IMG/VR virus record: IMGVR_UViG_3300046534_001374
Span: 1 to 64,000 of that record
From: a virus
Strand: one strand, 5' to 3'
DNA length: 64,000 nt
Of the stretch, positions 1 through 64,000 are shown in pieces. A model generated the notes under the pieces. That model was not told the DNA's origin, made no database searches, and saw nothing but the letters and a program-made list of their open reading frames with translations. The first letter of the stretch is position 1, and each line of letters opens with the position of its first letter. The translations under genes were made by a program, and so were the position numbers.

Positions 1-111
1 CAGCGAGTATCACCAGTGTATTTTGGTGGCATCGTAAGTGACCGTGAAATAAAAACACAAGCCCTCAAAAAACTATCAGAAACCGAAAAGAGGGTTTTGG
101 GGCTATCTTAA
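1..111 (+). CDS. 3' end of a gene entering from the left
   Basis: An open frame runs from base 1 to a TAA at 109-111 and gives 36 residues, ending in a charged stretch and VLGLS. It is followed 24 bases later by the nucleotidyltransferase gene on the same strand, so the two probably share a transcript. The fragment is too short to assign a family. Confidence 0.6.
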   Translation, partial: QRVSPVYFGGIVSDREIKTQALKKLSETEKRVLGLS

Positions 112-135
112 AAAATTAATCGAAACAATATTACA

Positions 136-849
136 ATGAAATTTTTATGCAAATATCTGGGAGGTTCACACCTATACTCCCTCAACACTCCCGCCTCCGA
201 TTTGGATGAGCGAGGAGTTTATCTCACATCTGATCTGAGTTCATTTTTTGGATTCAAGAAAGATGAATCCAAAGTTAAAACTTCAGAGACAGAAGATTAT
301 TCTTTCTATGAATTTAAATACTTTCTTCAGCTTCTGAAGAAAACCAACACCAATAGTTTGGAATGTCTCTTTGCGCCTCGCGAAGCTTTCTCAGAATACT
401 CTGAGGTTTTCGGATCGCTACAACGTAACAAACATTGGTTTGTTAACAGTAGTAAACTATTAGCTAGCCTTAGAGGTTATACTCATAACGAATCTCGTTT
501 GGCTCTTGGTGAAAGAACTGGTAAGCTTGGCGGTAAGCGAAAAGCTTGCTTGGTTGAATATGGCTTCTCACCTAAAAACGTAAGTCATATGGTTCGACTC
601 GCTTATTGTGCTGGAACCTTTTTCGAGACAGGACACTATCCAGTAGACTTGCTCGGAACTCCAGTTCATGCTCTGTGCTTGGAACTAAAAACCAATCCTG
701 AGAACTTTACAGTAGAACAAGTGACAAAGTTGTGCAAAGAACAGGTAGACGTTGTGGAAGGACTTGTGGACAAGCAAGGATTCACCTTCGACGATGGTTT
801 AGCCTCACGATGGCTTCTTGAAGCGTATCAAGAACTACTTGACTCTTAA
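136..849 (+). CDS. Predicted nucleotidyltransferase (RlaP/YcgL-like)
   Basis: The 237-residue protein begins with a pattern typical of the DNA polymerase beta-like nucleotidyltransferases common in large phages (PF10127-like): a G-G-S-H-L-Y core at residues 9-14, then L-N-T-P-x-S-D-L-D-E-R-G. The GS pair and the two aspartates of S-D-L-D would bind nucleotide and metal. The substrate is unknown. The gene follows the partial gene at the window edge. The family is called from motifs only. Confidence 0.75.
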   Translation: MKFLCKYLGGSHLYSLNTPASDLDERGVYLTSDLSSFFGFKKDESKVKTSETEDYSFYEFKYFLQLLKKTNTNSLECLFAPREAFSEYSEVFGSLQRNKHWFVNSSKLLASLRGYTHNESRLALGERTGKLGGKRKACLVEYGFSPKNVSHMVRLAYCAGTFFETGHYPVDLLGTPVHALCLELKTNPENFTVEQVTKLCKEQVDVVEGLVDKQGFTFDDGLASRWLLEAYQELLDS

Positions 850-865
850 TATGAAATAGACGCAG

Positions 866-905
866 AAAGATCTTGACTTAAATTAACATTTGGGTTAAGA
901 TCTTT
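866..905 (+). promoter_or_regulatory. Promoter embedded in an inverted repeat
   Basis: TTGACT at 873-878 and TAAGAT at 896-901 are separated by 17 bases. The outer arms AAAGATCTT and AAGATCTTT can pair and are followed by a T run, so the same 40 bases could end transcription from upstream and start it for the gene at 911. A similar arrangement occurs at 14100-14141. Confidence 0.55.
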
Positions 906-910
906 TTGTT

Positions 911-1117
911 ATGAAATCTAAAGACTTCAAATGGTTTGAAACCCAAGGCAAAAAAGGAGAGCTATTCTCTAGTGCCAAAAATATCGAAGAAAAAAAGCAT
1001 CGTTTGAAGTGGCTCAGTGAAGGTTCTTTGGAATATCACTTGACAAAATTCCAGAGTGATCCACCACCATGCCAAAAGGAAATTAATCTATATGATGCGT
1101 TCGTAAAACAACTTTAA
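911..1117 (+). CDS. Small hypothetical protein (68 aa)
   Basis: A lysine-rich 68-residue protein that matches no family I know. It starts 9 bases after a sigma70-like -10 box, so its mRNA would have almost no leader. It ends tail to tail with the minus-strand gene, overlapping it by four bases. Probably an early gene. Confidence 0.6.
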   Translation: MKSKDFKWFETQGKKGELFSSAKNIEEKKHRLKWLSEGSLEYHLTKFQSDPPPCQKEINLYDAFVKQL

Positions 1118-1731
1118 TAGATCCAGTCATTGTCATCAGTGAAGTTAACCTTCAATGCTCTCAATGCTAATCTAATTTCTTCCAAACATTCAGTATCGGC
1201 TCCACCGGAAACACTAAGTTGTTTTCCGTGGAGTCGATCTTTTTGTAGATCGAACATTAGATCGGGAATATTAATCATGTCTTCGTTGTCTTGCAGGAAG
1301 TCAATAATTTCATCGCAGTTCTCATAACCAGTTTTGATCTCTTCGAAGTGCTCATCTTCCAATGAGCGGGAATCGTAAATTTCTCTCTCAAACATAAACT
1401 GGATAATGTCAACTAAACAGTTCTCAATCCCTTCATCCATACAAGCTCTAAAAAAGGCATAACCCTTCTCCCTGTATTCGAATTTGGAATCAAAGATTAT
1501 TTCTTCAGGGACACCTTCATCATATAACCAATTTTTGTGTTCGTCGGCAGAGGGAAATCCCAACTCTTCTCCATTTATATAAACGATAACTTCCTCGAAA
1601 GTATCGTTCAACCATTCGTAGTATGATACGATATCAAAAGGGAATTCATAAGCAGGTTGAACGTCAACACTGATATGTGTTTTGCCGCTCGACTCTGTTA
1701 ATAGTTTGAAATAGTCTTTGAAATTTCCCAT
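1114..1731 (-). CDS. Putative head-packaged protein with (L/I)xE leader
   Basis: The start is placed at MGNFKDYFKLLTE. The first 13 residues form a short amphipathic helix ending in L-T-E, as in T4 internal proteins, where the gp21 protease cuts after (L/I)-x-E. The remaining ~190 residues are acidic, rich in D, E and Y, and unrecognised. A terminator hairpin at 1749-1768 lies just upstream and separates it from the next gene. The leader is visible in the sequence; packaging is inferred by analogy with T4. Confidence 0.7.
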   Translation of the reverse strand: MGNFKDYFKLLTESSGKTHISVDVQPAYEFPFDIVSYYEWLNDTFEEVIVYINGEELGFPSADEHKNWLYDEGVPEEIIFDSKFEYREKGYAFFRACMDEGIENCLVDIIQFMFEREIYDSRSLEDEHFEEIKTGYENCDEIIDFLQDNEDMINIPDLMFDLQKDRLHGKQLSVSGGADTECLEEIRLALRALKVNFTDDNDWIY

Positions 1732-1743
1732 AACATTAATTAT

Positions 1744-1772
1744 AAAAAGGAGGCTCAAACGAGCCTCCTTTT
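1744..1772. terminator. Bidirectional intrinsic terminator
   Basis: GGAGGCTC and GAGCCTCC form an 8-bp stem with a 4-base loop, flanked by an A run on the left and a T run on the right. It can work on either strand. It ends the gene at 1797-2126 before the packaged-protein gene. Confidence 0.8.
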
Positions 1773-1796
1773 GCGTTAGGTTAATAGTGGTTTTAA

Positions 1797-2126
1797 TTAG
1801 GCTTTGAGAATCTTAACGATCTCAAAGATTGCAGAACCAGCCTTAAGAGCATGTTCTGCAACGTCAATATACTTTCCACCCGCAATCTCACCAACGATAC
1901 CCTTTACGGCATCGGCGATCTCAGCGATCTCAGCATCGTCAAGATCCTTGAGTTCTTCGGGGATAGATGCAATACCCTCAAGTGCGGGGGTAATGGCGGG
2001 GATGACTTGAATCAAAACTGCGAGATCAAGCGCATCTATTTTACCATCAGCATTAGCTTCGTTAAAAGCTTTTGCCAAAACCGCAATGAGACTGATCAAT
2101 TCTGTGGTATCTTTAATATCATTCAT
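1797..2126 (-). CDS. Small helical acidic protein, hypothetical
   Basis: The 109-residue protein is almost entirely predicted helix, rich in A, I, E and D. It contains an N-A-D-G-K-I-D-A-L-D stretch near residue 25 that resembles a calcium-binding loop. Such proteins occur next to tail genes in marine phages, but no function is known to me. It is divergent from the glycosyltransferase gene across a perfect 36-bp palindrome. Confidence 0.65.
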   Translation of the reverse strand: MNDIKDTTELISLIAVLAKAFNEANADGKIDALDLAVLIQVIPAITPALEGIASIPEELKDLDDAEIAEIADAVKGIVGEIAGGKYIDVAEHALKAGSAIFEIVKILKA

Positions 2127-2138
2127 ATCACATATAAT

Positions 2139-2174
2139 TAGTAAATTTCAATAAAATTTTATTGAAATTTACTA
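2139..2174. repeat. Perfect 36-bp palindrome between divergent genes
   Basis: The 18-base half TAGTAAATTTCAATAAAA is followed directly by its exact reverse complement, with no spacer. It sits between the start codons of the minus gene (2126) and the plus gene (2195). It could be a cruciform, a dimer operator, or a shared control region for both genes. Confidence 0.9.
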
Positions 2175-2194
2175 ACAGGTTGATAAATAAAAAT

Positions 2195-2800
2195 ATGAAA
2201 TATTATGTAGTTTCGGTCCCTCGCAACGGAAGACTTGAAAACATAGAAAAACAAGAAACTGTGCTGGGGGAATCTATCATTAGGATTAATTCGTTTGATA
2301 AAAAGTTGATCCCTGAAGGCACTCTCTCGCACGAGGAGGGGTATTGGGGTTGTCCGATTTCCCTCGGGGAGAAGTGCTGCTACCACGGACATTTGATGGC
2401 TCTTAAACAGATTGTGGACAGTGGGGATTCTTATGGGGTGGTATTTGAGGATGACTTTAATATTCTTGATGTAAATAAATTAAAGAATTGCCTAGAGAAA
2501 ATACCAAAAGAGCTTGACCACTTACAACTCCACCGAATCGAATTTGTGAGAGAATGGACTAAGGTAGACAGCGAGTATTACAATGAAGATTTTGATTTTT
2601 GTAATGAGACCTCGCTTCTTCAACCAGCATATGTGATCTCATCAAGCTTGGCTGCGTATATTCTTAAAGAAGAGGGTATTAACAAAATCCCATACGATCA
2701 CTTACATATCCAAATCAGCCGAGATACCAGCTTTAATTATTTTGAAGTTAAAGAGAGTGTTGTGGAAACAGTAAACTTAGCCAGTATTATCAATGAATAA
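2195..2800 (+). CDS. Glycosyltransferase family 25-like
   Basis: The start is set at MKYYVV, after a GATAAATA word. The 201-residue protein carries GT25 hallmarks: S-L-G-E-K-C-C-Y-H-G-H near residue 70, then V-V-F-E-D-D at about 95, the metal and sugar-nucleotide site. Family members transfer galactose or similar sugars to lipopolysaccharide or proteins. It overlaps the next gene by 8 bases, so the two are translationally linked. The target may be the host surface or a virion protein. Confidence 0.75.
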   Translation: MKYYVVSVPRNGRLENIEKQETVLGESIIRINSFDKKLIPEGTLSHEEGYWGCPISLGEKCCYHGHLMALKQIVDSGDSYGVVFEDDFNILDVNKLKNCLEKIPKELDHLQLHRIEFVREWTKVDSEYYNEDFDFCNETSLLQPAYVISSSLAAYILKEEGINKIPYDHLHIQISRDTSFNYFEVKESVVETVNLASIINE

Positions 2801-3374
2801 CAAAGAAGAATTATTGGATCTTATTCAGATAGGTGCTCATATCGGAGATGATCACGTTTCATCACTCATCTCTCGAAATCTGGTCAGTCGTTGTCTTCTG
2901 TTCGAACCGATTGGGAATCTATTCATATGTTGTGAAGGATTCTATAAAGATAACCCGAACATAAAAGTAGTCCAAAAAGCTATAGTTTGTGATGATACTA
3001 ATTCTTGCACGATGTTTTTGCCGATAGACTCAGAAATTAGCTGGAGCAACCAATTAGCTTCTATTTATGAAGAACATGCTGCAACATTCGGAATTACTGA
3101 AATTGAAAAACAGGTTGTAGACGCACTTGATGCTTCTCTACTACCCGACGCAAAATATCTTTATATTGATACGGAGGGTTATGACTATGATATCATAAGA
3201 AAATATCTATCGTCTAGGACATTTAGACCACAAGAAATTTACTTTGAACATGAACACATCAAGGAACCAAACTATCGCCAAATCATAGCACAGTTTGGTT
3301 ATACTGTAAAAAACATCGATCATTTAAATACACTAGCTGTTCGTGATGATATCACACATTCCATCTTTTCCTAA
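2793..3374 (+). CDS. FkbM-like SAM-dependent methyltransferase
   Basis: The 193-residue protein has a Rossmann-type start (D-L-I-Q-I-G-A-H-I-G-D), an L-F-E-P strand, N-I-K-V-V-Q-K-A-I, and the motif Y-I-D-T-E-G-Y-D that is characteristic of FkbM family methyltransferases (PF05050). These enzymes usually O-methylate sugars or small molecules. The overlap with the GT25 gene points to joint glycan modification. It ends tail to tail with a minus-strand glycosyltransferase, sharing 23 bases. Confidence 0.7.
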   Translation: MNNKEELLDLIQIGAHIGDDHVSSLISRNLVSRCLLFEPIGNLFICCEGFYKDNPNIKVVQKAIVCDDTNSCTMFLPIDSEISWSNQLASIYEEHAATFGITEIEKQVVDALDASLLPDAKYLYIDTEGYDYDIIRKYLSSRTFRPQEIYFEHEHIKEPNYRQIIAQFGYTVKNIDHLNTLAVRDDITHSIFS

Positions 3375-4074
3375 ATGGCTCTAGTTTAAATTCAAACGGT
3401 CCGGCAAAATGGTTAAAAATACCCAAGCTACAATTGCCCTCGGAAAGAACTATATTATTCCACATAGTCCCTAGCTCTCGATACCGCATACCCTCTTCTA
3501 GAACTGATTTGATTACTAGAAAATTGAAATATCCTTGCTCATAATTGGAGCCTCGTAGTGATTCTATCGGGGGATGTTGAATTGCAACACCCAAGATTGC
3601 TTTGGCGGCTTTTTTATTTAAAACTAATACTCCAGAATTAAAGTAACTATAAAAATGCGGACACTCCAGTTGGTAATGTTTAAGTATTTCACCCCTAAAA
3701 TCCTGAATCCACTCTTCATGCATACAAAAATCACCAACAGCCATGAAGTCTACATTTTGTTTGTGGAACCAGTAGAATATATTGTTCTCGTTTGGTAGGC
3801 CGTCTATTGAAGACTTCTTATTGAAGAAAATGTCAGTATCAATATATAAGAGATTGTCATACTCTTCAAATTGCGGGTCTTCCACAAAGCTTTTAATTAA
3901 AGAAATCTTCTTCCAGTGTGGGGTAGCCCCCTCAAATTGAATTTCTTCGGTCTTATACTCTATAATCGGGCGGCCTATTTGTTGGGCATATTGTTTAATA
4001 GAATTAATACAAGTTCGCCTAAATTTAGTTTGGGTCGGATAATCGTTAATTATCGCTATAACATCTTTACTCAT
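3352..4074 (-). CDS. Glycosyltransferase with DxD motif
   Basis: The 240-residue protein contains L-L-Y-I-D-T-D-I-F-F near residue 75, the DxD metal site of GT-A glycosyltransferases, and later Y-F-N-S-G-V-L-V-L-N, which resembles the acceptor region of GT8 and GT34-type enzymes. It is the second gene of a minus pair with the gene at 4076, one base apart. The sugar and acceptor cannot be told from sequence. Confidence 0.65.
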   Translation of the reverse strand: MSKDVIAIINDYPTQTKFRRTCINSIKQYAQQIGRPIIEYKTEEIQFEGATPHWKKISLIKSFVEDPQFEEYDNLLYIDTDIFFNKKSSIDGLPNENNIFYWFHKQNVDFMAVGDFCMHEEWIQDFRGEILKHYQLECPHFYSYFNSGVLVLNKKAAKAILGVAIQHPPIESLRGSNYEQGYFNFLVIKSVLEEGMRYRELGTMWNNIVLSEGNCSLGIFNHFAGPFEFKLEPFRKRWNV

Positions 4075-4075
4075 T

Positions 4076-4747
4076 TTAATCTTTTTCGTTAGTATTATTT
4101 AAGTCTTGTTCAATAATAAAGTTCAATAAATCCAACTTATGTTCAAACGGAACCCCCGCAGCATGAATCGCATATGGGTCACTACAAAGATCTTCAATAT
4201 CAATAGACCCTCCAATCATAGTATTGTAGTTTACTGGCAATAGTTTTAACTCTACGCCTGAGTTCTGAACTGCATAGTTAACCGCCGATTGCTCTCCAAA
4301 GTCCGAGAAGTCTTCAGGTTTGGTTCTTAAATGCGTCAGAGCATCGTCGAAGATCTTTACATGACGGTGGTTGAAAATCATAAAGCCTCCGTTGAAATAT
4401 TTGGAGGTATCCATGCCCAATCTTTTACAATCTTTATATGAAAAGGCATCGGGCCAAGTTTCGCAATTATACGGATGGCCGTCACAATCTTTAACTGCGA
4501 TAAATTCCTCTTTATCATCGAAAGGCGAGAGATCAACATCTTTCATAAACCAAAGGTCTGCATCGAAAAATACAACCGACCCTTTTTTAGGAATACTAGA
4601 TAATTGTAACTTGGCAGTATAATTTCGTTCGTGTGTTGTATGCAACACAAAACAGTTGAGACCTGTGTGCCGCATAAATCGTTTTCGCGCTTCTTCCGCA
4701 ATCCCCGAATTACTATAATTGGGTGAAGAGATGGTGATACCTATCAT
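4076..4747 (-). CDS. GT8-like glycosyltransferase
   Basis: The 223-residue protein shows V-V-F-F-D-A-D-L-W-F at about residue 60 (DxD) and K-Y-F-N-G-G-F-M-I-F-N at about residue 117, the typical GT8-like pair of motifs. The C-terminus has I-H-A-A-G, the usual late histidine region. It is transcribed with the neighbouring DxD enzyme and faces the GT25/FkbM pair, giving four glycan genes in 2.5 kb beside tail genes. Confidence 0.7.
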   Translation of the reverse strand: MIGITISSPNYSNSGIAEEARKRFMRHTGLNCFVLHTTHERNYTAKLQLSSIPKKGSVVFFDADLWFMKDVDLSPFDDKEEFIAVKDCDGHPYNCETWPDAFSYKDCKRLGMDTSKYFNGGFMIFNHRHVKIFDDALTHLRTKPEDFSDFGEQSAVNYAVQNSGVELKLLPVNYNTMIGGSIDIEDLCSDPYAIHAAGVPFEHKLDLLNFIIEQDLNNTNEKD

Positions 4748-4783
4748 TGGTATTAATTACCACACAACCACCGCAAAGCAAGC

Positions 4784-5503
4784 TTAAATTCCTATATCAT
4801 CGTCAATTAATGGTAGGTATCCTTCATCATTAATGTAACAATTTTCCACGGGGTCGCAAACACTCCAATCAATCTCAAAACACTCCTCACAGGTTCTTTC
4901 TAATACAGCAGTGATGCTCTTCTCTGAAGGGTAGTCGTCATAATATCCAAAACAAAAACTATCGCGCCAGCCGCAAAGCTGTCCATTGACGAATACCTTA
5001 GAAGGATTGTTTAATATAACTACGCCCTCTTTGAAATCAAATGTTTCGTCTGTCGTGAAATAATGTCGCGGTAAACAATGCTGAAATGGTGTTTCTGGTA
5101 GATCCTCTACAGGCGGGGAAACCGTATTGTCTACAGATAGCTTGACTCTGATAGGGGGAGGGCAATTAGTGGTAACATAAACTTTAAAGTTCATACCGTC
5201 ATCGACAGAAGCAAATCCATCCTCGGGATACTCTTCAAATTTGATAGAGTCTGTAACGTATGGCTTTACTGCCACTACAATGCAGTCTAAGACCTCATTG
5301 GCATTTTCCTCACAAGTCCTAAGACAAGCTTTAAAAGTGCCGTAGGTGTCGTATGTGTGTGAAATAACACTACGGCTATCAACCATTGCCGTATTACCAT
5401 CCCCGAAATCTAGTAGAGTCTGTGGCGGATTATCACCGCTTATTTTAAAACAAAAAGAGTCTAACTTTGCGTATCCTATTTGATTGTCGATTCTGAGTGG
5501 CAT
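4784..5503 (-). CDS. Virion protein with PKD-like domain
   Basis: The 239-residue protein has a PKD-type signature near residue 30: L-D-F-G-D-G, followed about 20 residues later by H-T-Y-D-T-Y-G-T-F. This immunoglobulin-like fold is common in phage adhesins. The C-terminal half has many cysteines, including C-E-E-C. It lies last in a block with gp6 and the large protein at 5509, so it is probably a baseplate-attached or fibre component. Confidence 0.6.
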   Translation of the reverse strand: MPLRIDNQIGYAKLDSFCFKISGDNPPQTLLDFGDGNTAMVDSRSVISHTYDTYGTFKACLRTCEENANEVLDCIVVAVKPYVTDSIKFEEYPEDGFASVDDGMNFKVYVTTNCPPPIRVKLSVDNTVSPPVEDLPETPFQHCLPRHYFTTDETFDFKEGVVILNNPSKVFVNGQLCGWRDSFCFGYYDDYPSEKSITAVLERTCEECFEIDWSVCDPVENCYINDEGYLPLIDDDIGI

Positions 5504-5508
5504 ATTAT

Positions 5509-7278
5509 TTATGATGAGTATTCACGGAGATCTTTGATTTTCAAATCAGATTTCCAGTTTAGTTTATTTATAATATTGGTAACAGGAACATTTTGTTCCA
5601 CAACATCAAAAACCTCTTCACTGATTTTTAATTGATCTTCTGGGTCTTCAAACCCACTATTAATTAGGTTTACATTGAACCGAGAAGATTTAAATCCGGT
5701 GGGTCTAAACATATAGAATAGATCGATATCTTCTTTGAAAGAGACGGGGTATTTAGTGGGAAGCTCCATTTTGATTGGGCCCAATATTCTTTTCTTTTGT
5801 GAAAATGTATTAAATGATTTGGATAGAGCTAAATTATCAATAACGCCTTTAAAGAAAACCGGATCTTCGATACCTAGCTCTTCCTTCTTCGCTCTGAAGT
5901 TTCCACTGTCAGCACCAATCAAAGTAGGTCTGCTGTTTTCATCGTCGTAAAATATAACACCGGATTGTTCGAAAGAATCAACAACATTACCGTTTAAAAA
6001 TAATTTACCTTGTCCGTCCAGACCGTTATACAGAAACTTGAAATTATGTGTTCCTGTTAGAGAGGTTACATCGTGTGATAAGGTTCTATATTTCACATTA
6101 CCATCACAAGCATCCACAATAGCGACTCTAGCTACAATCCTAGAATCATTATTGTTTGCACAGTTAACACTGTAGGTTTTTTTGTGTCTGAATGAAGTAA
6201 AATCACCGTTTGCACAAAATCTTACATTCTCAAATGAAGTCTCGGGATATCTTTCAACATCCAACAAATTAGTCAACAAGATACAATCAATAATGTCGGC
6301 ATTGCCATTTAATTTCAGAGCATAGTTGGATTCTTCTAATACAACCCAAGTATATTCTTCATAACCATCTATAGTAAGTTTTCTGGTGAACGATATACTA
6401 ACTCCTTTTTTAGTATTATCGCATGGATCGGTAATACACGGTTTAATGTTATGAAATTCTTTGTTAAATATAACCCTACCCCGTTTATCCATTTTGATAA
6501 GCTTATTCCCTTGGTATACTATCCATATATCATCATTAACATCAATTCCGAAAGTATCCGTTTTAATACTGGCAAAGAAAAACCCATTACCATTCTTATA
6601 GATGGTATTTCCGAATAAGTTATAATGATTGTCTTCGCAATCTGTCAACATAGGCGTTCCTTTATTGGAGTAAAATGATTTTATCTCATCCTGACTAGTG
6701 ATTACAAAATTGGTATGGCCACTTTGACTTAATGCAATAGTAGAAACATATGAACCTGCATTTGTATATTTTAATATGTGATCTTCCGCCAAATTTAGGA
6801 AATATACGTCACCAACGCTATCGATGTTAATGGTAATGATTTCAAACAACTCCCCAACAAGGGTAAATTCTTTTACAAGAATATTATTAGTATCGAATCT
6901 AAAAACTTTATTGTTACCTTGATCGTAATAATACTTGTTACCGAAATGGTCGATGGTTTGTGTCGAAATTTCTATAGGATTTTCTTGATCGGGAAAATCG
7001 CGTTGGGATAATAGTTTACCTTCTTGGTTGAAAAAGGATAAATGGTTATTCCCGCAATCGGTAATCGTCAGGTTCGAAATTTCTTCAAGTCCGTTTTGGT
7101 AGAACACCCCGTAACCTTGGTTATCGAAATTTCCAACAATCTGCGAACTATTGGGCTGATTCCAACTACGAAGTGTCAAATCGAAGTCAATACAAATCGT
7201 ATTGGTTGGATAGAAATCTTCATTGACAGGAAATCTAAGATAATTTCTTCCAGAAAGAATTAGGGTATTATTAGACAT
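5509..7278 (-). CDS. Large virion protein, lectin and propeller-like
   Basis: The 589-residue protein begins like a concanavalin-type (LamG) domain and has a second one at about 430-510 (H-N-F-K-F-L-Y-N-G-L-D ... V-F-F-K-G-V-I-D-N-L-A-L-S). Between them are repeated short beta units such as F-D-T-N and D-K-R-G-R, resembling an NHL-like propeller. The start ATG shares one base with the gp6 stop (TAATG), so translation is coupled. A glycan-binding baseplate or fibre protein is the likely role. Confidence 0.6.
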   Translation of the reverse strand: MSNNTLILSGRNYLRFPVNEDFYPTNTICIDFDLTLRSWNQPNSSQIVGNFDNQGYGVFYQNGLEEISNLTITDCGNNHLSFFNQEGKLLSQRDFPDQENPIEISTQTIDHFGNKYYYDQGNNKVFRFDTNNILVKEFTLVGELFEIITINIDSVGDVYFLNLAEDHILKYTNAGSYVSTIALSQSGHTNFVITSQDEIKSFYSNKGTPMLTDCEDNHYNLFGNTIYKNGNGFFFASIKTDTFGIDVNDDIWIVYQGNKLIKMDKRGRVIFNKEFHNIKPCITDPCDNTKKGVSISFTRKLTIDGYEEYTWVVLEESNYALKLNGNADIIDCILLTNLLDVERYPETSFENVRFCANGDFTSFRHKKTYSVNCANNNDSRIVARVAIVDACDGNVKYRTLSHDVTSLTGTHNFKFLYNGLDGQGKLFLNGNVVDSFEQSGVIFYDDENSRPTLIGADSGNFRAKKEELGIEDPVFFKGVIDNLALSKSFNTFSQKKRILGPIKMELPTKYPVSFKEDIDLFYMFRPTGFKSSRFNVNLINSGFEDPEDQLKISEEVFDVVEQNVPVTNIINKLNWKSDLKIKDLREYSS

Positions 7279-8990
7279 TATTTAAAATTGATTTGATTAA
7301 GAATATCGTCCTTTACAAATCGAGGAACGAATATACCGGTAAATACATTGGTTGGCGGGGCGCTAGAGATCCTTTCGGGGTATGACGGATTCCATTCATA
7401 CAAACTTAATCCAGAATTTACAATATCGCCATTATATGTTTCGATTCCTCGAACTCCGTCTATGGAAAGTAATTTACTATTAATTTGCGAAACGTCTATT
7501 GTCTGGTTGAATAGTAACGACCTCTCCGCGAAGTATAATTCGATATTGTTGATAACTTCTAGTTTTAAATCTTCCTCACTTCTGTTTGTGTTTGGTGATT
7601 TGGTGATTGTTAGTCCACTACTCTGTAAGTCTGTGAAAAGGATAGAATCTATGGGTGTGGCAATACCAAAATTTATGATAATCGCATCCGATGGGATAAT
7701 CTCGGCAGATAGGGTTTTGGTTTTTTCCATCTTATCCACAATTAATTGCTTTTGGACGTTGGAAATATAATTTCCGTTTTTAGGAATTAGGAATAGGTAT
7801 ACGTTATTAAAATTTACAGAACTAGAGAAGTATATTTGATTAAACAATGCGCGATTTTCTTCGAAGGGTTTATCCAAGCCTAAGTTGGTATAATATTTAA
7901 TGTAGTTTTCAAGATACTCCTCATTTGAGAGTATTAACACATCCGAAACGAAGTGGGCGAAGTTATTCAAAACAAAACTCCGATAATCTTCTCCGGTGAC
8001 CAGCCTGTTTTGGGATTTAAACGTTGAAGGTGCATTTCTTCTGATCTCTGCAACAGTTTCAGGATCTGACTTGGGTGTGGATGTAGATGTGTTTGACCCA
8101 ACAAAAGAAGTCGCAAGATCGTTAAGGTATAGTGATTTGGTTGTATCCACTACATCCAAAAGAATAGAATTGAAACGGGTGGTGTTCAATCTACCTAAAG
8201 GTTCCGATTCGACCGCCCCCAACGCAATAACATCAATATCATTGTTTACCGAAAGATAATAAATCGCAATTTCGGAATTGGCTGGGGGGCTATAACCGTT
8301 AATACCATCGCCGAATGTTATATCATAAGAGCCTCTGTCGTTATAACGAGATTCGAAAGACTTATCACTACCACTAGAAAGGAATAGGCTATCAACCTGC
8401 TCAAATTCTTCCCATTGACCACTAGGTTCTTTAATATAGACATCGACACTATTATGATCGATTTTGTTGTCTCCACGAAAAATAGCATATTTCTGATTCT
8501 TTTCACCAGTAGCGGGAATTATAGGATATTCGACATAAGATCCGCCTCGAAATATTTGATCCTCAAACACCGTAGATTCGTGGGCGAACTCGTTAGTGAA
8601 CGTTAGGTCTCTATCCGTAGAGAACCGCCCCGAAGACGTTTCTATGGAGCTGTAGCGAGGAATAGAGTATGTTATAAAGCTTAGTGTTCTAGATGTAGCA
8701 ATATCCAAGAACATTGAAGACGATTGGTGTCCCACCGGATTATAACCAAGCATTTTAGTTTGGTTAATTAGTGATTCGACGGAATTGGTCTTTGTAAATG
8801 AACTATTAGCCGCAGTCCTATTTAATTGGAACATCAACAGCGAAAAAACCGAAGAAACTGCTTCGGACAAAATAGTTGCAGAAGAACCCCTTTGGGTTAC
8901 ATCGGGAAACTCAGCACTTAATTTTTGTTTTATAAGCCCATCGATGGAGCCTATATTGAATCTCAAATAATCTTGTGGATCGTCAGCCAT
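7278..8990 (-). CDS. 6: Baseplate wedge protein, T4 gp6-like
   Basis: The 570-residue protein (T4 gp6 is 660) contains the baseplate J/gp6 signature at about 320-345: I-R-R-N-A-P-S-T-F-K-S-Q-N-R-L-V-T-G-E-D-Y. The N-terminus resembles gp6-type wedge proteins, and the C-terminal part has S-I-D-G-V-R-G-I-E. gp6 dimers form the inner ring of the baseplate and drive sheath contraction. It is the first gene of a three-gene block. Its start is preceded by an ATAATTAA stretch and not by a Shine-Dalgarno sequence. Confidence 0.85.
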   Translation of the reverse strand: MADDPQDYLRFNIGSIDGLIKQKLSAEFPDVTQRGSSATILSEAVSSVFSLLMFQLNRTAANSSFTKTNSVESLINQTKMLGYNPVGHQSSSMFLDIATSRTLSFITYSIPRYSSIETSSGRFSTDRDLTFTNEFAHESTVFEDQIFRGGSYVEYPIIPATGEKNQKYAIFRGDNKIDHNSVDVYIKEPSGQWEEFEQVDSLFLSSGSDKSFESRYNDRGSYDITFGDGINGYSPPANSEIAIYYLSVNNDIDVIALGAVESEPLGRLNTTRFNSILLDVVDTTKSLYLNDLATSFVGSNTSTSTPKSDPETVAEIRRNAPSTFKSQNRLVTGEDYRSFVLNNFAHFVSDVLILSNEEYLENYIKYYTNLGLDKPFEENRALFNQIYFSSSVNFNNVYLFLIPKNGNYISNVQKQLIVDKMEKTKTLSAEIIPSDAIIINFGIATPIDSILFTDLQSSGLTITKSPNTNRSEEDLKLEVINNIELYFAERSLLFNQTIDVSQINSKLLSIDGVRGIETYNGDIVNSGLSLYEWNPSYPERISSAPPTNVFTGIFVPRFVKDDILNQINFK

Positions 8991-9045
8991 AAAGTTAATT
9001 ATGGCTGACGTTTAAATTCACAAGAAATTTAATGGATTAGAACAA

Positions 9046-9150
9046 GACGTGGGAGGACGACGATCTACCGCCAGCTTAGTTTGTTTTATATTAGATCGCG
9101 TTTAGATTCCGAACGGAGTTCGGTTTAGAACGCGCCTCCACTTTGACGTT
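9046..9150 (+). ncRNA. Structured RNA repeat, copy 1
   Basis: About 105 bases recur at 9555-9660 with around 85% identity. Pairing can be seen: outer ACGTGG with CCAC...ACGT, AGG with CCT, CGCG with CGCG, and the end hairpin CCGAAC-GGA-GTTCGG flanked by two TTTAGA boxes. It ends 20 bases before the ATG at 9171. Orientation is inferred from this position. It could be a 5' leader element or a small RNA. Confidence 0.65.
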
Positions 9151-9170
9151 GTCTCAGAAATTAAAAATCT

Positions 9171-9416
9171 ATGTCACTAGAAACAAAAATAGCCGAATTT
9201 TCGGATCTCAAGGAGAGTATTAAAATTTCCAGAAAATCTTTAGGTGCTGCCCAAAAGTCAAAATACAATAACCTAAATCCCAAAGACTTGATGAAAGTAG
9301 TTAAAGCCATCAAATCTAATGAAAAGGAAATTATGGATTTTTATCGTGACTTGGTTTCTCTGGAGAACGAGATTCTTGATCTAATTGATTCTGAACAAGA
9401 TCAGAAAGAAGGTTAG
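9171..9416 (+). CDS. Small coiled-coil protein
   Basis: The 81-residue charged protein is predicted to be all helix with heptad-like spacing and is rich in K and E. It follows structured RNA copy 1 directly, and the next copy precedes a second small coiled-coil gene (9689). I recognise no family. No Shine-Dalgarno sequence is visible ahead of the ATG. Confidence 0.6.
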   Translation: MSLETKIAEFSDLKESIKISRKSLGAAQKSKYNNLNPKDLMKVVKAIKSNEKEIMDFYRDLVSLENEILDLIDSEQDQKEG

Positions 9417-9498
9417 TTCTCTTCAACATATTGTCACACAAATCAATACCTGCTTTTGCAGAAGATCTTATTTCTTTGATTATTGCTTCTTGGCTCAT
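9331..9498 (-). CDS. Possible small gene overlapping on the opposite strand
   Basis: A 55-codon frame begins MSQEAIIKEIRSSAKAG and ends inside the plus-strand gene, overlapping it by 86 bases. It is supported by a promoter (TTGACA, 16 bases, TAATTA) and an A/T-rich sequence before the ATG, as in its neighbours. The long overlap makes it doubtful. Confidence 0.35.
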   Translation of the reverse strand: MSQEAIIKEIRSSAKAGIDLCDNMLKRTNLLSDLVQNQLDQESRSPEKPSHDKNP

Positions 9499-9503
9499 AT
9501 TTT

Positions 9504-9531
9504 TAATTAGTGGTCACATCAAACTTGTCAA
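9504..9531 (-). promoter_or_regulatory. Sigma70-like promoter
   Basis: On the minus strand, TTGACA at 9526-9531 and TAATTA at 9504-9509 have a 16-base spacer. It points at the small minus frame starting at 9498. Confidence 0.45.
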
Positions 9532-9554
9532 CTAAAAACTTGAAGAGACAACAA

Positions 9555-9660
9555 GGCGTGGGAGAGCGACGATCTACCGCTAGCTTAGTTTATGTTTATG
9601 TATTATCGCGTTTAGATTCCGAACGGAGTTCGGTTTAGATCGCGCCTCCACATTGACGTT
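9555..9660 (+). ncRNA. Structured RNA repeat, copy 2
   Basis: This is the second copy of the element at 9046. The end hairpin with its two TTTAGA boxes is identical. The outer stem changes from ACGT/ACGT to GCGT/ACGT (A-T to G-T), so pairing is kept. It ends 28 bases before the small gene at 9689. Two linked copies, each ahead of a small coiled-coil gene, suggest a cis-acting leader or paired small RNAs. Confidence 0.65.
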
Positions 9661-9688
9661 CGCTAGGAAACCCCAACCAACTAAACTC

Positions 9689-9829
9689 ATGCCAGAAAAA
9701 CCAAAACTAAAGGAGCGCACTCTTCGTGAGAATCTCGCAATCGTTAAGAAGCAAATACAAGATTTAGAGCAAGAAGATTACACCCCTAAAGAGTGGCTTG
9801 AATTGAATCAAGAACGTAAGTCTCATTAA
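9689..9829 (+). CDS. Small coiled-coil protein (46 aa)
   Basis: The frame reads MPEKPKLKERTLRENLAIV and continues as a lysine- and glutamate-rich helix ending in QERKSH. It has the same setting as the gene at 9171, just after a copy of the structured RNA. It overlaps the minus gene at 9826 by four bases, tail to tail. Function unknown. Confidence 0.55.
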   Translation: MPEKPKLKERTLRENLAIVKKQIQDLEQEDYTPKEWLELNQERKSH

Positions 9830-10167
9830 GTCGCTAGAGATCGAGAAGAGTAAGTAGCTGTGAATTCATCCACAGTCATCCCTTCTTTAGCAGCTAGATT
9901 CTTAGTGTGTTCATCCATCCATTCTCCGACTTTTTCGAGTTCATAGGAAGCATCAGTTCTAAGTTTATTAGATTCGTCACTCCCGTTGAATAGTGTTTCT
10001 TCGGGGATTGGATTGGTTAAGTTTTCAACCACTTCTAGTCGTTTAACTGCTAATCGGACATTATCTTTAAATGATAGCGAACAAGACGCAGTATCTAACT
10101 CACTACCGCTACCTTGGTTGGTTTCGGTTAAGTCATTAGTTGTTTGTTTATTATTTTTTGTATTCAT
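9826..10167 (-). CDS. Hypothetical protein (113 aa)
   Basis: An acidic protein with an N/T/S-rich first 30 residues and a helical rest. No domain is recognised. It lies downstream of the rIIA-rIIB block on the same strand and is probably expressed early. Confidence 0.6.
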   Translation of the reverse strand: MNTKNNKQTTNDLTETNQGSGSELDTASCSLSFKDNVRLAVKRLEVVENLTNPIPEETLFNGSDESNKLRTDASYELEKVGEWMDEHTKNLAAKEGMTVDEFTATYSSRSLAT

Positions 10168-10215
10168 ATTGAAATTGGTATTGATTAGATATACTCCATC
10201 GTTTATGGATTTAAA

Positions 10216-10632
10216 CTACAACATAGTCGGTTCATCGTCAACAACAAACTTTTCCTTTTTCTTAAAAGATTTGTTGTATGTCATAAAAGTTGACTTCAGT
10301 TGTTCGTTATTGAATTTGGGGTTGCCGTCTGCATCTTTTCGTTTGATAGCCTCTCGGAATATCTTGTCACCACGTTCCAATGAGTTAATCAAAGACTGAT
10401 CAACTTTCTGGAACACCCATTGGTGCAAAGTGGCCGATGGTTCCGTTACGGGGTTGTCATGGATCTCTTTAATTTCGACAACCGCAATCTCATGGTCAAC
10501 CCGAACCAAACCATAATCCTGTGGCTCAAAATCTAAACGAGTTTTATATGTATAGATATTACCGCCACCAAAATCAACAGAAACGGTTTTAATGGTTGGG
10601 TCTAATCTGGATTGAATATAATCAGCACTCAT
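10216..10632 (-). CDS. Hypothetical protein (138 aa)
   Basis: The protein is mixed beta then helical, with a lysine-rich C-terminal part (K-S-F-K-K-K-E-K-F). No family is recognised. Its start lies inside the end of the zinc-ribbon gene (11-base overlap), so it belongs to the rIIA, rIIB, zinc-ribbon transcript. Confidence 0.65.
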   Translation of the reverse strand: MSADYIQSRLDPTIKTVSVDFGGGNIYTYKTRLDFEPQDYGLVRVDHEIAVVEIKEIHDNPVTEPSATLHQWVFQKVDQSLINSLERGDKIFREAIKRKDADGNPKFNNEQLKSTFMTYNKSFKKKEKFVVDDEPTML

Positions 10633-10807
10633 CTAAATCTAGAATATCCCTATCTTCTAAGGAATCAAGTTCTAAATCATCTTCTTCAGTTATATCATCT
10701 ATATCCGAAGCATGGCTCGTATAGCTGCAATCGGAGCAGCCAATTATGCTGCCACTCATCTTCAATGTGGATGAGTGGCAGCAAGGGCATTTGGATAACA
10801 TTAACAT
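10622..10807 (-). CDS. Zinc-ribbon protein with acidic tail
   Basis: The 61-residue protein has C-P-C-C near the N-terminus and C-S-D-C about 16 residues later, a four-cysteine zinc ribbon. An acidic tail of about 28 D/E-rich residues follows. Small zinc-ribbon proteins with acidic tails can bind RNA polymerase or nucleic acid, but no partner can be named. It is cotranscribed with rIIB. Confidence 0.65.
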   Translation of the reverse strand: MLMLSKCPCCHSSTLKMSGSIIGCSDCSYTSHASDIDDITEEDDLELDSLEDRDILDLDEC

Positions 10808-10815
10808 ACCGTTAC

Positions 10816-11859
10816 TTATCGGAATCGGATGATCGACTTTCCCGTTGAATTAGCGTTAAATTCAAGAACGAAGTCAACACCATTTGAAGGTAGGTGATTA
10901 ATGATATTCAACACGGTCAGAATCGGTGGAGTCTTAGGTGAGAAGGAGCTTTGGATCTGTTTAAGAGTCACAGATTCCACACCATCCTCGATTTTGTTAT
11001 TAAGGTAACTTTGAACCTTAACTTCATCAGTCTCTCTAATTTCAGCAGTCTCTCTAATTTCAGCACAAGAGTCTTCGACACCGTTGTCTTCAACTTTGAC
11101 TTGTGGCTCGACAATTTCTTCGGAGAAGTTATCAACCACTTCGTATCGACAAACCCGAACTTTCTGACAGTTACAATCATTTGGAACTGAGACAACATCG
11201 CGAGGATCGATCTTACAGATAAGAAGTTTGGAATCATTATACCCGAAACCTTTAGCATAATCCAGTGAACCGACATGCAATCCAGTTGAACAGTGAACCG
11301 AGAGGTTGTCATCAACTTCGTCGCGAGGAACTGCAATAACAGCACCAACCTCGTTCAAGATATGTCCATCATCATCAACTTCACCACTAGTAACAGTGAC
11401 CTTAGTATTTCCGTGGTGTGAATAGCCATTGCCCTTCACGGATTTGTAGGCCAAGAAATGACCATCTTCAGTAATAGGGAGCTGTTTATATGAAAGGAAT
11501 TCGTAAAGCTCGCTAACCGAATTTTCAGATTCATTCTCAAGAAGATTCTCCAAGAAGTTTTTCATTCCGTCCAGATTAGGAAATCCGCCGTCAATTAGGG
11601 CTTCAATAGTCTCAACCAAGACACCGTGCAGTTTTACCCCGTTGAATAAAATCCCTTCATCCTCAAATACCAATCCGCTGGTATCAATCTCTGTCTCTCG
11701 GTGTTTGCGACCGTCTAGGAGAGATAAGAATTTAGCTTCGTCATCCCCGTCAAGGATTTCTTGAATTGGGCCAATATTAATATGGTCATTGGGAACTGCG
11801 TATTGCGTTCCATCCTCTAGCCATACTAGGGTGCGTTCGTTAATATAAATGTTTTTCAT
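10816..11859 (-). CDS. rIIB: rIIB-like protein
   Basis: The 347-residue protein matches phage rIIB proteins: N-F-L-E-N-L-L-E-N near residue 105, E-F-L-S-Y-K-Q-L-P-I at about 121, D-G-H-F-L-A-Y-K-S-V-K, then a cysteine-containing G-L-H-V-G-S-L-D-Y-A motif at about 190. The central segment has a short internal repeat (E-I-R-E-T, twice). T4 rIIB acts with rIIA in membrane integrity, rapid lysis and resistance to RexAB exclusion. It follows rIIA by four bases. Confidence 0.85.
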   Translation of the reverse strand: MKNIYINERTLVWLEDGTQYAVPNDHINIGPIQEILDGDDEAKFLSLLDGRKHRETEIDTSGLVFEDEGILFNGVKLHGVLVETIEALIDGGFPNLDGMKNFLENLLENESENSVSELYEFLSYKQLPITEDGHFLAYKSVKGNGYSHHGNTKVTVTSGEVDDDGHILNEVGAVIAVPRDEVDDNLSVHCSTGLHVGSLDYAKGFGYNDSKLLICKIDPRDVVSVPNDCNCQKVRVCRYEVVDNFSEEIVEPQVKVEDNGVEDSCAEIRETAEIRETDEVKVQSYLNNKIEDGVESVTLKQIQSSFSPKTPPILTVLNIINHLPSNGVDFVLEFNANSTGKSIIRFR

Positions 11860-11863
11860 TTTG

Positions 11864-13789
11864 TTATAGTTTTTCGATTGTTTCGATAATTTGCTTCTTC
11901 ACTTTTGGAGGGACTAGAAACTCACAGTATTGTAAGAGTTTACATGCAGCCCCTAGTAGGGTATCCCTGCGGATGAGATCATGCACCTTCTTGGCTTTTT
12001 TGTCAAGATGTATCTCAATCTTTTCGGTAATAAATGCTTGAGCAACTTGAGCCTCCAAGGAAACCCGCTTTCCCTCAAAGAGTTTTTTATCGAAACAGTT
12101 TTGAATAGGCAAAGGCAATGTTGTAAAATAAGTTCCTTTGGAGTTAATTTCGATTTCTTTTTTATAATGGTTGGCGTTGTCCTTGATCCATTTGTCAATA
12201 TGGACGAATCCTTGTTTTTTCGCGAAAGCTTCTGCCCGTTTCGTATCGGCTACAAATACACCGATTCCGCGATAACTCTTATTACGGATTTCTGTATCTG
12301 TTGCCCAAGCAATAAATCCACCAGATGGCAAATCACCATAGGTATCGACCCATCGTTGTTCGGTGAGGTATGAATAATTTTTATTACCAGACAATCTAGC
12401 CCTAAGAGTCCGCTGGCTCGCGTCTCTGACCTGCCGTGGAGCTTTCGGCCAGTCGTAATCGCGAAGATCCAAAACAAGCTCACGGACGCTCTCATCGATC
12501 TCATCAGGAGAACGATTCCCTTTAATAAACAGACATCTCTTTGTCAGAATGTTGAAGGTTTTTTCGAAATGGCAAAGCTTTTTATCCCCGAAAGCTTTTT
12601 CTCCAATGATTACAATATGCTCCCAAATATTATGGTCGTATATGTTTTTACTGTGAGGCACAAGCCGCTTATTTGTAGACCAAGACTTAGACATTTCTTC
12701 GTAGAAACTAGAATTAATTTTCATGAACTCTAGAGGATTATCTAGAACGATATGCTCTTTGATTTTTTTTGGTCTGAACCAACCGTTACCTTGGGGTAGC
12801 TCGCCTTGATCTGAAAGGAAGATATCCAGAGGGGTTGGGTCTGCGGCAAACTCTTTAATAAGATCGTCAATGTATTGGACAATAACCGCTTCGACCTTGT
12901 CCATAAAGATCCTAGTCTTTTGGGTATGTTTAATACTTTCCCGAGAAATCGCCAAATCGATGGAACCAATAGGAACATCAACAATAATTTTAGCGTTGAT
13001 TTGTTTTCGGATCTCGGGGAAATGATAGTAATAACAAACTGGTCCCATTTTTACAGACGCATGGTCCATATACGAGTTTTCATGAATCTTGAACGGAACT
13101 TTATAGCCTTCGACCGTAACTTCGTGCTCGCAAAGTATATCTTTAAATGTCAAATCAACAGACGTCCATTCATCATCAAAATGTTGGAAATCGATATTTG
13201 CAAATGTTGCAACGAAGAAATGCTTTGCAGTTTGAAGAAAATTATGGTAATCACCTTCTTTGATTGGAATTGTGATTTCAATACCAGATGGTTCATCACA
13301 AAAGTCTTCCGAAATCAGGTTAGCGGTAGGGACACTACAACCATCAACATCTTCCAAGATGAAAGCGTAGATACTTTTGACCCCATCATGGATAGATACT
13401 CCAGTGAATGAGTCTGAATAACTGAACGCTGCCGAAGAGCCAATTCCAAAACAACCCGCTTGAGTATTATCATCCCGCTTTCCAGACATTCCAAGTTGAC
13501 CAAAGATTTTGAACATAGGATCTTTGGCAAGACCGAGACCAAAATCCCTGATTCTCAGTTCGGTTTTATCCAAACGAACTTCAACAGGTCGAGTAATTCC
13601 GAGCTTGATATGCTCATCTAGAGCATTGGTGGTGTATTCGCGAATACTTGCTAAAATACTATCTGAGTAAATCCCATCTCGTAGATATCCAGCGATTTGG
13701 TTAACGCTCTCTGGAGCGACGCCCATAGTGTGACGTTCAAATTCTTGTGAACGAACCACAGTGTGATTATTGGAAGGTAGCTTTTGCAT
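11864..13789 (-). CDS. rIIA: rIIA-like protein, GHKL-type ATPase
   Basis: The 641-residue protein shows the GHKL ATP-binding motifs in order: R-E-Y-T-T-N-A-L-D-E-H (N box, about residue 47), I-R-D-F-G-L-G-L (G1, about 79), and G-C-F-G-I-G-S-S-A-A-F-S (G2/lid, about 112). T4 rIIA is 725 residues. With rIIB it forms a membrane-associated system affecting lysis timing and exclusion. It has its own sigma70-like promoter, so it is an early gene. Confidence 0.88.
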   Translation of the reverse strand: MQKLPSNNHTVVRSQEFERHTMGVAPESVNQIAGYLRDGIYSDSILASIREYTTNALDEHIKLGITRPVEVRLDKTELRIRDFGLGLAKDPMFKIFGQLGMSGKRDDNTQAGCFGIGSSAAFSYSDSFTGVSIHDGVKSIYAFILEDVDGCSVPTANLISEDFCDEPSGIEITIPIKEGDYHNFLQTAKHFFVATFANIDFQHFDDEWTSVDLTFKDILCEHEVTVEGYKVPFKIHENSYMDHASVKMGPVCYYYHFPEIRKQINAKIIVDVPIGSIDLAISRESIKHTQKTRIFMDKVEAVIVQYIDDLIKEFAADPTPLDIFLSDQGELPQGNGWFRPKKIKEHIVLDNPLEFMKINSSFYEEMSKSWSTNKRLVPHSKNIYDHNIWEHIVIIGEKAFGDKKLCHFEKTFNILTKRCLFIKGNRSPDEIDESVRELVLDLRDYDWPKAPRQVRDASQRTLRARLSGNKNYSYLTEQRWVDTYGDLPSGGFIAWATDTEIRNKSYRGIGVFVADTKRAEAFAKKQGFVHIDKWIKDNANHYKKEIEINSKGTYFTTLPLPIQNCFDKKLFEGKRVSLEAQVAQAFITEKIEIHLDKKAKKVHDLIRRDTLLGAACKLLQYCEFLVPPKVKKQIIETIEKL

Positions 13790-13798
13790 AACGACGAG

Positions 13799-13827
13799 AT
13801 ATTAGTTTATTTTTTAGTTTAAGTCAA
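13799..13827 (-). promoter_or_regulatory. Sigma70-like promoter for rIIA
   Basis: On the minus strand, TTGACT at 13822-13827 and TAATAT at 13799-13804 are separated by 17 bases. The -10 box ends 9 bases before the rIIA ATG, so the leader is almost absent. Confidence 0.7.
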
Positions 13828-13849
13828 GGTTTATTTTAAACAATACACT

Positions 13850-14095
13850 TTAACGCTGTAGTGAATTGAAGCGACCAGCCTTATCCACCCAACATGCAAA
13901 TATTTCAGTGAGTGGAACATAAGGACTGAAGAAGTTCTTGTAGACTTCGTATGGTTCCTCGTCCTTATCGAAGGCTTCCGCGTGAGCAAGGCTTCTCCGA
14001 CCAGATCTGAGATCTGTTACCCACACCGCGAGGGGCAACCTACCCTCTTCGAGAGTGACTGTCTTGAACTCCGACCAATTGAATTTCTTTTTCAT
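13850..14095 (-). CDS. Hypothetical early protein (81 aa)
   Basis: A basic-acidic mix beginning MKKKFNWSEFKTVTL. No family is recognised. It is transcribed from the promoter embedded in the hairpin at 14100-14141, whose -10 box ends 9 bases before the ATG. Confidence 0.65.
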   Translation of the reverse strand: MKKKFNWSEFKTVTLEEGRLPLAVWVTDLRSGRRSLAHAEAFDKDEEPYEVYKNFFSPYVPLTEIFACWVDKAGRFNSLQR

Positions 14096-14099
14096 AACG

Positions 14100-14141
14100 A
14101 AAAGACCTTAACTCATTTTTCATTTTGAGTCAAGGTCTTTT
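14100..14141 (-). promoter_or_regulatory. Combined terminator and promoter hairpin
   Basis: AAAAGACCTTAACTCA and TGAGTCAAGGTCTTTT pair almost completely. Read on the minus strand, the same bases contain TTGACT (14128-14133), a 17-base spacer and TAAGGT (14105-14110). The stop codon of the upstream gene lies within the repeat. The hairpin probably ends that gene and starts the next one. Confidence 0.6.
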
Positions 14142-14403
14142 CGTAATTTTTTAAGGTATCGTCACAGTAGGGGCGATTGCACTCGGAACATGCTTTGGTA
14201 ATATGGCAAGCATCGCAGCCGTAAGAACAGTAGCAACCCCATTCGACGATATTGCCGTGGCAACATTCTTTAAAGTGGAGAAGTTTAGCCTCGAAAAGTT
14301 TTTTCTTTTTGGCTTTACTTTTCTCCTTTCTTTTGGTGTGCTTCTCTTTTTGTAGGGGTGACATTTTGTCCCACCTCTTTTTAAATTTCTGTTGTGGTGA
14401 CAC
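14113..14403 (-). CDS. Basic cysteine-rich protein, probable zinc binding
   Basis: The N-terminal half is very rich in lysine; the C-terminal half holds about nine cysteines and two histidines in C-C-H-G, C-Y-C-S-Y-G-C-D-A-C-H and C-S-E-C patterns. The frame can start at a GTG at 14403, or at ATG 14364, which has a good Shine-Dalgarno sequence (GAGGTGG), rare in this window. The ATG is preferred. A nucleic-acid-binding role is likely. Confidence 0.6.
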   Translation of the reverse strand: MSPQQKFKKRWDKMSPLQKEKHTKRKEKSKAKKKKLFEAKLLHFKECCHGNIVEWGCYCSYGCDACHITKACSECNRPYCDDTLKNYEKTLTQNEK

Positions 14404-14832
14404 CTAATCAAGTAGCTTTAGATTTAGTTCTTTGAACCAGTTGCTGTCAGTAAATTTTTTAACTTTTTCTTTGGTCATATGCTTAACATCTTGGAACCTC
14501 ACATAAAACTTGGAGTTCAAATAAAAGTCAACACAATTTTCGTAACTCAAACCAAATTTTCTTCTCATTTCTCCATGCATCACCATTTCCTCGGTCCACA
14601 TGACGACTTCTCCATTTAGTATGTTGAAGATTCCTCTAATTGGAGGTAAGCCGTATTTAATATCGTGCTTCTCTTTATACATCTTTATAACGTATAAAAT
14701 TTCTTTAGATGTCGGGTTCTTAAAAATAGTTTGTGTGGCAGGAGTGGCATCAGCATTCCAACCCGATCTGTAATCCTCTATTACTTCTTCTGATAATATT
14801 TTATTGATAAGTTCTTCGAATTTTGTAACCAT
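14404..14832 (-). CDS. Putative head-packaged protein with (L/I)xE leader
   Basis: The N-terminus MVTKFEELINKILSE ends in L-S-E at residue 15, matching the leader shared by about ten proteins here. The mature part (127 residues) is basic and unrecognised. The upstream sequence is A/T-rich (GTAATTATAAAC) with no Shine-Dalgarno. Injection with the DNA is an inference from T4 internal proteins. Confidence 0.68.
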   Translation of the reverse strand: MVTKFEELINKILSEEVIEDYRSGWNADATPATQTIFKNPTSKEILYVIKMYKEKHDIKYGLPPIRGIFNILNGEVVMWTEEMVMHGEMRRKFGLSYENCVDFYLNSKFYVRFQDVKHMTKEKVKKFTDSNWFKELNLKLLD

Positions 14833-14864
14833 GTTTATAATTACAAAATGGGGTTTACCTCTTT

Positions 14865-15758
14865 CTAAAATCGCTGCTGTATGCCACCATCAATAAAATG
14901 TAATCTCAACATTACGTCAAGTGCTAAAATATAATTCCTACCATATTGCCCGTTCTCCAAATCTTTAAGGAGAAATTTAGGAAGGTCATAATCGTTTTTG
15001 GCGGTTAGCCATACGGGATATTTAAAAATCCCGTTTGCAATTGAAGCTACTGAATCAGTATCCCCAGTTAAGGCTACCGAGTTAGTCAAGATTTCATTCC
15101 TGCTGTAGGAGTGTGACAGAACCGTGATAACTCCAGCAACGGTTTCGTATGCATCACAACCAACCTTCTTGATCCAAGAAGAAGAGAATTCCATTCCGAT
15201 ATGCTTCTTTAAAAATTTAACATGACCGTCTTCGTTAATAAAATTATAACCTAACGGATTAGTTCTGAGAGAGTAGTGTGAAAGCAAAGCAACTGCTTGT
15301 GAACTAAGAATACCAATAGGTGTGTCGTGAGTAACTTTGGCTTGCATCTCGGCCTTATGGAGTAGCTCGTCGATATCTTCGATATATCCCAAAGGGACTG
15401 AGCGCATTGCAGCACCATTCCTCATGCTTTTTGGTTTGATCTTTTCAAGGAATTCTTCCCCGTCTTCAACCTCCTCCAAGAGAGCTTGAAACCCCCTAGC
15501 ATAGCCGTCTCTTGGATCTCTCTTAAACACGTCAACGAATTTCTGTGCAATGAGTTCAGGGGTCCATTCAGACTCATCAATCAACAGCTCCGCAATGGCT
15601 AAAGACATCTGAGTGTCGTCGGTGTATTGACCTCCTTCAAGGTCACTCGTTGGGTGAGCATAATATCGTTCAAGCGTATTATTTTTCTCTACTATTTTAG
15701 GATCGACAAATTCGAAACCAGATCCGTAGGCATCACCTATAGCTATATCTATTAACAT
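14865..15758 (-). CDS. ADP-ribosylglycohydrolase (DraG family)
   Basis: The 297-residue protein has the family motifs in order: A-I-G-D-A-Y-G near residue 6, Q-Y-T-D-D-T-Q-M near 44, R-N-G-A-A-M-R near 111, T-H-D-T-P-I-G near 143, and L-T-G-D-T-D-S-V-A near 230. The aspartates and threonines bind the two metal ions that hydrolyse ADP-ribose from proteins or nucleic acids. The start ATG overlaps the CCA end of a tRNA-like gene. A PARP writer is encoded at 31009, so both sides of the reaction are present. Confidence 0.85.
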   Translation of the reverse strand: MLIDIAIGDAYGSGFEFVDPKIVEKNNTLERYYAHPTSDLEGGQYTDDTQMSLAIAELLIDESEWTPELIAQKFVDVFKRDPRDGYARGFQALLEEVEDGEEFLEKIKPKSMRNGAAMRSVPLGYIEDIDELLHKAEMQAKVTHDTPIGILSSQAVALLSHYSLRTNPLGYNFINEDGHVKFLKKHIGMEFSSSWIKKVGCDAYETVAGVITVLSHSYSRNEILTNSVALTGDTDSVASIANGIFKYPVWLTAKNDYDLPKFLLKDLENGQYGRNYILALDVMLRLHFIDGGIQQRF

Positions 15759-15891
15759 GGGGCATTGCCAAGGACTCGAACCTTGGACACTTTGGTAGGC
15801 TCAGTGAGTGTTTGACTCCACAGCTCTTGAGAACCCTTTGGGTGACGCGAGTGCCTATCTGTTTCGTGCGTTTACCGTTCCGCTACAATGC
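15758..15891 (-). tRNA. Oversized tRNA-like gene (134 nt)
   Basis: Acceptor GCATTGT pairs with GCAATGC, followed by C and an encoded CCA. The T arm CAAGG-TTCGAGT-CCTTG and a D arm with GG are normal. Between the D and T arms lie about 85 bases, including the hairpin ACCC-AAA-GGGT, in place of about 30. The anticodon is unresolved; CAA (Leu) is one possibility. It looks like a tRNA with an insert. Confidence 0.6.
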
Positions 15892-15910
15892 CATTAACTT
15901 CGTATATTAT

Positions 15911-16147
15911 TTAAATAAGGTGTAGCCAAAATTCTTCACCACTTTCTTCATGTGCCAACATCACCGACTCACCCAACTCCCTAGGTCTAACTTGTAGGTC
16001 TTTTGATTGGCATCGCCCTAGTTCCAAATACCCTGCTTTGGGTTTATCGTTTTCAAAATTCCATGACTCTGCATTGGAGAATCCAACACGACCACAATAT
16101 TTATTGTAGGTAAAATTAATCGAGGGGGTCTGTTTTGTTTCGGACAT
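15911..16147 (-). CDS. Hypothetical protein (78 aa)
   Basis: A small mixed-charge protein with no recognised domain. A TTGACA lies about 30 bases upstream but has no good -10 box. It is isolated between a tRNA-like gene and a packaged-protein gene. Confidence 0.55.
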   Translation of the reverse strand: MSETKQTPSINFTYNKYCGRVGFSNAESWNFENDKPKAGYLELGRCQSKDLQVRPRELGESVMLAHEESGEEFWLHLI

Positions 16148-16184
16148 ACGGTCAAATTGCCATAGGGAAAAGTTTTTGTCAAGA

Positions 16185-16742
16185 TCAAAGTCCGAAAGAA
16201 GTGGTCTTCTTCATATCCGCATCCGAATACACGATTTTCTCCACTTCAAAATCGGACTGTTCAAAATCTTTAAACATGTCAACATATTTCTTTCCTTTAC
16301 CTTTCTTAATATAGGCTATGGTGCAATGAGGATGAAAATCATCGTAATCATTTTCATATTCGAAATCTTTCCTCAGAGACTTATTAACATCTGTTAGAAA
16401 ACCTTCCTTCTTCATATCGATCTTCAAAACATCGTATTCATTTTCGAAAAGCGAAATGCCATCTAAAGAAAGATGCTCTGGGATATCGTATTCTTCGATA
16501 TGATTAATAATATCTTTGGGATCTGGATCATTAATGAATCCATATAGAAGAGTGACATGCGGTTCAGTCTCCAAACCAAAATCACCGTCTTTTATATAAA
16601 GATCGTCTTCTTCGATTTTATCCTGAAGTTGTTTTAGAACGCTGGGTTTAAAAAAAATCATGGCGCATCCTTTGGAAACGTTTTCTCTTTCTAACAAAAG
16701 TGTTTCGGTTAATAGGTCCAGAGCTTTATCAAATTCGGTCAT
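16185..16742 (-). CDS. 2H phosphoesterase with head-targeting leader
   Basis: The 185-residue protein has two H-x-T-type motifs, P-H-V-T-L-L-Y-G-F at about 62 and P-H-C-T-I-A-Y-I at about 139, the signature of 2H phosphoesterases (2'-5' RNA ligase/Acb1-like fold). It begins MTEFDKALDLLTETLLLE, with possible L-T-E and L-L-E cleavage sites at 13 and 18. T4 Acb1, a 2H enzyme, destroys cyclic-nucleotide signals of CBASS. A packaged 2H enzyme would act as soon as DNA enters. That role is inferred. Confidence 0.75.
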   Translation of the reverse strand: MTEFDKALDLLTETLLLERENVSKGCAMIFFKPSVLKQLQDKIEEDDLYIKDGDFGLETEPHVTLLYGFINDPDPKDIINHIEEYDIPEHLSLDGISLFENEYDVLKIDMKKEGFLTDVNKSLRKDFEYENDYDDFHPHCTIAYIKKGKGKKYVDMFKDFEQSDFEVEKIVYSDADMKKTTSFGL

Positions 16743-16790
16743 CTATATAGTTAGTCCCTCGAAAGAGTTATACAATCCATAATTAATAGT

Positions 16791-17459
16791 ATGGATTTGG
16801 TTTTTTCTGCAAATTGCGGTCTATGTAATAGACTAAGGGCTATAGTGACGTTTAAAAATTTGTATACTGGCCCATTTTTTATTTATTGGAAACAAGACGA
16901 AGCTTGTAACGGATATTTCTCCGAAGTATTTAATGCAATAGAAGGGCACCCTATTCTTGAAAACATACACCCCAAGGATTTAGATAATATGAATCTCATT
17001 GATAACGGTTGTAACCCGTTTCTAGATTACCCAGATCTAGGGTATGATGTTTTTAAGATGTTCGAACCAAATGATTCGGTATTAAAAGCTATAGAAGATT
17101 TAAAATTGCCCGATAAATATGATGCAATACATTTGAGAGGGACAGATCGTAGTGGATGGGCAGAAATTAAGAATGAGGAATTGGTGGGATTGGTGGATAA
17201 TAGCGAACATCCTATTTTTATTGCCACTGATGATATTAAAAAATATGAGGAGTGTGTTAATCTTTTTGGCGACAGAATCATTAAGTCCGGTTTCAAACCA
17301 CTGGATGGATTGAGGCAAACTACACTCAAGAGAGCGGTTGTTGATTTGTTTGTTTGTGTGAACTCTGAAAACTTCTCAGGGTCTACGGGTAGTAGCTTTT
17401 CGGGTCAGATTGAATTTATGAAAACTTATAAAGAAAATTATGAAAAGTATAAAATATAA
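16791..17459 (+). CDS. Fucosyltransferase-like enzyme
   Basis: The 222-residue protein opens with F-S-A-N-C-G-L-C-N-R-L-R, followed at about residue 114 by A-I-H-L-R-G-T-D-R and near the end by D-L-F-V-C-V-N-S-E-N-F-S-G-S-T-G-S-S-F-S. The N-R-L-R / H-x-R-x-T-D / G-S-x-x-S order is typical of GT-B fucosyltransferases (GT11/GT23/NodZ-like) that use GDP-fucose. It is shorter than cellular members. Its target may be virion or host glycan. Confidence 0.65.
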   Translation: MDLVFSANCGLCNRLRAIVTFKNLYTGPFFIYWKQDEACNGYFSEVFNAIEGHPILENIHPKDLDNMNLIDNGCNPFLDYPDLGYDVFKMFEPNDSVLKAIEDLKLPDKYDAIHLRGTDRSGWAEIKNEELVGLVDNSEHPIFIATDDIKKYEECVNLFGDRIIKSGFKPLDGLRQTTLKRAVVDLFVCVNSENFSGSTGSSFSGQIEFMKTYKENYEKYKI

Positions 17460-17613
17460 GAACTCTATAGTTGCTGCTAACTAGTTCTGCGTTTGTTGGA
17501 TTTCATATTACAAAATTTAGGGGTTTCCTTCAGATGTATAACCGCCTTGTTGAAAAATTTTATTCAAAGTCTTCTGCCCACCTTCGACAAACCAAGAAGA
17601 TAGGTCGCTTCTT

Positions 17614-17746
17614 TGGTGCAACACTGAGGACTTTAACCTCAGATATGGAGTTTAGGCACACTCCTACCCGTCTGTTACGACTGTAAATTTCGGTGTCTTT
17701 CGATCCTACTAATTCCTATAAGGTGCGTTACGTTACGCCATGTTGC
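17614..17746 (-). tRNA. Oversized tRNA-like gene (133 nt)
   Basis: Acceptor GCAACAT pairs with GTGTTGC, then A and an encoded CCA. The T stem TGAGG/CCTCA carries the odd loop TTAAAGT (C56 changed). The D arm GCG-TAACGTAA-CGC lacks GG. A variable hairpin GGAGT/ACTCC suggests a class II tRNA. About 45 extra bases lie in the anticodon region; the anticodon is unresolved. A strong promoter lies 8 bases upstream. Confidence 0.55.
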
Positions 17747-17754
17747 ATTATTAG

Positions 17755-17782
17755 ACATTACCATGTTTAAATGGATTGTCAA
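17755..17782 (-). promoter_or_regulatory. Sigma70-like promoter for the tRNA-like RNA
   Basis: TTGACA at 17777-17782, a 16-base spacer and TAATGT at 17755-17760 point at the tRNA-like gene that begins at 17746. The rest of 17461-17613 shows no convincing gene. Confidence 0.6.
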
Positions 17783-18030
17783 GGTTTAAATATTTTATTC
17801 CAACCGTTTTTGGAAAAATTCTCGATCCAACCTCGTTCTGGAATGGTGACTTCACAAATAGCTTCCCTGCCCATTTCTTCTGGATCTGGGGCTATAGCTA
17901 CAACTCCACCTGTATCATAAACCCAAATAAATATCTCACCCTCAAAAGTTGCTACGCAGCAATCTCCACCTTCCTGTAGAGTTTGATATGGGAGGTCTAT
18001 AAACCATTTAGGTAGGTCTTTTGTTGTCAT
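17779..18030 (-). CDS. Hypothetical acidic protein (83 aa)
   Basis: A small acidic beta-rich protein with G-G-D-C-C-V-A-T-F. No family is recognised. Its start overlaps the stop of the upstream gene by four bases (ATGA), so the two form an operon. Confidence 0.6.
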   Translation of the reverse strand: MTTKDLPKWFIDLPYQTLQEGGDCCVATFEGEIFIWVYDTGGVVAIAPDPEEMGREAICEVTIPERGWIENFSKNGWNKIFKP

Positions 18031-18227
18031 AATTTAACTGTTTTCATTACTGTTTTCGGTATATACGGTAGATATACAATACCCACACCATCATAGTCTG
18101 GATTAACTCGGCATTTATAATCCAACATTGTGTAACCTTTATCGTTACCCGTTGCAATTGGAAGGTTAATGTTTATTGTTGGCAGCAATGGTGCCAACAA
18201 AGAGTGTATCCAATTTCTTCTTGTCAT
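18027..18227 (-). CDS. Hypothetical protein (66 aa)
   Basis: A small protein with a hydrophobic N-terminal third (W-I-H-S-L-L-A-P-L-L-P) and a basic C-terminus. It is coupled to the next gene by a four-base overlap. Function unknown. Confidence 0.55.
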   Translation of the reverse strand: MTRRNWIHSLLAPLLPTININLPIATGNDKGYTMLDYKCRVNPDYDGVGIVYLPYIPKTVMKTVKL

Positions 18228-18290
18228 AATTTATACGGGGAAATATACCCCTCGAATTACGCTTTCAAGAAGAGGCGCGAAGGGTTTAAT

Positions 18291-18367
18291 TGGCAGGACC
18301 ACTCAGAATCGAACTGAGACGAGACAGAGTTTTGGAGACTCCCGCTCTACCATTGAGCTATAATCCT
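18291..18367 (-). tRNA. tRNA-Trp(CCA)
   Basis: Acceptor AGGATTA/TGGTCCT, D arm GCTC-AATGGTA-GAGC, anticodon loop CTCCAAA on stem GGAGT/ACTCT, T loop TTCGATT, and an encoded 3' CCA. It is canonical. Confidence 0.9.
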
Positions 18368-18368
18368 G

Positions 18369-18656
18369 TTATATTTTTAAAAAGTGGTATTCTTCTATAT
18401 TTCTATGTTCCTCTTCTGTCCAAATATTTTTAAGTCTATAAACATGATTGTTCCAAAAGAAGGGTTTCGCTTCGATCCATTTCTTACTTTCAAATTCGAA
18501 AACTTCTAAAGTCATAGGAGTATCATAAATAGTTTCTGGAACCAAACATTCTCTGAATGCTCTTTTGGTGTTTTGATCCAATTTAACCCAAGGAGTTTTG
18601 TTGGATAACATATCAGGAACCCAATCACACCAACAAGTATATTCTATATCGTTCAT
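18369..18656 (-). CDS. Hypothetical protein (95 aa)
   Basis: An acidic protein rich in W and E, with C-W-C-D-W near the start. No family is recognised. It ends 2 bases before the tRNA-Trp gene, so the tRNA is probably processed from the same transcript. Confidence 0.6.
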   Translation of the reverse strand: MNDIEYTCWCDWVPDMLSNKTPWVKLDQNTKRAFRECLVPETIYDTPMTLEVFEFESKKWIEAKPFFWNNHVYRLKNIWTEEEHRNIEEYHFLKI

Positions 18657-18724
18657 ATTAGGTTATAAATTTATCTGGTCTTATTGGTTTTTTGGCAGGG
18701 ATCATTGACTTGATACAACATATT

Positions 18725-18797
18725 TGGTCAGGCGAGAAGATTCGATACTTCATCTCCCACCTCCAACGGTGGGCGCATTAACTTATGCTATCTCCTG
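18725..18797 (-). tRNA. Aberrant tRNA, probably Pro(TGG)
   Basis: Acceptor CAGGAGA/TCGCCTG with A and encoded CCA. The D loop (AAGTTA) lacks GG, the anticodon stem CCCAC/GTGGG closes an 8-base loop CGTTGGAG, and the T loop is 8 bases (TATCGAAT). These changes fall together in the elbow and anticodon. It may be decayed or functional but unusual. Confidence 0.5.
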
Positions 18798-18801
18798 AAG
18801 G

Positions 18802-18882
18802 TGCAGCGGGTGGGTAACGCACCCACACAGGCCGAAGCCCACAGATTTACAATCTGCTTATCTCACTTATAACAGCCACTAC
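18802..18882 (-). tRNA. Aberrant tRNA-Tyr(GTA)
   Basis: Acceptor GTAGTGG pairs with CCGCTGC. Anticodon arm GCAGA-TTGTAAA-TCTGT gives GTA, and a tyrosine-type variable hairpin GGGC-TTCG-GCCT follows. The T arm GTGGG-TGCGTTA-CCCAC has a non-standard loop, and the D loop lacks GG. CCA is not encoded. Confidence 0.5.
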
Positions 18883-19000
18883 ATGTTCGAGATGGTTATA
18901 TGTCCGGTGACTTATCAGCCAGCCCAACAACAAGCCCCATCTCTATATAACGCATCATACACTCAACCCGATATCAAGTCAAGCACTGTTTTGAATTATT

Positions 19001-19087
19001 TGGTGCAAGAGGAGAGATTCGAACTCTCTATTCCCGAAGGAAGTGGGATTACAATCCACCGCAACACGCCATCGTTGCCGCTCTTAC
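19001..19087 (-). tRNA. tRNA-Tyr(GTA)
   Basis: Acceptor GTAAGAG/CTCTTGC, anticodon loop TTGTAAT, a 13-base variable arm, normal T loop TTCGAAT and an encoded CCA. It is the canonical version of the aberrant copy just upstream. Confidence 0.8.
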
Positions 19088-19093
19088 ATATTG

Positions 19094-19288
19094 TTAATGA
19101 TATTCTATGATCTCGTCTTCGTGTAGATCGTAAATCTCAAGATCGGCATATTTTAGTTTTACGTGTTTCTTAAACGATTTTGATCCTTTGAGGTTTTCTA
19201 AAGTGTTGAAATCTGCTACAAAATTTTCCATCCCTCCTGCGGAGGTTTCTTCGTAAGGTAGGCTGAATAACCAGTAGCGTTTCTTCAT
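19094..19288 (-). CDS. KRYWLF-domain protein without leader
   Basis: The 64-residue protein begins MKKRYWLFSLPYEETSAGGM and continues with an F-N-T-L-E-N-L segment. The same pattern (K-R-Y-W-L-F, A-G-G-M, F-D-T-I-E-E-L, I-Y-D) forms the body of the protein at 21473, which carries an extra N-terminal leader. The pair shows that the leader is a separate module. The domain resembles a phage family of unknown function. TTGACA with a distant TATAAC (19 bases) lies upstream. Confidence 0.7.
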   Translation of the reverse strand: MKKRYWLFSLPYEETSAGGMENFVADFNTLENLKGSKSFKKHVKLKYADLEIYDLHEDEIIEYH

Positions 19289-19334
19289 GTCGTTATAGTA
19301 ACACCGTTTCTCAGGATGTCAATGTTTATTTTGG

Positions 19335-19406
19335 AAGCGCATGAAGGAATCGAACCTTCTTTTTTCGGATCAAAACCGAAAGTAATAACCAGTATACGAA
19401 TGCGCC
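19335..19406 (-). tRNA. tRNA-Gln(TTG)
   Basis: Acceptor GGCGCAT/ATGCGCT, anticodon stem TTCGG/CCGAA with loop TTTTGAT, T loop TTCGATT. CCA is not fully encoded. Confidence 0.8.
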
Positions 19407-19476
19407 GTATTTTAAAGTTTATAGGGCTGGATACAACATCCGTGCTTCAAAGGAGCATATTAGCTCTCCTATAAAA

Positions 19477-19553
19477 TGGTCACGGCGACAGGAATCGAAC
19501 CTGCGACATCTGAAATCCAAACTCAGCATTCTGCCACTATAATAATCCCCGTG
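19477..19553 (-). tRNA. tRNA-Pro(TGG)
   Basis: Acceptor CACGGGG/CGCCGTG (one mismatch), anticodon CTGAG-TTTGGAT-TTCAG, T arm GCAGG-TTCGATT-CCTGT, CCA encoded. It is one of three TGG tRNAs in the window. Confidence 0.75.
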
Positions 19554-19556
19554 TTT

Positions 19557-19709
19557 TTAACATGGAACTTCTACACTAAAATATAAACTACAATTAAGAC
19601 ACCTATAAGAATCTTTATAATCACTCCCATTTTCTACCGATTCAACATCGGGGTGAACTTGGGCTTCTTTATCGGGATCTTCTTTAGTGCATACTTTACC
19701 AGCTTTCAT
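19557..19709 (-). CDS. Small cysteine-containing protein (50 aa)
   Basis: The frame begins MKAGKVCTKEDPDKEAQVHP and ends with C-L-N-C, then VEVPC. The four cysteines and one histidine fit a small zinc knuckle. It lies between tRNA genes on the same strand. No family is recognised. Confidence 0.5.
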   Translation of the reverse strand: MKAGKVCTKEDPDKEAQVHPDVESVENGSDYKDSYRCLNCSLYFSVEVPC

Positions 19710-19715
19710 AATAAA

Positions 19716-19787
19716 TGGTCGAGGGAGTAGGATTTGACACCCACATCGCCACCTCTACAGTGGTCATTTTGCTTAAACTATCCCTCG
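19716..19787 (-). tRNA. Aberrant tRNA, anticodon probably TAG (Leu)
   Basis: Acceptor CGAGGGA/TCCCTCG with A and encoded CCA is perfect. The anticodon stem CCAC/GTGG closes loop TGTAGAG, in which the invariant U33 would be G. The T loop is 8 bases (TGTCAAAT), and the D loop lacks GG. Confidence 0.45.
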
Positions 19788-19790
19788 ATA

Positions 19791-19868
19791 TGGTATAGGT
19801 GGAGGGATTCGAACCCTCGATCTCTCGCCCCCAAAACGAGCGTCATAGCCAAACTAGACCACACCTAT
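19791..19868 (-). tRNA. tRNA-Pro(TGG)
   Basis: Acceptor ATAGGTG/CACCTAT, anticodon CTCGT-TTTGGGG-GCGAG, T arm GAGGG-TTCGAAT-CCCTC, CCA encoded. It is canonical. Confidence 0.85.
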
Positions 19869-19958
19869 ATGTTGAGAATAATACGTCTGTCTAACGCTAG
19901 AGCCATTACTTGGTTCACTCGGTTTGGGTGCTTACCACATCCATTACGCCGACTCTCT

Positions 19959-19987
19959 GTGTGGTCTCTCTCACACCACTACTATTA
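19959..19987. repeat. Direct repeat with internal hairpin, copy 1
   Basis: GTGTGGTCTCTCTCACACCA and the following CTACTATTA recur at 20218 with a 2-base deletion. GTGTG and CACAC can pair. The stretch 19869-19992 otherwise shows no convincing gene. Confidence 0.6.
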
Positions 19988-19992
19988 TTTAA

Positions 19993-20080
19993 TTCATATG
20001 GAAGGATTCGAACCTCCGGTCCCCGTTAAGGGACACCAGTTTTTTAAATCAGTTGCTTTAAGCCACTCAGCCACATACAA
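19993..20080 (-). tRNA. tRNA-Leu, probably TAA, irregular anticodon arm
   Basis: Acceptor TTGTATG/CATATGA, leucine-type D arm (GCTGAGTGGCTTAAAGC), variable hairpin GTCCC/GGGAC and T arm GGAGG-TTCGAAT-CCTTC are clear. The anticodon stem is poor, and the loop contains TTTAAAAAA, two A longer than expected. CCA is not encoded. Confidence 0.6.
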
Positions 20081-20092
20081 AATCATTTACAA

Positions 20093-20197
20093 TTAAAATT
20101 CACACAATTTATCAAACTCTTCAGTTTTCCTATAAATCTTACACTCTGACAAAGCTTTACATACTCGCCTCAAAGCTTCCACATTTGGTCCGATCAT
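20093..20197 (-). CDS. Possible small gene (34 aa)
   Basis: The frame MIGPNVEALRRVCKALSECK continues to CEF and a stop; composition looks protein-like. It could also be the remnant of a longer gene, since the frame stays open upstream of the ATG. Confidence 0.3.
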   Translation of the reverse strand: MIGPNVEALRRVCKALSECKIYRKTEEFDKLCEF

Positions 20198-20217
20198 ATT
20201 GTCGATAAAGGCTCTTC

Positions 20218-20244
20218 GTGTGGTCTCTCACACCACTACTATTA
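20218..20244. repeat. Direct repeat with internal hairpin, copy 2
   Basis: Second copy of the repeat at 19959: GTGTGGTCTCTCACACCACT then ACTATTA. Confidence 0.6.
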
Positions 20245-20271
20245 GTATTACTACAATCTTCAAATATTACA

Positions 20272-20291
20272 AGAGAAAGTTGCAACTTTCT
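20272..20291. repeat. 20-bp perfect palindrome
   Basis: GAGAAAGTTGCAACTTTCTC reads the same on both strands. It lies downstream of the nuclease gene, next to another weak inverted repeat (AGTCTTCA / TGAAGGACT). Confidence 0.6.
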
Positions 20292-20351
20292 CAAGCAGTC
20301 CTTCATTTATTCGGATGAGCCTGAAGTCAGCATTCTCGCTTGAAGACTTTA

Positions 20352-20924
20352 TTAAAAATTAATACCCTTGTATAACAAGGAAATAGGTAAGTTCCACATA
20401 GGAACATGACATCTGAAACCATTCGAAGGATCTACGTCACCTTTATCTACAAATTTAGCTTTCTCAAAGAATTCTTTTGATGATATGAAACCACACAACC
20501 ACAATTTTTTAAGGTTTTTATATTTTACGTTTACGCCACTACCCGATTTAGATCCATAAGTTATAGATGCAAACGCATATATTTCTGGTTTTTGATGCAA
20601 GCTAGTTTTTGCAATGGATACCTCATAATTTAGTCTCGGGTCAACCGTTCTTCTTTTGGTTTTAACCTCAATAGTTTTCCCATTAAACTCTAAATCATGA
20701 TTGTATTTTTTATACCCTTCATCACATGAAACGACATCAGCACCTACATGTGATGCTATTGCTGCTTCCGATAAGTAGCCAGCCCTATTACCTTTACCCG
20801 AAGTTATAGAGTTATTCAAAACTCCAAGTTCTTTTGATTTTTTAATAGCATCTTTCAACATCCAAGTTTTTATATCTAAAGTTTCCATTAGATATAAAAT
20901 ACCATGTGTCATGGGCTTTTTCAA
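20352..20924 (-). CDS. PD-(D/E)XK-type nuclease
   Basis: The 190-residue protein has G-Y-L-S-E-A-A-I-A near residue 50, H-D-L-E-F at about 75 and I-E-V-K-T-K-R-R at about 83. The E...D...E-x-K order is the catalytic core of PD-(D/E)XK nucleases, as in many restriction-like or Holliday-type enzymes. Its start overlaps the upstream gene by four bases. It could be a defence or host-DNA-attacking enzyme; the specificity is unknown. Confidence 0.65.
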   Translation of the reverse strand: MKKPMTHGILYLMETLDIKTWMLKDAIKKSKELGVLNNSITSGKGNRAGYLSEAAIASHVGADVVSCDEGYKKYNHDLEFNGKTIEVKTKRRTVDPRLNYEVSIAKTSLHQKPEIYAFASITYGSKSGSGVNVKYKNLKKLWLCGFISSKEFFEKAKFVDKGDVDPSNGFRCHVPMWNLPISLLYKGINF

Positions 20925-21151
20925 ATTAATTCTTCAAAATCTCTCAAAAATCTTTTACTCTTCATTCTAGAAAAATCAATTTCACTTTCAACTGAATTGG
21001 CCCAACGGTCAAAGTCAGTATCACTGATATGAAGAATATTACCTATAATCCGAAAATGCCTACTTTTGTATGTCTTAAGGGTATAGTCGGATTTGTCGAA
21101 TTTCAAATCGTGATTTGCTTCCAACGTTTCTACTACTTCTTCAGTTGTCAT
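20921..21151 (-). CDS. Hypothetical early protein (76 aa)
   Basis: A charged helical-beta protein starting MTTEEVVETLEANHDLKFD. No family is recognised. It is the first gene of a two-gene operon with the nuclease and has a clear promoter upstream. Confidence 0.65.
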   Translation of the reverse strand: MTTEEVVETLEANHDLKFDKSDYTLKTYKSRHFRIIGNILHISDTDFDRWANSVESEIDFSRMKSKRFLRDFEELI

Positions 21152-21160
21152 TACCCCTGA

Positions 21161-21189
21161 ACTTTAGCATTCAAAATCGATTGTGTCAA
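21161..21189 (-). promoter_or_regulatory. Sigma70-like promoter for the nuclease operon
   Basis: TTGACA at 21184-21189, 17 bases, TAAAGT at 21161-21166 on the minus strand. Confidence 0.7.
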
Positions 21190-21211
21190 CAATCTTTTAA
21201 CTTTATTTTAT

Positions 21212-21259
21212 AGCGACCGTCCTGCTTTTCAGGGGAACACGAATTTTAATCTCGCCGCT
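21212..21259 (-). ncRNA. Conserved 48-nt RNA element, copy A
   Basis: Read on the minus strand: AGCG, then GAGATTAAAATTCGTG, CCCC, a variable loop, GCAGGACG, and CGCT closing the outer stem. The conserved blocks recur at 28792 and 41130, while the stem bases and loop vary. It follows a terminator and a tiny ORF in all three places. The strand is inferred from that order. Confidence 0.65.
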
Positions 21260-21267
21260 TCTGTCTA

Positions 21268-21300
21268 TAAAAAAACCCTAACCGAATGAACGGGTAGGGT
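21268..21300 (-). terminator. Intrinsic terminator of cassette A
   Basis: On the minus strand, ACCCTA...TAGGGT with an inner CCG/CGG forms a hairpin followed by a run of T. It ends the transcript of the tiny ORF at 21329. Confidence 0.75.
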
Positions 21301-21328
21301 CAAGAAATATTGTAATTTAGTTTATCAA

Positions 21329-21400
21329 CTACACACAATTTCTAGACCCATCCATCGGTGGATAGGGTTGTTGCCATTGTTGCTGGAAGATGTTCTTCAT
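21329..21400 (-). CDS. Tiny ORF of cassette A (23 aa)
   Basis: The frame reads MKNIFQQQWQQPYPPMDGSR then NCV and stop. Promoter, ORF and terminator have the same spacing as in two other cassettes (28910, 41247). The three peptides are not clearly related beyond M-(K/N)-(N/H)-(I/V). The region could instead be an RNA with an incidental frame. Confidence 0.5.
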   Translation of the reverse strand: MKNIFQQQWQQPYPPMDGSRNCV

Positions 21401-21408
21401 TACGTTTT

Positions 21409-21438
21409 TACTTATACCACATGTTTGCACTTTTTCAA
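21409..21438 (-). promoter_or_regulatory. Promoter of cassette A
   Basis: TTGAAA at 21433-21438, 16 bases, then TATAAGTA at 21409-21416. The -10 word also fits the T4-type late motif. Cassettes B and C have the same 16-base spacing. Confidence 0.65.
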
Positions 21439-21472
21439 GGAAATTGTGAATTATTTTAATTGGAGTTAAATC

Positions 21473-21718
21473 CTAAGCCCTCTTCACAACTTCCCCAACA
21501 TACGAATCATAGATATGGTAATCGTCTGAACCATCATATTCTTTCACACTACCCCAAAGTTCAGAACTTGTTAATTCTTCTATAGTATCAAATCTACCTT
21601 TAAGGTCATCCATACCACCCGCAGCCTCATAGTCATTAAACGCAAACAACCAGTATCGTTTTACGTTATTACTTCTTTCAGTTATCATATTATTATAATA
21701 TGTGTTGAATTTTCCCAT
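21473..21718 (-). CDS. Head-targeted KRYWLF-domain protein
   Basis: The 81-residue protein is a fusion of the leader MGKFNTYYNNMITE (cleavage after I-T-E, residue 14) with the K-R-Y-W-L-F domain found alone at 19094. It is the last of four leader-bearing genes on the minus strand. A CATAAGTA word sits just before the start. The comparison with the leaderless paralogue is the best internal evidence that the first ~14 residues are a detachable signal. Confidence 0.72.
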   Translation of the reverse strand: MGKFNTYYNNMITERSNNVKRYWLFAFNDYEAAGGMDDLKGRFDTIEELTSSELWGSVKEYDGSDDYHIYDSYVGEVVKRA

Positions 21719-21732
21719 ATTACTACTTATGT

Positions 21733-22440
21733 TTAATTTGACACAAACTTAGGAACCGACCCATTGTAATTTGTGTCGATATTTACAACGTCATCGTCAT
21801 CACAAGGTCTTGGGTTGATCATGTATAAATTAGACTCTAATACTTCCACAGGTGATTCTGTGAAGAAGAACACTGCTCTATCGCAACGACCACAGGAAAA
21901 TTTATCATTCACCATGCGGCTAACCTTTGCGTCATCCGACAACTCATCAAACTCACCACCATATTTGGCATGAGCAGATTGTCTTGTTGCGTTATCGGCA
22001 AATTCAGGATTGTCGTAATTTGGTGTTCTGCTGCGAGATTTAATATACTCCTTAACTTTAAAGGGATTGTATGTAATTGGCTCGTATGGTCTCGAACGAA
22101 TCTCTTCGATGATCTCATCCATTGTTAGGTCGATATCATCAACCTTACCATATACTAGCGATTGCACACTTTTAGTATTCTTAGCGATAATTGTTTTCGT
22201 GGTATTTTGTGCAATATAAAATTTACAGTCATCCAGAATCAATCCTTTAGTTCTGAATTTATCGCCATCGGGTCTCACCAAAACCTTATTTCCTTTTTTG
22301 ACAGACCATTGCCCGTTATACTTTCCACCCTCAAGAACGTAGTGAACACCAACGATCTCATTTTCTAGATATTGTGTATCTGGCGAAAATTCTTGGAGTA
22401 ATGTCGATCCAATCGACTGTAAGGTTTTTTCGAAATTCAT
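21733..22440 (-). CDS. Putative head-packaged protein with (L/I)xE leader
   Basis: The 235-residue protein starts MNFEKTLQSIGSTLLQE, with L-Q-E at residue 17. The body has a beta-rich first half, a helical middle with basic residues (K-S-R-S-R-T), and a C-x-x-C (C-G-R-C) near residue 185. No family is recognised. It is three bases from the next leader-bearing gene, in one operon. Confidence 0.7.
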   Translation of the reverse strand: MNFEKTLQSIGSTLLQEFSPDTQYLENEIVGVHYVLEGGKYNGQWSVKKGNKVLVRPDGDKFRTKGLILDDCKFYIAQNTTKTIIAKNTKSVQSLVYGKVDDIDLTMDEIIEEIRSRPYEPITYNPFKVKEYIKSRSRTPNYDNPEFADNATRQSAHAKYGGEFDELSDDAKVSRMVNDKFSCGRCDRAVFFFTESPVEVLESNLYMINPRPCDDDDVVNIDTNYNGSVPKFVSN

Positions 22441-22442
22441 TA

Positions 22443-22712
22443 TTATCTAGGTTTAAATTGTCCTAAAAGCTCGCCAACTTCGAAAAGATTAGCACCTTTT
22501 CTACCTACTCTACGAACGTTCCAAACATTGTTTTCACTGTCCCTAACTGATTGGACCCCGTGAGCAGACTGGAATCTAACTCTTTCTCTTTCCGCTAAAG
22601 GTCTGACAACTCTTTTAGAAGGGTATTTGATTAGGTGTTCCCTCTCCCATGCATGGATAGATTCCTTTATGATGGTGTTTTTAATTTCTTCTAATTTGTT
22701 GTCGAAGCTCAT
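22443..22712 (-). CDS. Putative head-packaged basic protein
   Basis: The 89-residue protein starts MSFDNKLEEIKNTIIKE (I-K-E at residue 17). The rest is strongly basic (R-V-V-R-P-L-A-E-R-E-R-V-R-F), fitting a DNA-associated internal head protein. It lies in the operon with the genes at 21733 and 22724. Confidence 0.7.
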   Translation of the reverse strand: MSFDNKLEEIKNTIIKESIHAWEREHLIKYPSKRVVRPLAERERVRFQSAHGVQSVRDSENNVWNVRRVGRKGANLFEVGELLGQFKPR

Positions 22713-22723
22713 ACTATTAATTA

Positions 22724-23110
22724 TTATTCTACTGTCATTAAACTGAAACTATAAGGTCTGATGCCACTAATCTCAAAATCCAATCCCAATTTATAATCCA
22801 ACTTATCAATAATTTCACCGATATCGTATCTCCATTCTTCCTTTGCGTTTTTTAAAAATTCATCATAGGAATATCTGGCATTTTTCCAACCTTCTCTTGT
22901 AGGTGTTTTTCTATTATAACCAACATTAATGGTTTGTCCGTGTGTCATGAAAACATTAATCTCATCATCATCCATATGATCCTGAACTAATGCGACTATA
23001 TCTCGTTCCATATCAGGAGTAATCTCACCTTTCTTTCTTAGTGAGGGTTCATCCCGATAGAAGGTATCTTCCGATAAAATTCCAGAAATGCATTGACCAA
23101 ATTTAGTCAT
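22724..23110 (-). CDS. Putative head-packaged protein with (L/I)xE leader
   Basis: The 128-residue protein starts MTKFGQCISGILSE (L-S-E at residue 14). The mature part is acidic-mixed and unrecognised. A CTAAATAAGTA word is found within 16 bases of the ATG, like a T4-type late promoter. It is first of the leader-bearing run. Confidence 0.7.
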   Translation of the reverse strand: MTKFGQCISGILSEDTFYRDEPSLRKKGEITPDMERDIVALVQDHMDDDEINVFMTHGQTINVGYNRKTPTREGWKNARYSYDEFLKNAKEEWRYDIGEIIDKLDYKLGLDFEISGIRPYSFSLMTVE

Positions 23111-23115
23111 ACTAC

Positions 23116-23583
23116 TTATTTAGTGTAAACTTCATCCCAATATCCGGTAGGCTTCAATTCTCGATATTCCTCGTTAGAAATAATTTTCAAATCATCGGGA
23201 TTGCGATCATCTAAGAATCCCCAATCTTTCAAATTATTAGAAGTGAATATGAGTGTTCTCACATATCGTGAATGGAGCTTCTTGATACGATGAAAGCACT
23301 TAAGACTAACCCAATTAAACTTACCCTTAGCGATCTCCCTGACTTCGGTTTTTGAGTTGATATCGGATTTAAACTCTTCAGTATAGCCACCATCCATAAT
23401 ATATGACAATAATCTCCGTGGATGGTTATGCAAGAAGTGGTCGCGATCAAAAGTTAAATCCTCGCTATCTGGGGGTAAAAAGAACTCGTGGGTATCCACG
23501 GTCATGAATCCCAAATTTAACACCCGCCAACGTTTGAATAAAACAAACCCATCTTTTCTTTTAATTTCTTTAATCAGTTTCAT
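23116..23583 (-). CDS. Cupin-like protein
   Basis: The start is set at MKLIKEI, overlapping the end of the upstream gene by 14 bases. Around residues 47-65 it has D-R-D-H-F-L-H-N-H-P-R-R-L-L-S, followed by G-G-Y-T-E-E, a histidine-rich motif common in phage cupin-fold proteins. The 155-residue size fits. Function unknown. Confidence 0.55.
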   Translation of the reverse strand: MKLIKEIKRKDGFVLFKRWRVLNLGFMTVDTHEFFLPPDSEDLTFDRDHFLHNHPRRLLSYIMDGGYTEEFKSDINSKTEVREIAKGKFNWVSLKCFHRIKKLHSRYVRTLIFTSNNLKDWGFLDDRNPDDLKIISNEEYRELKPTGYWDEVYTK

Positions 23584-23932
23584 GATGTCTTTTAAATTTA
23601 ATAGAAGATCTAAAACCTTCAATTTTGTTAATTTGCAACAACCTGATACGACTAATCAACCTAGAGATAATCCTTCTTGGGTGCTCTCGTTCTTCGATAA
23701 AGTGATCTGCGCAGTAGCCATCGTTAGACGGGCAGGTGTCCTGAATAAAGGAAAATATATCTTCGTAAGGTTTATACTCATCGACGATTTTAGTTAACCA
23801 GAATAACACACTCTGCGCGTCGATATGTTCTGGATACATGCCGCACTTCCTACCGATCAATTTTCGGAGACTATTATAGGGCCTCTTGTTTTTCTTACAG
23901 TATCTGATGATTAGATTATCAATAGGGTTCAT
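23570..23932 (-). CDS. Hypothetical protein (120 aa)
   Basis: A basic helical protein with several cysteines and a basic C-terminus. No family is recognised. It overlaps the next gene, so it belongs to the operon running from 24208 to about 21473. Confidence 0.6.
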   Translation of the reverse strand: MNPIDNLIIRYCKKNKRPYNSLRKLIGRKCGMYPEHIDAQSVLFWLTKIVDEYKPYEDIFSFIQDTCPSNDGYCADHFIEEREHPRRIISRLISRIRLLQINKIEGFRSSIKFKRHHETD

Positions 23933-23959
23933 TTTATACGTATTTGTTGAATAATTCTA

Positions 23960-24208
23960 TCAGAAGATCTCCATGACAGGCTTACACCAACAACCAAGCA
24001 CCTTTCCTTCCAACTCATGCAGGCTATCTAATATTTCTCCCTTTGTCAATATTAATTCTCGATATTTTTCAATGACCTGTTTTCTGGTCCCATCCTTGCC
24101 TATCTCGTAAGGATTACCCCGTTTAGAAGGTCTCCCTATGTAAATGTCGTGAAACTCTCTACAGTGGACTATGGAAGGCTTTATAGGGGCATGGAAAAGA
24201 TCACTCAT
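23960..24208 (-). CDS. DUF4326-like protein
   Basis: The 82-residue protein matches the DUF4326 pattern: Y-I-G-R-P-S-K-R-G-N-P-Y near residue 23, I-G-K-D-G-T-R, then L-E-G-K-V-L-G-C-W-C-K-P at the end. Function of the family is unknown. The sequence before the ATG is TATAAAT, so the mRNA may be nearly leaderless. Confidence 0.7.
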   Translation of the reverse strand: MSDLFHAPIKPSIVHCREFHDIYIGRPSKRGNPYEIGKDGTRKQVIEKYRELILTKGEILDSLHELEGKVLGCWCKPVMEIF

Positions 24209-24238
24209 ATTTATACGAGTGTAACGGAGGTTGAAAAA

Positions 24239-24267
24239 TTGTCAAATAAAAGTAATTTTTATATATT
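24239..24267 (+). promoter_or_regulatory. Sigma70-like promoter for the glycan pair
   Basis: TTGTCA at 24239-24244, 17 bases, TATATT at 24262-24267. It supports the start at 24300 and not the earlier in-frame ATG at 24231. Confidence 0.65.
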
Positions 24268-24299
24268 GTTTTACTTGTCGTCGCGCAATATATAAGGTT

Positions 24300-25406
24300 A
24301 TGATGGCGCTGATAAGTGTATTTTACTCTTGGATTATATCTTGTTTAGATAAATTGATATTACGAATTTTCGGACACACCACAAATAACGGTTCTGGCGC
24401 GGGAGATAATGACGGCGGCTATTATACCGATTATAAGTTGCTTCGAGCTAAAAAGGATGTAATCGGTGTCGGCCAGCACAGAACTGGTTGGCCTTGGGTT
24501 TTTAACAATCTATCCATTTACGAATCCGTAGACGGTATTTTATTCGATGATTTTCTTGAACAAAATTTTTGTTATAAACCAATCCCCGACATCTATAGAG
24601 AGCCTTGGATTGCAATTTTCCACCACCCCAAAAATATCCCACTTTTTGGAAATTATAAAGAAAACCTAAATAGAGTTTTCGAAATGGAAGAGTTTAAAGA
24701 AAGTTGTAAAGAACTCAAAGTAGCTATCGCGCTTTCCGACGAACTGGCTGAATGGCTCAGAGAAAAATTAGATTGTAAAGTTGTATCTTTGAAACACCCA
24801 ATCGGACTTGAATGCAACCCCCAGTGGGATATTGAAAAATGGAATAAGGATAAACAAGCGTATCAAATTGGATTTTATCTGAGAAACACTCGATTGATTG
24901 AACAGATCCCCAATGTTGATGATATTGCATTCAACAGACTGTGGTCGGACATGACTTGGTTGAAAAACTATGATACAAAGGTTTCCAAATACTGGTCTAA
25001 CCATGGCGAAACATCTTTCGATTTCGAAAGTGAAAACTATTTTAATACAAGATGTGGTTATAGACTAGCCGAAGATCATAATATTAACTTTGTTCTACCT
25101 TCCCGATATGATGAAATCTTAACGTCTGGTGTTGTGGTTGTGGAGTATTTTGAATGTTCAGCATCGAATGTTATTCTTGAATGTATCGCTTCAAACACCC
25201 CGATCATTGTAAACCGTATATCTGCAACTGTCCAATATCTTGGAGAGGGCTATCCTCTGTTCTTCGACCATCCTGAAGAGATTCCTGATCTATTCGCTAA
25301 AGTGGCAGAAGCTAATGCTTACTTGAAGACCATGGACAAAGAAGATATTAAAATTGACACCTTCGTCCAAAATATACTCAAAGAAGTAAATCAGATTAAA
25401 AGATAA
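24300..25406 (+). CDS. Glycosyltransferase-like protein (GT-B)
   Basis: The start is placed at MMALISVF, downstream of the promoter. The 368-residue protein has a hydrophobic N-terminal segment and, near residue 300, S-A-S-N-V-I-L-E-C-I-A-S-N-T-P-I-I-V-N-R. This resembles the nucleotide-sugar site of GT-B transferases, where a conserved glutamate precedes a small-residue turn. It is followed after three bases by a sulfotransferase, so the pair may build and sulfate a glycan. Confidence 0.6.
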   Translation: MMALISVFYSWIISCLDKLILRIFGHTTNNGSGAGDNDGGYYTDYKLLRAKKDVIGVGQHRTGWPWVFNNLSIYESVDGILFDDFLEQNFCYKPIPDIYREPWIAIFHHPKNIPLFGNYKENLNRVFEMEEFKESCKELKVAIALSDELAEWLREKLDCKVVSLKHPIGLECNPQWDIEKWNKDKQAYQIGFYLRNTRLIEQIPNVDDIAFNRLWSDMTWLKNYDTKVSKYWSNHGETSFDFESENYFNTRCGYRLAEDHNINFVLPSRYDEILTSGVVVVEYFECSASNVILECIASNTPIIVNRISATVQYLGEGYPLFFDHPEEIPDLFAKVAEANAYLKTMDKEDIKIDTFVQNILKEVNQIKR

Positions 25407-25409
25407 AAT

Positions 25410-26066
25410 ATGAAATCCAAATATACAATTGTCTGCGGAAGTAGGAGTGGTTCGACTCTTCTTTGTGATTTATTAAAATCAACCAAAAGAGCGGGCGATC
25501 CTCAAGAGTTTTTTAACGAAGAACTTATTCAGGATTTCGGAAGATTTAATAAAGGAGATGGATATGTTGACGGTATCATTAATGCAACAAAAACCGAAAA
25601 TGAAGTTTTTGGTGTTAAGGTTGTCGGGTGTTTTGACCAATTGGAGGGTTTACTTGAAAGTAAACTTAAACTAACACACTACGTTTACTTAGAAAGAGAA
25701 AACAAAGTTGCCCAAGCCATCTCCAGATATAAATCTTGGCAAACCAATAAGTGGCATAGTAATACGCCGCTTGATGTTGATTATTCTTACGGAGATATTA
25801 AATGGTGTTATGATGACATCTTAGCGGAGGATATTTTCCTACAAAAATTCATCATAGGAAAAAATGCTCTGCGAATTTCATACGAGAAAGATCTCTTAAA
25901 CAATAGAGAACAAACTGTGAGGTGCATTCTTAACCATCTAGGAGTTAGCAGCAAGGATCTACCGGAACTCAAAACAGAACGAGTTAAGATTTCAAACTAC
26001 GCATCCAAGGAAATGGAGAAGCGTTTTAAAGAGGAATTAAAGACTAAGCAGATTTCCTCTGTTTGA
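25410..26066 (+). CDS. Stf0-like sulfotransferase
   Basis: The 218-residue protein begins with a PAPS-binding loop, V-C-G-S-R-S-G-S-T-L-L-C-D-L-L, followed by T-K-R-A-G-D-P-Q-E-F-F-N. At about 110 it has A-Q-A-I-S-R-Y-K-S-W-Q-T-N-K-W. These are hallmarks of Stf0-type (trehalose sulfotransferase-like) enzymes, which move sulfate from PAPS to a sugar. It is shorter than bacterial Stf0. A phage sulfotransferase next to a glycosyltransferase suggests surface-glycan alteration. Confidence 0.75.
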   Translation: MKSKYTIVCGSRSGSTLLCDLLKSTKRAGDPQEFFNEELIQDFGRFNKGDGYVDGIINATKTENEVFGVKVVGCFDQLEGLLESKLKLTHYVYLERENKVAQAISRYKSWQTNKWHSNTPLDVDYSYGDIKWCYDDILAEDIFLQKFIIGKNALRISYEKDLLNNREQTVRCILNHLGVSSKDLPELKTERVKISNYASKEMEKRFKEELKTKQISSV

Positions 26067-26090
26067 AAATAGTGTAGAAAGTCTGCGACT

Positions 26091-26273
26091 CTATTCCGGT
26101 TTCCATCCAAGTAATCTCATAAAAACCACTCGCTCATCCAATAACTCATCTACACTTTCGTTCCAAGCTTTGATTTCTTTGGGATCTGTTTGTTCTTTTA
26201 GAAGAGCTACACTTTCTAGTAAAACTAGATCAATGTCGCCGATTTCTTGTTGCGGTGTTAATTCTTCACCCAT
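26091..26273 (-). CDS. Hypothetical acidic protein (60 aa)
   Basis: A small helical protein ending E-L-L-D-E-R-V-V-F-M-R-L-L-G-W. A similar C-terminus (L-L-L-D-E-K-R-V-W ... L-R-I-L-G) appears in the broken frame at 37800-37985. Four bases from the next gene upstream. Confidence 0.55.
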   Translation of the reverse strand: MGEELTPQQEIGDIDLVLLESVALLKEQTDPKEIKAWNESVDELLDERVVFMRLLGWKPE

Positions 26274-26276
26274 AAA

Positions 26277-26615
26277 TTATACAATAAAATGTTCTTTGTA
26301 TTTGGAATTTTCGTAGAGGTCTTTCAACTGTTTCTCTAAACAAGTATAGTCCAAAACAAATTCACAATACTCGTTGTTATAACAATAATCGGCCAACTCC
26401 TTAGCATCATCCACTCCATAAGTTTTAAGAATATGTTGTGGAACTTTTAGATTTTGAAAATCTGATTTTCTCAAGAATCTATAACCTGTATTAGAAGGAT
26501 CGGCTAATGTATCTATAGAATCTATTACATGTATTATATCGAGTGAAGGTGTGCTGAATAATACATACGATGAATCGTCTACGGGTTCAAAAAACTTTAC
26601 TATGATTGCTTTCAT
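26277..26615 (-). CDS. Hypothetical protein (112 aa)
   Basis: A mixed alpha-beta protein with no recognised motif. A promoter (TTGACT, 16 bases, TATTTT) lies just upstream, so it is probably early and leads the gene at 26091. Confidence 0.6.
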   Translation of the reverse strand: MKAIIVKFFEPVDDSSYVLFSTPSLDIIHVIDSIDTLADPSNTGYRFLRKSDFQNLKVPQHILKTYGVDDAKELADYCYNNEYCEFVLDYTCLEKQLKDLYENSKYKEHFIV

Positions 26616-26662
26616 TCATTTAAAATAACAGAATTTGAAGATAAGTCAATGTAAAACGTTAA

Positions 26663-26932
26663 TTAAATTTTCGAATCCCAACAATAATCGTCAACACAAA
26701 ATATTGAGAACGCATCATTAGGATTTTCGTTTAAAGATGCTCTGGGTCGGATGTCGCCAAAGTCATAATAATCACTTGGTCTATAATTCATCTCATATTT
26801 TTCGTAAGGATTAAAACCATTTTTAAATTCGCTATAACGCATCTTAACTACGGTTCTGTAACCACACCAGCCGCCATTTCCATGGCATTCTGGTTCTATG
26901 ATGTATACGATTTTATTTCCGTGTATTTTCAT
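26663..26932 (-). CDS. Hypothetical protein (89 aa)
   Basis: A protein rich in Y, N and G, with C-H-G-N-G-G-W-C-G-Y near residue 16. No family is recognised. It is followed upstream by the tRNA field. Confidence 0.6.
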   Translation of the reverse strand: MKIHGNKIVYIIEPECHGNGGWCGYRTVVKMRYSEFKNGFNPYEKYEMNYRPSDYYDFGDIRPRASLNENPNDAFSIFCVDDYCWDSKI

Positions 26933-27037
26933 TTTTATTATTTTATAGTTGTTCCCTAGCTCGGATGTGCGCCGAGTTATTTCCTTTCACAGAGGAAGAT
27001 TTTAACTACATAAACTACTAAGGAGGTCTAAAATATT

Positions 27038-27112
27038 TGGTGCGCGTAGAGAGAATCGAACTCTCATCTCGAATTTGGCAAACTCATATAATAACCGTTA
27101 TACGATACGCGC
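27038..27112 (-). tRNA. tRNA-Gly(GCC)
   Basis: Acceptor GCGCGTA/TACGCGC, anticodon loop TTGCCAA, T arm GAGAG-TTCGATT-CTCTC, CCA encoded. Confidence 0.88.
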
Positions 27113-27115
27113 AGT

Positions 27116-27192
27116 TGGTAGGAGATACAGGACTCGAACCTGTGCTGACATAGAATGTAAATCTACCGCTCTTCCAACTGAGCTAATCTCCC
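27116..27192 (-). tRNA. tRNA-Val(TAC)
   Basis: Acceptor GGGAGAT/ATCTCCT, anticodon GTAGA-TTTACAT-TCTAT, T loop TTCGAGT, CCA encoded. Canonical. Confidence 0.9.
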
Positions 27193-27218
27193 ATATATTT
27201 TTAAATGTTATTTCATTT

Positions 27219-27294
27219 TGGAGCTTCATCTCGGGATCGAACCGAGTCTTTCAGATTACAAAACTGACGTGCGACCATTAACACTTAAGAAGCT
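27219..27294 (-). tRNA. tRNA-Thr(TGT)
   Basis: Acceptor GCTTCTT/ATGAAGC (one mismatch), anticodon loop TTTGTAA, T arm CTCGG-TTCGATC-CCGAG, CCA encoded. Confidence 0.82.
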
Positions 27295-27304
27295 TAAAAA
27301 GATT

Positions 27305-27379
27305 TGGAGGTCTCTGTGGAGCTTGAATCCACATCTCTTCAATACCAATGAAGTGCATCACCATTAATGCTTAGAGACC
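27305..27379 (-). tRNA. tRNA-Thr(GGT)
   Basis: Acceptor GGTCTCT/AGAGACC, anticodon CTTCA-TTGGTAT-TGAAG, T arm GTGGA-TTCAAGC-TCCAC, CCA encoded. Confidence 0.88.
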
Positions 27380-27382
27380 GTA

Positions 27383-27458
27383 TGGAGCATGTGACAGGAT
27401 TCGAACCTGCGACCATCTACTTGGAAGGAAGACACTCTGACCACTGAGTTACACATGC
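27383..27458 (-). tRNA. tRNA-Gly(TCC)
   Basis: Acceptor GCATGTG/CACATGC, anticodon loop CTTCCAA, T loop TTCGAAT, CCA encoded. One mismatch in the anticodon stem. Confidence 0.85.
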
Positions 27459-27467
27459 TTATAAAAT

Positions 27468-27544
27468 TGGCAGGACTGACGGGAGTTGAACCCGCTTCTT
27501 CAAGATTGACAATCTTGCGCTTCCACCATTTCAGCTTCAGTCCT
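27468..27544 (-). tRNA. tRNA-Asp(GTC)
   Basis: Acceptor AGGACTG/CAGTCCT, anticodon CAAGA-TTGTCAA-TCTTG, T arm CGGG-TTCAACT-CCCG, CCA encoded. Confidence 0.9.
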
Positions 27545-27593
27545 ATTTGGTAATTACTACGTATTTAGAAAGTTTATTTTACTAATTACCTTT

Positions 27594-28247
27594 ATGAAGC
27601 AATTAGGGTGTCATAACTGTAGTAATTTGTATGATGTTAATTCCGATCAATGGAAGGCATATAGATATAATTTCAAAAAGAAAGGTGTGCGACATTTTTG
27701 TTCTGAACAATGTAGGGAGGAAGTTCGTGGTTATTCCAAACCCGTAACATGTAAACAATGTAACACATCTTTTAATAAAGAAAAGAGTAGAATTGAAAAA
27801 TCGAAAAATAATTTTTGTTCTAGTTCGTGTAACGCTACTTACAACAACACCCACAAAACAAAAGGAACCAGACGTTCCAAATTAGAAGTATATCTTGAGA
27901 AACGATTGACTGAAATTTATCCCGATCTTGAAATTTTATACTCAGATAAAACTACAATCAAATCAGAATTGGATTTTTACATCCCATCCTTAAACCTCGC
28001 ATTTGAACTGAACGGTATTTTTCATTATGAACCAATTTATGGTAAAGATAAATTGGAGAAAATTCAAAACAACGATCATCGAAAATTCCAAGCTTGCTTG
28101 GAACAAGGGATTGAACTTTGTATCATCGATAGTTCTGGTCAGAAATATTTCAAAGAATCAACTTCTCAAAAATACCTTAACATTATTACAAATTTAGTTG
28201 ACTCCAAATTGGAGTCATCCAAGACAGACTACGTGGAAGTATTGTAA
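27594..28247 (+). CDS. Free-standing homing endonuclease (EDxHD-like)
   Basis: The 217-residue protein has an N-terminal zinc-finger part (C-H-N-C, C-S-E-Q-C, C-K-Q-C, C-S-S-S-C) and a nuclease part. The latter contains L-E-V-Y-L-E-K-R-L, S-E-L-D-F-Y-I-P, A-F-E-L-N-G-I-F-H-Y-E and a Q-N-N-D-H-R-K segment, the Vsr/EDxHD type of phage homing enzymes. It sits on the plus strand inside a minus-strand tRNA field, as expected of a mobile invader. No flanking intron is visible. Confidence 0.7.
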   Translation: MKQLGCHNCSNLYDVNSDQWKAYRYNFKKKGVRHFCSEQCREEVRGYSKPVTCKQCNTSFNKEKSRIEKSKNNFCSSSCNATYNNTHKTKGTRRSKLEVYLEKRLTEIYPDLEILYSDKTTIKSELDFYIPSLNLAFELNGIFHYEPIYGKDKLEKIQNNDHRKFQACLEQGIELCIIDSSGQKYFKESTSQKYLNIITNLVDSKLESSKTDYVEVL

Positions 28248-28258
28248 TGTTCTGTCTC

Positions 28259-28331
28259 TATTCCCACCGAGATTCGAACTCGGATCTACAACTTGAAAGG
28301 CTGCTGTTCTGACCACTTAAACTATAGGAAC
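28259..28331 (-). tRNA. tRNA-Glu(TTC)
   Basis: Acceptor GTTCCTA/TGGGAAT, anticodon GCAGC-CTTTCAA-GTTGT, T arm CCGAG-TTCGAAT-CTCGG. CCA is not encoded. Confidence 0.85.
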
Positions 28332-28382
28332 TTCTTATTGATTTGAATATAACTCACCTTGATCGGTTTGTCAATCTTATTT

Positions 28383-28760
28383 TTAAGCTCGTTGCAAAAT
28401 CTCGATATTTTTGGCCCATTCATCAGGACGGTGCATACCCGCATTACCACCATACGAAGGTCCACTCTTATAGACATCAAAACTAATAATATCGCCAATA
28501 TCAGGGAATACGTCCCCCAATATTGGTAAATTACCCGTCAACCCTACGACAGAAATAAACCACCTATCTCTTGCCATTTGCATATCTTCAACCTTAACAC
28601 CTTCATAAGATGGTTCATCTCCAATAAATGATGATGGTTTGGCGCGTGAAACCTTTTTAAGTGGCGGAAAAGGTCCAATATCAAGTGACGGTCTTTGTGG
28701 TGGACCAGCTTCAGTAATATGCGTCGTTATCGTCGATAATAGTTTGTCGAATTGTTTCAT
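28383..28760 (-). CDS. Putative head-packaged protein with (L/I)xE leader
   Basis: The start is set at MKQFDKLLSTITTHITE (I-T-E at residue 17), followed by a proline-rich link. The 125-residue protein is otherwise unrecognised. Two overlapping TATAAGTA words lie immediately before the ATG. RNA element copy B is 32 bases upstream, so it may be part of the leader of read-through transcripts. Confidence 0.7.
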   Translation of the reverse strand: MKQFDKLLSTITTHITEAGPPQRPSLDIGPFPPLKKVSRAKPSSFIGDEPSYEGVKVEDMQMARDRWFISVVGLTGNLPILGDVFPDIGDIISFDVYKSGPSYGGNAGMHRPDEWAKNIEILQRA

Positions 28761-28791
28761 ACTTATATACTTATATATTTGATGTTGTAAA

Positions 28792-28839
28792 AGCGTCCGT
28801 CCTGCCCGAAGGGGGATCACGAATTTTAATCTCAACGCT
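28792..28839 (-). ncRNA. Conserved 48-nt RNA element, copy B
   Basis: Same blocks as copy A: AGCG, GAGATTAAAATTCGTG, CCCC, a loop closed by a TTCG hairpin, GCAGGACG and CGCT. It lies between the cassette B terminator and the packaged-protein gene at 28760. Confidence 0.65.
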
Positions 28840-28847
28840 ACTAAACC

Positions 28848-28875
28848 AAAAAAGCCTTACTCGTTAAAGTAAGGC
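28848..28875 (-). terminator. Intrinsic terminator of cassette B
   Basis: GCCTTAC and GTAAGGC pair around an 8-base loop. On the minus strand a run of T follows. Confidence 0.8.
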
Positions 28876-28909
28876 AAATTCAATCTTAGATTCTAAAACA
28901 AATATTACC

Positions 28910-28984
28910 TTACGGAAGAGTGGTATCCTCTCCGTGTTCTACTACGACTGTTGTGCCGTGGTTGAAGTTAGTAACGTTGTTCAT
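28910..28984 (-). CDS. Tiny ORF of cassette B (24 aa)
   Basis: The frame reads MNNVTNFNHGTTVVVEHGED then TTLP and stop. It occupies the same position between promoter and terminator as the tiny ORFs at 21329 and 41247. Confidence 0.5.
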   Translation of the reverse strand: MNNVTNFNHGTTVVVEHGEDTTLP

Positions 28985-28989
28985 GTTTT

Positions 28990-29019
28990 TATTTATAGCA
29001 GGTCTTGATAAGAAATCAA
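28990..29019 (-). promoter_or_regulatory. Promoter of cassette B
   Basis: TTGATT at 29014-29019, 16 bases, then TATAAATA at 28990-28997, an exact T4-type late word. Confidence 0.65.
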
Positions 29020-29039
29020 GAACTTTGTTGATTTATTTT

Positions 29040-29115
29040 TGGCACACCCTGAAGAACTCGAATCTTCAACCTTCACGTTCGAAGCGTGGTGCTCTTCCAA
29101 TTGAGCTAAGGATGC
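29040..29115 (-). tRNA. tRNA-Arg(TCG)
   Basis: Acceptor GCATCCT/AGGGTGT, anticodon loop CTTCGAA, T loop TTCGAGT, CCA encoded. Confidence 0.87.
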
Positions 29116-29119
29116 GTTT

Positions 29120-29203
29120 TGGTGGACCACAAGAGAATCGAACTCTTTTAACTTTAATGCTATCTTGCAAGGATAGTGCAACACCCATGTTACCATGCAG
29201 CCC
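29120..29203 (-). tRNA. tRNA-Ala(TGC), long variable loop
   Basis: Acceptor GGGCTGC/GTGGTCC, anticodon CTATC-CTTGCAA-GATAG, T arm AAGAG-TTCGATT-CTCTT, CCA encoded. The variable region (about 11 bases) is longer than usual for alanine. A cysteine identity would need a shifted loop and is less likely. Confidence 0.7.
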
Positions 29204-29214
29204 TTTGATGTTTT

Positions 29215-29244
29215 TATTTATAGCAAACTACACCAATTTGTCAA
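29215..29244 (-). promoter_or_regulatory. Promoter of a tRNA transcript
   Basis: TTGACA at 29239-29244, 16 bases, TATAAATA at 29215-29222. It directs the tRNA-Ala and tRNA-Arg genes. Confidence 0.7.
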
Positions 29245-29247
29245 CTT

Positions 29248-29505
29248 TTATTCTTCCAATTTAGGTAGACCTAGCATCCTTCGAAATACTCCAGTATCAC
29301 CCTCCTTAGATTTCAGTCCAAGAGATACCGAGTTACCAACACATTTTCCGCCTTCAATGAATCCTGCGGAAACAGGAGATCTCCTAGTATCATCCCATTG
29401 GTTTATAACCATCGGTCCTCTTGCGGCATTCACATGCGCGATATCTGGTGAAAAGATGATGATAGTGTTATCATCAAATCTCACATATTTGTTACATCCA
29501 TACAT
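29248..29505 (-). CDS. Hypothetical protein (85 aa)
   Basis: A protein with a basic-neutral composition starting MYGCNKYVRFDDNT. No family is recognised. The start has an A/T-rich upstream region only. Confidence 0.6.
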   Translation of the reverse strand: MYGCNKYVRFDDNTIIIFSPDIAHVNAARGPMVINQWDDTRRSPVSAGFIEGGKCVGNSVSLGLKSKEGDTGVFRRMLGLPKLEE

Positions 29506-29509
29506 AATA

Positions 29510-29761
29510 TTATTTTGATTTGTTTTCTAGTTTATTGATGCGTGATTCGGTCTTAATATAAAATCTTCTTAAGAGTTCAGTATCGACTTCGAATTGCACT
29601 TTTTCTTGCACCTCGTTCTTTATAGCGGACTCTACATACTCTACCAACAAACCAAGCAGACGTGTAGTAGACGTGTCTCCTGATTCTTTTTCCAATTCAG
29701 CTTGCGCGTCTTTAATTACCTCTAATGTAGGTTTATATTCGTCTATAATTTCATGTATCAT
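29510..29761 (-). CDS. Small coiled-coil protein (83 aa)
   Basis: The start is placed at MIHEIIDEYKP, because the longer form would run into the tRNA-Arg gene. The protein is acidic and helical, ending N-K-L-E-N-K-S-K. The tRNA directly upstream implies processing of a common transcript. Confidence 0.6.
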   Translation of the reverse strand: MIHEIIDEYKPTLEVIKDAQAELEKESGDTSTTRLLGLLVEYVESAIKNEVQEKVQFEVDTELLRRFYIKTESRINKLENKSK

Positions 29762-29762
29762 A

Positions 29763-29839
29763 TGGCACACCCAATAGGACTCGAACCTATAACCCTCGCT
29801 TTAGAAAAACGATGCTCTATCCATTTGAGCTATGGGTGC
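29763..29839 (-). tRNA. tRNA-Arg(TCT)
   Basis: Acceptor GCACCCA/TGGGTGT, anticodon TCGTT-TTTCTAA-AGCGA, T loop TTCGAGT, CCA encoded. It reads AGA codons. Confidence 0.88.
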
Positions 29840-29849
29840 GTGTTAGAGT

Positions 29850-30452
29850 TTACTTAAAGGTAACCTTGTATTCTGAAAGGTTCTCTGAAGGAGTTACGAC
29901 GAGATCACTCTGGCTATTAATATCCTTCAGGATAGCCTTGCAAGTGACACCTTTTTGCTTGAGGCGACTTTGGATGCTCTTCAAAGAAGCCGTGCCTTTA
30001 TTCCGCAAGTAGTTACGAACACGAAGTAGGTTATCCGTAGTGGATGAACCAGAGACCTTAGTGGGATTAGTTTTAAGTCCTGCGAACGGGTTGGAGTTAG
30101 GTGTCACTACCCTTGTGAATGGGTTGTTAGGTGAAGGTTTCTGAACTGCGGTAATCACCGGAATATCAGCACCGACATAAACCTGATAAGTGGTTTTATG
30201 GGTTTCATCATAATGATCCCGATTAAATCGGATTTGGAGTTCACTATCATTCAAGAGTTGTTCAAAAGTTTCTCGAACTTCATGATGCCATAGATTAGTT
30301 CCGGCTACATCGCTCAATTCATATTTGAGGTTATTAACATCGCCACGAATAATCGAGGTGATTGTGAATTTACTGAATTCACCGCCATTATCGGTGAAGA
30401 ACTTCACGGTTTGTTTAATGGCTTCTTTTAGCGTCAATTGGGCTGTTTTCAT
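29850..30452 (-). CDS. Hypothetical early protein (200 aa)
   Basis: The protein has an N-terminal alpha-beta domain, a P/N/T-rich linker at about 105-140, and a C-terminal winged-helix-like segment (V-R-N-Y-L-R-N-K-G-T-A-S-L-K-S-I-Q). A DNA-binding role is possible. It has a clear promoter of its own. Confidence 0.6.
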   Translation of the reverse strand: MKTAQLTLKEAIKQTVKFFTDNGGEFSKFTITSIIRGDVNNLKYELSDVAGTNLWHHEVRETFEQLLNDSELQIRFNRDHYDETHKTTYQVYVGADIPVITAVQKPSPNNPFTRVVTPNSNPFAGLKTNPTKVSGSSTTDNLLRVRNYLRNKGTASLKSIQSRLKQKGVTCKAILKDINSQSDLVVTPSENLSEYKVTFK

Positions 30453-30461
30453 CGTGGTTTT

Positions 30462-30490
30462 ACTTTAACTTGGTTTGGGTTATTTGTCAA
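30462..30490 (-). promoter_or_regulatory. Sigma70-like promoter
   Basis: TTGACA at 30485-30490, 17 bases, TAAAGT at 30462-30467, leading to the gene at 30452. Confidence 0.7.
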
Positions 30491-30509
30491 GAATTTATTT
30501 TACGTTTAT

Positions 30510-30671
30510 TTAGGCCATTTGTAGCAGGACGTTTAGAACTGCCATTTGGGTGGGATTTATCCTATCATCTTTGATCCACTGAAAAATATTATTTAACCGT
30601 TCTTTGTAAGGTTTGGTTTTGTCAAGAACCTTAGCTTTCATAAGGTCGTATTGGTAATCATCGGCTTTCAT
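30510..30671 (-). CDS. Small hypothetical protein (53 aa)
   Basis: The frame begins MKADDYQYDLMKAKVLDKTK and ends with V-L-L-Q-M-A. It is helical and lysine-rich, and follows the PQ-loop gene by three bases, so it is likely cotranslated. Confidence 0.55.
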   Translation of the reverse strand: MKADDYQYDLMKAKVLDKTKPYKERLNNIFQWIKDDRINPTQMAVLNVLLQMA

Positions 30672-30674
30672 AGG

Positions 30675-30929
30675 TTATTTCCTGTATTTGAGAATTAAAA
30701 AGAGGTTCAGAGAGTTGATCGTCCATGATGCTGCGTAGTTGAAATACAGCCAAAAGTTGTAAGGTATTGAGTATACAGTGTATACGATTGCCAGAATAAA
30801 GGCTAGGTTGCTCAGAACGTAAGTCCCGATGGACACACTCTCTGAATTCTTGGTTTTAATTAATTGTAATGTCTGCGGAATCCCGCAGACAACAAAAAGT
30901 AAACAATAAATAAATCCTAAATATTCCAT
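30675..30929 (-). CDS. PQ-loop (SemiSWEET-like) membrane protein
   Basis: The 84-residue protein has three hydrophobic segments and, between the first two, V-C-G-I-P-Q-T-L-Q-L-I-K-T-K-N-S-E-S-V-S, the PQ-loop motif. Bacterial SemiSWEETs of this size dimerise to move sugars across the membrane. It would sit in the host inner membrane. Its purpose in a phage is unknown. Confidence 0.7.
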   Translation of the reverse strand: MEYLGFIYCLLFVVCGIPQTLQLIKTKNSESVSIGTYVLSNLAFILAIVYTVYSIPYNFWLYFNYAASWTINSLNLFLILKYRK

Positions 30930-31008
30930 ACGACTACAAACTCTCCTAAATATGTTGCTGATGACATGCGGGTAACTTACTCCGAAAAGGGTTTAGTGTC
31001 AAGGAAAT

Positions 31009-32259
31009 TTAAACAGAACATTCGATTAAGTATCGAATATTAACTTGCGCGTTGTCATAAACAATAAATTCATCATTATGTAGACCAGTATTTCTAGCTA
31101 GTGCTGTGATGCTGTCAAATCCTCTTGGTGGTGATCCTGTTCCTCTTGCGAGATTGGTTTTACCCATTGCGAAATCACACACGAAGAGCCAAGCTCCATC
31201 ATTAGATGCGCCTTGCCCCCATCGTCCGAGACTGTATCCCAGACTTTTAGATGAACAGTTTGCGCCATAAACTCCATTACCAAACATCTTACCAGCAATC
31301 CTAGCAGAAGAAGGTGGTGCGATAGAGAGACCTGATTTAAAAATTGAAAGGCAATTCGCAATTCCAGTTCCGTGGTAATATTGTTCCACATTTCCCCAAC
31401 CTTTATTGTCGAAGGACTTATCCATCTCACCTAAAGTTACTTCATAAATATTAGCAACTTTAACATTACCATAATGATGCATAGACTTTTTGGTTTTATT
31501 GAATTCGTCTTCCAACCTTTTATAAATCGATTTATCTGTGAGAGGTTCTACCGAAACATCAAATACCTTTTCTTCAGGCTCATCATTTCCTTTGTCATCC
31601 TTTTTGGTGGTCGCAGATTTAACGCTAACCTCTAAAGAATCTAGGAGAGCTTTCTGTTTCTTAATTCCGTCTAGATTTGCGAAATTAGAATCTACAAAAC
31701 TCTGAACTTTTCTCCCTACATTCTGAGGAACGATTTCGAGGAAATTGCAAGCGTAATTATAGAATGTTTTACAACTCTTATCTTTAAGAACAAACATCTT
31801 ATCCAGAAGTTCACTTGCTTCAATAAGGCCATCGCCAGTTACAATACCGAGAGGTGTTTGAAACAACCCACTGGAGGAGTTGAAGGTAATTTGAGTGTTG
31901 GCTGTAATCTGGTGGATATTGGCTTTAGACAAACGCGAAATAAGCTTCTCAGCGAGCGTTGAGGAAGTTTTGATTTGATTCCTTGCGAGTTCATGAACAG
32001 AACCCGAAGGGACGTTAGAAACGCTTACAGACTCAGAGAGGGTCTTTGTTCTAACGTAACCCTTCTTCTCTTTGGATTTAATTTTAGATCTTAGCTTACT
32101 TTCGCCTTGCCACGATCCTTTTTGTGGATTGGCATTTCCGACTCTGCCCCAACGAGCATCCCAGTGACCATCTTCATAGAGATCCACTTCATAAAATTTA
32201 TTATTGTTAGCGACGATGGTGACGCAGATCAATCTGACTGTTTCTTTAATTTTGGACAT
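31009..32259 (-). CDS. PARP-like ADP-ribosyltransferase with WGR domain
   Basis: The 416-residue protein has, in order, a WGR domain (D-A-R-W-G-R-V-G near residue 34), a helical PARP regulatory domain around 90-210 (L-G-I-V-T-G-D-G-L-I-E-A-S-E-L-L-D), and a catalytic domain from about 290. The catalytic triad H-Y-E is seen as Y-Y-H-G-T-G, G-V-Y-G-A-N-C-S-S-K-S-L-G-Y-S and N-D-E-F-I-V-Y-D. It should transfer, and perhaps polymerise, ADP-ribose from NAD. The target may be host protein or DNA. An ADP-ribosylglycohydrolase is encoded at 14865. Confidence 0.85.
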   Translation of the reverse strand: MSKIKETVRLICVTIVANNNKFYEVDLYEDGHWDARWGRVGNANPQKGSWQGESKLRSKIKSKEKKGYVRTKTLSESVSVSNVPSGSVHELARNQIKTSSTLAEKLISRLSKANIHQITANTQITFNSSSGLFQTPLGIVTGDGLIEASELLDKMFVLKDKSCKTFYNYACNFLEIVPQNVGRKVQSFVDSNFANLDGIKKQKALLDSLEVSVKSATTKKDDKGNDEPEEKVFDVSVEPLTDKSIYKRLEDEFNKTKKSMHHYGNVKVANIYEVTLGEMDKSFDNKGWGNVEQYYHGTGIANCLSIFKSGLSIAPPSSARIAGKMFGNGVYGANCSSKSLGYSLGRWGQGASNDGAWLFVCDFAMGKTNLARGTGSPPRGFDSITALARNTGLHNDEFIVYDNAQVNIRYLIECSV

Positions 32260-32262
32260 GGT

Positions 32263-32541
32263 TTAAATTAATTGAATAGGTTTGTCGAATCGTTTCAAAA
32301 TGTCAATGGCAGCACAGAGGCATCTCATTTCATGCTCCATACATACAACACGATCAAAGTGTTTATGGCCGACTTTTACGTCATCTTTTTTAAGCTCCTC
32401 CTCATTTAGGATAATAAAATCCAGCCGCAATTGCTTTTTCTCATAATCTTCTTGCAATCTTGCGATTGGGTTGGTGAGGCATAAAGGATCTGTAGTAGCA
32501 TCCTTAAATTGTTTAAGATCTATTTCGATAATGTCTGACAT
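32263..32541 (-). CDS. Hypothetical early protein (92 aa)
   Basis: The start is set at MSDIIEID, with a good Shine-Dalgarno (AAAAGGAG), which is rare here. The protein is acidic and helical with C-M-E-H-E-M-R-C-L-C in the C-terminal half. It precedes the PARP gene by three bases in an operon. Confidence 0.65.
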   Translation of the reverse strand: MSDIIEIDLKQFKDATTDPLCLTNPIARLQEDYEKKQLRLDFIILNEEELKKDDVKVGHKHFDRVVCMEHEMRCLCAAIDILKRFDKPIQLI

Positions 32542-32546
32542 AAGTG

Positions 32547-32837
32547 TTACTCCTTTTTGTGTCCGCATGTTTTTATGATAAGCTTTTCTATTACTTTGTC
32601 AAGATGTTTTTGGCAGAATTCTTGAACCCTTTTCAAGTCGCGATGGGTATGGATATAATCCTCTGAATCTTTAAACTTAAAACATCCTCGCCAACCATAT
32701 TCAGTTGGCTTGATTGAGTAACTACTTTTTTCAAGCCAGTCTTGTTCACAGAAATATTCAACAACTTCCTCGGTTGTTTGTCCGTCTCCATTATCATCGA
32801 TTGTTTTGGTTGGTTTTTTAAATTCTTTCCAGTTCAT
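32547..32837 (-). CDS. Hypothetical early protein (96 aa)
   Basis: A mixed protein starting MNWKEFKKPTKTIDDNGDG. No family is recognised. It is the first gene of the PARP operon and has a clear promoter. Confidence 0.65.
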   Translation of the reverse strand: MNWKEFKKPTKTIDDNGDGQTTEEVVEYFCEQDWLEKSSYSIKPTEYGWRGCFKFKDSEDYIHTHRDLKRVQEFCQKHLDKVIEKLIIKTCGHKKE

Positions 32838-32844
32838 TTAAATT

Positions 32845-32873
32845 AAAATACCCTAATTTGACACGTCTGTCAA
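32845..32873 (-). promoter_or_regulatory. Sigma70-like promoter for the PARP operon
   Basis: TTGACA at 32868-32873, 17 bases, TATTTT at 32845-32850, 7 bases before the ATG. This points to early expression. Confidence 0.7.
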
Positions 32874-32930
32874 GCTCACATGTTAATTCATGTTCTCAAT
32901 TTGAGCATCGTTGAGAGGCTTTAGGGGTTT

Positions 32931-33016
32931 TGGCAGAGCATAATGGAATTGAACCATGAACCTTTTAAAGTCCCCATAGTTTAGCAAACTACTTCGCCAC
33001 CTCGACGGTATGCTCT
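32931..33016 (-). tRNA. tRNA-Ser(GCT)
   Basis: Acceptor AGAGCAT/ATGCTCT, anticodon GTAGT-TTGCTAA-ACTAT, long variable arm, T loop TTCAATT, CCA encoded. Confidence 0.85.
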
Positions 33017-33041
33017 TAAGGCGGGGAAGGCAAACTAAAAA

Positions 33042-33764
33042 TTATTTGCTATTCTCCTCAGATTTAGTTCGTTCTGTCAACAATTCAACTTTCGCCGTTA
33101 GTGTTGCTATTTTTTCTGCAATAACTACGGAATTCTCAACGTCTAAATTTTGTTGTATCTTGGCGAGATCTTGGTTTGCGGCATTCCACTCATCCCGTAT
33201 ATTACGGCTACCTTGTTCCTTGGTGTGTTCCAGCGCAAATAAATTCAGCCGTTCTAAGCTTCTTCTGAGGCTATCAACTTGATCCTTAAACATATCCCCT
33301 ATTTCTTCCTGATTCCTGTGCAATGATACGAGATCATGCTCGACGCCAACTAAACGTGACAATGTATTCGGGTGGCCGTCTAGGATGACATGTTTTTGTA
33401 TTTCTTCTTGTAAGGGCGAAACTAATAAAACAACTGCTGCCCAAAAAGCCGCAACAGCAACAACCCCTGCGGTGATAACTAAACTAACAACCGAGACCAA
33501 CATGCCCGCACCAATCTTGGTAGGCGCGGAATTCCTTTCAGAAAGAACGTCTTTAATATCCCTAAAACCTTCTGCTTGATGTTGTTGTAATAAAGTTTGT
33601 CCTATATTTAGGGATTTGATATCACCTTTAACTTCACTTATTGCAGATTGAAATTCGACCTGCAATCCACTGATATTTTTCTTAACACCCGCAATTTCGG
33701 AATCTACTTTCTGGAATCTCTCCGAAGTGTCGCTTGGTGTAGATTTTCTCGGGGCTGTGGGCAT
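33042..33764 (-). CDS. Coiled-coil membrane protein
   Basis: The 240-residue protein has an N-terminal coiled coil (20-75), one long hydrophobic segment at about 86-115 (L-V-S-V-V-S-L-V-I-T-A-G-V-V-A-V), and a C-terminal coiled coil to the end. It resembles phage inner-membrane or virion spanin-like proteins only in general form. TAAATAAATA lies before the ATG, suggesting late expression. Confidence 0.6.
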   Translation of the reverse strand: MPTAPRKSTPSDTSERFQKVDSEIAGVKKNISGLQVEFQSAISEVKGDIKSLNIGQTLLQQHQAEGFRDIKDVLSERNSAPTKIGAGMLVSVVSLVITAGVVAVAAFWAAVVLLVSPLQEEIQKHVILDGHPNTLSRLVGVEHDLVSLHRNQEEIGDMFKDQVDSLRRSLERLNLFALEHTKEQGSRNIRDEWNAANQDLAKIQQNLDVENSVVIAEKIATLTAKVELLTERTKSEENSK

Positions 33765-33801
33765 GTATGTATTTATTTAAAATATACATCCGTTTAACCG
33801 T

Positions 33802-33836
33802 TTAGCGGGTATTATATAAAATATAATACCCGCTAA
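33802..33836. terminator. 16-bp inverted repeat, possible terminator
   Basis: TTAGCGGGTATTATAT, loop AAA, and ATATAATACCCGCTAA pair perfectly. It lies between two minus-strand genes. No long T run follows on the minus strand, so it may be a transcript-end or protection hairpin. Confidence 0.6.
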
Positions 33837-33842
33837 AAATAA

Positions 33843-33950
33843 CTAATTATACGTTACAGCCAGTATAGGTTTCGCTAATCTACCGATGGCGACAAAACGG
33901 CTTTTTCTAGTGGGTTCGCCTAGATCGGGACAACCTACTTCTAAGGTTTC
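33843..33950 (-). other. In-frame extension after the protease stop
   Basis: After the TAA at 33951 the same frame stays open for 35 codons (ETLEVGCPDLGEPTRKSRFV then AIGRLAKPILAVTYN) and ends at TAG. It has no ATG, GTG or TTG start of its own, yet reads like protein. It may be a read-through extension or the scar of a recent nonsense mutation. Confidence 0.45.
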
Positions 33951-34649
33951 TTATTTTGGGGAGTTTTGTTTCTCCAAATATGCACCATAAAGTTTATACA
34001 AATTGGGGCTTCTACCCTTTTCTGTCGAAACCAGACCGACAACTACTTGTCGATCATTTTGAATTTGTGTAAGTTTCTTCCCAGAATCACCACTAACAAA
34101 TCGTGTATCTTTAGTAGTGGACAGTCTAATTATATTTCCGCTCGTAACAGTCACATAATAACCCCGCCAAGGTCTGTCGGCAAATCTCTGTGCGGTTGTC
34201 GGGGTGTCGGGTAGCGCCTTCCCTATGGGCATTACTGAGTGGATTGATGTGTCCAGAGGTTCGTCGAAGGTTAGTATAGCTAGATCATAGCCTAAATCTT
34301 CCTTTGTAATAATATGCCTATAAGTGGTCACACCACCCCTACCGTCGAATCTAACACGTTGATTGGTTTTGATCGGCCAATGAGCGACGTGTAAAGATTG
34401 TTTAGGATTTACTAAAACCCCACCCAACTGAACTATATCTCCGGTAGTGTCAATATCGGGGATAAGTTCGGATTCGGTTGGAGCCTTGCTTTCTTTAAAA
34501 AGTTTATATAAACCAGCACCAATACCCAAACTAACAACACCTAATACACTGTATTTTGTTTTTTGTTCCGTGGTTAAAGGTTCTGAGGGACTACTCCCAC
34601 ACGAAGCCAACATTAATAAACACATAGCGTAAGAAAGTAATCTTTTCAT
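33951..34649 (-). CDS. Secreted lipoprotein, trypsin-like serine protease
   Basis: The start is set at MKRLLSYAMCLLMLASCGSS, a lipoprotein signal with lipobox L-A-S-C. The 232-residue protein then has a transmembrane-like stretch and a protease domain with S-L-H-V-A-H-W (His), Y-D-L-A-I-L-T-F-D (Asp) and V-S-G-D-S-G-K-K (Ser), the S1 triad order. It would be anchored in the host envelope. Such a protease is unusual in T4-type phages. A CATAAATA word lies before the ATG. Confidence 0.75.
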   Translation of the reverse strand: MKRLLSYAMCLLMLASCGSSPSEPLTTEQKTKYSVLGVVSLGIGAGLYKLFKESKAPTESELIPDIDTTGDIVQLGGVLVNPKQSLHVAHWPIKTNQRVRFDGRGGVTTYRHIITKEDLGYDLAILTFDEPLDTSIHSVMPIGKALPDTPTTAQRFADRPWRGYYVTVTSGNIIRLSTTKDTRFVSGDSGKKLTQIQNDRQVVVGLVSTEKGRSPNLYKLYGAYLEKQNSPK

Positions 34650-34681
34650 AATTGTATTTATGTGTGTTAATCCGAAATTTC

Positions 34682-34810
34682 TCATTTTTCTAGATATGCA
34701 ACATCCAGTTCTTTTTCATGGAATACGCCGTTGAGGTCTTGGTATTCTACATTTAAACCTGAATACCCGTATAAAGTTTCTGATAAAACTATCGCAAACT
34801 GGTGTAAAAG
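34682..34810 (-). pseudogene. 3' remnant of a gene
   Basis: An open frame (L-L-H-Q-F-A-I-V-L-S-E-T-L-Y-G then YSGLNVEYQDLNGVFHEKEL and DVAYLEK) ends in TGA at 34682 but has no start codon. It reads like the C-terminus of a beta-rich protein. A truncated gene is the simplest explanation. Confidence 0.4.
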
Positions 34811-34869
34811 TTATGAACTCAAAAAGCCAACCAGAGGTTTTTGGGTCAAAGAAAATAATTCGTAGTCGG

Positions 34870-34975
34870 TGCGCCCAATCAGATTCGAACTGATAACCTA
34901 GCCTTTATCCACGTAACACACTAAGATCAGTATGTTACGAAAGAGAAGCTTACTCTACCCTTGAGTTATAAGCGC
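34870..34975 (-). tRNA. tRNA-Ile(GAT) with 34-nt insert in the anticodon loop
   Basis: Acceptor GCGCTTA/TGGGCGC, D arm ACTC-AAGGGTA-GAGT, anticodon stem AGCTT/AGGCT and T arm ATCAG-TTCGAAT-CTGAT are normal. The loop is 41 bases. Removing 34 bases after U33 leaves CTGATAA, the standard tRNA-Ile(GAT) loop. The insert folds by itself: CGTAACA pairs with TGTTACG around ACT/AGT. Confidence 0.75.
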
Positions 34976-34982
34976 ATATTAT

Positions 34983-35077
34983 TGGCACAAGCAATAGGAT
35001 TCGAACCTACATAGTGTATTTCCAGTTACGGTATTTATTCACACTGCTTAGAAGGTAGGACCGATATACTTGCTTAA
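34983..35077 (-). tRNA. Oversized tRNA-like gene (95 nt)
   Basis: T arm GTAGG-TTCGAAT-CCTAT and encoded CCA are normal; acceptor TTAAGCA/TGCTTGT has one mismatch. AGTGT/ACACT could be the anticodon stem, with a 23-base loop, and the D region is about 6 bases longer than usual. The anticodon is unresolved. Confidence 0.5.
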
Positions 35078-35080
35078 TTT

Positions 35081-35120
35081 GGTATTTTACAGGTCTACCT
35101 GCTTCTGACTATACCTAGCC
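35081..35120 (-). ncRNA. 40-nt structured RNA, copy 1
   Basis: Minus strand: GGTAT pairs with ATACC, and inside CAGG-TAGA-CCTG forms a hairpin. The copy at 39829 has CGGG-TAGA-CCCG, a compensatory change. Both lie between tRNA genes. Confidence 0.65.
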
Positions 35121-35128
35121 AATTTTTG

Positions 35129-35204
35129 ATGCGAGAGTTGGAATCGAACCAACGACACAACTATCTTCTCGATAGTTTGCTCTATCCAATTGAGCTATCT
35201 CGCA
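35129..35204 (-). tRNA. tRNA-like gene, irregular anticodon arm
   Basis: Acceptor TGCGAGA/TCTCGCA, D arm GCTC...GAGC and T arm GTTGG-TTCGATT-CCAAC are normal. The anticodon stem AACTATC/GATAGTT is 7 bp with a 5-base loop GAGAA, so no standard anticodon can be assigned. Only part of CCA is encoded. Confidence 0.5.
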
Positions 35205-35210
35205 AACTGT

Positions 35211-35408
35211 TTACTCGTCCCAATCCGACCAAGCTGTGATGATACAAGTGGGCGAAACGACACCCAATGTATGGATAATCTCCCCTTTGTATGACTCTTC
35301 AAAATCACATTGGAATAATCGATATACATTCACTGCCCAACTGAAGGGGAAGAGGATGTAAAACACGATTATTAGGGTGGTGAGGATGGTTTTATATGTG
35401 GTGTCCAT
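35211..35408 (-). CDS. Small membrane protein (65 aa)
   Basis: A hydrophobic segment covers residues 8-28 (I-L-T-T-L-I-I-V-F-Y-I-L-F-P-F), and a second weaker one lies near the C-terminus. A promoter (TTGATT, 16 bases, TATAAT) is just upstream. Function unknown. Confidence 0.6.
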   Translation of the reverse strand: MDTTYKTILTTLIIVFYILFPFSWAVNVYRLFQCDFEESYKGEIIHTLGVVSPTCIITAWSDWDE

Positions 35409-35445
35409 AATGGTATTATACTTTATTTTCTTAATTAATCAAGGA

Positions 35446-35739
35446 TTATTTGAAATATTTTACTGCTCGCTTTTCGAGGGCGTCATACGCCTCCAAAATA
35501 GGTTTCTTTCGTGATTCCAAATCCGGCTTTTCTTCTGAACGAGATTCGCCCAAAGCAAACTTGGCTCGATTAACCGCAATCGCGGTTCCAATTTTACGAT
35601 CAAAGCGATCACTCGAATCTGGATTCACCAAGGAATAACCAAATCCAAATTTACCATCTTGGTTTACCACTACCGCAACCCCAGTTGGGTTGTTATTTGA
35701 ATCTCGGATGAACGTCTTTAATACTGTATTTTCTGACAT
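35446..35739 (-). CDS. Hypothetical early protein (97 aa)
   Basis: A beta-rich N-terminal half (V-A-V-V-V-N-Q-D-G-K-F-G-F-G-Y) is followed by a helical basic half. A promoter (TGGACA, 17 bases, TAGAAT) lies upstream. No family is recognised. Confidence 0.6.
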   Translation of the reverse strand: MSENTVLKTFIRDSNNNPTGVAVVVNQDGKFGFGYSLVNPDSSDRFDRKIGTAIAVNRAKFALGESRSEEKPDLESRKKPILEAYDALEKRAVKYFK

Positions 35740-35796
35740 GTGAGTATTCTACTTTAGTTTTCGTTTTTTGTCCAGAACTATTTTGAAGAAATTATT

Positions 35797-35879
35797 TCCT
35801 TGGGGGGATTTTAACCCGCTCTTCTTTTCGAAGTTTCAGCACAGCGGGGTTTTATACCTGCTACGTTTAATGCTAAGGA
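35797..35879 (-). tRNA. Degenerate tRNA-like sequence
   Basis: TCCTT/AAGGA ends and a T-arm-like GGG-TTAAAAT-CCC are seen, but C56 is replaced by A and no clear anticodon arm can be drawn. It may be a decayed tRNA. Confidence 0.25.
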
Positions 35880-35881
35880 TT

Positions 35882-35958
35882 TGGCCCACCTAGAAGGATT
35901 TGAACCTTCGGCCTCCAAAGTTTCAATTTGGAACTCTACCAGACTGAGTTATAGGTGG
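35882..35958 (-). tRNA. tRNA-Phe(GAA)
   Basis: Acceptor CCACCTA/TAGGTGG, anticodon CCAAA-TTGAAAC-TTTGG, T loop TTCAAAT, CCA encoded. Confidence 0.9.
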
Positions 35959-35984
35959 TTTGTGATTGTTGGTTGTTGTTATTA

Positions 35985-36070
35985 TGGTGCATCAGGCGGG
36001 GGTCGAACCCGCATGCTCTAGGAGCGCGACCGTTTAAGGATCGAATGTATACCAATTCCATCACTGATGC
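35985..36070 (-). tRNA. tRNA-Leu(TAA)
   Basis: Acceptor GCATCAG/CTGATGC, anticodon CGATC-CTTAAAC-GGTCG, class II variable arm, T arm GCGGG-TTCGACC-CCCGC, CCA encoded. Confidence 0.88.
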
Positions 36071-36075
36071 GTTAG

Positions 36076-36148
36076 TAGTTTCCCCCAGATTCGAACTGAG
36101 AAACATCAGTTATTAACCGACTGCTTTACCTAATTTGCATAGGAAACT
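36076..36148 (-). tRNA. tRNA with anticodon apparently AAT
   Basis: Acceptor AGTTTCC/GGAAACT and T arm CTCAG-TTCGAAT-CTGGG are good. Anticodon stem GTCGG/CTGAT with loop TTAATAA gives AAT (Ile), but A34 is almost unknown in bacterial isoleucine tRNAs. A shifted 9-base loop would contain GTT. CCA is not encoded. Confidence 0.55.
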
Positions 36149-36151
36149 ATT

Positions 36152-36238
36152 TGGTGTGCATAATCGGACTCGAACCGATAAGGGATTACTCCCACTAGAA
36201 CCTAAACCTAGCGCGGTTACCATTTTCGCCACACGCAC
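36152..36238 (-). tRNA. tRNA-Leu(TAG)
   Basis: Acceptor GTGCGTG/TATGCAC, anticodon CTAGG-TTTAGGT-TCTAG, class II variable arm GGGA/TCCC, T loop TTCGAGT, CCA encoded. Confidence 0.87.
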
Positions 36239-36294
36239 ATACCGTTGTTTTGTCAGACTGGGACAACGAGAAACCCTTTACATATTCATCTACC

Positions 36295-36310
36295 ACTGGT
36301 AGCGAACTAA
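36295..36310. repeat. 16-bp direct repeat, left copy
   Basis: ACTGGTAGCGAACTAA recurs at 36918-36933. The two copies bracket the GNAT-like packaged-protein gene. Confidence 0.7.
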
Positions 36311-36311
36311 G

Positions 36312-36893
36312 TTATTTTATAAATTTAATAAGACCTTTCTCCATTAACTCTTGGACTGTGGAAGTATCTTTCTTTTCATATACCGCAAACAACCAAGGCT
36401 TTTCGGTAATTGCCCGTTCTAAATCTGGGTCGTCATTATGTAATGATTGGATTTCGGGGGGTAGATCTCGAAACTCGGTCTTGGTGACATCGTTACGCTT
36501 CTTATAGTAATATTCCCACACTTTACTACTATCTTCTGTATTGGCACCACCAGTATGTCCATACATTAGAGTGGAAGAACCTATTTTATGTTTTTGGTAA
36601 GTTACCAGTTCCATTGCAATGTCGTATCCTAATGCGCCATAACCCTTACCCCTATAATTACCGTATGATCCTGTATGCCCATTCCAAAATCCATCAAATC
36701 TCGACTCCAGCCTCATAGAGAAAACTAAGTCTTTTTTTACTTTATTAAATATATCAAAATCCCACTGCTCCCTATTCGACGAATGTTGGTTCGCCATCCT
36801 AACGAAAATCCGAGTTTTTGGATCACTGTGTAATTCAGACACATCTGCCATACCTTCGGTTAAATCATGTAATAAAGTTTCAAAACGATCCAT
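36312..36893 (-). CDS. Head-targeted GNAT acetyltransferase-like protein
   Basis: The 193-residue protein starts MDRFETLLHDLTE (L-T-E at residue 13). The body has Y-R-G-K-G-Y-G-A-L-G-Y-D-I-A near residue 80, like the acetyl-CoA loop (R/Q-x-x-G-x-G/A) of GNAT enzymes, and K-V-W-E-Y-Y-Y-K-K-R near 125, the usual late helix. It would enter the cell with the DNA and modify a host target. It is flanked by 16-bp direct repeats, as if acquired as a unit. Confidence 0.65.
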   Translation of the reverse strand: MDRFETLLHDLTEGMADVSELHSDPKTRIFVRMANQHSSNREQWDFDIFNKVKKDLVFSMRLESRFDGFWNGHTGSYGNYRGKGYGALGYDIAMELVTYQKHKIGSSTLMYGHTGGANTEDSSKVWEYYYKKRNDVTKTEFRDLPPEIQSLHNDDPDLERAITEKPWLFAVYEKKDTSTVQELMEKGLIKFIK

Positions 36894-36917
36894 ACATCTA
36901 CTTATCTGTTACACACT

Positions 36918-36933
36918 ACTGGTAGCGAACTAA
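36918..36933. repeat. 16-bp direct repeat, right copy
   Basis: Identical to 36295-36310. It lies just after the stop of the gene at 36937 (minus strand). Confidence 0.7.
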
Positions 36934-36936
36934 TTC

Positions 36937-37203
36937 TTATGGAAAGATCAAAGCAACTTTTCCGCTTTCGTGTTCTATTTTAAATTCTTCCCACTCTACT
37001 TCATCATCAAAACCAGCGTCATCGGCAGACCAATTTGGGTCGTATAGCTGGGCATCCCAACCAGAACTACCTTTAACATAAAAACATTCGGTATGGACAC
37101 CCGCAATAGTTTCATAACCATTACCTTCGGCATTCTTTTGGAGGATGATTTCCATATCGTCAGGGATATCTTTAATTTGTTCTTTTAGTTTTCCAATCGT
37201 CAT
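36937..37203 (-). CDS. Hypothetical early protein (88 aa)
   Basis: An acidic protein starting MTIGKLKEQIKDIPDDMEII, a pattern frequent in small phage proteins of unknown role. A promoter (TTGAAA, 16 bases, TAATAT) lies upstream. Confidence 0.65.
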   Translation of the reverse strand: MTIGKLKEQIKDIPDDMEIILQKNAEGNGYETIAGVHTECFYVKGSSGWDAQLYDPNWSADDAGFDDEVEWEEFKIEHESGKVALIFP

Positions 37204-37254
37204 TATTTTATATTAACATTCCGATTATACTTTTCAAGTGTTTCTATAAAATGA

Positions 37255-37440
37255 ATCTCACATTCGGACTATACCGCTCACATACATCGTAGACTTGAGA
37301 CCAATCTACGTGAGTTTTGAATTGTCGGAGATCAAGCCGACTCACATTAAATTTAAACTAGGTTAGCACGACACACTTTAGTTTTACGAACCACGACATC
37401 GTGCTGTCTCAGTCCACTTATGCGATCCCTATCTCAGGGG
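37255..37440. other. Intergenic stretch with several hairpins
   Basis: No convincing ORF or tRNA. Pairing stretches include CGTAGA/TCTACG, GTGAG with CTCAC enclosing TCGG/CCGA, and AGCACGA/TCGTGCT. A multi-stem RNA of about 180 nt is possible. The strand is undecided. Confidence 0.4.
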
Positions 37441-37456
37441 TATCCACCGTTTAAAT

Positions 37457-37529
37457 TGGTAGCTCGTCCGAGAATCGAACTCGGCTGGAAAGCATATGAA
37501 ACTTTCTACTTCACCTGAAGTAACGAGCA
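37457..37529 (-). tRNA. tRNA with anticodon CAT (Met or Ile2)
   Basis: Acceptor TGCTCGT/ACGAGCT (mismatch at the first pair), short D arm CTTC-AGGT-GAAG, anticodon AAAGT-TTCATAT-GCTTT, T arm CCGAG-TTCGATT-CTCGG, CCA encoded. Confidence 0.75.
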
Positions 37530-37532
37530 GTT

Positions 37533-37790
37533 TTAACCTGCATTAAAAGAACTACAAATAATTGTGCCTTCTTTTTGTCTTTGGTTTGCTTTACCTATAC
37601 ACTCAACTGTAATTGAATTCAGATCAGATGTCCAACCACAATTCCGATTGTGTGACATATCAGTGTCTTTATAGAATTCGTGATTAGGGTAATAAGTAAG
37701 TGCTTTTTGTTTTGATTTTGAAACTACGACAAAGGAATCATAACAGTCGTAACTTTTATTTTTATCTTGTTGGAGTAAGTAAATGTTCAT
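37533..37790 (-). CDS. Hypothetical early protein (85 aa)
   Basis: Starts MNIYLLQQDKNKSYDCYDSF, then VVVSKSKQKA and a Y-P-N-H segment. This layout is common in small phage proteins of unknown function. Promoter TTGACA, 17 bases, TAGTAT upstream. Confidence 0.65.
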   Translation of the reverse strand: MNIYLLQQDKNKSYDCYDSFVVVSKSKQKALTYYPNHEFYKDTDMSHNRNCGWTSDLNSITVECIGKANQRQKEGTIICSSFNAG

Positions 37791-37799
37791 GTTGGTATA

Positions 37800-37985
37800 C
37801 TACCGTGCTAATGAGAATTTGTCAAGCCAGTTTCTAAATTTATTCTCATCTTCGGTCAACCTAGAATCCTTAAAACATATGAAGCCCATACTCGTTTCTC
37901 ATCGAGTAATAACTCTAACGTATCTTCTGTATCAAACTCCAACGCTTCATATTTTGCACTATAAATTCTCTGATATCTTAGGGGT
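37800..37985 (-). pseudogene. Frameshifted small gene
   Basis: Two overlapping frames read like halves of one protein: one gives L-E-L-L-L-D-E-K-R-V-W-A-S-Y-V-L-R-I-L-G and stops at 37856; the other, 37800-37889, ends D-S-R-L-T-E-D-E-N-K-F-R-N-W-L-D-K. The first resembles the C-terminus of the protein at 26091. There is no ATG for the first frame. A single base change may have broken the gene. Confidence 0.4.
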
Positions 37986-38228
37986 TATGGCGGGAGGAAT
38001 CGGGACTTGAATCACCTTTGACTTGAAGTAGTTTGTTTTACCACAAACCACACAATCCCCTGTCCAATAGTCTCCATCTCTTTGAGTTGAAAATTGTTTT
38101 ACCTCATCCCCCTGTTCCGAATAGTGTTTTACCTCATCTTCTTCTGCCTCTAATTCAGACTTACATTTGTTGCAAGTGCATGTATATACAGTTTTGGAAA
38201 TATGCGTTCCTCTTTTGATTACTTTCAT
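37959..38228 (-). CDS. Zinc-ribbon protein (89 aa)
   Basis: C-T-C-N-K-C near residue 17 and C-V-V-C at about 60 form a zinc ribbon, with an acidic loop between them. No family name is given. It overlaps the broken frame downstream. Confidence 0.6.
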   Translation of the reverse strand: MKVIKRGTHISKTVYTCTCNKCKSELEAEEDEVKHYSEQGDEVKQFSTQRDGDYWTGDCVVCGKTNYFKSKVIQVPIPPAITPKISENL

Positions 38229-38277
38229 ATTGAATTGGTAGTGATGAATAACTCCTTAAAAAGCTAGGAGTATAGTT

Positions 38278-38367
38278 TGGCAGACTAGCATAGCATCGAA
38301 CTATTACCCCATCTCTGACGCACTATGCTTTTCAAGAGCATTTGAGGAGCCGACCTCAGACTAGTCC
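38278..38367 (-). tRNA. tRNA-Ser(TGA)
   Basis: Acceptor GGACTAG/CTAGTCT, D arm TGAG...CTCA, anticodon ATGCT-CTTGAAA-AGCAT, long variable arm, T loop TTCGATG, CCA encoded. Confidence 0.85.
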
Positions 38368-38371
38368 ATTT

Positions 38372-39034
38372 TTAAATCTTTTTGATATACATTTGCCCCT
38401 TAATATTTTCGGGAACTCTCATTCCATACGTCATACTAAGAAAATCTCCCGAAAAATCATTAGGATGCATATACTTTATTCTGTGGATAAAATTCTTAAT
38501 GTAAAATTTGATACCAATACCGTCAATACTAACTCTGCATTCACCAATTCTATTCGGCTCTATCGCAAAGGTGGTTTTAATATCAGGATCAAATTGGCTA
38601 ACTATAGTATATCTTCCCGCATTCAAAAGGTTGAATATAATTCTCTTATGGATTTCTCTTTCTATCACAGGTAAAGCTCTATCGAACTTATTGTCACCAG
38701 AAGAAATTCTCCTGTTGCACATTTCCATACCGTCCACAATAAAGTCTGTGGTCATTTTGGTTTCGACATATGGTGCAAATACCACGCTATCCTTCAGATC
38801 TCGGGATAACATGCTGACAACATCATTCTGGTCTGTATAGTCTACGCGAGGAAGACAACTAGTGATGTTTGCCATACTTTTGGTTGAGTTGATTAAATCG
38901 ACCCACAAACCATAATCAAAAAATTTCTTGTGACTGAATATGGGTGACGGTTTGACACCGCCAATATTCAGTTTAGAATATGTTACTACTGGAGTAGCGA
39001 GGAGTAGTGTTGATAAAAAGGTTCGTTTTTTCAT
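38372..39034 (-). CDS. Exported protein of unknown function
   Basis: The 220-residue protein begins MKKRTFLSTLLLATPVVTYS, a signal peptide without lipobox. The rest is beta-rich with no recognised motif. Secretion into the periplasm is likely. It ends 4 bases before tRNA-Ser. Confidence 0.6.
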   Translation of the reverse strand: MKKRTFLSTLLLATPVVTYSKLNIGGVKPSPIFSHKKFFDYGLWVDLINSTKSMANITSCLPRVDYTDQNDVVSMLSRDLKDSVVFAPYVETKMTTDFIVDGMEMCNRRISSGDNKFDRALPVIEREIHKRIIFNLLNAGRYTIVSQFDPDIKTTFAIEPNRIGECRVSIDGIGIKFYIKNFIHRIKYMHPNDFSGDFLSMTYGMRVPENIKGQMYIKKI

Positions 39035-39040
39035 AAATGT

Positions 39041-39184
39041 ATGTTGTTTGATCCTAGTAAGGAGGAGTTACAGGAAAAAATTTCTAGTGGGCTACCTTTA
39101 ACTAAAATTGGTCAGTATTATGGTGTTTCGGTTAATGCTATCCGAAAACGTTGTAAAAAACTACAAATAAGTTTCAAAAGGTAG
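39041..39184 (+). CDS. Small helix-turn-helix protein (47 aa)
   Basis: The frame starts MLFDPSKEELQEKISSG and continues L-P-L-T-K-I-G-Q-Y-Y-G-V-S-V-N-A-I-R-K-R. This is the helix-turn-helix seen at the end of HNH homing endonucleases, here standing alone. It may be a regulator or a remnant of a mobile endonuclease. It is divergent from the exported-protein gene, 6 bases away. Confidence 0.6.
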   Translation: MLFDPSKEELQEKISSGLPLTKIGQYYGVSVNAIRKRCKKLQISFKR

Positions 39185-39186
39185 AT

Positions 39187-39262
39187 TGGCTCTAGATTGT
39201 GGTAACGCTCCACACGCTCTCTTCTTAACAGGAAGGCCCGTTCGCTTGCTCGGTCATCTAGA
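39187..39262 (-). tRNA. tRNA-Asn(GTT) with non-standard elbow
   Basis: Acceptor TCTAGAT/ATCTAGA with G and encoded CCA, anticodon loop CTGTTAA. D stem CCG/CGG holds loop AGCAAGCGAA without GG, and T stem TGTGG/CCACA holds loop AGCGTTA in place of TTCRANN. All stems pair well, so it does not look decayed. Confidence 0.65.
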
Positions 39263-39265
39263 ATT

Positions 39266-39340
39266 TGGCAGTATAGGAAGGACTCGAACCTTCATTTTAT
39301 GGATCAACAATCCACGGCATTGCCATTATGCTACTATACT
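39266..39340 (-). tRNA. tRNA-Asn(GTT)
   Basis: Acceptor AGTATAG/CTATACT, anticodon GTGGA-TTGTTGA-TCCAT, T arm GAAGG-TTCGAGT-CCTTC, CCA encoded. It is canonical, 3 bases from the unusual Asn tRNA. Confidence 0.87.
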
Positions 39341-39456
39341 ATGTTTATAAGCCATAAGGTCTAATCTTTCGATCTACAGGGGTAGCGTAGTGATCATCTG
39401 GTATGCTGGCCAGACATCGTTATCCTTATTGTTGTTTAAGCGTATGCTTATAAAAT

Positions 39457-39532
39457 TGGTCCGCTAGGAGGGAGACGATCCCCCAACCTTGTCGTTAAAA
39501 GCGACCTGCTCTGCCTATTGAGCTACTAGCGG
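39457..39532 (-). tRNA. tRNA-Lys(TTT)
   Basis: Acceptor CCGCTAG/CTAGCGG, D arm GCTC...GAGC, anticodon loop CTTTTAA, CCA encoded. The T loop is ATCGTCT, departing from TTCRANN. Confidence 0.78.
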
Positions 39533-39543
39533 TTTAAAAATTG

Positions 39544-39616
39544 TGTCGTATGGGTATCGATCCCACTTATTACCTAACCTCCACTTTTCACAGCTTTGGA
39601 TGCCACCTGATACGAC
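39544..39616 (-). tRNA. Aberrant tRNA, possibly His(GTG)
   Basis: Acceptor GTCGTAT/ATACGAC and T arm GTGGG-ATCGATA-CCCAT are good. The D arm is reduced (GG-TGGCAT-CC), and the anticodon arm is poorly paired around CTGTGAA. CCA is not encoded. Confidence 0.45.
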
Positions 39617-39627
39617 CCTTAAAATAT

Positions 39628-39702
39628 GACTTACTCTAACCTCTGGAATTGAACCAGAGTCTGCCGCTTTATAAGCCGCCGTAATTTCCAATTATACCAA
39701 GT
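39628..39702 (-). tRNA. Aberrant tRNA, anticodon ATA or TAT
   Basis: D arm TAAT-TGGAA-ATTA, anticodon stem GCGGC/GCGGC (one mismatch) with loop TTATAAA, and T arm TCTGG-TTCAATT-CCAGA. The acceptor ACTTGGT/AGTAAGT leaves about six extra bases after the T stem. Confidence 0.45.
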
Positions 39703-39752
39703 TATTTCTGTCCACAACCAAAGAGCAAATAACTCTCTCAGATCATGTTTGA

Positions 39753-39824
39753 AGTCAAGAGTTAGATTCGAACTAACGACACTCCCTCAATTAAAGGCTG
39801 CTCTAACCACTGAGCTATCTTGAC
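39753..39824 (-). tRNA. tRNA-like, irregular anticodon arm
   Basis: Acceptor GTCAAGA/TCTTGAC, D arm GCTC-AGTGGTTA-GAGC and T arm GTTAG-TTCGAAT-CTAAC are canonical. Only three pairs (CCT/AGG) close the anticodon loop TTAATTG. The anticodon may be AAT. Confidence 0.55.
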
Positions 39825-39828
39825 TTAT

Positions 39829-39868
39829 GGTATTTTACGGGTCTACCCGCTCCTGACTATACCTAGCC
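39829..39868 (-). ncRNA. 40-nt structured RNA, copy 2
   Basis: Same fold as 35081: GGTAT/ATACC outside and CGGG-TAGA-CCCG inside. Relative to copy 1, the second A-T pair of the inner stem is replaced by G-C on both sides. Confidence 0.65.
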
Positions 39869-39870
39869 TT

Positions 39871-40043
39871 TGGTGTCCCATGTGGGGATTCGAACCCTAC
39901 TCACATTATATCCTTTGTCAATTACTAATGCATTTTCTTTGACACTCTATTTCCTGTGGGCCGATACTTCATCTTACGACTTCTTCGGGCACACTTCTTA
40001 CACTACGTTTAAGTAGTAGCTCTAGCCATTGAGCTAATGGGAC
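39871..40043 (-). tRNA. tRNA with a very large insert (173 nt)
   Basis: Acceptor GTCCCAT/ATGGGAC with A and encoded CCA, D arm GCTC-AATGGCTA-GAGC and T loop TTCGAAT are canonical. About 95 extra bases lie between the D and T arms, with hairpins (ACTAC/GTAGT; TGTCAA/TTGACA). The anticodon is unresolved. Confidence 0.6.
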
Positions 40044-40113
40044 TTTTAATTCTCATAACAAATACAAGTCAACATGAAATTGTAATGTTGTAAAGGTTTA
40101 TCTTAACTTAATT

Positions 40114-40206
40114 TGGAGCGGAGGAACCGATTCGAACGGCTATCTGTTCTCAGTTGTATAAGGTTAGGCTTGGATTCGCCCTGTGCTGCCATTACACCAC
40201 CTCCGC
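40114..40206 (-). tRNA. tRNA-like gene with insert (93 nt)
   Basis: Acceptor GCGGAGG/CCTCCGC with T and CCA, D arm GTG-TAATGGCAG-CAC, T arm AGCCG-TTCGAAT-CGGTT. The central region has an imperfect AGGGC/GCCT stem and about 25 extra bases bounded by CTA/TAG. The anticodon is unresolved. Confidence 0.55.
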
Positions 40207-40215
40207 TTTTTACTG

Positions 40216-40608
40216 TTACCAGTCAATATTTATAACGTATTCTCCTGCTTCGATCAAGCCCTTTTTGAATAAATCGTCAAAGAGTATTTCGATGTTTGGA
40301 AAGAAATTCCGTTCCCAAAACATTTCAAGAGTCCAAGCAGAGTCGGATTCTGAAAGTTGTTCTGTGGGATCTCGCTCAAGCCAGTCTTTCAAAGAAACAG
40401 AACCATACTCATTTTTAATGATATCCTCTAGGACATATCCTTCTAGGACATATCCTTCTTCAACATCTTTCACAGGAACTTTTACATATTGGGTTCCTCT
40501 TGCTCTACAACCAAATTGTTGCTGAAAGCTAAAAGGTCTTTTGTAAGTTTCCTCGATGAAATCGTCCAAATCTGAGACTTGGACATATTTTATGGTTTCG
40601 TATTTCAT
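40216..40608 (-). CDS. Hypothetical protein (130 aa)
   Basis: An acidic protein with a small tandem duplication (E-G-Y-V-L twice, an 18-base DNA repeat around 40430-40460). The C-terminal part is helical. No family is recognised. Confidence 0.6.
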   Translation of the reverse strand: MKYETIKYVQVSDLDDFIEETYKRPFSFQQQFGCRARGTQYVKVPVKDVEEGYVLEGYVLEDIIKNEYGSVSLKDWLERDPTEQLSESDSAWTLEMFWERNFFPNIEILFDDLFKKGLIEAGEYVINIDW

Positions 40609-40632
40609 GTTTTATGTTTTATGGTTTAAATT

Positions 40633-40929
40633 CTATTCGAAATACCGTTCGTTGTCAAGAGGAAACCATCTGTTTCTCACTGACTTGGCGTAGTCTTCAA
40701 CACTACCCTCAAACTCATCGAACACTGTTTTGACTCGGCCATCTACTGAATCACCGTATGAATGGAACAATTCTAGAAACTCGATTGCCCTTCCGGCAAC
40801 ACTAATATGGCGTTTAAAATCACCTACTGGTGGATTCTTCTTCGCGCAGAAATCATCTACTGTTGCCAGTAGGCATTCTGCGATGTAAATTGCTGCCTTC
40901 GTCGGGTTGCATACGTTGATTCTCTTCAT
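40633..40929 (-). CDS. Hypothetical early protein (98 aa)
   Basis: A helical protein beginning MKRINVCNPTKAAIYIAECL. A TTGACA lies upstream with a TATACC word 15 bases on. No family is recognised. Confidence 0.6.
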   Translation of the reverse strand: MKRINVCNPTKAAIYIAECLLATVDDFCAKKNPPVGDFKRHISVAGRAIEFLELFHSYGDSVDGRVKTVFDEFEGSVEDYAKSVRNRWFPLDNERYFE

Positions 40930-40973
40930 GTCGTTAAGGTATATTGTTTGGGTTGTTTTGTCAACGTTTAAAT

Positions 40974-41049
40974 TGGTTACAGGAGAAGAAATCGAATCTT
41001 CGTAGAAAGGGATATGAACCCTATCAGGGAACCAACACCCTTCCTGCTA
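40974..41049 (-). tRNA. tRNA with anticodon CAT (Met)
   Basis: D arm GGG-TGTTGGTT-CCC, anticodon TAGGG-TTCATAT-CCCTT, T arm GAAGA-TTCGATT-TCTTC, CCA encoded. The acceptor TA(G)CAGGA/TCCTGTA needs a bulged G. Confidence 0.7.
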
Positions 41050-41054
41050 TTTGG

Positions 41055-41083
41055 AGATTAACAACAAACTCAATCATTGTCAA
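41055..41083 (-). promoter_or_regulatory. Sigma70-like promoter for tRNA-Met
   Basis: TTGACA at 41078-41083, 17 bases, TAATCT at 41055-41060. Confidence 0.7.
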
Positions 41084-41129
41084 CCTTTATCAACAGGAAA
41101 AATCATTTTTGTTTCTCCTGTCTTTCTAT

Positions 41130-41178
41130 AGCGAACGTCCTGCCATTTCTGGGGGCACCGAATTTTAATCTCTCCGCT
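41130..41178 (-). ncRNA. Conserved 48-nt RNA element, copy C
   Basis: Same blocks as copies A and B, with a GAAA-closed variable hairpin (CA-GAAA-TG). It follows the cassette C terminator and precedes the tRNA-Met promoter. Confidence 0.65.
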
Positions 41179-41183
41179 TGAAA

Positions 41184-41216
41184 TAAAAAACCCATTTAAC
41201 TGTTAAGCTAAATGGG
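41184..41216 (-). terminator. Intrinsic terminator of cassette C
   Basis: CCCATTTA and TAAATGGG pair. On the minus strand a T run follows at 41190-41184. Confidence 0.78.
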
Positions 41217-41246
41217 TGTCGTATTTCTAAAATCTTTATTTTATAC

Positions 41247-41324
41247 TTAACACACCCGCAGGGAATTACTTCTCTTGCAAAAGAGAGATCTTCCTAAATT
41301 TATGTTTGACATAATGTGTTTCAT
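41247..41324 (-). CDS. Tiny ORF of cassette C (25 aa)
   Basis: The frame reads MKHIMSNINLGRSLFCKRSN then SLRVC and stop. Basic, with two cysteines. It has the same promoter and terminator spacing as the ORFs at 21329 and 28910. Confidence 0.5.
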   Translation of the reverse strand: MKHIMSNINLGRSLFCKRSNSLRVC

Positions 41325-41339
41325 TGGCTTTGTTGTTAT

Positions 41340-41369
41340 TACTTATAGCAGAGGTTTGCTCTTTTGCAA
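41340..41369 (-). promoter_or_regulatory. Promoter of cassette C
   Basis: TTGCAA at 41364-41369, 16 bases, TATAAGTA at 41340-41347. Confidence 0.65.
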
Positions 41370-41392
41370 TTAAAATGTTAATTTTTTTAAGT

Positions 41393-41506
41393 TGGTGTTA
41401 GAGCGGGATTTGCACCCACATATTGTAGCTATATCAATATTCCACATACTACTTCAAAATCACTCACTTTCTAGAATTAAGAGCAATTTTTGCAGTGGAC
41501 CTAAAC
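41393..41506 (-). tRNA. Oversized tRNA-like gene (114 nt)
   Basis: T arm GTGGG-TGCAAAT-CCCGC (U55 replaced by G), encoded CCA, and acceptor GTT(T)AG/CTAAC with a bulged T. The middle is about 40 bases too long. The anticodon is unresolved. Confidence 0.4.
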
Positions 41507-41514
41507 TTTTAAAT

Positions 41515-41637
41515 TGGAGATCTTGGATGGGGTTGAACCACACTAACCCTAAGCTTTCGGGGTATTCCTTATATTACCGACTCTTCGGAATTTATAGAGT
41601 GCTAGCCCTTTATAAATTCCTGCAATAAGCCAAGACC
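41515..41637 (-). tRNA. tRNA with hairpin insert in the D loop (123 nt)
   Basis: Acceptor GGTCTTG/CAAGATC with T and CCA, T loop TTCAACC. D stem TTAT/ATAA encloses a standard AGTCGGTA but also about 40 extra bases with a perfect 10-bp hairpin, GGAATTTATA/TATAAATTCC. The anticodon loop also looks enlarged, closed by ACCC/GGGT. Confidence 0.55.
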
Positions 41638-41658
41638 TTGTTGGGGGTTATTTGTAAC

Positions 41659-41856
41659 CTAGATCCACCGAGGTAGTGGACTTCCTTGCTTTCCGCTTTC
41701 TGCCGCAAAGAGCGCATAGGCATCTTTTAGAGCTTTAGCCGAATCTCTATATCCTGATTCGCTGGATTGCATACTCAGAGATCCGCCTTTACAGGCATAT
41801 CGGTTTGAATGTGACGATTGGGCTGTTTTGTATTTGTTTTCAAGTTCTTCTAACAT
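41659..41856 (-). CDS. Hypothetical protein (65 aa)
   Basis: A serine-rich small protein starting MLEELENKYKTAQSSHSNRY. No family is recognised. Confidence 0.55.
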   Translation of the reverse strand: MLEELENKYKTAQSSHSNRYACKGGSLSMQSSESGYRDSAKALKDAYALFAAESGKQGSPLPRWI

Positions 41857-41932
41857 TGTTTTGTTTTCGTTTCTTTCGATGTTTTTAAATTAGCACGGGG
41901 TTTATAATTCGGCAAGTGCTAACTTGAGTTTT

Positions 41933-42295
41933 TTAAATTTTGTATTTTGCACGGATGTCTTCAAAAAGCATAGGCTCCTCGTTGACCATGAAAATGTGGA
42001 ACGAGAGGCTTTTAGCCAAGCTATCCGAGATTTTCAGAGTATCGAACTCAGCAACCATTGGCTTATCCTCGTCGATATCCATCATGGAGACTTCCTCAAG
42101 AGTGACCACACCATCCTCTGTAATGGTCAGAACGTAATCACCACGCTCACCGAGGTTGTAAAATACCCGAGACCCTTTGGTGTGTTTGGATGGATACTCC
42201 ACTTGGAATTCTCTGCCTTCAAAGGTAACTCCATAGACTTTGAATTCATATTCTTGGACTACCCTTACTAGTTCGTTTCTCAGTTCGTTTCTCAT
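41933..42295 (-). CDS. Hypothetical early protein (120 aa)
   Basis: A protein starting M-R-N-E-L-R-N-E-L (small tandem repeat), beta-rich and acidic. A strong promoter lies upstream. No family is recognised. Confidence 0.65.
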   Translation of the reverse strand: MRNELRNELVRVVQEYEFKVYGVTFEGREFQVEYPSKHTKGSRVFYNLGERGDYVLTITEDGVVTLEEVSMMDIDEDKPMVAEFDTLKISDSLAKSLSFHIFMVNEEPMLFEDIRAKYKI

Positions 42296-42304
42296 AACGA
42301 CCGG

Positions 42305-42333
42305 ACTATACCCAATTTTTAGAGTTTCGTCAA
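42305..42333 (-). promoter_or_regulatory. Sigma70-like promoter
   Basis: TTGACG at 42328-42333, 17 bases, TATAGT at 42305-42310, leading to the gene at 42295. Confidence 0.7.
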
Positions 42334-42344
42334 TTTAAATTTTA

Positions 42345-42372
42345 ATTTCATTTTGTCCTTGCAAAATGAAAT
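42345..42372. repeat. 11-bp inverted repeat between divergent genes
   Basis: ATTTCATTTTG and CAAAATGAAAT pair around a 6-base loop. The repeat lies between the minus gene promoter (42305) and the small plus gene (42393), so it may control one or both. Confidence 0.7.
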
Positions 42373-42392
42373 AAATGCCTTATGCTGATAGC

Positions 42393-42524
42393 ATGATTGA
42401 ATTATTAATTGTCCTAGCTGTATTGGGAGCCGCTTTATTATTGTGTGTCGGAATTATTTTCGTTGTCTTTAAAATCATTATGCTGTTATCGGGAGCAGTA
42501 TTTGCCTTTTTGGATATGTTCTAG
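42393..42524 (+). CDS. Small membrane protein (43 aa)
   Basis: The frame starts MIELLIVLAVLGAALLLC and stays hydrophobic almost to its end (L-D-M-F). It forms one or two membrane helices. An in-frame ATG at 42375 would add six residues. It may be a lysis or membrane-modifying peptide. Confidence 0.55.
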   Translation: MIELLIVLAVLGAALLLCVGIIFVVFKIIMLLSGAVFAFLDMF

Positions 42525-42568
42525 AAATCCCGTAAGCTAATGCTTATAGGCTTTCTCATCCACCAAAC

Positions 42569-43678
42569 CTAAAACCCTGTTAGGTTTCCTAAAACCTCTA
42601 TACCTTGGTTGATTGTATCGCACAATGTTCTGGGGTCTGTGTTTATAGCCCTCAATTTATTTCCCTTGTGGATATACTCGTGTTGAAGATTTCTATACGG
42701 TGGTAGCATTTCACTTACTTGTAAATTGCACGAGTATACTTCAGGGATTGGTTCGCCGTCAACATAAAGAAAGTTGCCCTGTCCTTGGTAGTCGAAATTA
42801 AATTTAACAATAGGTATGAACCGTAAACCTTTAATTTCCACCTCACCCACTACAGGAGAATCCTCAATCCATTTGTTTCTAGATCTTGCAGACACCATGT
42901 AAGACATAAATCTAACAAATTCGATATTTCTCTTAGTCGTTGCTTCATCAAACGTGTTGATCAAGTCAAAGCTTAAATTATAATCGGGTGTTAGTGCTTG
43001 CCCTCGGTAAAACCTATCCGAACTACTAGTAGCATTAACCGAAGGGTAAATTGCCCTAGCTACAGAATTACCAATACCACCTAAGTTTCTAGTTAGAGAG
43101 CCGCCCATTAATAGCTTACCGGCATTGCCGCCAGCCAAAGCACTATTTTGGAAGAAGCTAGAAGCACTATTCATAATATTCCCTATAGGGTTTGAACCCT
43201 CACCCTCGCCGTCACCAAATTGGGTGTTATAGGTCTGAGGTAATAAACTCAGCATAGGAAGTTTGATGGTCCATTTGAGATCATCGGCAATCAACATGTT
43301 GGCATATGGATTGGTGATATAAGAATTGATTTTTTCCATAAGAGATGAATCTTTAGGAAGCTGATCCGCTATCTGAAACCCTTGGGTTAGTGTTGTAAAC
43401 AGATTTGTAATCATCGAACTATACTTTGGTTGAAATAATTTGATAGTATAACTAACCAAATCCTTTTTAGCAAAAGCAGGATTCAATGACCATGAAGTAG
43501 ATTGTGTTAAATCGATAACCCCCGCAGTTCTAGAAGGGGCTACATATGGTTGGGCTGGATCATTGCTATCCATTTTGAATTTAATAGCATCTCCAAAAAT
43601 CCCCGATTTTGAACCGCGAGATTTCCCTAGTTCAAATTCGCTTTGAACTATCTGGTCGTTGAATACATTTACAGCCAT
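42569..43678 (-). CDS. Baseplate tube-cap protein, gp48-like
   Basis: The 369-residue protein (T4 gp48 is 364) is beta-rich with Y-N-L-S-F-D-L-I-N-T-F-D-E-A-T near residue 235 and, later, I-K-G-L-R-F-I-P-I-V-K-F-N-F-D-Y. These resemble gp48/gp54-type tube-end proteins of T4-like phages. It is next to the gp25-like gene, which fits. A CTAAATA word lies before the start. The exact orthology is not certain. Confidence 0.6.
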   Translation of the reverse strand: MAVNVFNDQIVQSEFELGKSRGSKSGIFGDAIKFKMDSNDPAQPYVAPSRTAGVIDLTQSTSWSLNPAFAKKDLVSYTIKLFQPKYSSMITNLFTTLTQGFQIADQLPKDSSLMEKINSYITNPYANMLIADDLKWTIKLPMLSLLPQTYNTQFGDGEGEGSNPIGNIMNSASSFFQNSALAGGNAGKLLMGGSLTRNLGGIGNSVARAIYPSVNATSSSDRFYRGQALTPDYNLSFDLINTFDEATTKRNIEFVRFMSYMVSARSRNKWIEDSPVVGEVEIKGLRFIPIVKFNFDYQGQGNFLYVDGEPIPEVYSCNLQVSEMLPPYRNLQHEYIHKGNKLRAINTDPRTLCDTINQGIEVLGNLTGF

Positions 43679-43686
43679 GCTTTTAT

Positions 43687-44130
43687 TTAGGCTTGAGCTT
43701 CAATTCCATTGTTCCTACTAAAATCAACCTGTAGGCTGATATCCCGTTCATTTAAAGTCGGTATTGCAAAGAAGATTTCAACATTATAGATGCCTTTGAT
43801 TTTATCTACATTTATATTAATATCCTGAACCACAACTCTAGGTTCTTGTTTTAGAGTCTCTTCCAGATCCTCGCCCAACATCTGGGCATTCTCTTCTGAT
43901 ATTTGTTCGAATAGGTATTCATCCAATTCATTTCCGTAAGCTGTATCAAGAATTCTAGTCCCCTTTCGTATAGAAAGTAGGTTTACTAGAGAATTTCGTA
44001 TAGCGAAAAGATCATTAACCGCGATTTTGGTAGATTTGAAATTGCTATTTCTGCTAAAATTTAGATCTCGGTAGGTGTAATCCCCCGCGTTTCCATTTTT
44101 TAAACTAAAATCTTGTATGACAATACTCAC
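43687..44130 (-). CDS. 25: Baseplate wedge protein, gp25-like
   Basis: The start is set at GTG 44130 (MSIVIQDFSLKNG), directly after an exact TATAAATA. The 147-residue protein has I-R-N-S-L-V-N-L-L-S-I-R-K-G-T-R-I-L-D at about 45-65, then Y-G-N-E-L-D-E-Y-L-F-E, the gp25/GpW wedge motif. T4 gp25 is 132 residues and links sheath to baseplate. Confidence 0.8.
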   Translation of the reverse strand: MSIVIQDFSLKNGNAGDYTYRDLNFSRNSNFKSTKIAVNDLFAIRNSLVNLLSIRKGTRILDTAYGNELDEYLFEQISEENAQMLGEDLEETLKQEPRVVVQDININVDKIKGIYNVEIFFAIPTLNERDISLQVDFSRNNGIEAQA

Positions 44131-44135
44131 AATAG

Positions 44136-44143
44136 TATTTATA
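44136..44143 (-). promoter_or_regulatory. T4-type late promoter (TATAAATA)
   Basis: TATAAATA on the minus strand ends 5 bases before the GTG start of the gp25-like gene. If used as a late promoter, transcription would begin at or near the start codon. Confidence 0.65.
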
Positions 44144-44215
44144 CCTGATTGGCGAATTAACAAAAAGCCTAGTTTTTAGGCTAGGCTTTGTTTGGATATA
44201 TATATTAATATCCGA

Positions 44216-44500
44216 CTATTTTAGTTTGTTGCCACCATTGATATCTGGCTCAATAGTCGCACCGGCAACGAAGGTCAGTGCCTCGGCTACATTATCCCCT
44301 TGCTGTGTGGTAACTTGAACTACACAACCATACGGGGTTCGCATTGCTTTTGCTGATTTCATCCATCCTTGGGATTTAGAACTAGCCTTACAAAGCAAGG
44401 TGAACATGTCAGGATTTCCGACAACTTCAACATCACTTACTTTCTTCTTCGTATCGTCAACTGATGTGGCGTTTAACGTTTTTTCTTCTGTTGTTTCCAT
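44216..44500 (-). CDS. Conserved phage protein of unknown function
   Basis: The 94-residue protein has S-S-K-S-Q-G-W-M-K-S-A-K-A-M, then G-C-V-V-Q-V-T-T-Q-Q and A-E-A-L-T-F-V-A-G-A. I have the impression this motif set recurs in large phages, next to virion genes. Function unknown. Confidence 0.65.
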   Translation of the reverse strand: METTEEKTLNATSVDDTKKKVSDVEVVGNPDMFTLLCKASSKSQGWMKSAKAMRTPYGCVVQVTTQQGDNVAEALTFVAGATIEPDINGGNKLK

Positions 44501-44505
44501 AAATT

Positions 44506-44724
44506 CTAAGGGATTGTTATCATACCCTCTTTTCTAATCGATACTACCGATTTGATATCGCCTAATTTATCTGAAGTCGCTTTATCACATTCAACTATGA
44601 TGATACCCACCTCTTCAAGAATATTTTTGACAACACCACCTGCCGATTCTATCTCAATAAGAATTTCTTTCTCGCAACCTCTACCATCACCTTCCTTAGT
44701 CACCATCACCAAGTATGTGCTCAT
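44506..44724 (-). CDS. Small alpha-beta protein (72 aa)
   Basis: The pattern G-V-V-K-N-I-L-E-E-V-G-I-I-I-V-E, then S-V-V-S-I-R-K-E-G resembles a protease-inhibitor I9 or ferredoxin-like fold. Named function is not justified. Confidence 0.6.
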   Translation of the reverse strand: MSTYLVMVTKEGDGRGCEKEILIEIESAGGVVKNILEEVGIIIVECDKATSDKLGDIKSVVSIRKEGMITIP

Positions 44725-44727
44725 AAG

Positions 44728-45108
44728 TTATTGACCCGCATCTTTGATAAAGATACCATCGACAGTTTTGCCTGTTCTATTCTTAATGACGTTGTAAGCC
44801 GTTTCTAGAGCACCCACGCAATCTAGACCACTAAGCTTGGCAAAGAGGATAAGAGTCACCAGAACATCTCCTAGACCGTCTTCGATCTCATCCTCTGCCT
44901 CCTTAATCATATCTTCTAAATAAGGATTTGGTTTTTGTCTAACTTCGCGGAGTGTTAAGAGTTTAACCACGGCATCTCTGGTCTCAAGATATTCTTCCAT
45001 AGTTTTGTTTAACTGCGGAATGGCATTATCTTTTTTGATAAGATTTTTGGCATCGCCCCATTCAATTACATTTTCCTCTAAACTTTCAAACGTTGTTTTA
45101 TCTGTCAT
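44728..45108 (-). CDS. MazG-like nucleotide pyrophosphohydrolase
   Basis: The 126-residue protein has K-E-A-E-D-E-I-E-D-G-L-G-D-V-L-V-T near residue 70 and A-Y-N-V-I-K-N-R-T-G near the end, the E-x-x-E...E-x-x-D layout of MazG-like enzymes. These hydrolyse NTPs or ppGpp-like nucleotides and may keep the host in a growth state. It overlaps the next gene upstream by 11 bases. Confidence 0.72.
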   Translation of the reverse strand: MTDKTTFESLEENVIEWGDAKNLIKKDNAIPQLNKTMEEYLETRDAVVKLLTLREVRQKPNPYLEDMIKEAEDEIEDGLGDVLVTLILFAKLSGLDCVGALETAYNVIKNRTGKTVDGIFIKDAGQ

Positions 45109-45361
45109 ATCTTAATTTAATTTTTGATTCCCACTCTTTAGGACTTACACACAAAGGATACTCTTTCCATTCCTGCTCTAAATCTTCATCCAAGTAGATC
45201 CCTATCATACCCTTGGATTCCAATTCTTCAACTGTATATGTCTCAGTTTCTTTAGGTTTTCCTTGCGCCATTTTGACAGACCTGCGAGGAAACCAAGACC
45301 TAATAGTTTTTGGGTTGTTGGTCAACCAATCTCCTTTGTGTTTCGGGGTTTCTCTAGCCAT
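45098..45361 (-). CDS. Hypothetical protein (87 aa)
   Basis: A basic protein with Y-T-V-E-E-L-E-S-K-G-M-I-G-I. It is coupled to both neighbours by short overlaps (1 and 11 bases). No family is recognised. Confidence 0.6.
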   Translation of the reverse strand: MARETPKHKGDWLTNNPKTIRSWFPRRSVKMAQGKPKETETYTVEELESKGMIGIYLDEDLEQEWKEYPLCVSPKEWESKIKLRYDR

Positions 45362-46701
45362 TACAGCGCAAAGTCGAAAACGTTAGGCGCTCCTTTTCCG
45401 TTATTCTCAATAATAACGTAACCCTGCTGAGAAGTCCAACCACCATTTTCAGAATAATCATTACCACCGAACAGCGAAGGTAGAATCATCTTCCTGAGGC
45501 GGTTGGTGATGTTATCATCAATCTTCAAAGTTTCGATATTCTTGGGCTTCTGGGAGGCGAATTTAGCCAAAGAGTGTAGATGCCCTTGTAGGTTTAGGTT
45601 GTAAAGTTTCGGGTTACCCCACTGATATGCAAGATGTTCTGAGGACAGTTTAGAAATTCTTTGATCTCCGTGGGTCAGGATATAGTTGATACCGTCAATT
45701 TCCTTTGAAAGGATTAGTGCATTGTATTCTACCTTATATTTTAAAAACTCAAGACCCCAAACAATTAGTTTGGTCATTTCGCCCTCAGTCCCTGCACTCT
45801 TGTCGGCCAGCAATCTATCATGATTACCTGAAATCATATTGATCTCCTTTAGGTTGTTAATTCGAGATAGAAGGTAATGGTGTAAGACATCGACGCTGAT
45901 TTTAATAGCATCGACTGCACTACTAATACCGTTCTCGATAGTTTTCCACTGTCCGGCGTGCATTAATTCCGCCCCAGTTTCAACCATATCACCCAAAAAG
46001 TTTACATGGACTTCTTTGTAATCCATAGAATTAATTTGATCTGACATCTCCACGAAAAAATCTTTTATGTTTTGTAAACAATAGTCTGGGGTTTGTTGTA
46101 AACCTTTAACGAACGCACCCAGATGAATATCCGCGATATTCAAAACACCAACCTTAGTATTCTTAGTCTTTACTTTTTTACTTTTAAGTTCACTCTTGGT
46201 TGTTTTAAGTTCGTTCTCAACTAGACTTCTCGCCAGTTGTAGATTTTTAGATTCTTCCTCCGACGAAACACCAACAGCCACTCCAGAAGGTATCCGTAGA
46301 GTCATGCCATTTTCCTTAATATATGAACCTCCTGCTGCTGTAGGGGAAATCCCTAATTCTTTACAAGCTTCTTTAAACTTCTTCATAGATCCACTTGAAG
46401 GTTCTACCACTATCAGTTCTTCTAGTTCTTCTAGTTCTTCTAGTTCTTCTAGTTCTAGAAGATGGATCTTCCCGTCATCGACCGTTACACCATTGACCCT
46501 ATACAAACCCTCGTTGAAAAAACGAACTGCTTTGCTTACAAGCTTTCCGCTGAAATCCGTTCCGAATTTGTCGTTATAATGATCCGCCGCATCTTTATAT
46601 GATGAGAAGGTAAAGTTGTCCGCTGCTAGGATAAGTTCCAAAATGTGGTGAACTTTGGTTCCTTTAGTGGTATCGGTAGTGGTTTTTGGTTTAGTTGCCA
46701 T
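45361..46701 (-). CDS. Calcineurin-like metallophosphoesterase
   Basis: The 446-residue protein has a phosphoesterase domain from about 185: A-D-I-H-L-G, N-F-L-G-D-M-V-E, I-S-G-N-H-D-R, L-T-H-G-D-Q and L-Q-G-H-L-H-S, all metal ligands in order. The N-terminal part has a helix-turn-helix-like segment and an E-L-E-E repeat encoded by a 9-base microsatellite. It could be an SbcD-like nuclease or a protein/nucleotide phosphatase. Confidence 0.78.
   Translation of the reverse strand: MATKPKTTTDTTKGTKVHHILELILAADNFTFSSYKDAADHYNDKFGTDFSGKLVSKAVRFFNEGLYRVNGVTVDDGKIHLLELEELEELEELEELIVVEPSSGSMKKFKEACKELGISPTAAGGSYIKENGMTLRIPSGVAVGVSSEEESKNLQLARSLVENELKTTKSELKSKKVKTKNTKVGVLNIADIHLGAFVKGLQQTPDYCLQNIKDFFVEMSDQINSMDYKEVHVNFLGDMVETGAELMHAGQWKTIENGISSAVDAIKISVDVLHHYLLSRINNLKEINMISGNHDRLLADKSAGTEGEMTKLIVWGLEFLKYKVEYNALILSKEIDGINYILTHGDQRISKLSSEHLAYQWGNPKLYNLNLQGHLHSLAKFASQKPKNIETLKIDDNITNRLRKMILPSLFGGNDYSENGGWTSQQGYVIIENNGKGAPNVFDFAL
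46415..46456. repeat. 9-base tandem repeat in the phosphoesterase gene
   Basis: AGTTCTTCT is repeated about 4.6 times and encodes L-E-E units. Changes by one unit keep frame, so length variants are possible. Confidence 0.85.
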
Positions 46702-46779
46702 GTTTAATTTAAGTTAAAGTATACTTGTTAAGTTTTCAAGTTTTATTGTTTCTTTTATACGCCAACTATAATTAGAACT

Positions 46780-47232
46780 ATGAGTTCTAAGTTTGATGAT
46801 ATACACCAACACGCGATGAATCGCTATGCATTTGGCGGAGTTCAAGTTCGTGATTATGTGAAAATTAAAGATACTAATATTGACGGTCTCTCTGATGAGA
46901 TCAAAGCTGAGTTAAAAAAGGTTCAGTCTGATGATCTTAATATTAAGGTATTGGAAGTGGTCAAGTCAACACCGGAAGATGGAAAAAATACACAAGATGT
47001 TTTCGCCGCTGTTATCGGTCAAGAAATTGCGGGTGGTTTGTTTCCCACAAAATTTACGGTCCCTGTTAATAAGCTTGAGGTTGTTGGTTTTAATGTGCCT
47101 GAGAGTATCCCCGATAGCTGGAAGGCTGAAATGAAGGTAGACTTCGACGGAAAGCCCGAGAAAGCACCTGAAGTCGGAGGAGAGCAAGTGGTGAAAGGTA
47201 ATGAACCCACTCCCGAGATCAAACAACTCTAA
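46780..47232 (+). CDS. Hypothetical protein (150 aa)
   Basis: A protein starting MSSKFDDIHQHAMNRYAFGG, with an alpha-beta middle and a P/E/G-rich tail. It is alone on the plus strand between two minus blocks and is followed by a terminator. No family is recognised. Confidence 0.65.
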   Translation: MSSKFDDIHQHAMNRYAFGGVQVRDYVKIKDTNIDGLSDEIKAELKKVQSDDLNIKVLEVVKSTPEDGKNTQDVFAAVIGQEIAGGLFPTKFTVPVNKLEVVGFNVPESIPDSWKAEMKVDFDGKPEKAPEVGGEQVVKGNEPTPEIKQL

Positions 47233-47245
47233 TTTTTAGTAAGTC

Positions 47246-47285
47246 AAAAAAACCCTCTTTTAGTAAGTCTAAAAGAGGGTTTTTG
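47246..47285. terminator. Bidirectional intrinsic terminator
   Basis: AACCCTCTTTTAG and CTAAAAGAGGGTT form a 13-bp stem around TAAGT, with A and T runs on the two sides. It lies between convergent genes. Confidence 0.88.
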
Positions 47286-47287
47286 TT

Positions 47288-48400
47288 TTACGAAATACGA
47301 GAATTTACGTCATCAATTTCTCCTGATTTTACGGGTAGGTCCAAATGCTCTTTTGAGATATCATAACCACCATATGGATCAATTCCATCTTTCTGAAGAT
47401 TCTTCAGATACTCCCCGTATTCAACAACTGCATTTTGTCTCTTGTAAGTTGGCATAACAATAACTCGGCCATCTACTAAATTATATTGGATATATTTGTG
47501 AGATGCGGAGAACACTGCTTTAGCTGCTGCTAACTGAACCCAGTCATCCCACAATCTTTGTGATACTTCACTTTTCGTTGATTTTTCAATAGCCTTAAGG
47601 AAGTCTATATAACCCCCGATTATCTTTTTGCCCGAAGCTGTCAGATTGTCAGTCTTCTCACCATCCTTCTTAGAAAACGACGCAGACTTGAAACTAGAAC
47701 CATCTGGTTTGGATAGTATAATCGGAACCCCATAAACATCAGTATTGATATTGTCGATACATCCTAGTTTACCTGTTAGAAGCTGAACAGCAAAACCAGC
47801 CTTCACGGTGGACATACCCCTAACTGCGTAAACGATGTATTTATATAGTTCGTAGGAATCTTTATACAGGCCAGTCTCAAAGATTTGTTTGTAAAGTTCT
47901 TCCCTCTGTTCCCATAAAGCTATCAAGTTTTTGCTAGCCCCTCGGAACATCCACTGTTTAATAGATCTTTTTTTACCATCAATACCTACCAAATTGTCAA
48001 TCCTCAAAGGCTTTCCGTTGGTTTCCTTAATATAAGCCGCATATACGGGGTAAAGGTTTCTGAAGTCAACCCAAGACGACCCAACAGTTCCAGCAACAAG
48101 ACCCAGCACGAAAAACATATTGTCGGGGGATGACATCGCAAATTTGTTAATTTCTGGATTGTGCTTACAGAAAGAACTGGGTGTATCAATGATATCGCTT
48201 TGATTGATTATAATCGTGTTGTCTTCGTTCTGTTCCCCCTTTATCTTACTCGGAATCATAACAGAAACACCGTCAATTTTAGTTAACTCATACGAACCCT
48301 TTGCTTTATCGGGATCAAAGTTCTCCACCACTAGCCTAAATTCTTCCAGTTCGTCCACTGTTGAACCTAGACTTTCCATTAAAGTTGAAAACTTTCCCAT
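47288..48400 (-). CDS. Large protein, possible leader and HhH-like motif
   Basis: The 370-residue protein starts MGKFSTLMESLGSTVDELEE, close to the head-targeting leader (L-E-E at residue 20), though less regular. Around residue 195-215, G-M-S-T-V-K-A-G-F-A-V-Q-L-L-T-G-K-L-G-C-I-D resembles the helix-hairpin-helix and aspartate of base-excision glycosylases, but the match is loose. Function unknown. Confidence 0.5.
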   Translation of the reverse strand: MGKFSTLMESLGSTVDELEEFRLVVENFDPDKAKGSYELTKIDGVSVMIPSKIKGEQNEDNTIIINQSDIIDTPSSFCKHNPEINKFAMSSPDNMFFVLGLVAGTVGSSWVDFRNLYPVYAAYIKETNGKPLRIDNLVGIDGKKRSIKQWMFRGASKNLIALWEQREELYKQIFETGLYKDSYELYKYIVYAVRGMSTVKAGFAVQLLTGKLGCIDNINTDVYGVPIILSKPDGSSFKSASFSKKDGEKTDNLTASGKKIIGGYIDFLKAIEKSTKSEVSQRLWDDWVQLAAAKAVFSASHKYIQYNLVDGRVIVMPTYKRQNAVVEYGEYLKNLQKDGIDPYGGYDISKEHLDLPVKSGEIDDVNSRIS

Positions 48401-48404
48401 GTAT

Positions 48405-49124
48405 CTAATTATACTTTAGGTATTCGAATCCTTGTCTTAAGAAGGTAAAATAGTCTTCTATGGTATCGTTTTCCCCATACCAACCAATAGCATAAGGGTG
48501 TTGAACTTCGACTAGTGCCAATTCACCTGTATCCAAAATACCCATATCAACAGCACCACAAAAATCTTTAGGGATATCCATATGCGCTATACTCGGACCG
48601 TGGGGGTTTTTCTCGCAAGTTTCATCAGATCCTTTATACCACCACGAACAAATCACTTTTCCGTTGGCGACAAAATATCTCCACTCATCAACAAAGTTGA
48701 CAACTTCAGATATATCGAAAGGTGGTTGTGTTGTCTCTACACAAAACCCCGTTTTAGATAAAACACCTTCGAATCTTTTGTATTTATCCGAAGGTTTTAC
48801 GAACATATCAATTACATTATCTAAGTGATCCGTATAATCGGAAAATTTACTATTGACAATTATGTCTCGTCTCCAGAAATTTTTCGACCACTCTGGATAA
48901 TAATCTGGTTTTCGATGACCGATATAATTTTCAAGAAATTCCACAGAACCTAAAACAAAAAGAGGATCTGTGTTGATTTCGGAAATACAGTCAACAGTTT
49001 TAATTTCAAATTGTTTACCAATACCCCCACAAGTTCCTCGCCTCTCTTCCATTTTAGTCGCATGACCTTGCATAGCACCTAATGACCTACACTCAAAACC
49101 TTTTTGTCTATAAACCGTGTTCAT
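48405..49124 (-). CDS. ATP-grasp domain protein (DUF4343-like)
   Basis: The start is set at MNTVYRQKG, overlapping nothing and with AAAGG upstream. The 239-residue protein has V-D-E-W-R-Y-F-V-A-N-G-K-V near residue 145, A-V-D-M-G-I-L and L-A-L-V-E-V-Q-H-P near the end, typical of small ATP-grasp domains in phages. Substrate unknown. It follows the clamp loader directly. Confidence 0.65.
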   Translation of the reverse strand: MNTVYRQKGFECRSLGAMQGHATKMEERRGTCGGIGKQFEIKTVDCISEINTDPLFVLGSVEFLENYIGHRKPDYYPEWSKNFWRRDIIVNSKFSDYTDHLDNVIDMFVKPSDKYKRFEGVLSKTGFCVETTQPPFDISEVVNFVDEWRYFVANGKVICSWWYKGSDETCEKNPHGPSIAHMDIPKDFCGAVDMGILDTGELALVEVQHPYAIGWYGENDTIEDYFTFLRQGFEYLKYN

Positions 49125-49125
49125 A

Positions 49126-50046
49126 TTAACCTTTCTGTAATTCTGATAATTCAAGAACCAAGCAGTAGAAGTTCAATTCTGGATCTGCATGTTCCTTATC
49201 TTGGACCAAATATTTATTCATCAACATCAGAACTGGTCTAGACGAAGAAGGTTCGAAGTTATCCAATGCGTATCGCATCATATCAACCATCAAATCTGAA
49301 AAGGTTCCATATTGTGCGGCTTGATTCAAATAGAATTCTCGGATCTTTTCTGGTTCATATCTCGAAATCAAACCCCAAATCAAAGTAACAAACTTGTTCT
49401 GCTTTTGTTTGGAAACCTTCAAAGTTCCTTCAATCGAAGAAGCTCTCAAAGCCACAACCGCAGTTCTGAAATCAGGAAAAGCTGGTTTGGTGATCTTCTC
49501 AAGCTCTTTGTCTTCGTAGGCTACCTTTTCTTTGTCTAAAATGACAGCACAGTGAGCTTTGAAGTCTTCATAGCTACAGTGAAGGTCAATCCTTTGACAA
49601 CGGCTCACAATAGGCTCTACGATCTTAGATAGATGATTAGAGGTAAAAATGAAACGAGTAGTTTCGGAGTAATCTTCGATGATCTCTTTAAGAGAATTCT
49701 GCGCTTGCGGCGACATACCGTCAGCCTCGCCAAAAATAACCACCTTGAGTTTATCGTCAAAGGTAGCGGAAGAAGCAAAGGATTTGACCTTTGTTCTGAT
49801 AACATCAACACCACCTTCATCGGCAGCATTAATATTTAGATATTCACAATCAAGGACATCATTTACTAAAATCTTAGCGAGCGAACTTTTACCCAATCCC
49901 GCAGAACCCACTAAAAGTAGATGTGGGATAGATTCTTTTTTGACAAAGTCGTCAATTTGCTTTCTAACTTCTGGTGCTATAACCAATTCATCTAGTGTTT
50001 GTGGTCGGTATTTTTCGCCCCAAAGTAAGTCTAATATTTCACTCAT
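49126..50046 (-). CDS. 44: Clamp loader large subunit, T4 gp44-like
   Basis: The 306-residue AAA+ ATPase (T4 gp44 is 319) has Walker A G-S-A-G-L-G-K-S-S near 47, a divergent Walker B V-V-I-F-G-E-A-D at about 103, T-S-N-H sensor 1 and S-R-C-Q-R near 148, the arginine-finger motif. It loads the sliding clamp on DNA. No gp62-like small subunit is recognised next to it. Confidence 0.85.
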   Translation of the reverse strand: MSEILDLLWGEKYRPQTLDELVIAPEVRKQIDDFVKKESIPHLLLVGSAGLGKSSLAKILVNDVLDCEYLNINAADEGGVDVIRTKVKSFASSATFDDKLKVVIFGEADGMSPQAQNSLKEIIEDYSETTRFIFTSNHLSKIVEPIVSRCQRIDLHCSYEDFKAHCAVILDKEKVAYEDKELEKITKPAFPDFRTAVVALRASSIEGTLKVSKQKQNKFVTLIWGLISRYEPEKIREFYLNQAAQYGTFSDLMVDMMRYALDNFEPSSSRPVLMLMNKYLVQDKEHADPELNFYCLVLELSELQKG

Positions 50047-50049
50047 AAT

Positions 50050-50274
50050 TTATTTTTTGATAACCTTAATCCCGCTTACGGTAGATCTAAGTTCGTCCAT
50101 TTGTTTCTCCAATGCAATAACAGACTTCTCCAAACCGTCGAGTTTTTTCTGTTGCGCTACCACAATCTCAATTGAATTGCTCATGAAAACGTTGTTTTGC
50201 CAGTTGCCCACCTTCAATTTTCGGCAAAGCTCTCCATAAGATCTTATGACGGTATTTTTAATTGTTTCTTTCAT
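50050..50274 (-). CDS. Small coiled-coil protein (74 aa)
   Basis: Basic N-terminal half, then a helical heptad segment (L-D-G-L-E-K-S-V-I-A-L-E-K-Q-M). It lies three bases upstream of the clamp loader gene. Too short for gp62 (187 residues in T4), but the position is suggestive. Confidence 0.55.
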   Translation of the reverse strand: MKETIKNTVIRSYGELCRKLKVGNWQNNVFMSNSIEIVVAQQKKLDGLEKSVIALEKQMDELRSTVSGIKVIKK

Positions 50275-50340
50275 TTAGACTTACCATACACCCAAGTTGT
50301 TTCTTTTCAATAGTTAAAAGAAAGTTTCCTAAATACTGGT

Positions 50341-51249
50341 ATGGACAAATACAAAGACTTACTTTATACTTTGCGCTGGTTTGGTAATTTTGCATGGGAT
50401 CAAAAAAAATCACAAAATCAAGCAATCGACCAAGTCAGTAAAGCTTTATCATTGACTAATGACGAGGGTGATATTTCGGCACTTTATACATTGAGGTGGT
50501 ATTTTACCAATAGGTGGGGGTTTACTGATGATAGCCAAGAAGATGTGGTTGGTATTATAACCGAATTGTTGGAAGATACACCTACTCATATCGACCACGA
50601 TAGAATTCCTAATAAAGATGCTTTAGTTGGTAGTGACGAAGAAGAGTTAAAAATATACAAACCAGTTATCAAGAAGGCTGAAATTGCTTCTGGAATTAAA
50701 GTCGGTTTAGCTATTGGCCATAATCAATTTACTGGAGCGAGATCTTACAAAGGTGATGATGAATGGACTACCCGTAAAGCCGTCACGCTACATGCGGTGG
50801 AGATTTTAGCTGAATATGGTGTAGAGTCAAAGATTTTTATTAGGGATCGTTCTAAAGGATATACTACTGCAATGAAACAGCATGGGGCTGATATGAGAAT
50901 GTTTGGTTCTCAAGTTAATTTAGAAATGCATTTCAATTCAGCGGGTCCAACTGCAACAGGAACTGAAATTATTTGTGTTTCAGAAAAGAGTGGTAAATAT
51001 TTTAGACCGCTATGTAAACACTTTGCCGATTATTATGATATGCCGATTAGGGGTGATCATGGAGCACAAGTTAAATCTTCAGGTAGGGGTATTGCATTCG
51101 CTAAATATACACCGAATAGAAGTGGTGTATGGGAAGGGCAGTTCGCGTCTAGTAAGCAGGATTGGGATAAGGTGGACGATAAACCCAAAGAAGAAGGTGA
51201 AACTTTTGCTTATGGATTATTGGAATGTTTGGAACAAGATTATAGATAG
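50341..51249 (+). CDS. Endolysin, N-acetylmuramoyl-L-alanine amidase
   Basis: The 302-residue protein has a helical N-terminal domain (about 1-95, two L-R-W-F/Y repeats) and an Amidase_3-type catalytic domain: L-A-I-G-H-N-Q near 122, E-M-H-F-N-S-A near 197 and G-T-E-I-I-C-V at about 208. The histidines and glutamate bind zinc. It cuts the bond between muramic acid and the peptide. A CTAAATA word before the ATG marks it as late. Confidence 0.75.
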   Translation: MDKYKDLLYTLRWFGNFAWDQKKSQNQAIDQVSKALSLTNDEGDISALYTLRWYFTNRWGFTDDSQEDVVGIITELLEDTPTHIDHDRIPNKDALVGSDEEELKIYKPVIKKAEIASGIKVGLAIGHNQFTGARSYKGDDEWTTRKAVTLHAVEILAEYGVESKIFIRDRSKGYTTAMKQHGADMRMFGSQVNLEMHFNSAGPTATGTEIICVSEKSGKYFRPLCKHFADYYDMPIRGDHGAQVKSSGRGIAFAKYTPNRSGVWEGQFASSKQDWDKVDDKPKEEGETFAYGLLECLEQDYR

Positions 51250-51253
51250 ATTG

Positions 51254-51457
51254 TTACCAATTTCTTATTAACTCGCCGTTCCTTCTATTTTTGTTTCGAT
51301 TAGATCCACCACTACCTTTACTGCGGATCTTTCCATTATCTTTTTTGGGTGATGGTGGAGTTTCACATTTGATTCGTCTTTTCCTCCAACTCCCCCACAT
51401 GTTTTCCGAGCAAGAACCTTCAGGGTTGTAATTATTATTTGGATTTGATTTCCTCAT
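51254..51457 (-). CDS. Small basic protein (67 aa)
   Basis: A frame starting MRKSNPNNNYNPEGSCSENM, rich in R, K, N and G. It begins 5 bases after the reductase stop. Low complexity makes it uncertain, but it fits the operon and ends against the amidase gene. Confidence 0.4.
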   Translation of the reverse strand: MRKSNPNNNYNPEGSCSENMWGSWRKRRIKCETPPSPKKDNGKIRSKGSGGSNRNKNRRNGELIRNW

Positions 51458-51462
51458 TATTT

Positions 51463-53139
51463 TTAGTCGGCACAACTTTCGCAAGTATCCCAAGCTGCGC
51501 CATTCTTTTCGATGGCAGCATGTCCTTGCGGATAATAGTAATACAAGGTCTTGACATTAATAGACCAAGCATACTTGTGGATTTCGTAGATATCTTTCAT
51601 TGTATAGTTTGGTCTATTGCAAAGGTTGATACTCTGAGCCATGTCAATATGAACTTGAGCATCAGCGGCAAGATCAAGAATATCTTTCGGTGAAACCTCG
51701 TCAAAGGTTCTATAAATACTTTTCTCTTCATCGGTCAAGATATCCAGATGTTGGACAGATCCAAGATTTACAAGAATAGACCCCCAAACTTCTTTTGTGT
51801 TTTCTCCTTTAGATTCCAACAATTTCATCAAATCGGGATTTCTGAAAGTAGTTTGGATACCTGCTAATTCCATAACGTAGTAGTTTGATCTACGAACTTC
51901 TCTACCAGCAGAAGCATCACATAAGAACGCTGTTGACTTATTCGGAGCTACTATACCCAAACTAACGTTGCGTCTCACCAGACCAGCTTCTACACACATT
52001 GCAGGAGAACCCAGTTTCTCACCCATCTCCAAGGTATAATCTTCACCACATTGTCTAATGGTTTTGTAAATTTCCTTGTTGAGGAATCTGGATTGAATAC
52101 CACCGTATGAAGCACCCTTGCTCTGGAAATAGGAATGCAATCCCAAAGTTCCCAAACCAATATCGCGCTTCTCGATAGCAGATCTTCTAGCCTTTTCCAT
52201 GAAAGGAATACCTTCAGTCAATCTGATAAATTCCGAAACGTTGATATCAAGATATGCATAACAATCTTTGATAATTTGTGGATCAGCTTTGATACGATCC
52301 CAGTGCTTCAAGTTCAAAGACGCAATAACACACACGAAAGATTTGTCATCATATTTAGGTGTCAATACTTCTGTGCAAATGTTGGTGCTCTCTACAGAAT
52401 GTCCAAGGTTTTTATAAACAGGAGATTGGTTTTTATTACAGTTGTCAACGTGAAGGAGATATGTTTTACCAGTTTCCAAACGCTCCTTCAAAACACGCAA
52501 GTATCTCTTCTTCAGTTCTTTATCGGTCTTAATCCTTTCATCGAAACCGCTAGGTAGAATCACACCAATGTTATTAGAAACAAGTGGATCTGATTTATCT
52601 GGGTTCTTCTTCGAAGCTCGATCCATCACTTCATTGAATTCTTTATCATCGATAGAAATGAAAGGAACAGAGTATCCCCTTCTAGCACTTCCTTGTGAAA
52701 CTTTCTGAGCAGTTCTTACACCATCTTCAATCCAATCAAGTTTAGAGTTGGTATAGAAGTTATCCTTTTCCAAGAAAGTTCCGCCATCATAAAGATTAGT
52801 GTAGTCAATACCGACACCACCACCAAGCTTGGACATCATAGCAGTTTCACCCAAAGAGTAATAGATACCTTTGATTGAGTTTTCTGGGTTGATGATAAAA
52901 CAAGAAGCTGGTAGGGGAGTTGTCCCCTCTACCTTTCTTCCCAAGTTAGCCCATTGTGGCGTTGAAGGACTTAGTATTTGTTCCTTGATATAGTATTCAA
53001 TTCTTTCCTGCAATCCCTCGTAATAGTCTGATTCATAGTTACCCACTACCCGACCCATTTCGCTAATTCTGTCATCTAGTGACAGTCCTCCTAAATAGTT
53101 CTTTTTATTTAAGAACTCTAATTGTTGTTTTCCGAACAT
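51463..53139 (-). CDS. nrdA: Ribonucleotide reductase alpha subunit (class I)
   Basis: The start is set at MFGKQQLEF. The 558-residue protein has the catalytic cysteines: P-A-S-C-F near residue 78, N-I-C-T-E near 253 (with N and E of the N-x-C-x-E motif), and C-V-I-A-S-L-N-L near 271. The radical-path tyrosines are in K-T-L-Y-Y-Y-Y, and C-E-S-C lies at the C-terminus. It lacks an N-terminal ATP cone, so the usual dATP inhibition is absent. Confidence 0.9.
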   Translation of the reverse strand: MFGKQQLEFLNKKNYLGGLSLDDRISEMGRVVGNYESDYYEGLQERIEYYIKEQILSPSTPQWANLGRKVEGTTPLPASCFIINPENSIKGIYYSLGETAMMSKLGGGVGIDYTNLYDGGTFLEKDNFYTNSKLDWIEDGVRTAQKVSQGSARRGYSVPFISIDDKEFNEVMDRASKKNPDKSDPLVSNNIGVILPSGFDERIKTDKELKKRYLRVLKERLETGKTYLLHVDNCNKNQSPVYKNLGHSVESTNICTEVLTPKYDDKSFVCVIASLNLKHWDRIKADPQIIKDCYAYLDINVSEFIRLTEGIPFMEKARRSAIEKRDIGLGTLGLHSYFQSKGASYGGIQSRFLNKEIYKTIRQCGEDYTLEMGEKLGSPAMCVEAGLVRRNVSLGIVAPNKSTAFLCDASAGREVRRSNYYVMELAGIQTTFRNPDLMKLLESKGENTKEVWGSILVNLGSVQHLDILTDEEKSIYRTFDEVSPKDILDLAADAQVHIDMAQSINLCNRPNYTMKDIYEIHKYAWSINVKTLYYYYPQGHAAIEKNGAAWDTCESCAD

Positions 53140-53152
53140 ATGTCTTGTATTT

Positions 53153-54139
53153 TTAAAATTCAAAATTATCAATATCAACTTCCGTATCATCGGAAGAATA
53201 ACCACCAGCGTTATTATCAAAAAAGTCAACTTCCACAGGGGCAAGTATCTTTTCCATCATCCATTGATTCTTCTCCTCATATAATACCTCATCATATTCA
53301 TAATTCAAGTCGAGATCCAAATCTTTTGCAATAACATTGAAATTATAATTCAGGAAATTAATAACCTCTTCTCTTGTGATGTGTTCTGGGACACCATTTT
53401 CAAAAAACCAATCAATTAATTTTAGTTCGGATGTATAAGCTACTTTGATGTTTTTCTCAACAAGATCAACCAAATATTCAGACCATAGTTGTGGATTTTC
53501 CTCTTTGATAATATTAACAACATCAATGCCTAAACTATAGTGGATAATTTCTTCAGTGGCGGTTGATCTCTGTAAAGACGAAATAGTTTTTAATCCTCTA
53601 TTACTTCTGGCATAAGACATCAAAATATAAAATTGGGTAAACAAGCTTGCTCTCTCAACCAAAGCAGTGAACAGAACTAATTTTTTAAGAATCCTCTTCT
53701 TACCGATAATCTTTGGATCTTTCTCCATGTGCTTTTTGAGATAGCTGATTCGGTCTGCCAGTTCTGGATGGTCGTTAACTTCCTTAGGATCGATTTTAAG
53801 CTGTTCCAACAGACTATGATAACTTCTCCGGTGAGTCACTTCACTCTGCCCAAATACCCCGCCTATGTCGCCTATAACCGTTTGTGGAATTTCGTCGTGA
53901 AGACCGCACCAAAAGTTCTTAACTTTATCCTCAACAATAGCAATAGCAAGTATGCAACGCCTAATAGCTTCTTGGTCTGTCTCCCCCAACTCATTGAAAA
54001 AATGAGGGACATCTTGCTCTTTAATCAACTTCTCATATTTAGCAGGAGTCCACCCACCTTTATACATGATGGCGACATACTTGTCTAGGTGTTGGTATTT
54101 CGGGTTTAGGTAAATTTCGTTTTCAAATATATCGGACAT
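53153..54139 (-). CDS. nrdB: Ribonucleotide reductase beta subunit
   Basis: The start is set at MSDIFENEIYL. The 328-residue protein has the diiron and radical residues: E-D near 72, S-E-V-T-H-R-R-S-Y at about 105 (E, H and the radical tyrosine), L-V-E-R-A near 152, and T-E-E-I-I-H near 189. The C-terminal tail D-I-D-N-F-E-F should dock in the alpha subunit. The gene lies 13 bases upstream of nrdA. Confidence 0.9.
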   Translation of the reverse strand: MSDIFENEIYLNPKYQHLDKYVAIMYKGGWTPAKYEKLIKEQDVPHFFNELGETDQEAIRRCILAIAIVEDKVKNFWCGLHDEIPQTVIGDIGGVFGQSEVTHRRSYHSLLEQLKIDPKEVNDHPELADRISYLKKHMEKDPKIIGKKRILKKLVLFTALVERASLFTQFYILMSYARSNRGLKTISSLQRSTATEEIIHYSLGIDVVNIIKEENPQLWSEYLVDLVEKNIKVAYTSELKLIDWFFENGVPEHITREEVINFLNYNFNVIAKDLDLDLNYEYDEVLYEEKNQWMMEKILAPVEVDFFDNNAGGYSSDDTEVDIDNFEF

Positions 54140-54225
54140 AGTAGGTTTAATTATTACCACAATACCGCTACGGATTCAATTTATTTATCTAAAAAAGTTT
54201 TTTTTCTGCGCGGATACCCTAGCAC

Positions 54226-54651
54226 TCAATCTAAGATGATCGAATCTAGGATTTTACCTGAAATTGATTCGCGATCCTTAAAATTATTAATTTGTTTTCT
54301 GGTGAATCTGTCTTCGCTAGAATCCCACATTACGATATAAGTAACCAGTTCATCGAAATCTGGCGTTTTGTAGAATACCTCGAACTCTTCCAGATCCTCA
54401 AAATCAGAGATGCTGTCTTCGTATAAACTAAAAACTTCCACTCCATTGACGAGAACTTCCATATCCTGCCTACCATAGTGGAAATTTTCGGTTATTCGGG
54501 TTACCTCGTTAAGTTGTATAAAAAACCCCAATTCCCCAGCAACCGGATCGTGGTATTTGGAAGATGTTAAATCGGGAAACTGTATGCTGAAATGATCCAT
54601 CAATTTTTGATGGGTGGATTCGCCCAATTCTTTATCAATTTTAAAACTCAT
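54226..54651 (-). CDS. Hypothetical late protein (141 aa)
   Basis: An acidic alpha-beta protein between the gp54-like gene and the reductase genes. TAAATAATAAT before the ATG suggests late expression. No family is recognised. Confidence 0.6.
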   Translation of the reverse strand: MSFKIDKELGESTHQKLMDHFSIQFPDLTSSKYHDPVAGELGFFIQLNEVTRITENFHYGRQDMEVLVNGVEVFSLYEDSISDFEDLEEFEVFYKTPDFDELVTYIVMWDSSEDRFTRKQINNFKDRESISGKILDSIILD

Positions 54652-54659
54652 ATTATTAT

Positions 54660-55613
54660 TTACTCGAATTTGCCAACGCTTGGAAATCCGCTATTCGGAT
54701 TATTCCTCAATTCCGAATTCTCTTCAAGCCCAAAACCAGATCCATCTTGAACCGTATAGTAGTTATATACGAATTGGATCTGTCTCTGCATGACTCTGTC
54801 GGCTTCATAGTTTAGGTTTTCCTCACTAATGTTGTTAGGAACAGCATCGTAATACTTGAAAACCTTTCTAACAATAGGTCTTTGGTTTGGAAATGTTCCT
54901 GCCAATTCAAATATAGTAATATCCGCTTTCAAAGATCTTTCTCTACTTGTGGCAAACAAACCTCTATGGGACATTAATTTTGCCCAAGGATGTAAGAAGA
55001 AATCCGTATACGAACAATTGGTTTCTTTAACTGTAACTTCCAATGCTTGGTTTTCGTTGGAGCCTTGGGTCACCGGAGCTTTCATGAAACCGTTGCTGGC
55101 TCCATTCATACCACCGAATTGTCCAACGTTAAAACTAAAACCAGCCTCTTGAACACCTAGAGCAAAAATACAACCAATAGTTTCTTGTGCCTCGTCTCTT
55201 TGAAGATATTTGGTTGCTTCCTCGAAATTCCAATCCTGCGAAGATTTAGTGGGTTCGTATTTTCCGATATCTTTAATTTGGCTTAATAGGTATTCCTCAT
55301 TATGAGGCTCGATGAATACCGCCCATTTAGCGGCATGCGGCAATGCATAACAAAAGTTACACAAAGTGGAGTAATAAAACTCCAAAGGTCTGTTGAACAT
55401 ACTAGGCGGGCCACTACCTTTGAAGTCATACTGCATATTTGGATCAAATCCAAAAGAACCGCTACTGTAAGAATCACTACCACGACCTTTAAAGAAAGAT
55501 AAAAAGTTTTCAATGGGTGCATTAATGTTGTTTCTAACAAAACTAGGACCGCGTTCTAACGCTAGATCGGGGAAAGGTATGCGTGATTGAACAAAGTCGG
55601 TATTCCGTGCCAT
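54660..55613 (-). CDS. Baseplate tube initiator, gp54/gp19-like
   Basis: The start is set at MARNTDFVQSRIPF. The 317-residue protein (T4 gp54 is 320) has a tail-tube-like C-terminal half with P-I-V-R-K-V-F-K-Y-Y-D-A-V-P-N-N-I and, 20 residues later, Q-I-Q-F-V-Y-N-Y-Y-T-V, resembling tube proteins. With the gp48-like protein it would cap the baseplate and start tube assembly. Confidence 0.65.
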   Translation of the reverse strand: MARNTDFVQSRIPFPDLALERGPSFVRNNINAPIENFLSFFKGRGSDSYSSGSFGFDPNMQYDFKGSGPPSMFNRPLEFYYSTLCNFCYALPHAAKWAVFIEPHNEEYLLSQIKDIGKYEPTKSSQDWNFEEATKYLQRDEAQETIGCIFALGVQEAGFSFNVGQFGGMNGASNGFMKAPVTQGSNENQALEVTVKETNCSYTDFFLHPWAKLMSHRGLFATSRERSLKADITIFELAGTFPNQRPIVRKVFKYYDAVPNNISEENLNYEADRVMQRQIQFVYNYYTVQDGSGFGLEENSELRNNPNSGFPSVGKFE

Positions 55614-55623
55614 AATACTAATT

Positions 55624-55845
55624 ATGAGTATGAAGGAGTTTATAAGGAAGCTGGACCCTAGTTGGATACGCGGTCTAATCTCTGTATTGCTATGCCTTAC
55701 GGTTATATTTGGTTTTTTTGTGGGGTTAATTCCTGTTGAATTTATTAAAGATCTAACTATCATGGCTCTATCGTTTTATTTCGGTAGCAAAGTTCCGACA
55801 TACCAAGAACAGAAGTATATGAAAGAAAGTATTAAAAATCCCTAA
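55624..55845 (+). CDS. Small membrane protein, possible holin
   Basis: The 73-residue protein has two hydrophobic segments (L-I-S-V-L-L-C-L-T-V-I-F-G-F-F and I-M-A-L-S-F-Y-F-G) and a charged tail. The G-L-I-P-V-E-F pattern between them is common in small phage membrane proteins. A holin role is possible, as the amidase is 4 kb away, but unproven. Confidence 0.55.
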   Translation: MSMKEFIRKLDPSWIRGLISVLLCLTVIFGFFVGLIPVEFIKDLTIMALSFYFGSKVPTYQEQKYMKESIKNP

Positions 55846-55854
55846 TTATATACT

Positions 55855-56370
55855 ATGAGCAATCCGTGGGAAACAAATCATGAAAAATTGGCAACCGTTT
55901 TCCAAGAAGGAATTCTTGATAGAATTGGGTCGAAGGTGAGGAAACCTTTTAGAGCTATGGGTAATCTTGCATCTGGTCTTAGTAAGGGCGTAATGCATAA
56001 CCCCCAAGTAAAACAAATTGAAGATTATATAAATAGAAAATATCAGGAAATAGAAAATGATATTGGCCAACTTATTAAAGACTCTCCCCAAAAAGTAGAA
56101 ATGGGCGATTCTATCATAGAACTAAAAAAATCGTTTGAAGGGTTTAATACGAAGGTTGAAGAAATTTACACTAGGGAGCAGAGAGGTGAACAAGATAAAT
56201 TAAATCAAATAGACCCTACTAGACAACAGCCCCAGCAGAATTCTACACCACCACCTCTCCCTCAACAACAACAGCCCCAGCAGAATTCTACACCACCCCC
56301 TCTCCCTCAACAACAAACCTCGCGTCAACGTCAACAACGCCAACGCCGCCGTCAACTCGGCCTATACTAA
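55855..56370 (+). CDS. Protein with proline/glutamine repeats and basic tail
   Basis: The 171-residue protein has a helical first 115 residues, then two copies of a 15-residue repeat (P-Q-Q-N-S-T-P-P-P-L-P-Q-Q-Q) and an arginine/glutamine-rich C-terminus. It may be a virion-associated or DNA-binding protein. Nine bases separate it from the upstream gene. Confidence 0.6.
   Translation: MSNPWETNHEKLATVFQEGILDRIGSKVRKPFRAMGNLASGLSKGVMHNPQVKQIEDYINRKYQEIENDIGQLIKDSPQKVEMGDSIIELKKSFEGFNTKVEEIYTREQRGEQDKLNQIDPTRQQPQQNSTPPPLPQQQQPQQNSTPPPLPQQQTSRQRQQRQRRRQLGLY
56227..56316. repeat. Two 45-bp tandem repeats
   Basis: The unit starts CAGCCCCAGCAGAATTCTAC, and the two copies differ at one base. They encode the P/Q repeats of the gene at 55855. 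Confidence 0.9.
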
Positions 56371-56405
56371 TACGGCCCATATAGCAGAAATAGATAATTA
56401 CAATT

Positions 56406-56939
56406 ATGGCTAATATTGATTTTGATGACCTAGAACCGCTAGCTTGCCCTTTGGTGACCCAACCGGACAACAACACCTGTATAGGTGATTTGATTAAGCA
56501 GTATGCATATAATTTAGCAATACTTGAAAGAGCATTGTTGAAAACTGTCGTGGCTGCGGGGATGCTCCAATATTTTATGGGGGGTTTGAGTAAGATCCCT
56601 AAAGGATATGTTATTGCCGATGGTTCTTGGTATAGTCCCGAAACTTTTCCCAACCTTTTTGCCAATATCAAATACATCCACGGCAAAAGAGAAGATGGTT
56701 GTTTTAGAGTTCCAGATTTAAGATCAACCATTCTGGTTGGTTTGGACATGAATAGAAAATGTCTGACTGATGTTAACGAGTATGTAGGTTTAGATGTTAA
56801 CGGCGATCCGGTCGAAGGTGATAATGTAGGTGCATCCAGAACCTATTGCCAGAGTCCTAACATTGGGCAAGAGTGCGATAGTCTAGTTAAAAAGAAATTA
56901 GCCATACCCCTTATATCTACGGGGGAGATATGCCTCTAA
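56406..56939 (+). CDS. Phage tail collar domain protein
   Basis: The 177-residue protein has the collar signature: P-K-G-Y-V-I-A-D-G-S-W-Y at about 65-77, F-P-N-L-F-A-N-I, then F-R-V-P-D-L-R-S-T-I-L-V-G. This fold occurs at fibre tips and short tail fibres (T4 gp12). It is shorter than whole fibres, so it may be a baseplate attachment or a tip protein. Confidence 0.75.
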   Translation: MANIDFDDLEPLACPLVTQPDNNTCIGDLIKQYAYNLAILERALLKTVVAAGMLQYFMGGLSKIPKGYVIADGSWYSPETFPNLFANIKYIHGKREDGCFRVPDLRSTILVGLDMNRKCLTDVNEYVGLDVNGDPVEGDNVGASRTYCQSPNIGQECDSLVKKKLAIPLISTGEICL

Positions 56940-56978
56940 AACTTGATTTAGTTTTTATATTCCATAAATACTGCCCTA

Positions 56979-57329
56979 GTGGATATTATTTACAATAAAA
57001 TTCTGTGTGAGTTGCTATCTAAGCCGCTCACTATAGAACATAAAGACAAAGTCGTTAAAAAGGGAACTTTACTGAATTGGAAATGTAATCCCTTTTTCAT
57101 GGAGCTAATCATCAAGACTGAAAAGAAGGACGAGTCGGTCAAGCTACTATACCCATTTAAACTCGAATCATATTATAATGATGAGGGTGATATGTTATCC
57201 GAGGTATATTTTGACTATAGGTTATCCACTTTTAATGAAAGTATGAAAACCGATTTTAAGAAACTCGATATCGAGAAATTTAGTTATCATAAATATACGG
57301 ATACGATTTTAAGTATAATCGTTGACTAA
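56979..57329 (+). CDS. Hypothetical late protein (116 aa)
   Basis: It starts with GTG, which follows CATAAATA by 11 bases, so it is a late gene. The protein is basic-acidic mixed with many K and Y. No family is recognised, though its place in the virion block suggests a structural or assembly role. Confidence 0.6.
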   Translation: MDIIYNKILCELLSKPLTIEHKDKVVKKGTLLNWKCNPFFMELIIKTEKKDESVKLLYPFKLESYYNDEGDMLSEVYFDYRLSTFNESMKTDFKKLDIEKFSYHKYTDTILSIIVD

Positions 57330-57358
57330 TTTTTGAATCCCACATACTAAATAGAATT

Positions 57359-58420
57359 ATGGCCGAAACCAATCCTTGTAAATGTGCAGACCCATCTGTA
57401 GGTCCGACTAAATCAACCGCATCTTCATTTTCCTTTCAAATTTGTGATGGTATGGAGTTGGTTTCTGTTCCTGCCTCTAGCATTGCCGACTATATCATAA
57501 ATGTTATTTATGGTAATACCGAAGGGGAACCTCCTGCGGAAGGTTGTTATAACGTCTGTTATGATGGTAGTGGTAATAGATCTATTAATTTGGCGGAATC
57601 ACCTAGATTGCAATCTGAATATGTTTTACAAACCCAAGAAACATTATTTCCTATTGTAGAGGGTGACCCAAATGCACGAATATCTTGGAATTTACCAAAT
57701 CCTTCTTTCCTCGCATTCACCCAACAACCCCCCACTGGTTTTATACCGACTTATGCTAAACTAAAATTTACTTCATACTTTGGGGGTAGTGGTGGTAAGA
57801 TTGTTGAAATTTTAGATAAATACGAAAACCCTGTTTATAGACTTGTTGGGGATAATAGTGATGATGACGGTGCGCATACTGGTGAAGTTTGGGTTCCGGT
57901 GGATGATAATGGTGGGAATGTCGGGGTCTTCTTGAGTGGTGTTACTAACAATGCTTATGTTAATATTAAACTGGTAGGCTTTACTAATGCGGCTATTTTA
58001 ACTTCCGATGGAACGGTTATCGGAGACATTGGTGATGGTGGTGATGGTGGGTCTGGAAATATTACAGAAACTACTACTGACCCTCTAGGGATTACCTACC
58101 TTAAACATGAATACAATTCTGGTTCTGTTGACATTACCGTTATCGAATTTACGAAAGACACAACTCTATTAGAGGGCACTGATGATTATACTATCCTAGT
58201 TGATTTTGGGGGTAACGATATAAGAAGTGTTACCGTCCCTCACACAACATCAACTAGCCCGAAACAAAGAGTCACTATAAATTGGACTGTGGACAAAGCA
58301 CTCCGTGTTGAAGTTAAAGCTAAGTCGCCTACCGCAAGTGGGAGTGTTCGGTCTTCCGATACCGGAAGTATAGATGCTTCGATTACTATACCTAAAGATA
58401 TTACAACACAGACTATTTAA
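57359..58420 (+). CDS. Virion protein, beta-rich
   Basis: The 353-residue protein is rich in G, T, S and D, with a short G-D-G-G-D-G-G linker near 225. It has beta-strand composition throughout. It precedes the 1151-residue protein and may be part of the same fibre. A CTAAATA word lies before the ATG. Confidence 0.6.
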   Translation: MAETNPCKCADPSVGPTKSTASSFSFQICDGMELVSVPASSIADYIINVIYGNTEGEPPAEGCYNVCYDGSGNRSINLAESPRLQSEYVLQTQETLFPIVEGDPNARISWNLPNPSFLAFTQQPPTGFIPTYAKLKFTSYFGGSGGKIVEILDKYENPVYRLVGDNSDDDGAHTGEVWVPVDDNGGNVGVFLSGVTNNAYVNIKLVGFTNAAILTSDGTVIGDIGDGGDGGSGNITETTTDPLGITYLKHEYNSGSVDITVIEFTKDTTLLEGTDDYTILVDFGGNDIRSVTVPHTTSTSPKQRVTINWTVDKALRVEVKAKSPTASGSVRSSDTGSIDASITIPKDITTQTI

Positions 58421-58555
58421 ATGAACGACGAATTACTAGAAGAATTAATCGGTTATCTACATGACTATAAAGATTTACTACAAGAAGTAGATTTTACCCC
58501 ACTAGATGATGATATCACCGAAACAATAAAGCAACTTGAAGTGTTGCTTGACTAG
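58421..58555 (+). CDS. Small acidic protein (44 aa)
   Basis: The frame starts MNDELLEELIGYLHDYKDLL, acidic and helical, ending T-I-K-Q-L-E-V-L-L-D. It begins right after the previous stop (TAA then ATG) and may be an assembly chaperone, by position only. Confidence 0.5.
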   Translation: MNDELLEELIGYLHDYKDLLQEVDFTPLDDDITETIKQLEVLLD

Positions 58556-58576
58556 ACGTTTGCCATAATTAAATGT

Positions 58577-61500
58577 GTGGACACAAATGGCAATATAACT
58601 TTACCCGTTAATTCAGGAGATCCTTTATTCGATCTCCTGAATTGTTATATCGATGCGTTTGGTGAAGAAATTCCTAACAGTGTATACTTGGACCCCTTTA
58701 CCAAGGACGAATTTGCCTTTGAACTTTTTACTAAAACTGGTAAATATTTAGGGGAAGATCTGTTCTTCATAAATTCAGAAGAGACCGAACCAGTAACCAC
58801 ATTAACAAATGAAATATCTACAGGTAATAATATATTTAACCCTTTTCAGAACCTTGGCAACGGCGCAAATGCTTCTTTCCCAATTGCCAGCAGTGATATC
58901 GGAGCTACCTCCGGTTCTTCTTTAGCTACATCTGATATTGTCTGGCAGTTTGTAGATGGTGAATTGGAAGGTGCGTGGTATAAAAAGTTTGACGAGGAAT
59001 TTTCGGCAGATCCGATTTGCCTTAAACTACAAGTCGGAACTTTTGAATTAAGATATCCGTATGGCGATAGGGGGACTTTGGATGACGAAGACGGTTGGTC
59101 TGGTCGTGGTTTGGATAACTGCCAAAGATCGGTTTACCTAGGCCAAGAAGACCAGATAACACAAGAAGCCTTGGAAGAACTTTACTGGAACGAACCAGCC
59201 GAATTATCAACAACACCGTCTATTGCACTTAATGATACTACGTTGATTGATGACGGTGCTTATGCGGATAAGAATATTTTTTATGCGGATCAGATTCAGG
59301 TAAAAACTGACAGAGATGCGGATACGGGTGAATTCGCATGGCTGTATGATTTTGACCATACCGAACTTCCTATTATCTGCGGTCTGAATCAGATCTACTG
59401 GCCTTTGTTTAGATATGACGACGAGACAAGGGAATTCCCCTTTAAGATATCTAACGAGCAGGTAGAGGACATTGCTCTTACTTCAATTAACCTGAACAAA
59501 ACCATGTGCGGAGCAGTGGCTGGTTTGACACCAGAAACATCAGATCAATTTTATAAGAAGTCTGGTTTTTGTGGAAGCGGGACCGAAGGGGCTTGGTTGA
59601 AAGGTTGTGATGTAGAACCTTTAGGTGAGGACATCTACCCTCCTGCTATTCCTGAAGAACTTTGTCAAGGACTTACTTTCTTTTTAGAAGACGATGAGGT
59701 GTTTGTTACCGGTTCTTGCGTCATACCTCCCGTAGTATACATTCCCGACGAAGGTTGTGGAGACCCCCTATTTACAGGAACTTCGGTTATCGGTTTCGAA
59801 AACGCAGTGTATGAAGGAACACCCGAAATTAAGATCAGAAAAAATATTTTCGAATGGGGCGTTCCGGTTTCTGGCGGAAAAAACAAAATAGAATTCGAAC
59901 CTGTAAGTTTTTCAGAGGTTTCTTTCGATCAGTCTTTTAAGATTGGTGATCTGTCATATTTAAATGAGATTGTCCAAGGCGGTAGTTATGTTGATACGGT
60001 TGATGTTGTGTTGAGCTTATCGATAGGAAATAATATTCAGGAATTTACTTTTCCTTTTGATATTACCGAGACCACAAACAATTCGTCGAACCCTATTGAA
60101 AATGCTGACACCATAACGATAACCAAGCCAGCAACCCAAACCGTTTTCACTTTATATGGTGTTGCTTATACTTTAGAAATATTTTTTAAAGAAGGCTTAA
60201 CCGAAGGTGGTTTTGCCAAAGAAACCGAGTTGTTTGCCAACGAACAAGCTACTGCTACTACCGAATTATTTGCGAAACTAACAACTATAGAATCGCAGGA
60301 ACAAACTAATTCTTATACCTATAAGGTGTTCTCGTTTGAGCCTAAGGTTGGTTTTGACTATAGCCTTGATGTAACTGGGTGTGTTTTAACTGTCGTTGGT
60401 GATGAAACCGAGGGTATTGCTCGGGAGGAAAACATATTCCAAATAGAAACTGATGGGACCGACTTTATTAGTTTTTATGAAGATGGTGTAAAGAAATCGG
60501 AGCTACTTGCACCATTAATGATACTTTGTTATAGAAATAAAGTAAGATCTTTAACTGGTGCTTCGAGGCAGACGGGTCTGCATATGATGGCTCCGACAGG
60601 GGGGGATACTCATTTCTTTTGGGAGTTTCCTGATTCCGATATCACCGATGTTATCAATGGTTATGATCATGATGATTATTGTGAATACGGAAAGTTAGAC
60701 TCTTACAAATCCATTGTTGATGCTAAACTTGGTGAAGAGACCAATGAATGGAAAAAATGTAATTGTAAAGCGGTTTACCATTCACCTATAGGTAATAGTT
60801 TTGAAGGTGTCGCGGGATTTGATGATTATAAAGAATACTCCGACATTATTTTTTCAGACAGCGGTGTTGAGCCGTTCTCTTTTTCTACTTGGGTTGGTCC
60901 TGATGGTAAAGATTATAGAACCAGTGATTACTTCGCAGTATTCAAATACTCTGGGAGGGAACCCGATGTTGGTTACGGTATAGGTTACTGGGAGACTCTT
61001 TCGGGAAAATCCATGAAACTTGAAAGAGGTAATAGTTATGTTTATCGTCGTGCTTCTTTCGATGGTTGTGATGATAATAAACCGCCTTGTTTGGTGGTTC
61101 AAAATTGTCACTGTTATGATAACTGTAATGATTCTGTGTGTAAACCCCAGTGGACTAAACTAGTCCAAGAACCTGATGGTTCGTGGGTCGATACTGGAGA
61201 GCCTAGCGATATGATACTTGAGGCCGGTCAGTTCTACGAATATGAGAAACAAGGATCTATAAATTACACCCTACATAAAGAAGACGGAACCTCTTACGAT
61301 AGGACAACACCCACTTCCAGCTTCTCTATGAATGTCCCTTTTAAAGAAAGCAGTCCTTTCTGGGCTTCTTCCCCAACTGTGGGTTCGTTAAACATTGGAC
61401 TAGGTCCGCTTGAAAGCTCAGACTATCTTTTAACAACCCAACCAGATCCTAGTGAAATTATTATAGACAATGATAACTACATCAAAATTGTTAGAAACAA

Positions 61501-62032
61501 ATGCGAACCCTTCGTGTGGAAACAACCACTTACCTCTACTATAGATCTGGAAAAACCCCCTGTTTGGAAAAAACTTAATTTTAGTTTCACCAACCCCAAG
61601 CTACTACAAAAGATTGTGGGGTGTGGTAACTGTGAATTGGTGTTTGATGATACCCCCGATTCTTGTTTTTTGAAGGAAGCTAATTGTAATTCATATATCG
61701 GGTATGTTGAGGAAACTAACGAAGATTCTGATATGATTATCAGAACTGCTTCCAATTGCAATAATAATACAGAACTCTATTATTCCGCCCAAAATGATTT
61801 TATATGGACAAACGACGTAGTCAATACTACGGACGTGGTAAATCCTGTTTCAGAGGTTTACGTTGAAGCAGAGCAGCCTTGGGCTAATTACCTAAACAAA
61901 GACAAAGCCGTTGTTCGGGTAAAGGAAACTGATACCCATCTCAAAACTAAAGACGAACTGGGTGTGTTTGTTCCTAAAAACATCGGCGTGAATAAGCTCC
62001 AGTGTTTTGGCCAAGAAAATGAATTAGTATAA
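58577..62032 (+). CDS. Large virion protein (1151 aa), probable adhesin
   Basis: The largest protein in the window starts at GTG 58577. It is beta-rich and acidic, with about 40 cysteines, many in pairs such as C-x-C and C-H-C-Y, notably in the last third. No enzyme motif is seen. Its size and place between other virion genes and the hub gene suggest a fibre or baseplate adhesin. Confidence 0.65.
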   Translation: MDTNGNITLPVNSGDPLFDLLNCYIDAFGEEIPNSVYLDPFTKDEFAFELFTKTGKYLGEDLFFINSEETEPVTTLTNEISTGNNIFNPFQNLGNGANASFPIASSDIGATSGSSLATSDIVWQFVDGELEGAWYKKFDEEFSADPICLKLQVGTFELRYPYGDRGTLDDEDGWSGRGLDNCQRSVYLGQEDQITQEALEELYWNEPAELSTTPSIALNDTTLIDDGAYADKNIFYADQIQVKTDRDADTGEFAWLYDFDHTELPIICGLNQIYWPLFRYDDETREFPFKISNEQVEDIALTSINLNKTMCGAVAGLTPETSDQFYKKSGFCGSGTEGAWLKGCDVEPLGEDIYPPAIPEELCQGLTFFLEDDEVFVTGSCVIPPVVYIPDEGCGDPLFTGTSVIGFENAVYEGTPEIKIRKNIFEWGVPVSGGKNKIEFEPVSFSEVSFDQSFKIGDLSYLNEIVQGGSYVDTVDVVLSLSIGNNIQEFTFPFDITETTNNSSNPIENADTITITKPATQTVFTLYGVAYTLEIFFKEGLTEGGFAKETELFANEQATATTELFAKLTTIESQEQTNSYTYKVFSFEPKVGFDYSLDVTGCVLTVVGDETEGIAREENIFQIETDGTDFISFYEDGVKKSELLAPLMILCYRNKVRSLTGASRQTGLHMMAPTGGDTHFFWEFPDSDITDVINGYDHDDYCEYGKLDSYKSIVDAKLGEETNEWKKCNCKAVYHSPIGNSFEGVAGFDDYKEYSDIIFSDSGVEPFSFSTWVGPDGKDYRTSDYFAVFKYSGREPDVGYGIGYWETLSGKSMKLERGNSYVYRRASFDGCDDNKPPCLVVQNCHCYDNCNDSVCKPQWTKLVQEPDGSWVDTGEPSDMILEAGQFYEYEKQGSINYTLHKEDGTSYDRTTPTSSFSMNVPFKESSPFWASSPTVGSLNIGLGPLESSDYLLTTQPDPSEIIIDNDNYIKIVRNKCEPFVWKQPLTSTIDLEKPPVWKKLNFSFTNPKLLQKIVGCGNCELVFDDTPDSCFLKEANCNSYIGYVEETNEDSDMIIRTASNCNNNTELYYSAQNDFIWTNDVVNTTDVVNPVSEVYVEAEQPWANYLNKDKAVVRVKETDTHLKTKDELGVFVPKNIGVNKLQCFGQENELV

Positions 62033-64000
62033 TGTTATTTAATCCGCTTACAGATTTTCCTTCTTCCGAAGAAGTTATTAAAGACACAAATTCTATCAAT
62101 GCGATAAATTTAAATGGTCAACGATATCTATTTGCCGTGTGGTTGGATAATGGCAAACAAAAAATTCAAATACCAAGCAAATATCTTAATGAATTAAAAA
62201 TAGTTGATACTTTGTCTGAGTTTAAAACTTCTGGATCTCTTACCTACAGAGACCCAAATTTTAGTATTTTTAGATTGTTGTCCAAATTGGTTAATATATT
62301 AGATGACGGCTGTATCAAAAATACCGAAGCCGAACGACAGAAAGTTACAGATTTTGCTTTTAGAGGTTCTGGTAGTGAGAGAATACATATTAAACTGTTG
62401 CCTATATCGGGTGATGGTGATGTTGATGTGTTGAAAACTCAACAAAAAATGTCTTCAGGCGGATGGACTATTAAACAAACTTTCGTTATAACTAAAATCG
62501 AAAACACCCCTTCTCCGCTTTCTGCGAAAAACTACCGAATCGACTTTGAGGATGTAATAACGCACGTATTAGAGAGTTACAGAATTACGGAATTCCCATG
62601 TAGTTCAATTGGGAAGAACGGAATTCCTGAAGAAATAGTTTCGGTGTCTGATTCTCAAACGGGAACGACCAAACCAGATAAACCCGCAATCGAACCGGAT
62701 GGGTCGAAACAAGAAACGAGTTCGGGTGAGGGTATTTCGGGTTCCCCTACGGAAACACCTCCTTCGGAAAACTCCCCCAATACAGCCGCTCAGGAGGCTT
62801 CTGGTGCTAGCGCGGACCCAGAAGAGACATCTAATGAGACATCGGGCTATCCGACACACGGAGAAGGAAAAAACTCCGTTGATGCCGCAAAAACGGGAGA
62901 GGCTATTTATTGGATTATCCATAAAGCATTAACAGAATATTACGTTAAAACTGGATTTGATGTTCGGGGATACTTACCTAAGATCAAATTTAAAAATGGT
63001 GAATATGTTGTTGACGATATTGAATTAAAAGGCAAAAAGACTAACCGCATCAAGACCAAAACAGGTATGGTGAAGACGGTGCTTGACAAGAATCCTGAAG
63101 ATGTGTGGGATTTCGGACCTAATGATAGTTTGTTATTAGCCACTCTAAATGGAGTGGGTGGCACCCATTTACTGTTAGACAAATTTCTAAAGATTCATGT
63201 TTCGGGCGTTGAACACGAAAAATCTGAATTCCTAGATCCCGAAAATAAATCACTCTCAAATCTTAACTGGGAACCTTGCTTATTACATAAAACTAGACCC
63301 GCCAACGAAAACGATAGCCTCACAATAACACTAAGACCCATCTCCTCATGGATGAATAACTTTGGATCTCTTGATGGGGATATTGGCGATGAATATATGG
63401 ACTCTTTCACCTTCAAAAACGAAGAGGATTTTATAAACAAAAGCCTCGGAACTATTAAAGGGTTTATAAACAATTTAACCTTTTGTGAAAATATTGATGC
63501 TAAGGCAAAAAACGTAGCCACACCTATTGATAGGTTTGTTTACGATCCTTTAAGTCCTGAAGACTCTGTTAAATTTATTGTTCCTCATATTGCAGAGCAC
63601 AATGGCCCTAGAAAAGCATACATAGCTGAAGTTGAAGGTGGTTTTGAATATTGTAAAAAATATGTGTCCGAACTATATATTAAAGCTTTCGCACCTAAAA
63701 AAGATTCAAAACACAGACACGGTATGGTCAATATTGATGACGACCAGAATCTAAAGAATCAAGATGCCAATGTTAAAATTAGAATCCAAAATAGAATACC
63801 AACTAAAACTTCTTTGGTTGCTTTGGGTAGAAATCGTCTGATTAAAAATATCATATTCTTTAATGATCTTTTAAGCTTTAGAATAGAAGGCTCTACCCAT
63901 AGACAAAGTGGCAACTTCTTTAGTGTTGACCTAGCTGGCGGAACGGACCCCTTTGACGAAAATCTAAATAGATTGCTCGGTGTTTGGTGGTGCGCGCAGG
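62032..64000 (+). CDS. Baseplate hub-like protein (gp27-like), cut by the right edge
   Basis: The frame begins MLFNPLTDFPSSEEVIKDT, sharing TAATG with the previous stop, and stays open for 656 codons to the window end. It has a P/T/S/E-rich linker at about residue 203-285. Near the edge, T-H-R-Q-S-G-N-F-F-S-V-D-L and L-L-G-V-W-W resemble the end of gp27/late-control-D hub proteins. The 3' end is outside the window. Confidence 0.6.
   Translation, partial: MLFNPLTDFPSSEEVIKDTNSINAINLNGQRYLFAVWLDNGKQKIQIPSKYLNELKIVDTLSEFKTSGSLTYRDPNFSIFRLLSKLVNILDDGCIKNTEAERQKVTDFAFRGSGSERIHIKLLPISGDGDVDVLKTQQKMSSGGWTIKQTFVITKIENTPSPLSAKNYRIDFEDVITHVLESYRITEFPCSSIGKNGIPEEIVSVSDSQTGTTKPDKPAIEPDGSKQETSSGEGISGSPTETPPSENSPNTAAQEASGASADPEETSNETSGYPTHGEGKNSVDAAKTGEAIYWIIHKALTEYYVKTGFDVRGYLPKIKFKNGEYVVDDIELKGKKTNRIKTKTGMVKTVLDKNPEDVWDFGPNDSLLLATLNGVGGTHLLLDKFLKIHVSGVEHEKSEFLDPENKSLSNLNWEPCLLHKTRPANENDSLTITLRPISSWMNNFGSLDGDIGDEYMDSFTFKNEEDFINKSLGTIKGFINNLTFCENIDAKAKNVATPIDRFVYDPLSPEDSVKFIVPHIAEHNGPRKAYIAEVEGGFEYCKKYVSELYIKAFAPKKDSKHRHGMVNIDDDQNLKNQDANVKIRIQNRIPTKTSLVALGRNRLIKNIIFFNDLLSFRIEGSTHRQSGNFFSVDLAGGTDPFDENLNRLLGVWWCAQ

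What the first reader, a model, noticed from the sequence alone, without database searches (positions are those of the whole stretch)
1114..48400. Ten proteins share a T4-like cleavable head-targeting leader
Proteins starting at 1731, 14832, 16742, 21718, 22440, 22712, 23110, 28760, 36893 and less clearly 48400 (all minus strand) begin with a short amphipathic helix: Met, a Phe at residue 3-5, and (L/I)-x-E at residue 13-20. In T4, internal head proteins and Alt carry such a leader, which the gp21 protease removes after (L/I)-x-E. The bodies are unrelated, as expected of a detachable signal for injected cargo. Read together, the window encodes an injected effector set.
Basis: partly seen in the sequence, partly recalled or inferred. 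Interest (0 to 1): 0.9.

Follow-up and report, generated by a model that had tools for sequence, protein, structure and literature searches.

The report
Shared head-packaging leader on phage proteins
A T4-like virus of bacteria appears to put the same short, removable N-terminal tag on at least twelve otherwise unrelated proteins, probably to load them into its head and inject them with its DNA, and it keeps an untagged, early-expressed copy of one of them.

Summary
The window is part of an incomplete 139.6-kb record of a deep-branching T4-like myovirus. All ten N-termini are real ORF starts. The pattern is enriched (15 of 190 genes, about 3 expected; 0 of 3000 shuffles), and two further clear cases lie outside the window. 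Bodies are unrelated.

(1) A T4-late-promoter-like box, TAA[AGT]TA, about 11 nt before the start codon, marks 10/12 leader genes, 19/24 structural genes and 0/25 replication/metabolism genes. (2) The leader protein at 21718 has a leaderless paralog at 19288 behind an early sigma-70-like promoter. (3) Distant homologs of two bodies carry different short leaders ending in E in huge phages, or none. (4) Those phages encode T4-gp21-type proteases; one has about 91 leader genes. (5) The leaders end in (L/I)-(S/T)-E, like the predicted capsid-protein cleavage site of cyanophage relatives and T4.

Not shown: this phage's own protease (portal, capsid protein and protease are all missing from the record), cleavage, presence in virions, injection. 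Best reading: a variant, expanded T4 capsid-targeting-sequence cargo set (confidence 0.76).

The parts
1114..1731 (-). Leader protein MGNFKDYFKLLTE|SSG...; body with VDVQ and GGxDxECLE motifs (isochorismatase-like by motif only); late box at 1737-1742
14404..14832 (-). Leader protein MVTKFEELINKILSE|EVI...; body unknown; late box at 14838-14843
16185..16742 (-). Leader protein MTEFDKALDLLTE|TLL...; body a 2H phosphoesterase with two HxT motifs; variant late box TAACTA at 16748-16753
21473..21718 (-). Leader protein MGKFNTYYNNMITE|RSN...; body of PHROG 1411/17649/4811 type starting at about residue 14-21; late box at 21724-21729
21733..22440 (-). Leader protein MNFEKTLQSIGSTLLQE|FSP...; body similar to phrog_586 / mycobacteriophage L5 gp82; variant late box at 22444-22449
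22443..22712 (-). Leader protein MSFDNKLEEIKNTIIKE|SIH...; body unknown; late box at 22718-22723
22724..23110 (-). Leader protein MTKFGQCISGILSE|DTF...; body unknown; late box at 23117-23122
28383..28760 (-). Leader protein MKQFDKLLSTITTHITE|AGP...; body unknown; late box at 28768-28773
36312..36893 (-). Leader protein MDRFETLLHDLTE|GMA...; body unknown; late box at 36899-36904
47288..48400 (-). Leader protein (less clear site) MGKFSTLMESLGSTVDELEE...; body unknown; strong late box at 48406-48411
19094..19288 (-). Leaderless paralog (MKKRYWLF...) of the 21473-21718 body
   Evidence: phmmer E 8.5e-8; aligned
19295..19322 (-). Early sigma-70-like promoter of the leaderless paralog, TTGACA-16-TACTAT with TG before the second hexamer
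13850..14095 (-). Regex hit probably by chance (MKKKFNWSEFKTVTLEEG): no late box, early promoter; not counted as a member

Best explanation
The shared N-termini are a capsid-targeting propeptide. Leader genes are transcribed late by the phage's gp55-like sigma, each from its own TAA[AGT]TA box. The 13-17-residue amphipathic helix (Phe at about 4, hydrophobic residues at about 7/8 and 11) docks the new protein on the scaffolding core of the prohead. A T4-gp21-type prohead protease cuts after the (L/I)-x-E at the end of the helix, freeing the mature body inside the head. The bodies are ejected with the DNA and act in the first moments of infection, before early genes can be expressed; the 2H phosphoesterase could then destroy nucleotide alarm signals. 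Shown here: the shared leader, its enrichment, late-class control, unrelated bodies, a leaderless early paralog, and leader swapping between phages. Inferred: scaffold docking, cleavage, packaging, injection and effector roles.
For: Enrichment and amphipathicity. Late box on 10/12 leader genes, 19/24 structural, 0/25 early; leader vs early P = 2e-7; a weight matrix from structural genes alone puts all 12 leader genes above the 95% genome quantile. gp55-type late sigma encoded. Leaderless paralog 19288 with early promoter. 2H and 1114-type bodies carry different leaders in huge phages: YKQFIKE|S, YLEFMKE|S, MKYIRTYES, MKVIKFSDYLKES, with the T4 IPIII spacing YQEFIAE|A in the first two. Those phages have S77 proteases, one has 91 leader genes, three have protease-scaffolds with YSEY[LI]AE repeats. 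Capsid-protein junctions LSE|A, LTE|A in T4-like relatives.
Against: No protease, scaffold or capsid protein of this phage is available, so its cleavage rule is unknown. Residues after the proposed cut are diverse (S, E, T, R, F, S, D, A, G). The leaders are longer than T4's. Outside the window enrichment alone is not significant. Gene classes for the promoter test were set by hand. 'Late' does not by itself mean 'in the head'.
Confidence: 0.76

Rival explanations
1. The leader packages the proteins but is not cut, or is cut elsewhere: it is a docking helix that stays on, and (L/I)-x-E is only the end of an amphipathic helix.
For: Variable residue after E; the site of 48400 is unclear; no protease available to test.
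Against: [LI][ST]E near residue 11-17 in 7 genes against 0.37 expected; the same tripeptide type at capsid-protein junctions of T4-like relatives; relatives' leaders also end in E.
Confidence: 0.12
2. The helix is a late targeting or docking signal for something other than the head, such as tail, baseplate, membrane or a lysis complex.
For: Late control is shared with tail genes, the only structural genes seen here; the amphipathic helix is generic.
Against: One-site (L/I)-x-E ending, T4-CTS-like counterparts on the same bodies, and likeness of the relatives' leaders to protease-scaffold repeats point to the prohead.
Confidence: 0.09
3. The pattern is chance or compositional similarity of N-termini picked out by eye.
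For: The pattern is loose; about three hits are expected by chance, and two window hits (14095, 40944) probably are chance.
Against: 0/3000 shuffles; independent late-box association; the leaderless early paralog; leader swapping in other phages.
Confidence: 0.02

Closest known systems
T4 internal proteins IPI/IPII/IPIII and Alt with their capsid targeting sequence (CTS), cut by gp21
   Same: Short N-terminal propeptide with an aromatic at residue 4, further hydrophobic residues and (L/I)-x-E at its end; shared by unrelated bodies; late genes; T4-type phage. IPII and IPIII read MKTYQEFIAE|A (PMC9026906).
   Different: Leader 13-17 residues instead of 10, F4 instead of Y4 and no F7-I8-x-E10 spacing; at least 12 cargo genes scattered among early genes with individual late boxes; bodies not related to T4 IPs; protease not seen.
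T4-spaced leaders in cyanophages (MKxF..F[IL].E[AS]) beside the capsid gene
   Same: F4 and an E-ending short leader on unrelated small proteins.
   Different: Few genes, T4 spacing, located in the head cluster.
Short leaders of huge phages (LR745206, LR756502, LR756504, LR756501, LR756508)
   Same: Many unrelated bodies share a short leader ending in E; two bodies are shared with this phage; S77 protease encoded in four of them.
   Different: Other leader sequences (MKYLKxFES, MKHLKKYNES, MKLTERKLRNLVKEVLKES); up to about 10% of genes; not proven to be head cargo.
phiKZ-like ejection proteins (phiKZ, 201phi2-1, SPN3US) cut at (S/A)-x-E
   Same: Multi-protein head cargo processed by a gp21-type protease (PMC9026906).
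   Different: Different cleavage motif; no sequence link to this phage was looked for or found.

Membership tests
T4-type CTS-bearing internal head proteins | Short (10-19 residue) N-terminal propeptide shared by unrelated bodies | tested here: met
   13-17 residues; bodies unrelated
T4-type CTS-bearing internal head proteins | Targeting residues: aromatic at 4, hydrophobic at 7 | tested here: met
   Phe at 4 in 7 of 10 (3 or 5 in the others), hydrophobic at 7/8 in nearly all; exact T4 spacing not kept
T4-type CTS-bearing internal head proteins | (L/I)-x-E at the end of the leader | tested here: met
   9 of 10 clear, 48400 unclear
T4-type CTS-bearing internal head proteins | Late expression with virion genes | tested here: met
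   Late box in 10/12; matrix score above the 95% quantile in 12/12; expression itself not measured
T4-type CTS-bearing internal head proteins | gp21-type prohead protease in the same genome | tested here: inconclusive
   Not in the record, but portal and capsid protein are missing too
T4-type CTS-bearing internal head proteins | Cleavage after E, presence in the head, injection | not testable with these tools
   Needs virion proteomics
2H phosphoesterase superfamily (16185-16742) | Two HxT motifs and a superfamily match | tested here: met
   PF13563 E 3e-13; HVT and HCT conserved in alignment
Acb1 anti-CBASS family (16185-16742) | Match to PF23474 above its cut-off | tested here: not met
   15.9 bits against a 27-bit cut-off, 20 residues only

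The most novel reading that the evidence does not exclude
A phage-wide regulon of injected cargo: a modular leader plus a personal late box can be attached to any accessory gene, turning an early-expressed host-takeover protein into one delivered ready-made (21718 against 19288). In huge relatives the leaders copy the tandem YSEY[LI]AE repeats of the fused protease-scaffold, so the leader would work by scaffold mimicry, and tens of different proteins would be delivered this way, among them signal-degrading enzymes.
Probability: 0.4. Interest if true: 0.82.

Novelty: new variant of a known kind. Interest (0 to 1): 0.64.

Why it matters
Injected head proteins act before any phage gene is expressed and include anti-defence factors (T4 IPI against GmrSD; IPIII needed on E. 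coli strain ECOR17, PMC9391042). A leader that can be read from sequence, checked against a late box, gives a way to list such cargo in uncultured phages. In one 642-kb phage it flags about 91 candidates. The tagged/untagged paralog pair suggests how early genes become virion cargo, and the scaffold-repeat likeness gives a testable idea of how a capsid-targeting sequence works.

Tried and rejected
Protease, capsid protein and portal in this record and a sister contig: not found. Extending past the ends of the record: about 2.6 kb gained, no head genes. Close relatives by gp6, 36312-36893, terminase and 126196: only contigs of the same phage or remote ones. Capsid-protein scan: swamped by cyanophages, used only for junction motifs. 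AlphaFold of 36312-36893 and 16185-16742 without an alignment: pLDDT 34 and 33, not used. PDB sequence search: no usable match. Acb1 membership of the 2H protein: below cut-off. An isochorismatase-like assignment of 1114-1731 rests on VDVQ and GGxDxECLE motifs only; Pfam gives nothing. Homologs of 36312, 47288, 22724 and 126196 in huge phages: none; 14404 gave one weak partial match, not used. Regex hits 14095 and 40944 rejected as chance. A first gene-start picker gave wrong starts and was replaced.

Full report
WHERE IT IS. The window is bases 1-64000 of a 139,595-base virus record. Two sister contigs from other samples are essentially identical over the parts compared. Terminase (26-28% to cyanophages), gp18-type sheath, gp6 and gp25 wedge proteins, tail tube and head-tail adaptor, clamp loader, UvsX and a gp55-type late sigma make it a deep-branching T4-like myovirus. 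Portal, capsid protein and prohead protease are all absent from the record and from a contig that extends it by about 2.6 kb. The head module therefore most likely lies in the missing part, and absence of the protease says nothing.

THE OBSERVATION. All ten starts are real ORFs with the described features. A stricter form ending in [LI][ST]E gives 7 against 0.37. The pattern is hindsight-derived, and the rest of the record alone (3 of 94) would not be significant, so independent evidence was needed. Outside the window two good members appear, MSQFEDIFKKEVLEEES (125804, minus) and MQSFKLFFEHFRNSILEES (126196, plus), and one possible member (78639, plus). The N-termini are amphipathic and the bodies share nothing.

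INDEPENDENT EVIDENCE 1: LATE CONTROL. The box TAA[AGT]TA, mostly starting 11-12 nt before the start codon, precedes 19 of 24 structural genes and 0 of 25 replication/metabolism genes. It precedes 10 of 12 leader genes and 22 of 136 others; Fisher P = 2e-7 against early and 3e-6 against the rest. A weight matrix built only from structural genes puts all 12 leader genes, including the two with variant boxes, above the 95% genome quantile. T4 late promoters read TATAAATA and need gp55 (established knowledge), and a gp55-type sigma is encoded here. A second promoter class, TTGAC-N15-18-TAnnnT, mostly about 34-40 nt upstream, precedes 19 genes, only one of which also has the late box and none of which is one of the 12 leader genes. 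The regex hit 14095 has an early promoter. So leader genes sit among accessory and tRNA genes, several of them with early promoters, but are individually wired as late genes. Caveats: the gene classes were set by hand, some structural genes by position; the box could be a translation signal rather than a promoter.

INDEPENDENT EVIDENCE 2: THE SAME PROTEIN WITH AND WITHOUT LEADER. The leader protein at 21718-21473 (MGKFNTYYNNMITERSNNVKRYWLFAF...) has a paralog at 19288-19094 that begins MKKRYWLFSL..., a few residues after the proposed cut (phmmer E 8.5e-8). The leader copy has the late box; the leaderless copy has TTGACA-16-TACTAT ending 7 nt before its ATG.

INDEPENDENT EVIDENCE 3: LEADERS SWAP ON THE SAME BODIES. 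The 2H phosphoesterase body (16742; both HxT motifs) begins after the leader. Homologs in 635- and 642-kb phages carry MKLKKYKQFIKE|S and MIKKYLEFMKE|S; homologs in a 484-kb phage and in Maribacter phage Colly_1 start directly at the body. The 1114-1731 body has homologs with MKYIRTYES, MKYIKTYEN and MKVIKFSDYLKES leaders. T4 IPII and IPIII, read here from the T4 record, start MKTYQEFIAE|A. In IPIII residues 4 and 7 carry targeting and 8 and 10 processing (PMC9026906). YKQFIKE and YLEFMKE keep exactly that spacing; the present leaders keep F4 but are 3-7 residues longer.

INDEPENDENT EVIDENCE 4: THE MACHINERY IN RELATIVES. Four huge phages holding a 2H homolog contain a gp21-type (S77) protease. 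In LR756502 it lies between a T4-type portal and a gp23-type capsid protein. In three of them the protease is fused to a scaffold-like part with 11-12 copies of YSEY[LI]AE-like repeats, the same shape as the leaders; shuffles give 0.3. LR756502 has 91 leader genes among 868 ORFs where 2.4 are expected. Predicted capsid-protein junctions of cyanophage-type contigs read mostly L[S/G/Y/T]E|[A/S], the same tripeptide type as the present leaders. Cyanophages carry a few T4-spaced leaders beside the capsid gene, though they are not enriched overall.

HOW IT PROBABLY WORKS. Late transcription makes leader proteins with the head proteins. The helix docks them on the scaffold core, a gp21-type protease cuts after (L/I)-x-E, and the bodies stay in the head and leave with the DNA. 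Shown: leader, enrichment, late class, detachability, swapping. Inferred: docking, cutting, packaging, injection. The cargo may be anti-defence. The 2H enzyme is a candidate for destroying nucleotide signals, as proposed for head-packaged 2H domains (PMC9503650), but it does not reach the Acb1 cut-off.

KNOWN OR NEW. The principle is T4's: a review already suggests that the CTS lets T4-like phages load varied proteins (PMC9026906). New here are the variant leader, the size of the set in a lineage without any studied member, the promoter pairing, the tagged/untagged paralog pair, and the likeness between leaders and protease-scaffold repeats in huge phages. My literature searches found no description of these, but only open-licence papers were searched.

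Noticed in passing
whole record; e.g. upstream of 117805(+), 8990(-), 1731(-), 19288(-): Both promoter-like classes (late TAA[AGT]TA at about -11, early TTGACA...TAnnnT at about -34 to -38) sit so close to the start codon that most mRNAs would be nearly leaderless.
   Followed up: partly
LR756502 225272-227371; LR745206 (L043) 6547-8670; LR756504 (L044) 7343-9637 minus: Prohead protease fused to a scaffold-like part with 11-12 YSEY[LI]AE repeats, the shape of T4-type capsid-targeting leaders.
   Followed up: partly
LR756508 (L045) 2405-12784: Another leader family around the protease gene: MKLTERKLRNLVKEVLKES, MKIQEQKLRGIIKEEIKKIVNEQ and about ten more on unrelated bodies.
   Followed up: no
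window 9039-9173 and 9502-9671; record 111568-114406: A family of dispersed repeats of about 110-120 bp, 82-95% alike, in both parts of the genome.
   Followed up: no
record 122232-125517: The large terminase is split into two ORFs (122949-123581 and 123628-125517) next to an HNH endonuclease ORF (122232-122825), perhaps an intron or inserted endonuclease.
   Followed up: no
window 31009-32259, 14865-15758, 23960-24208: A WGR-PARP protein, an ADP-ribosylglycohydrolase and a DUF4326 protein, without leaders, suggest an NAD/ADP-ribose conflict module.
   Followed up: no
window 18291-40206: 28 predicted tRNA genes on the minus strand, interspersed with the leader genes.
   Followed up: no
L015:12207-12680 (beyond the 3' end of the record): A SWIM-type zinc-finger protein beginning MKFELLIESLELLCEKKRRR may be a further leader protein; its upstream box is imperfect.
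   Followed up: partly
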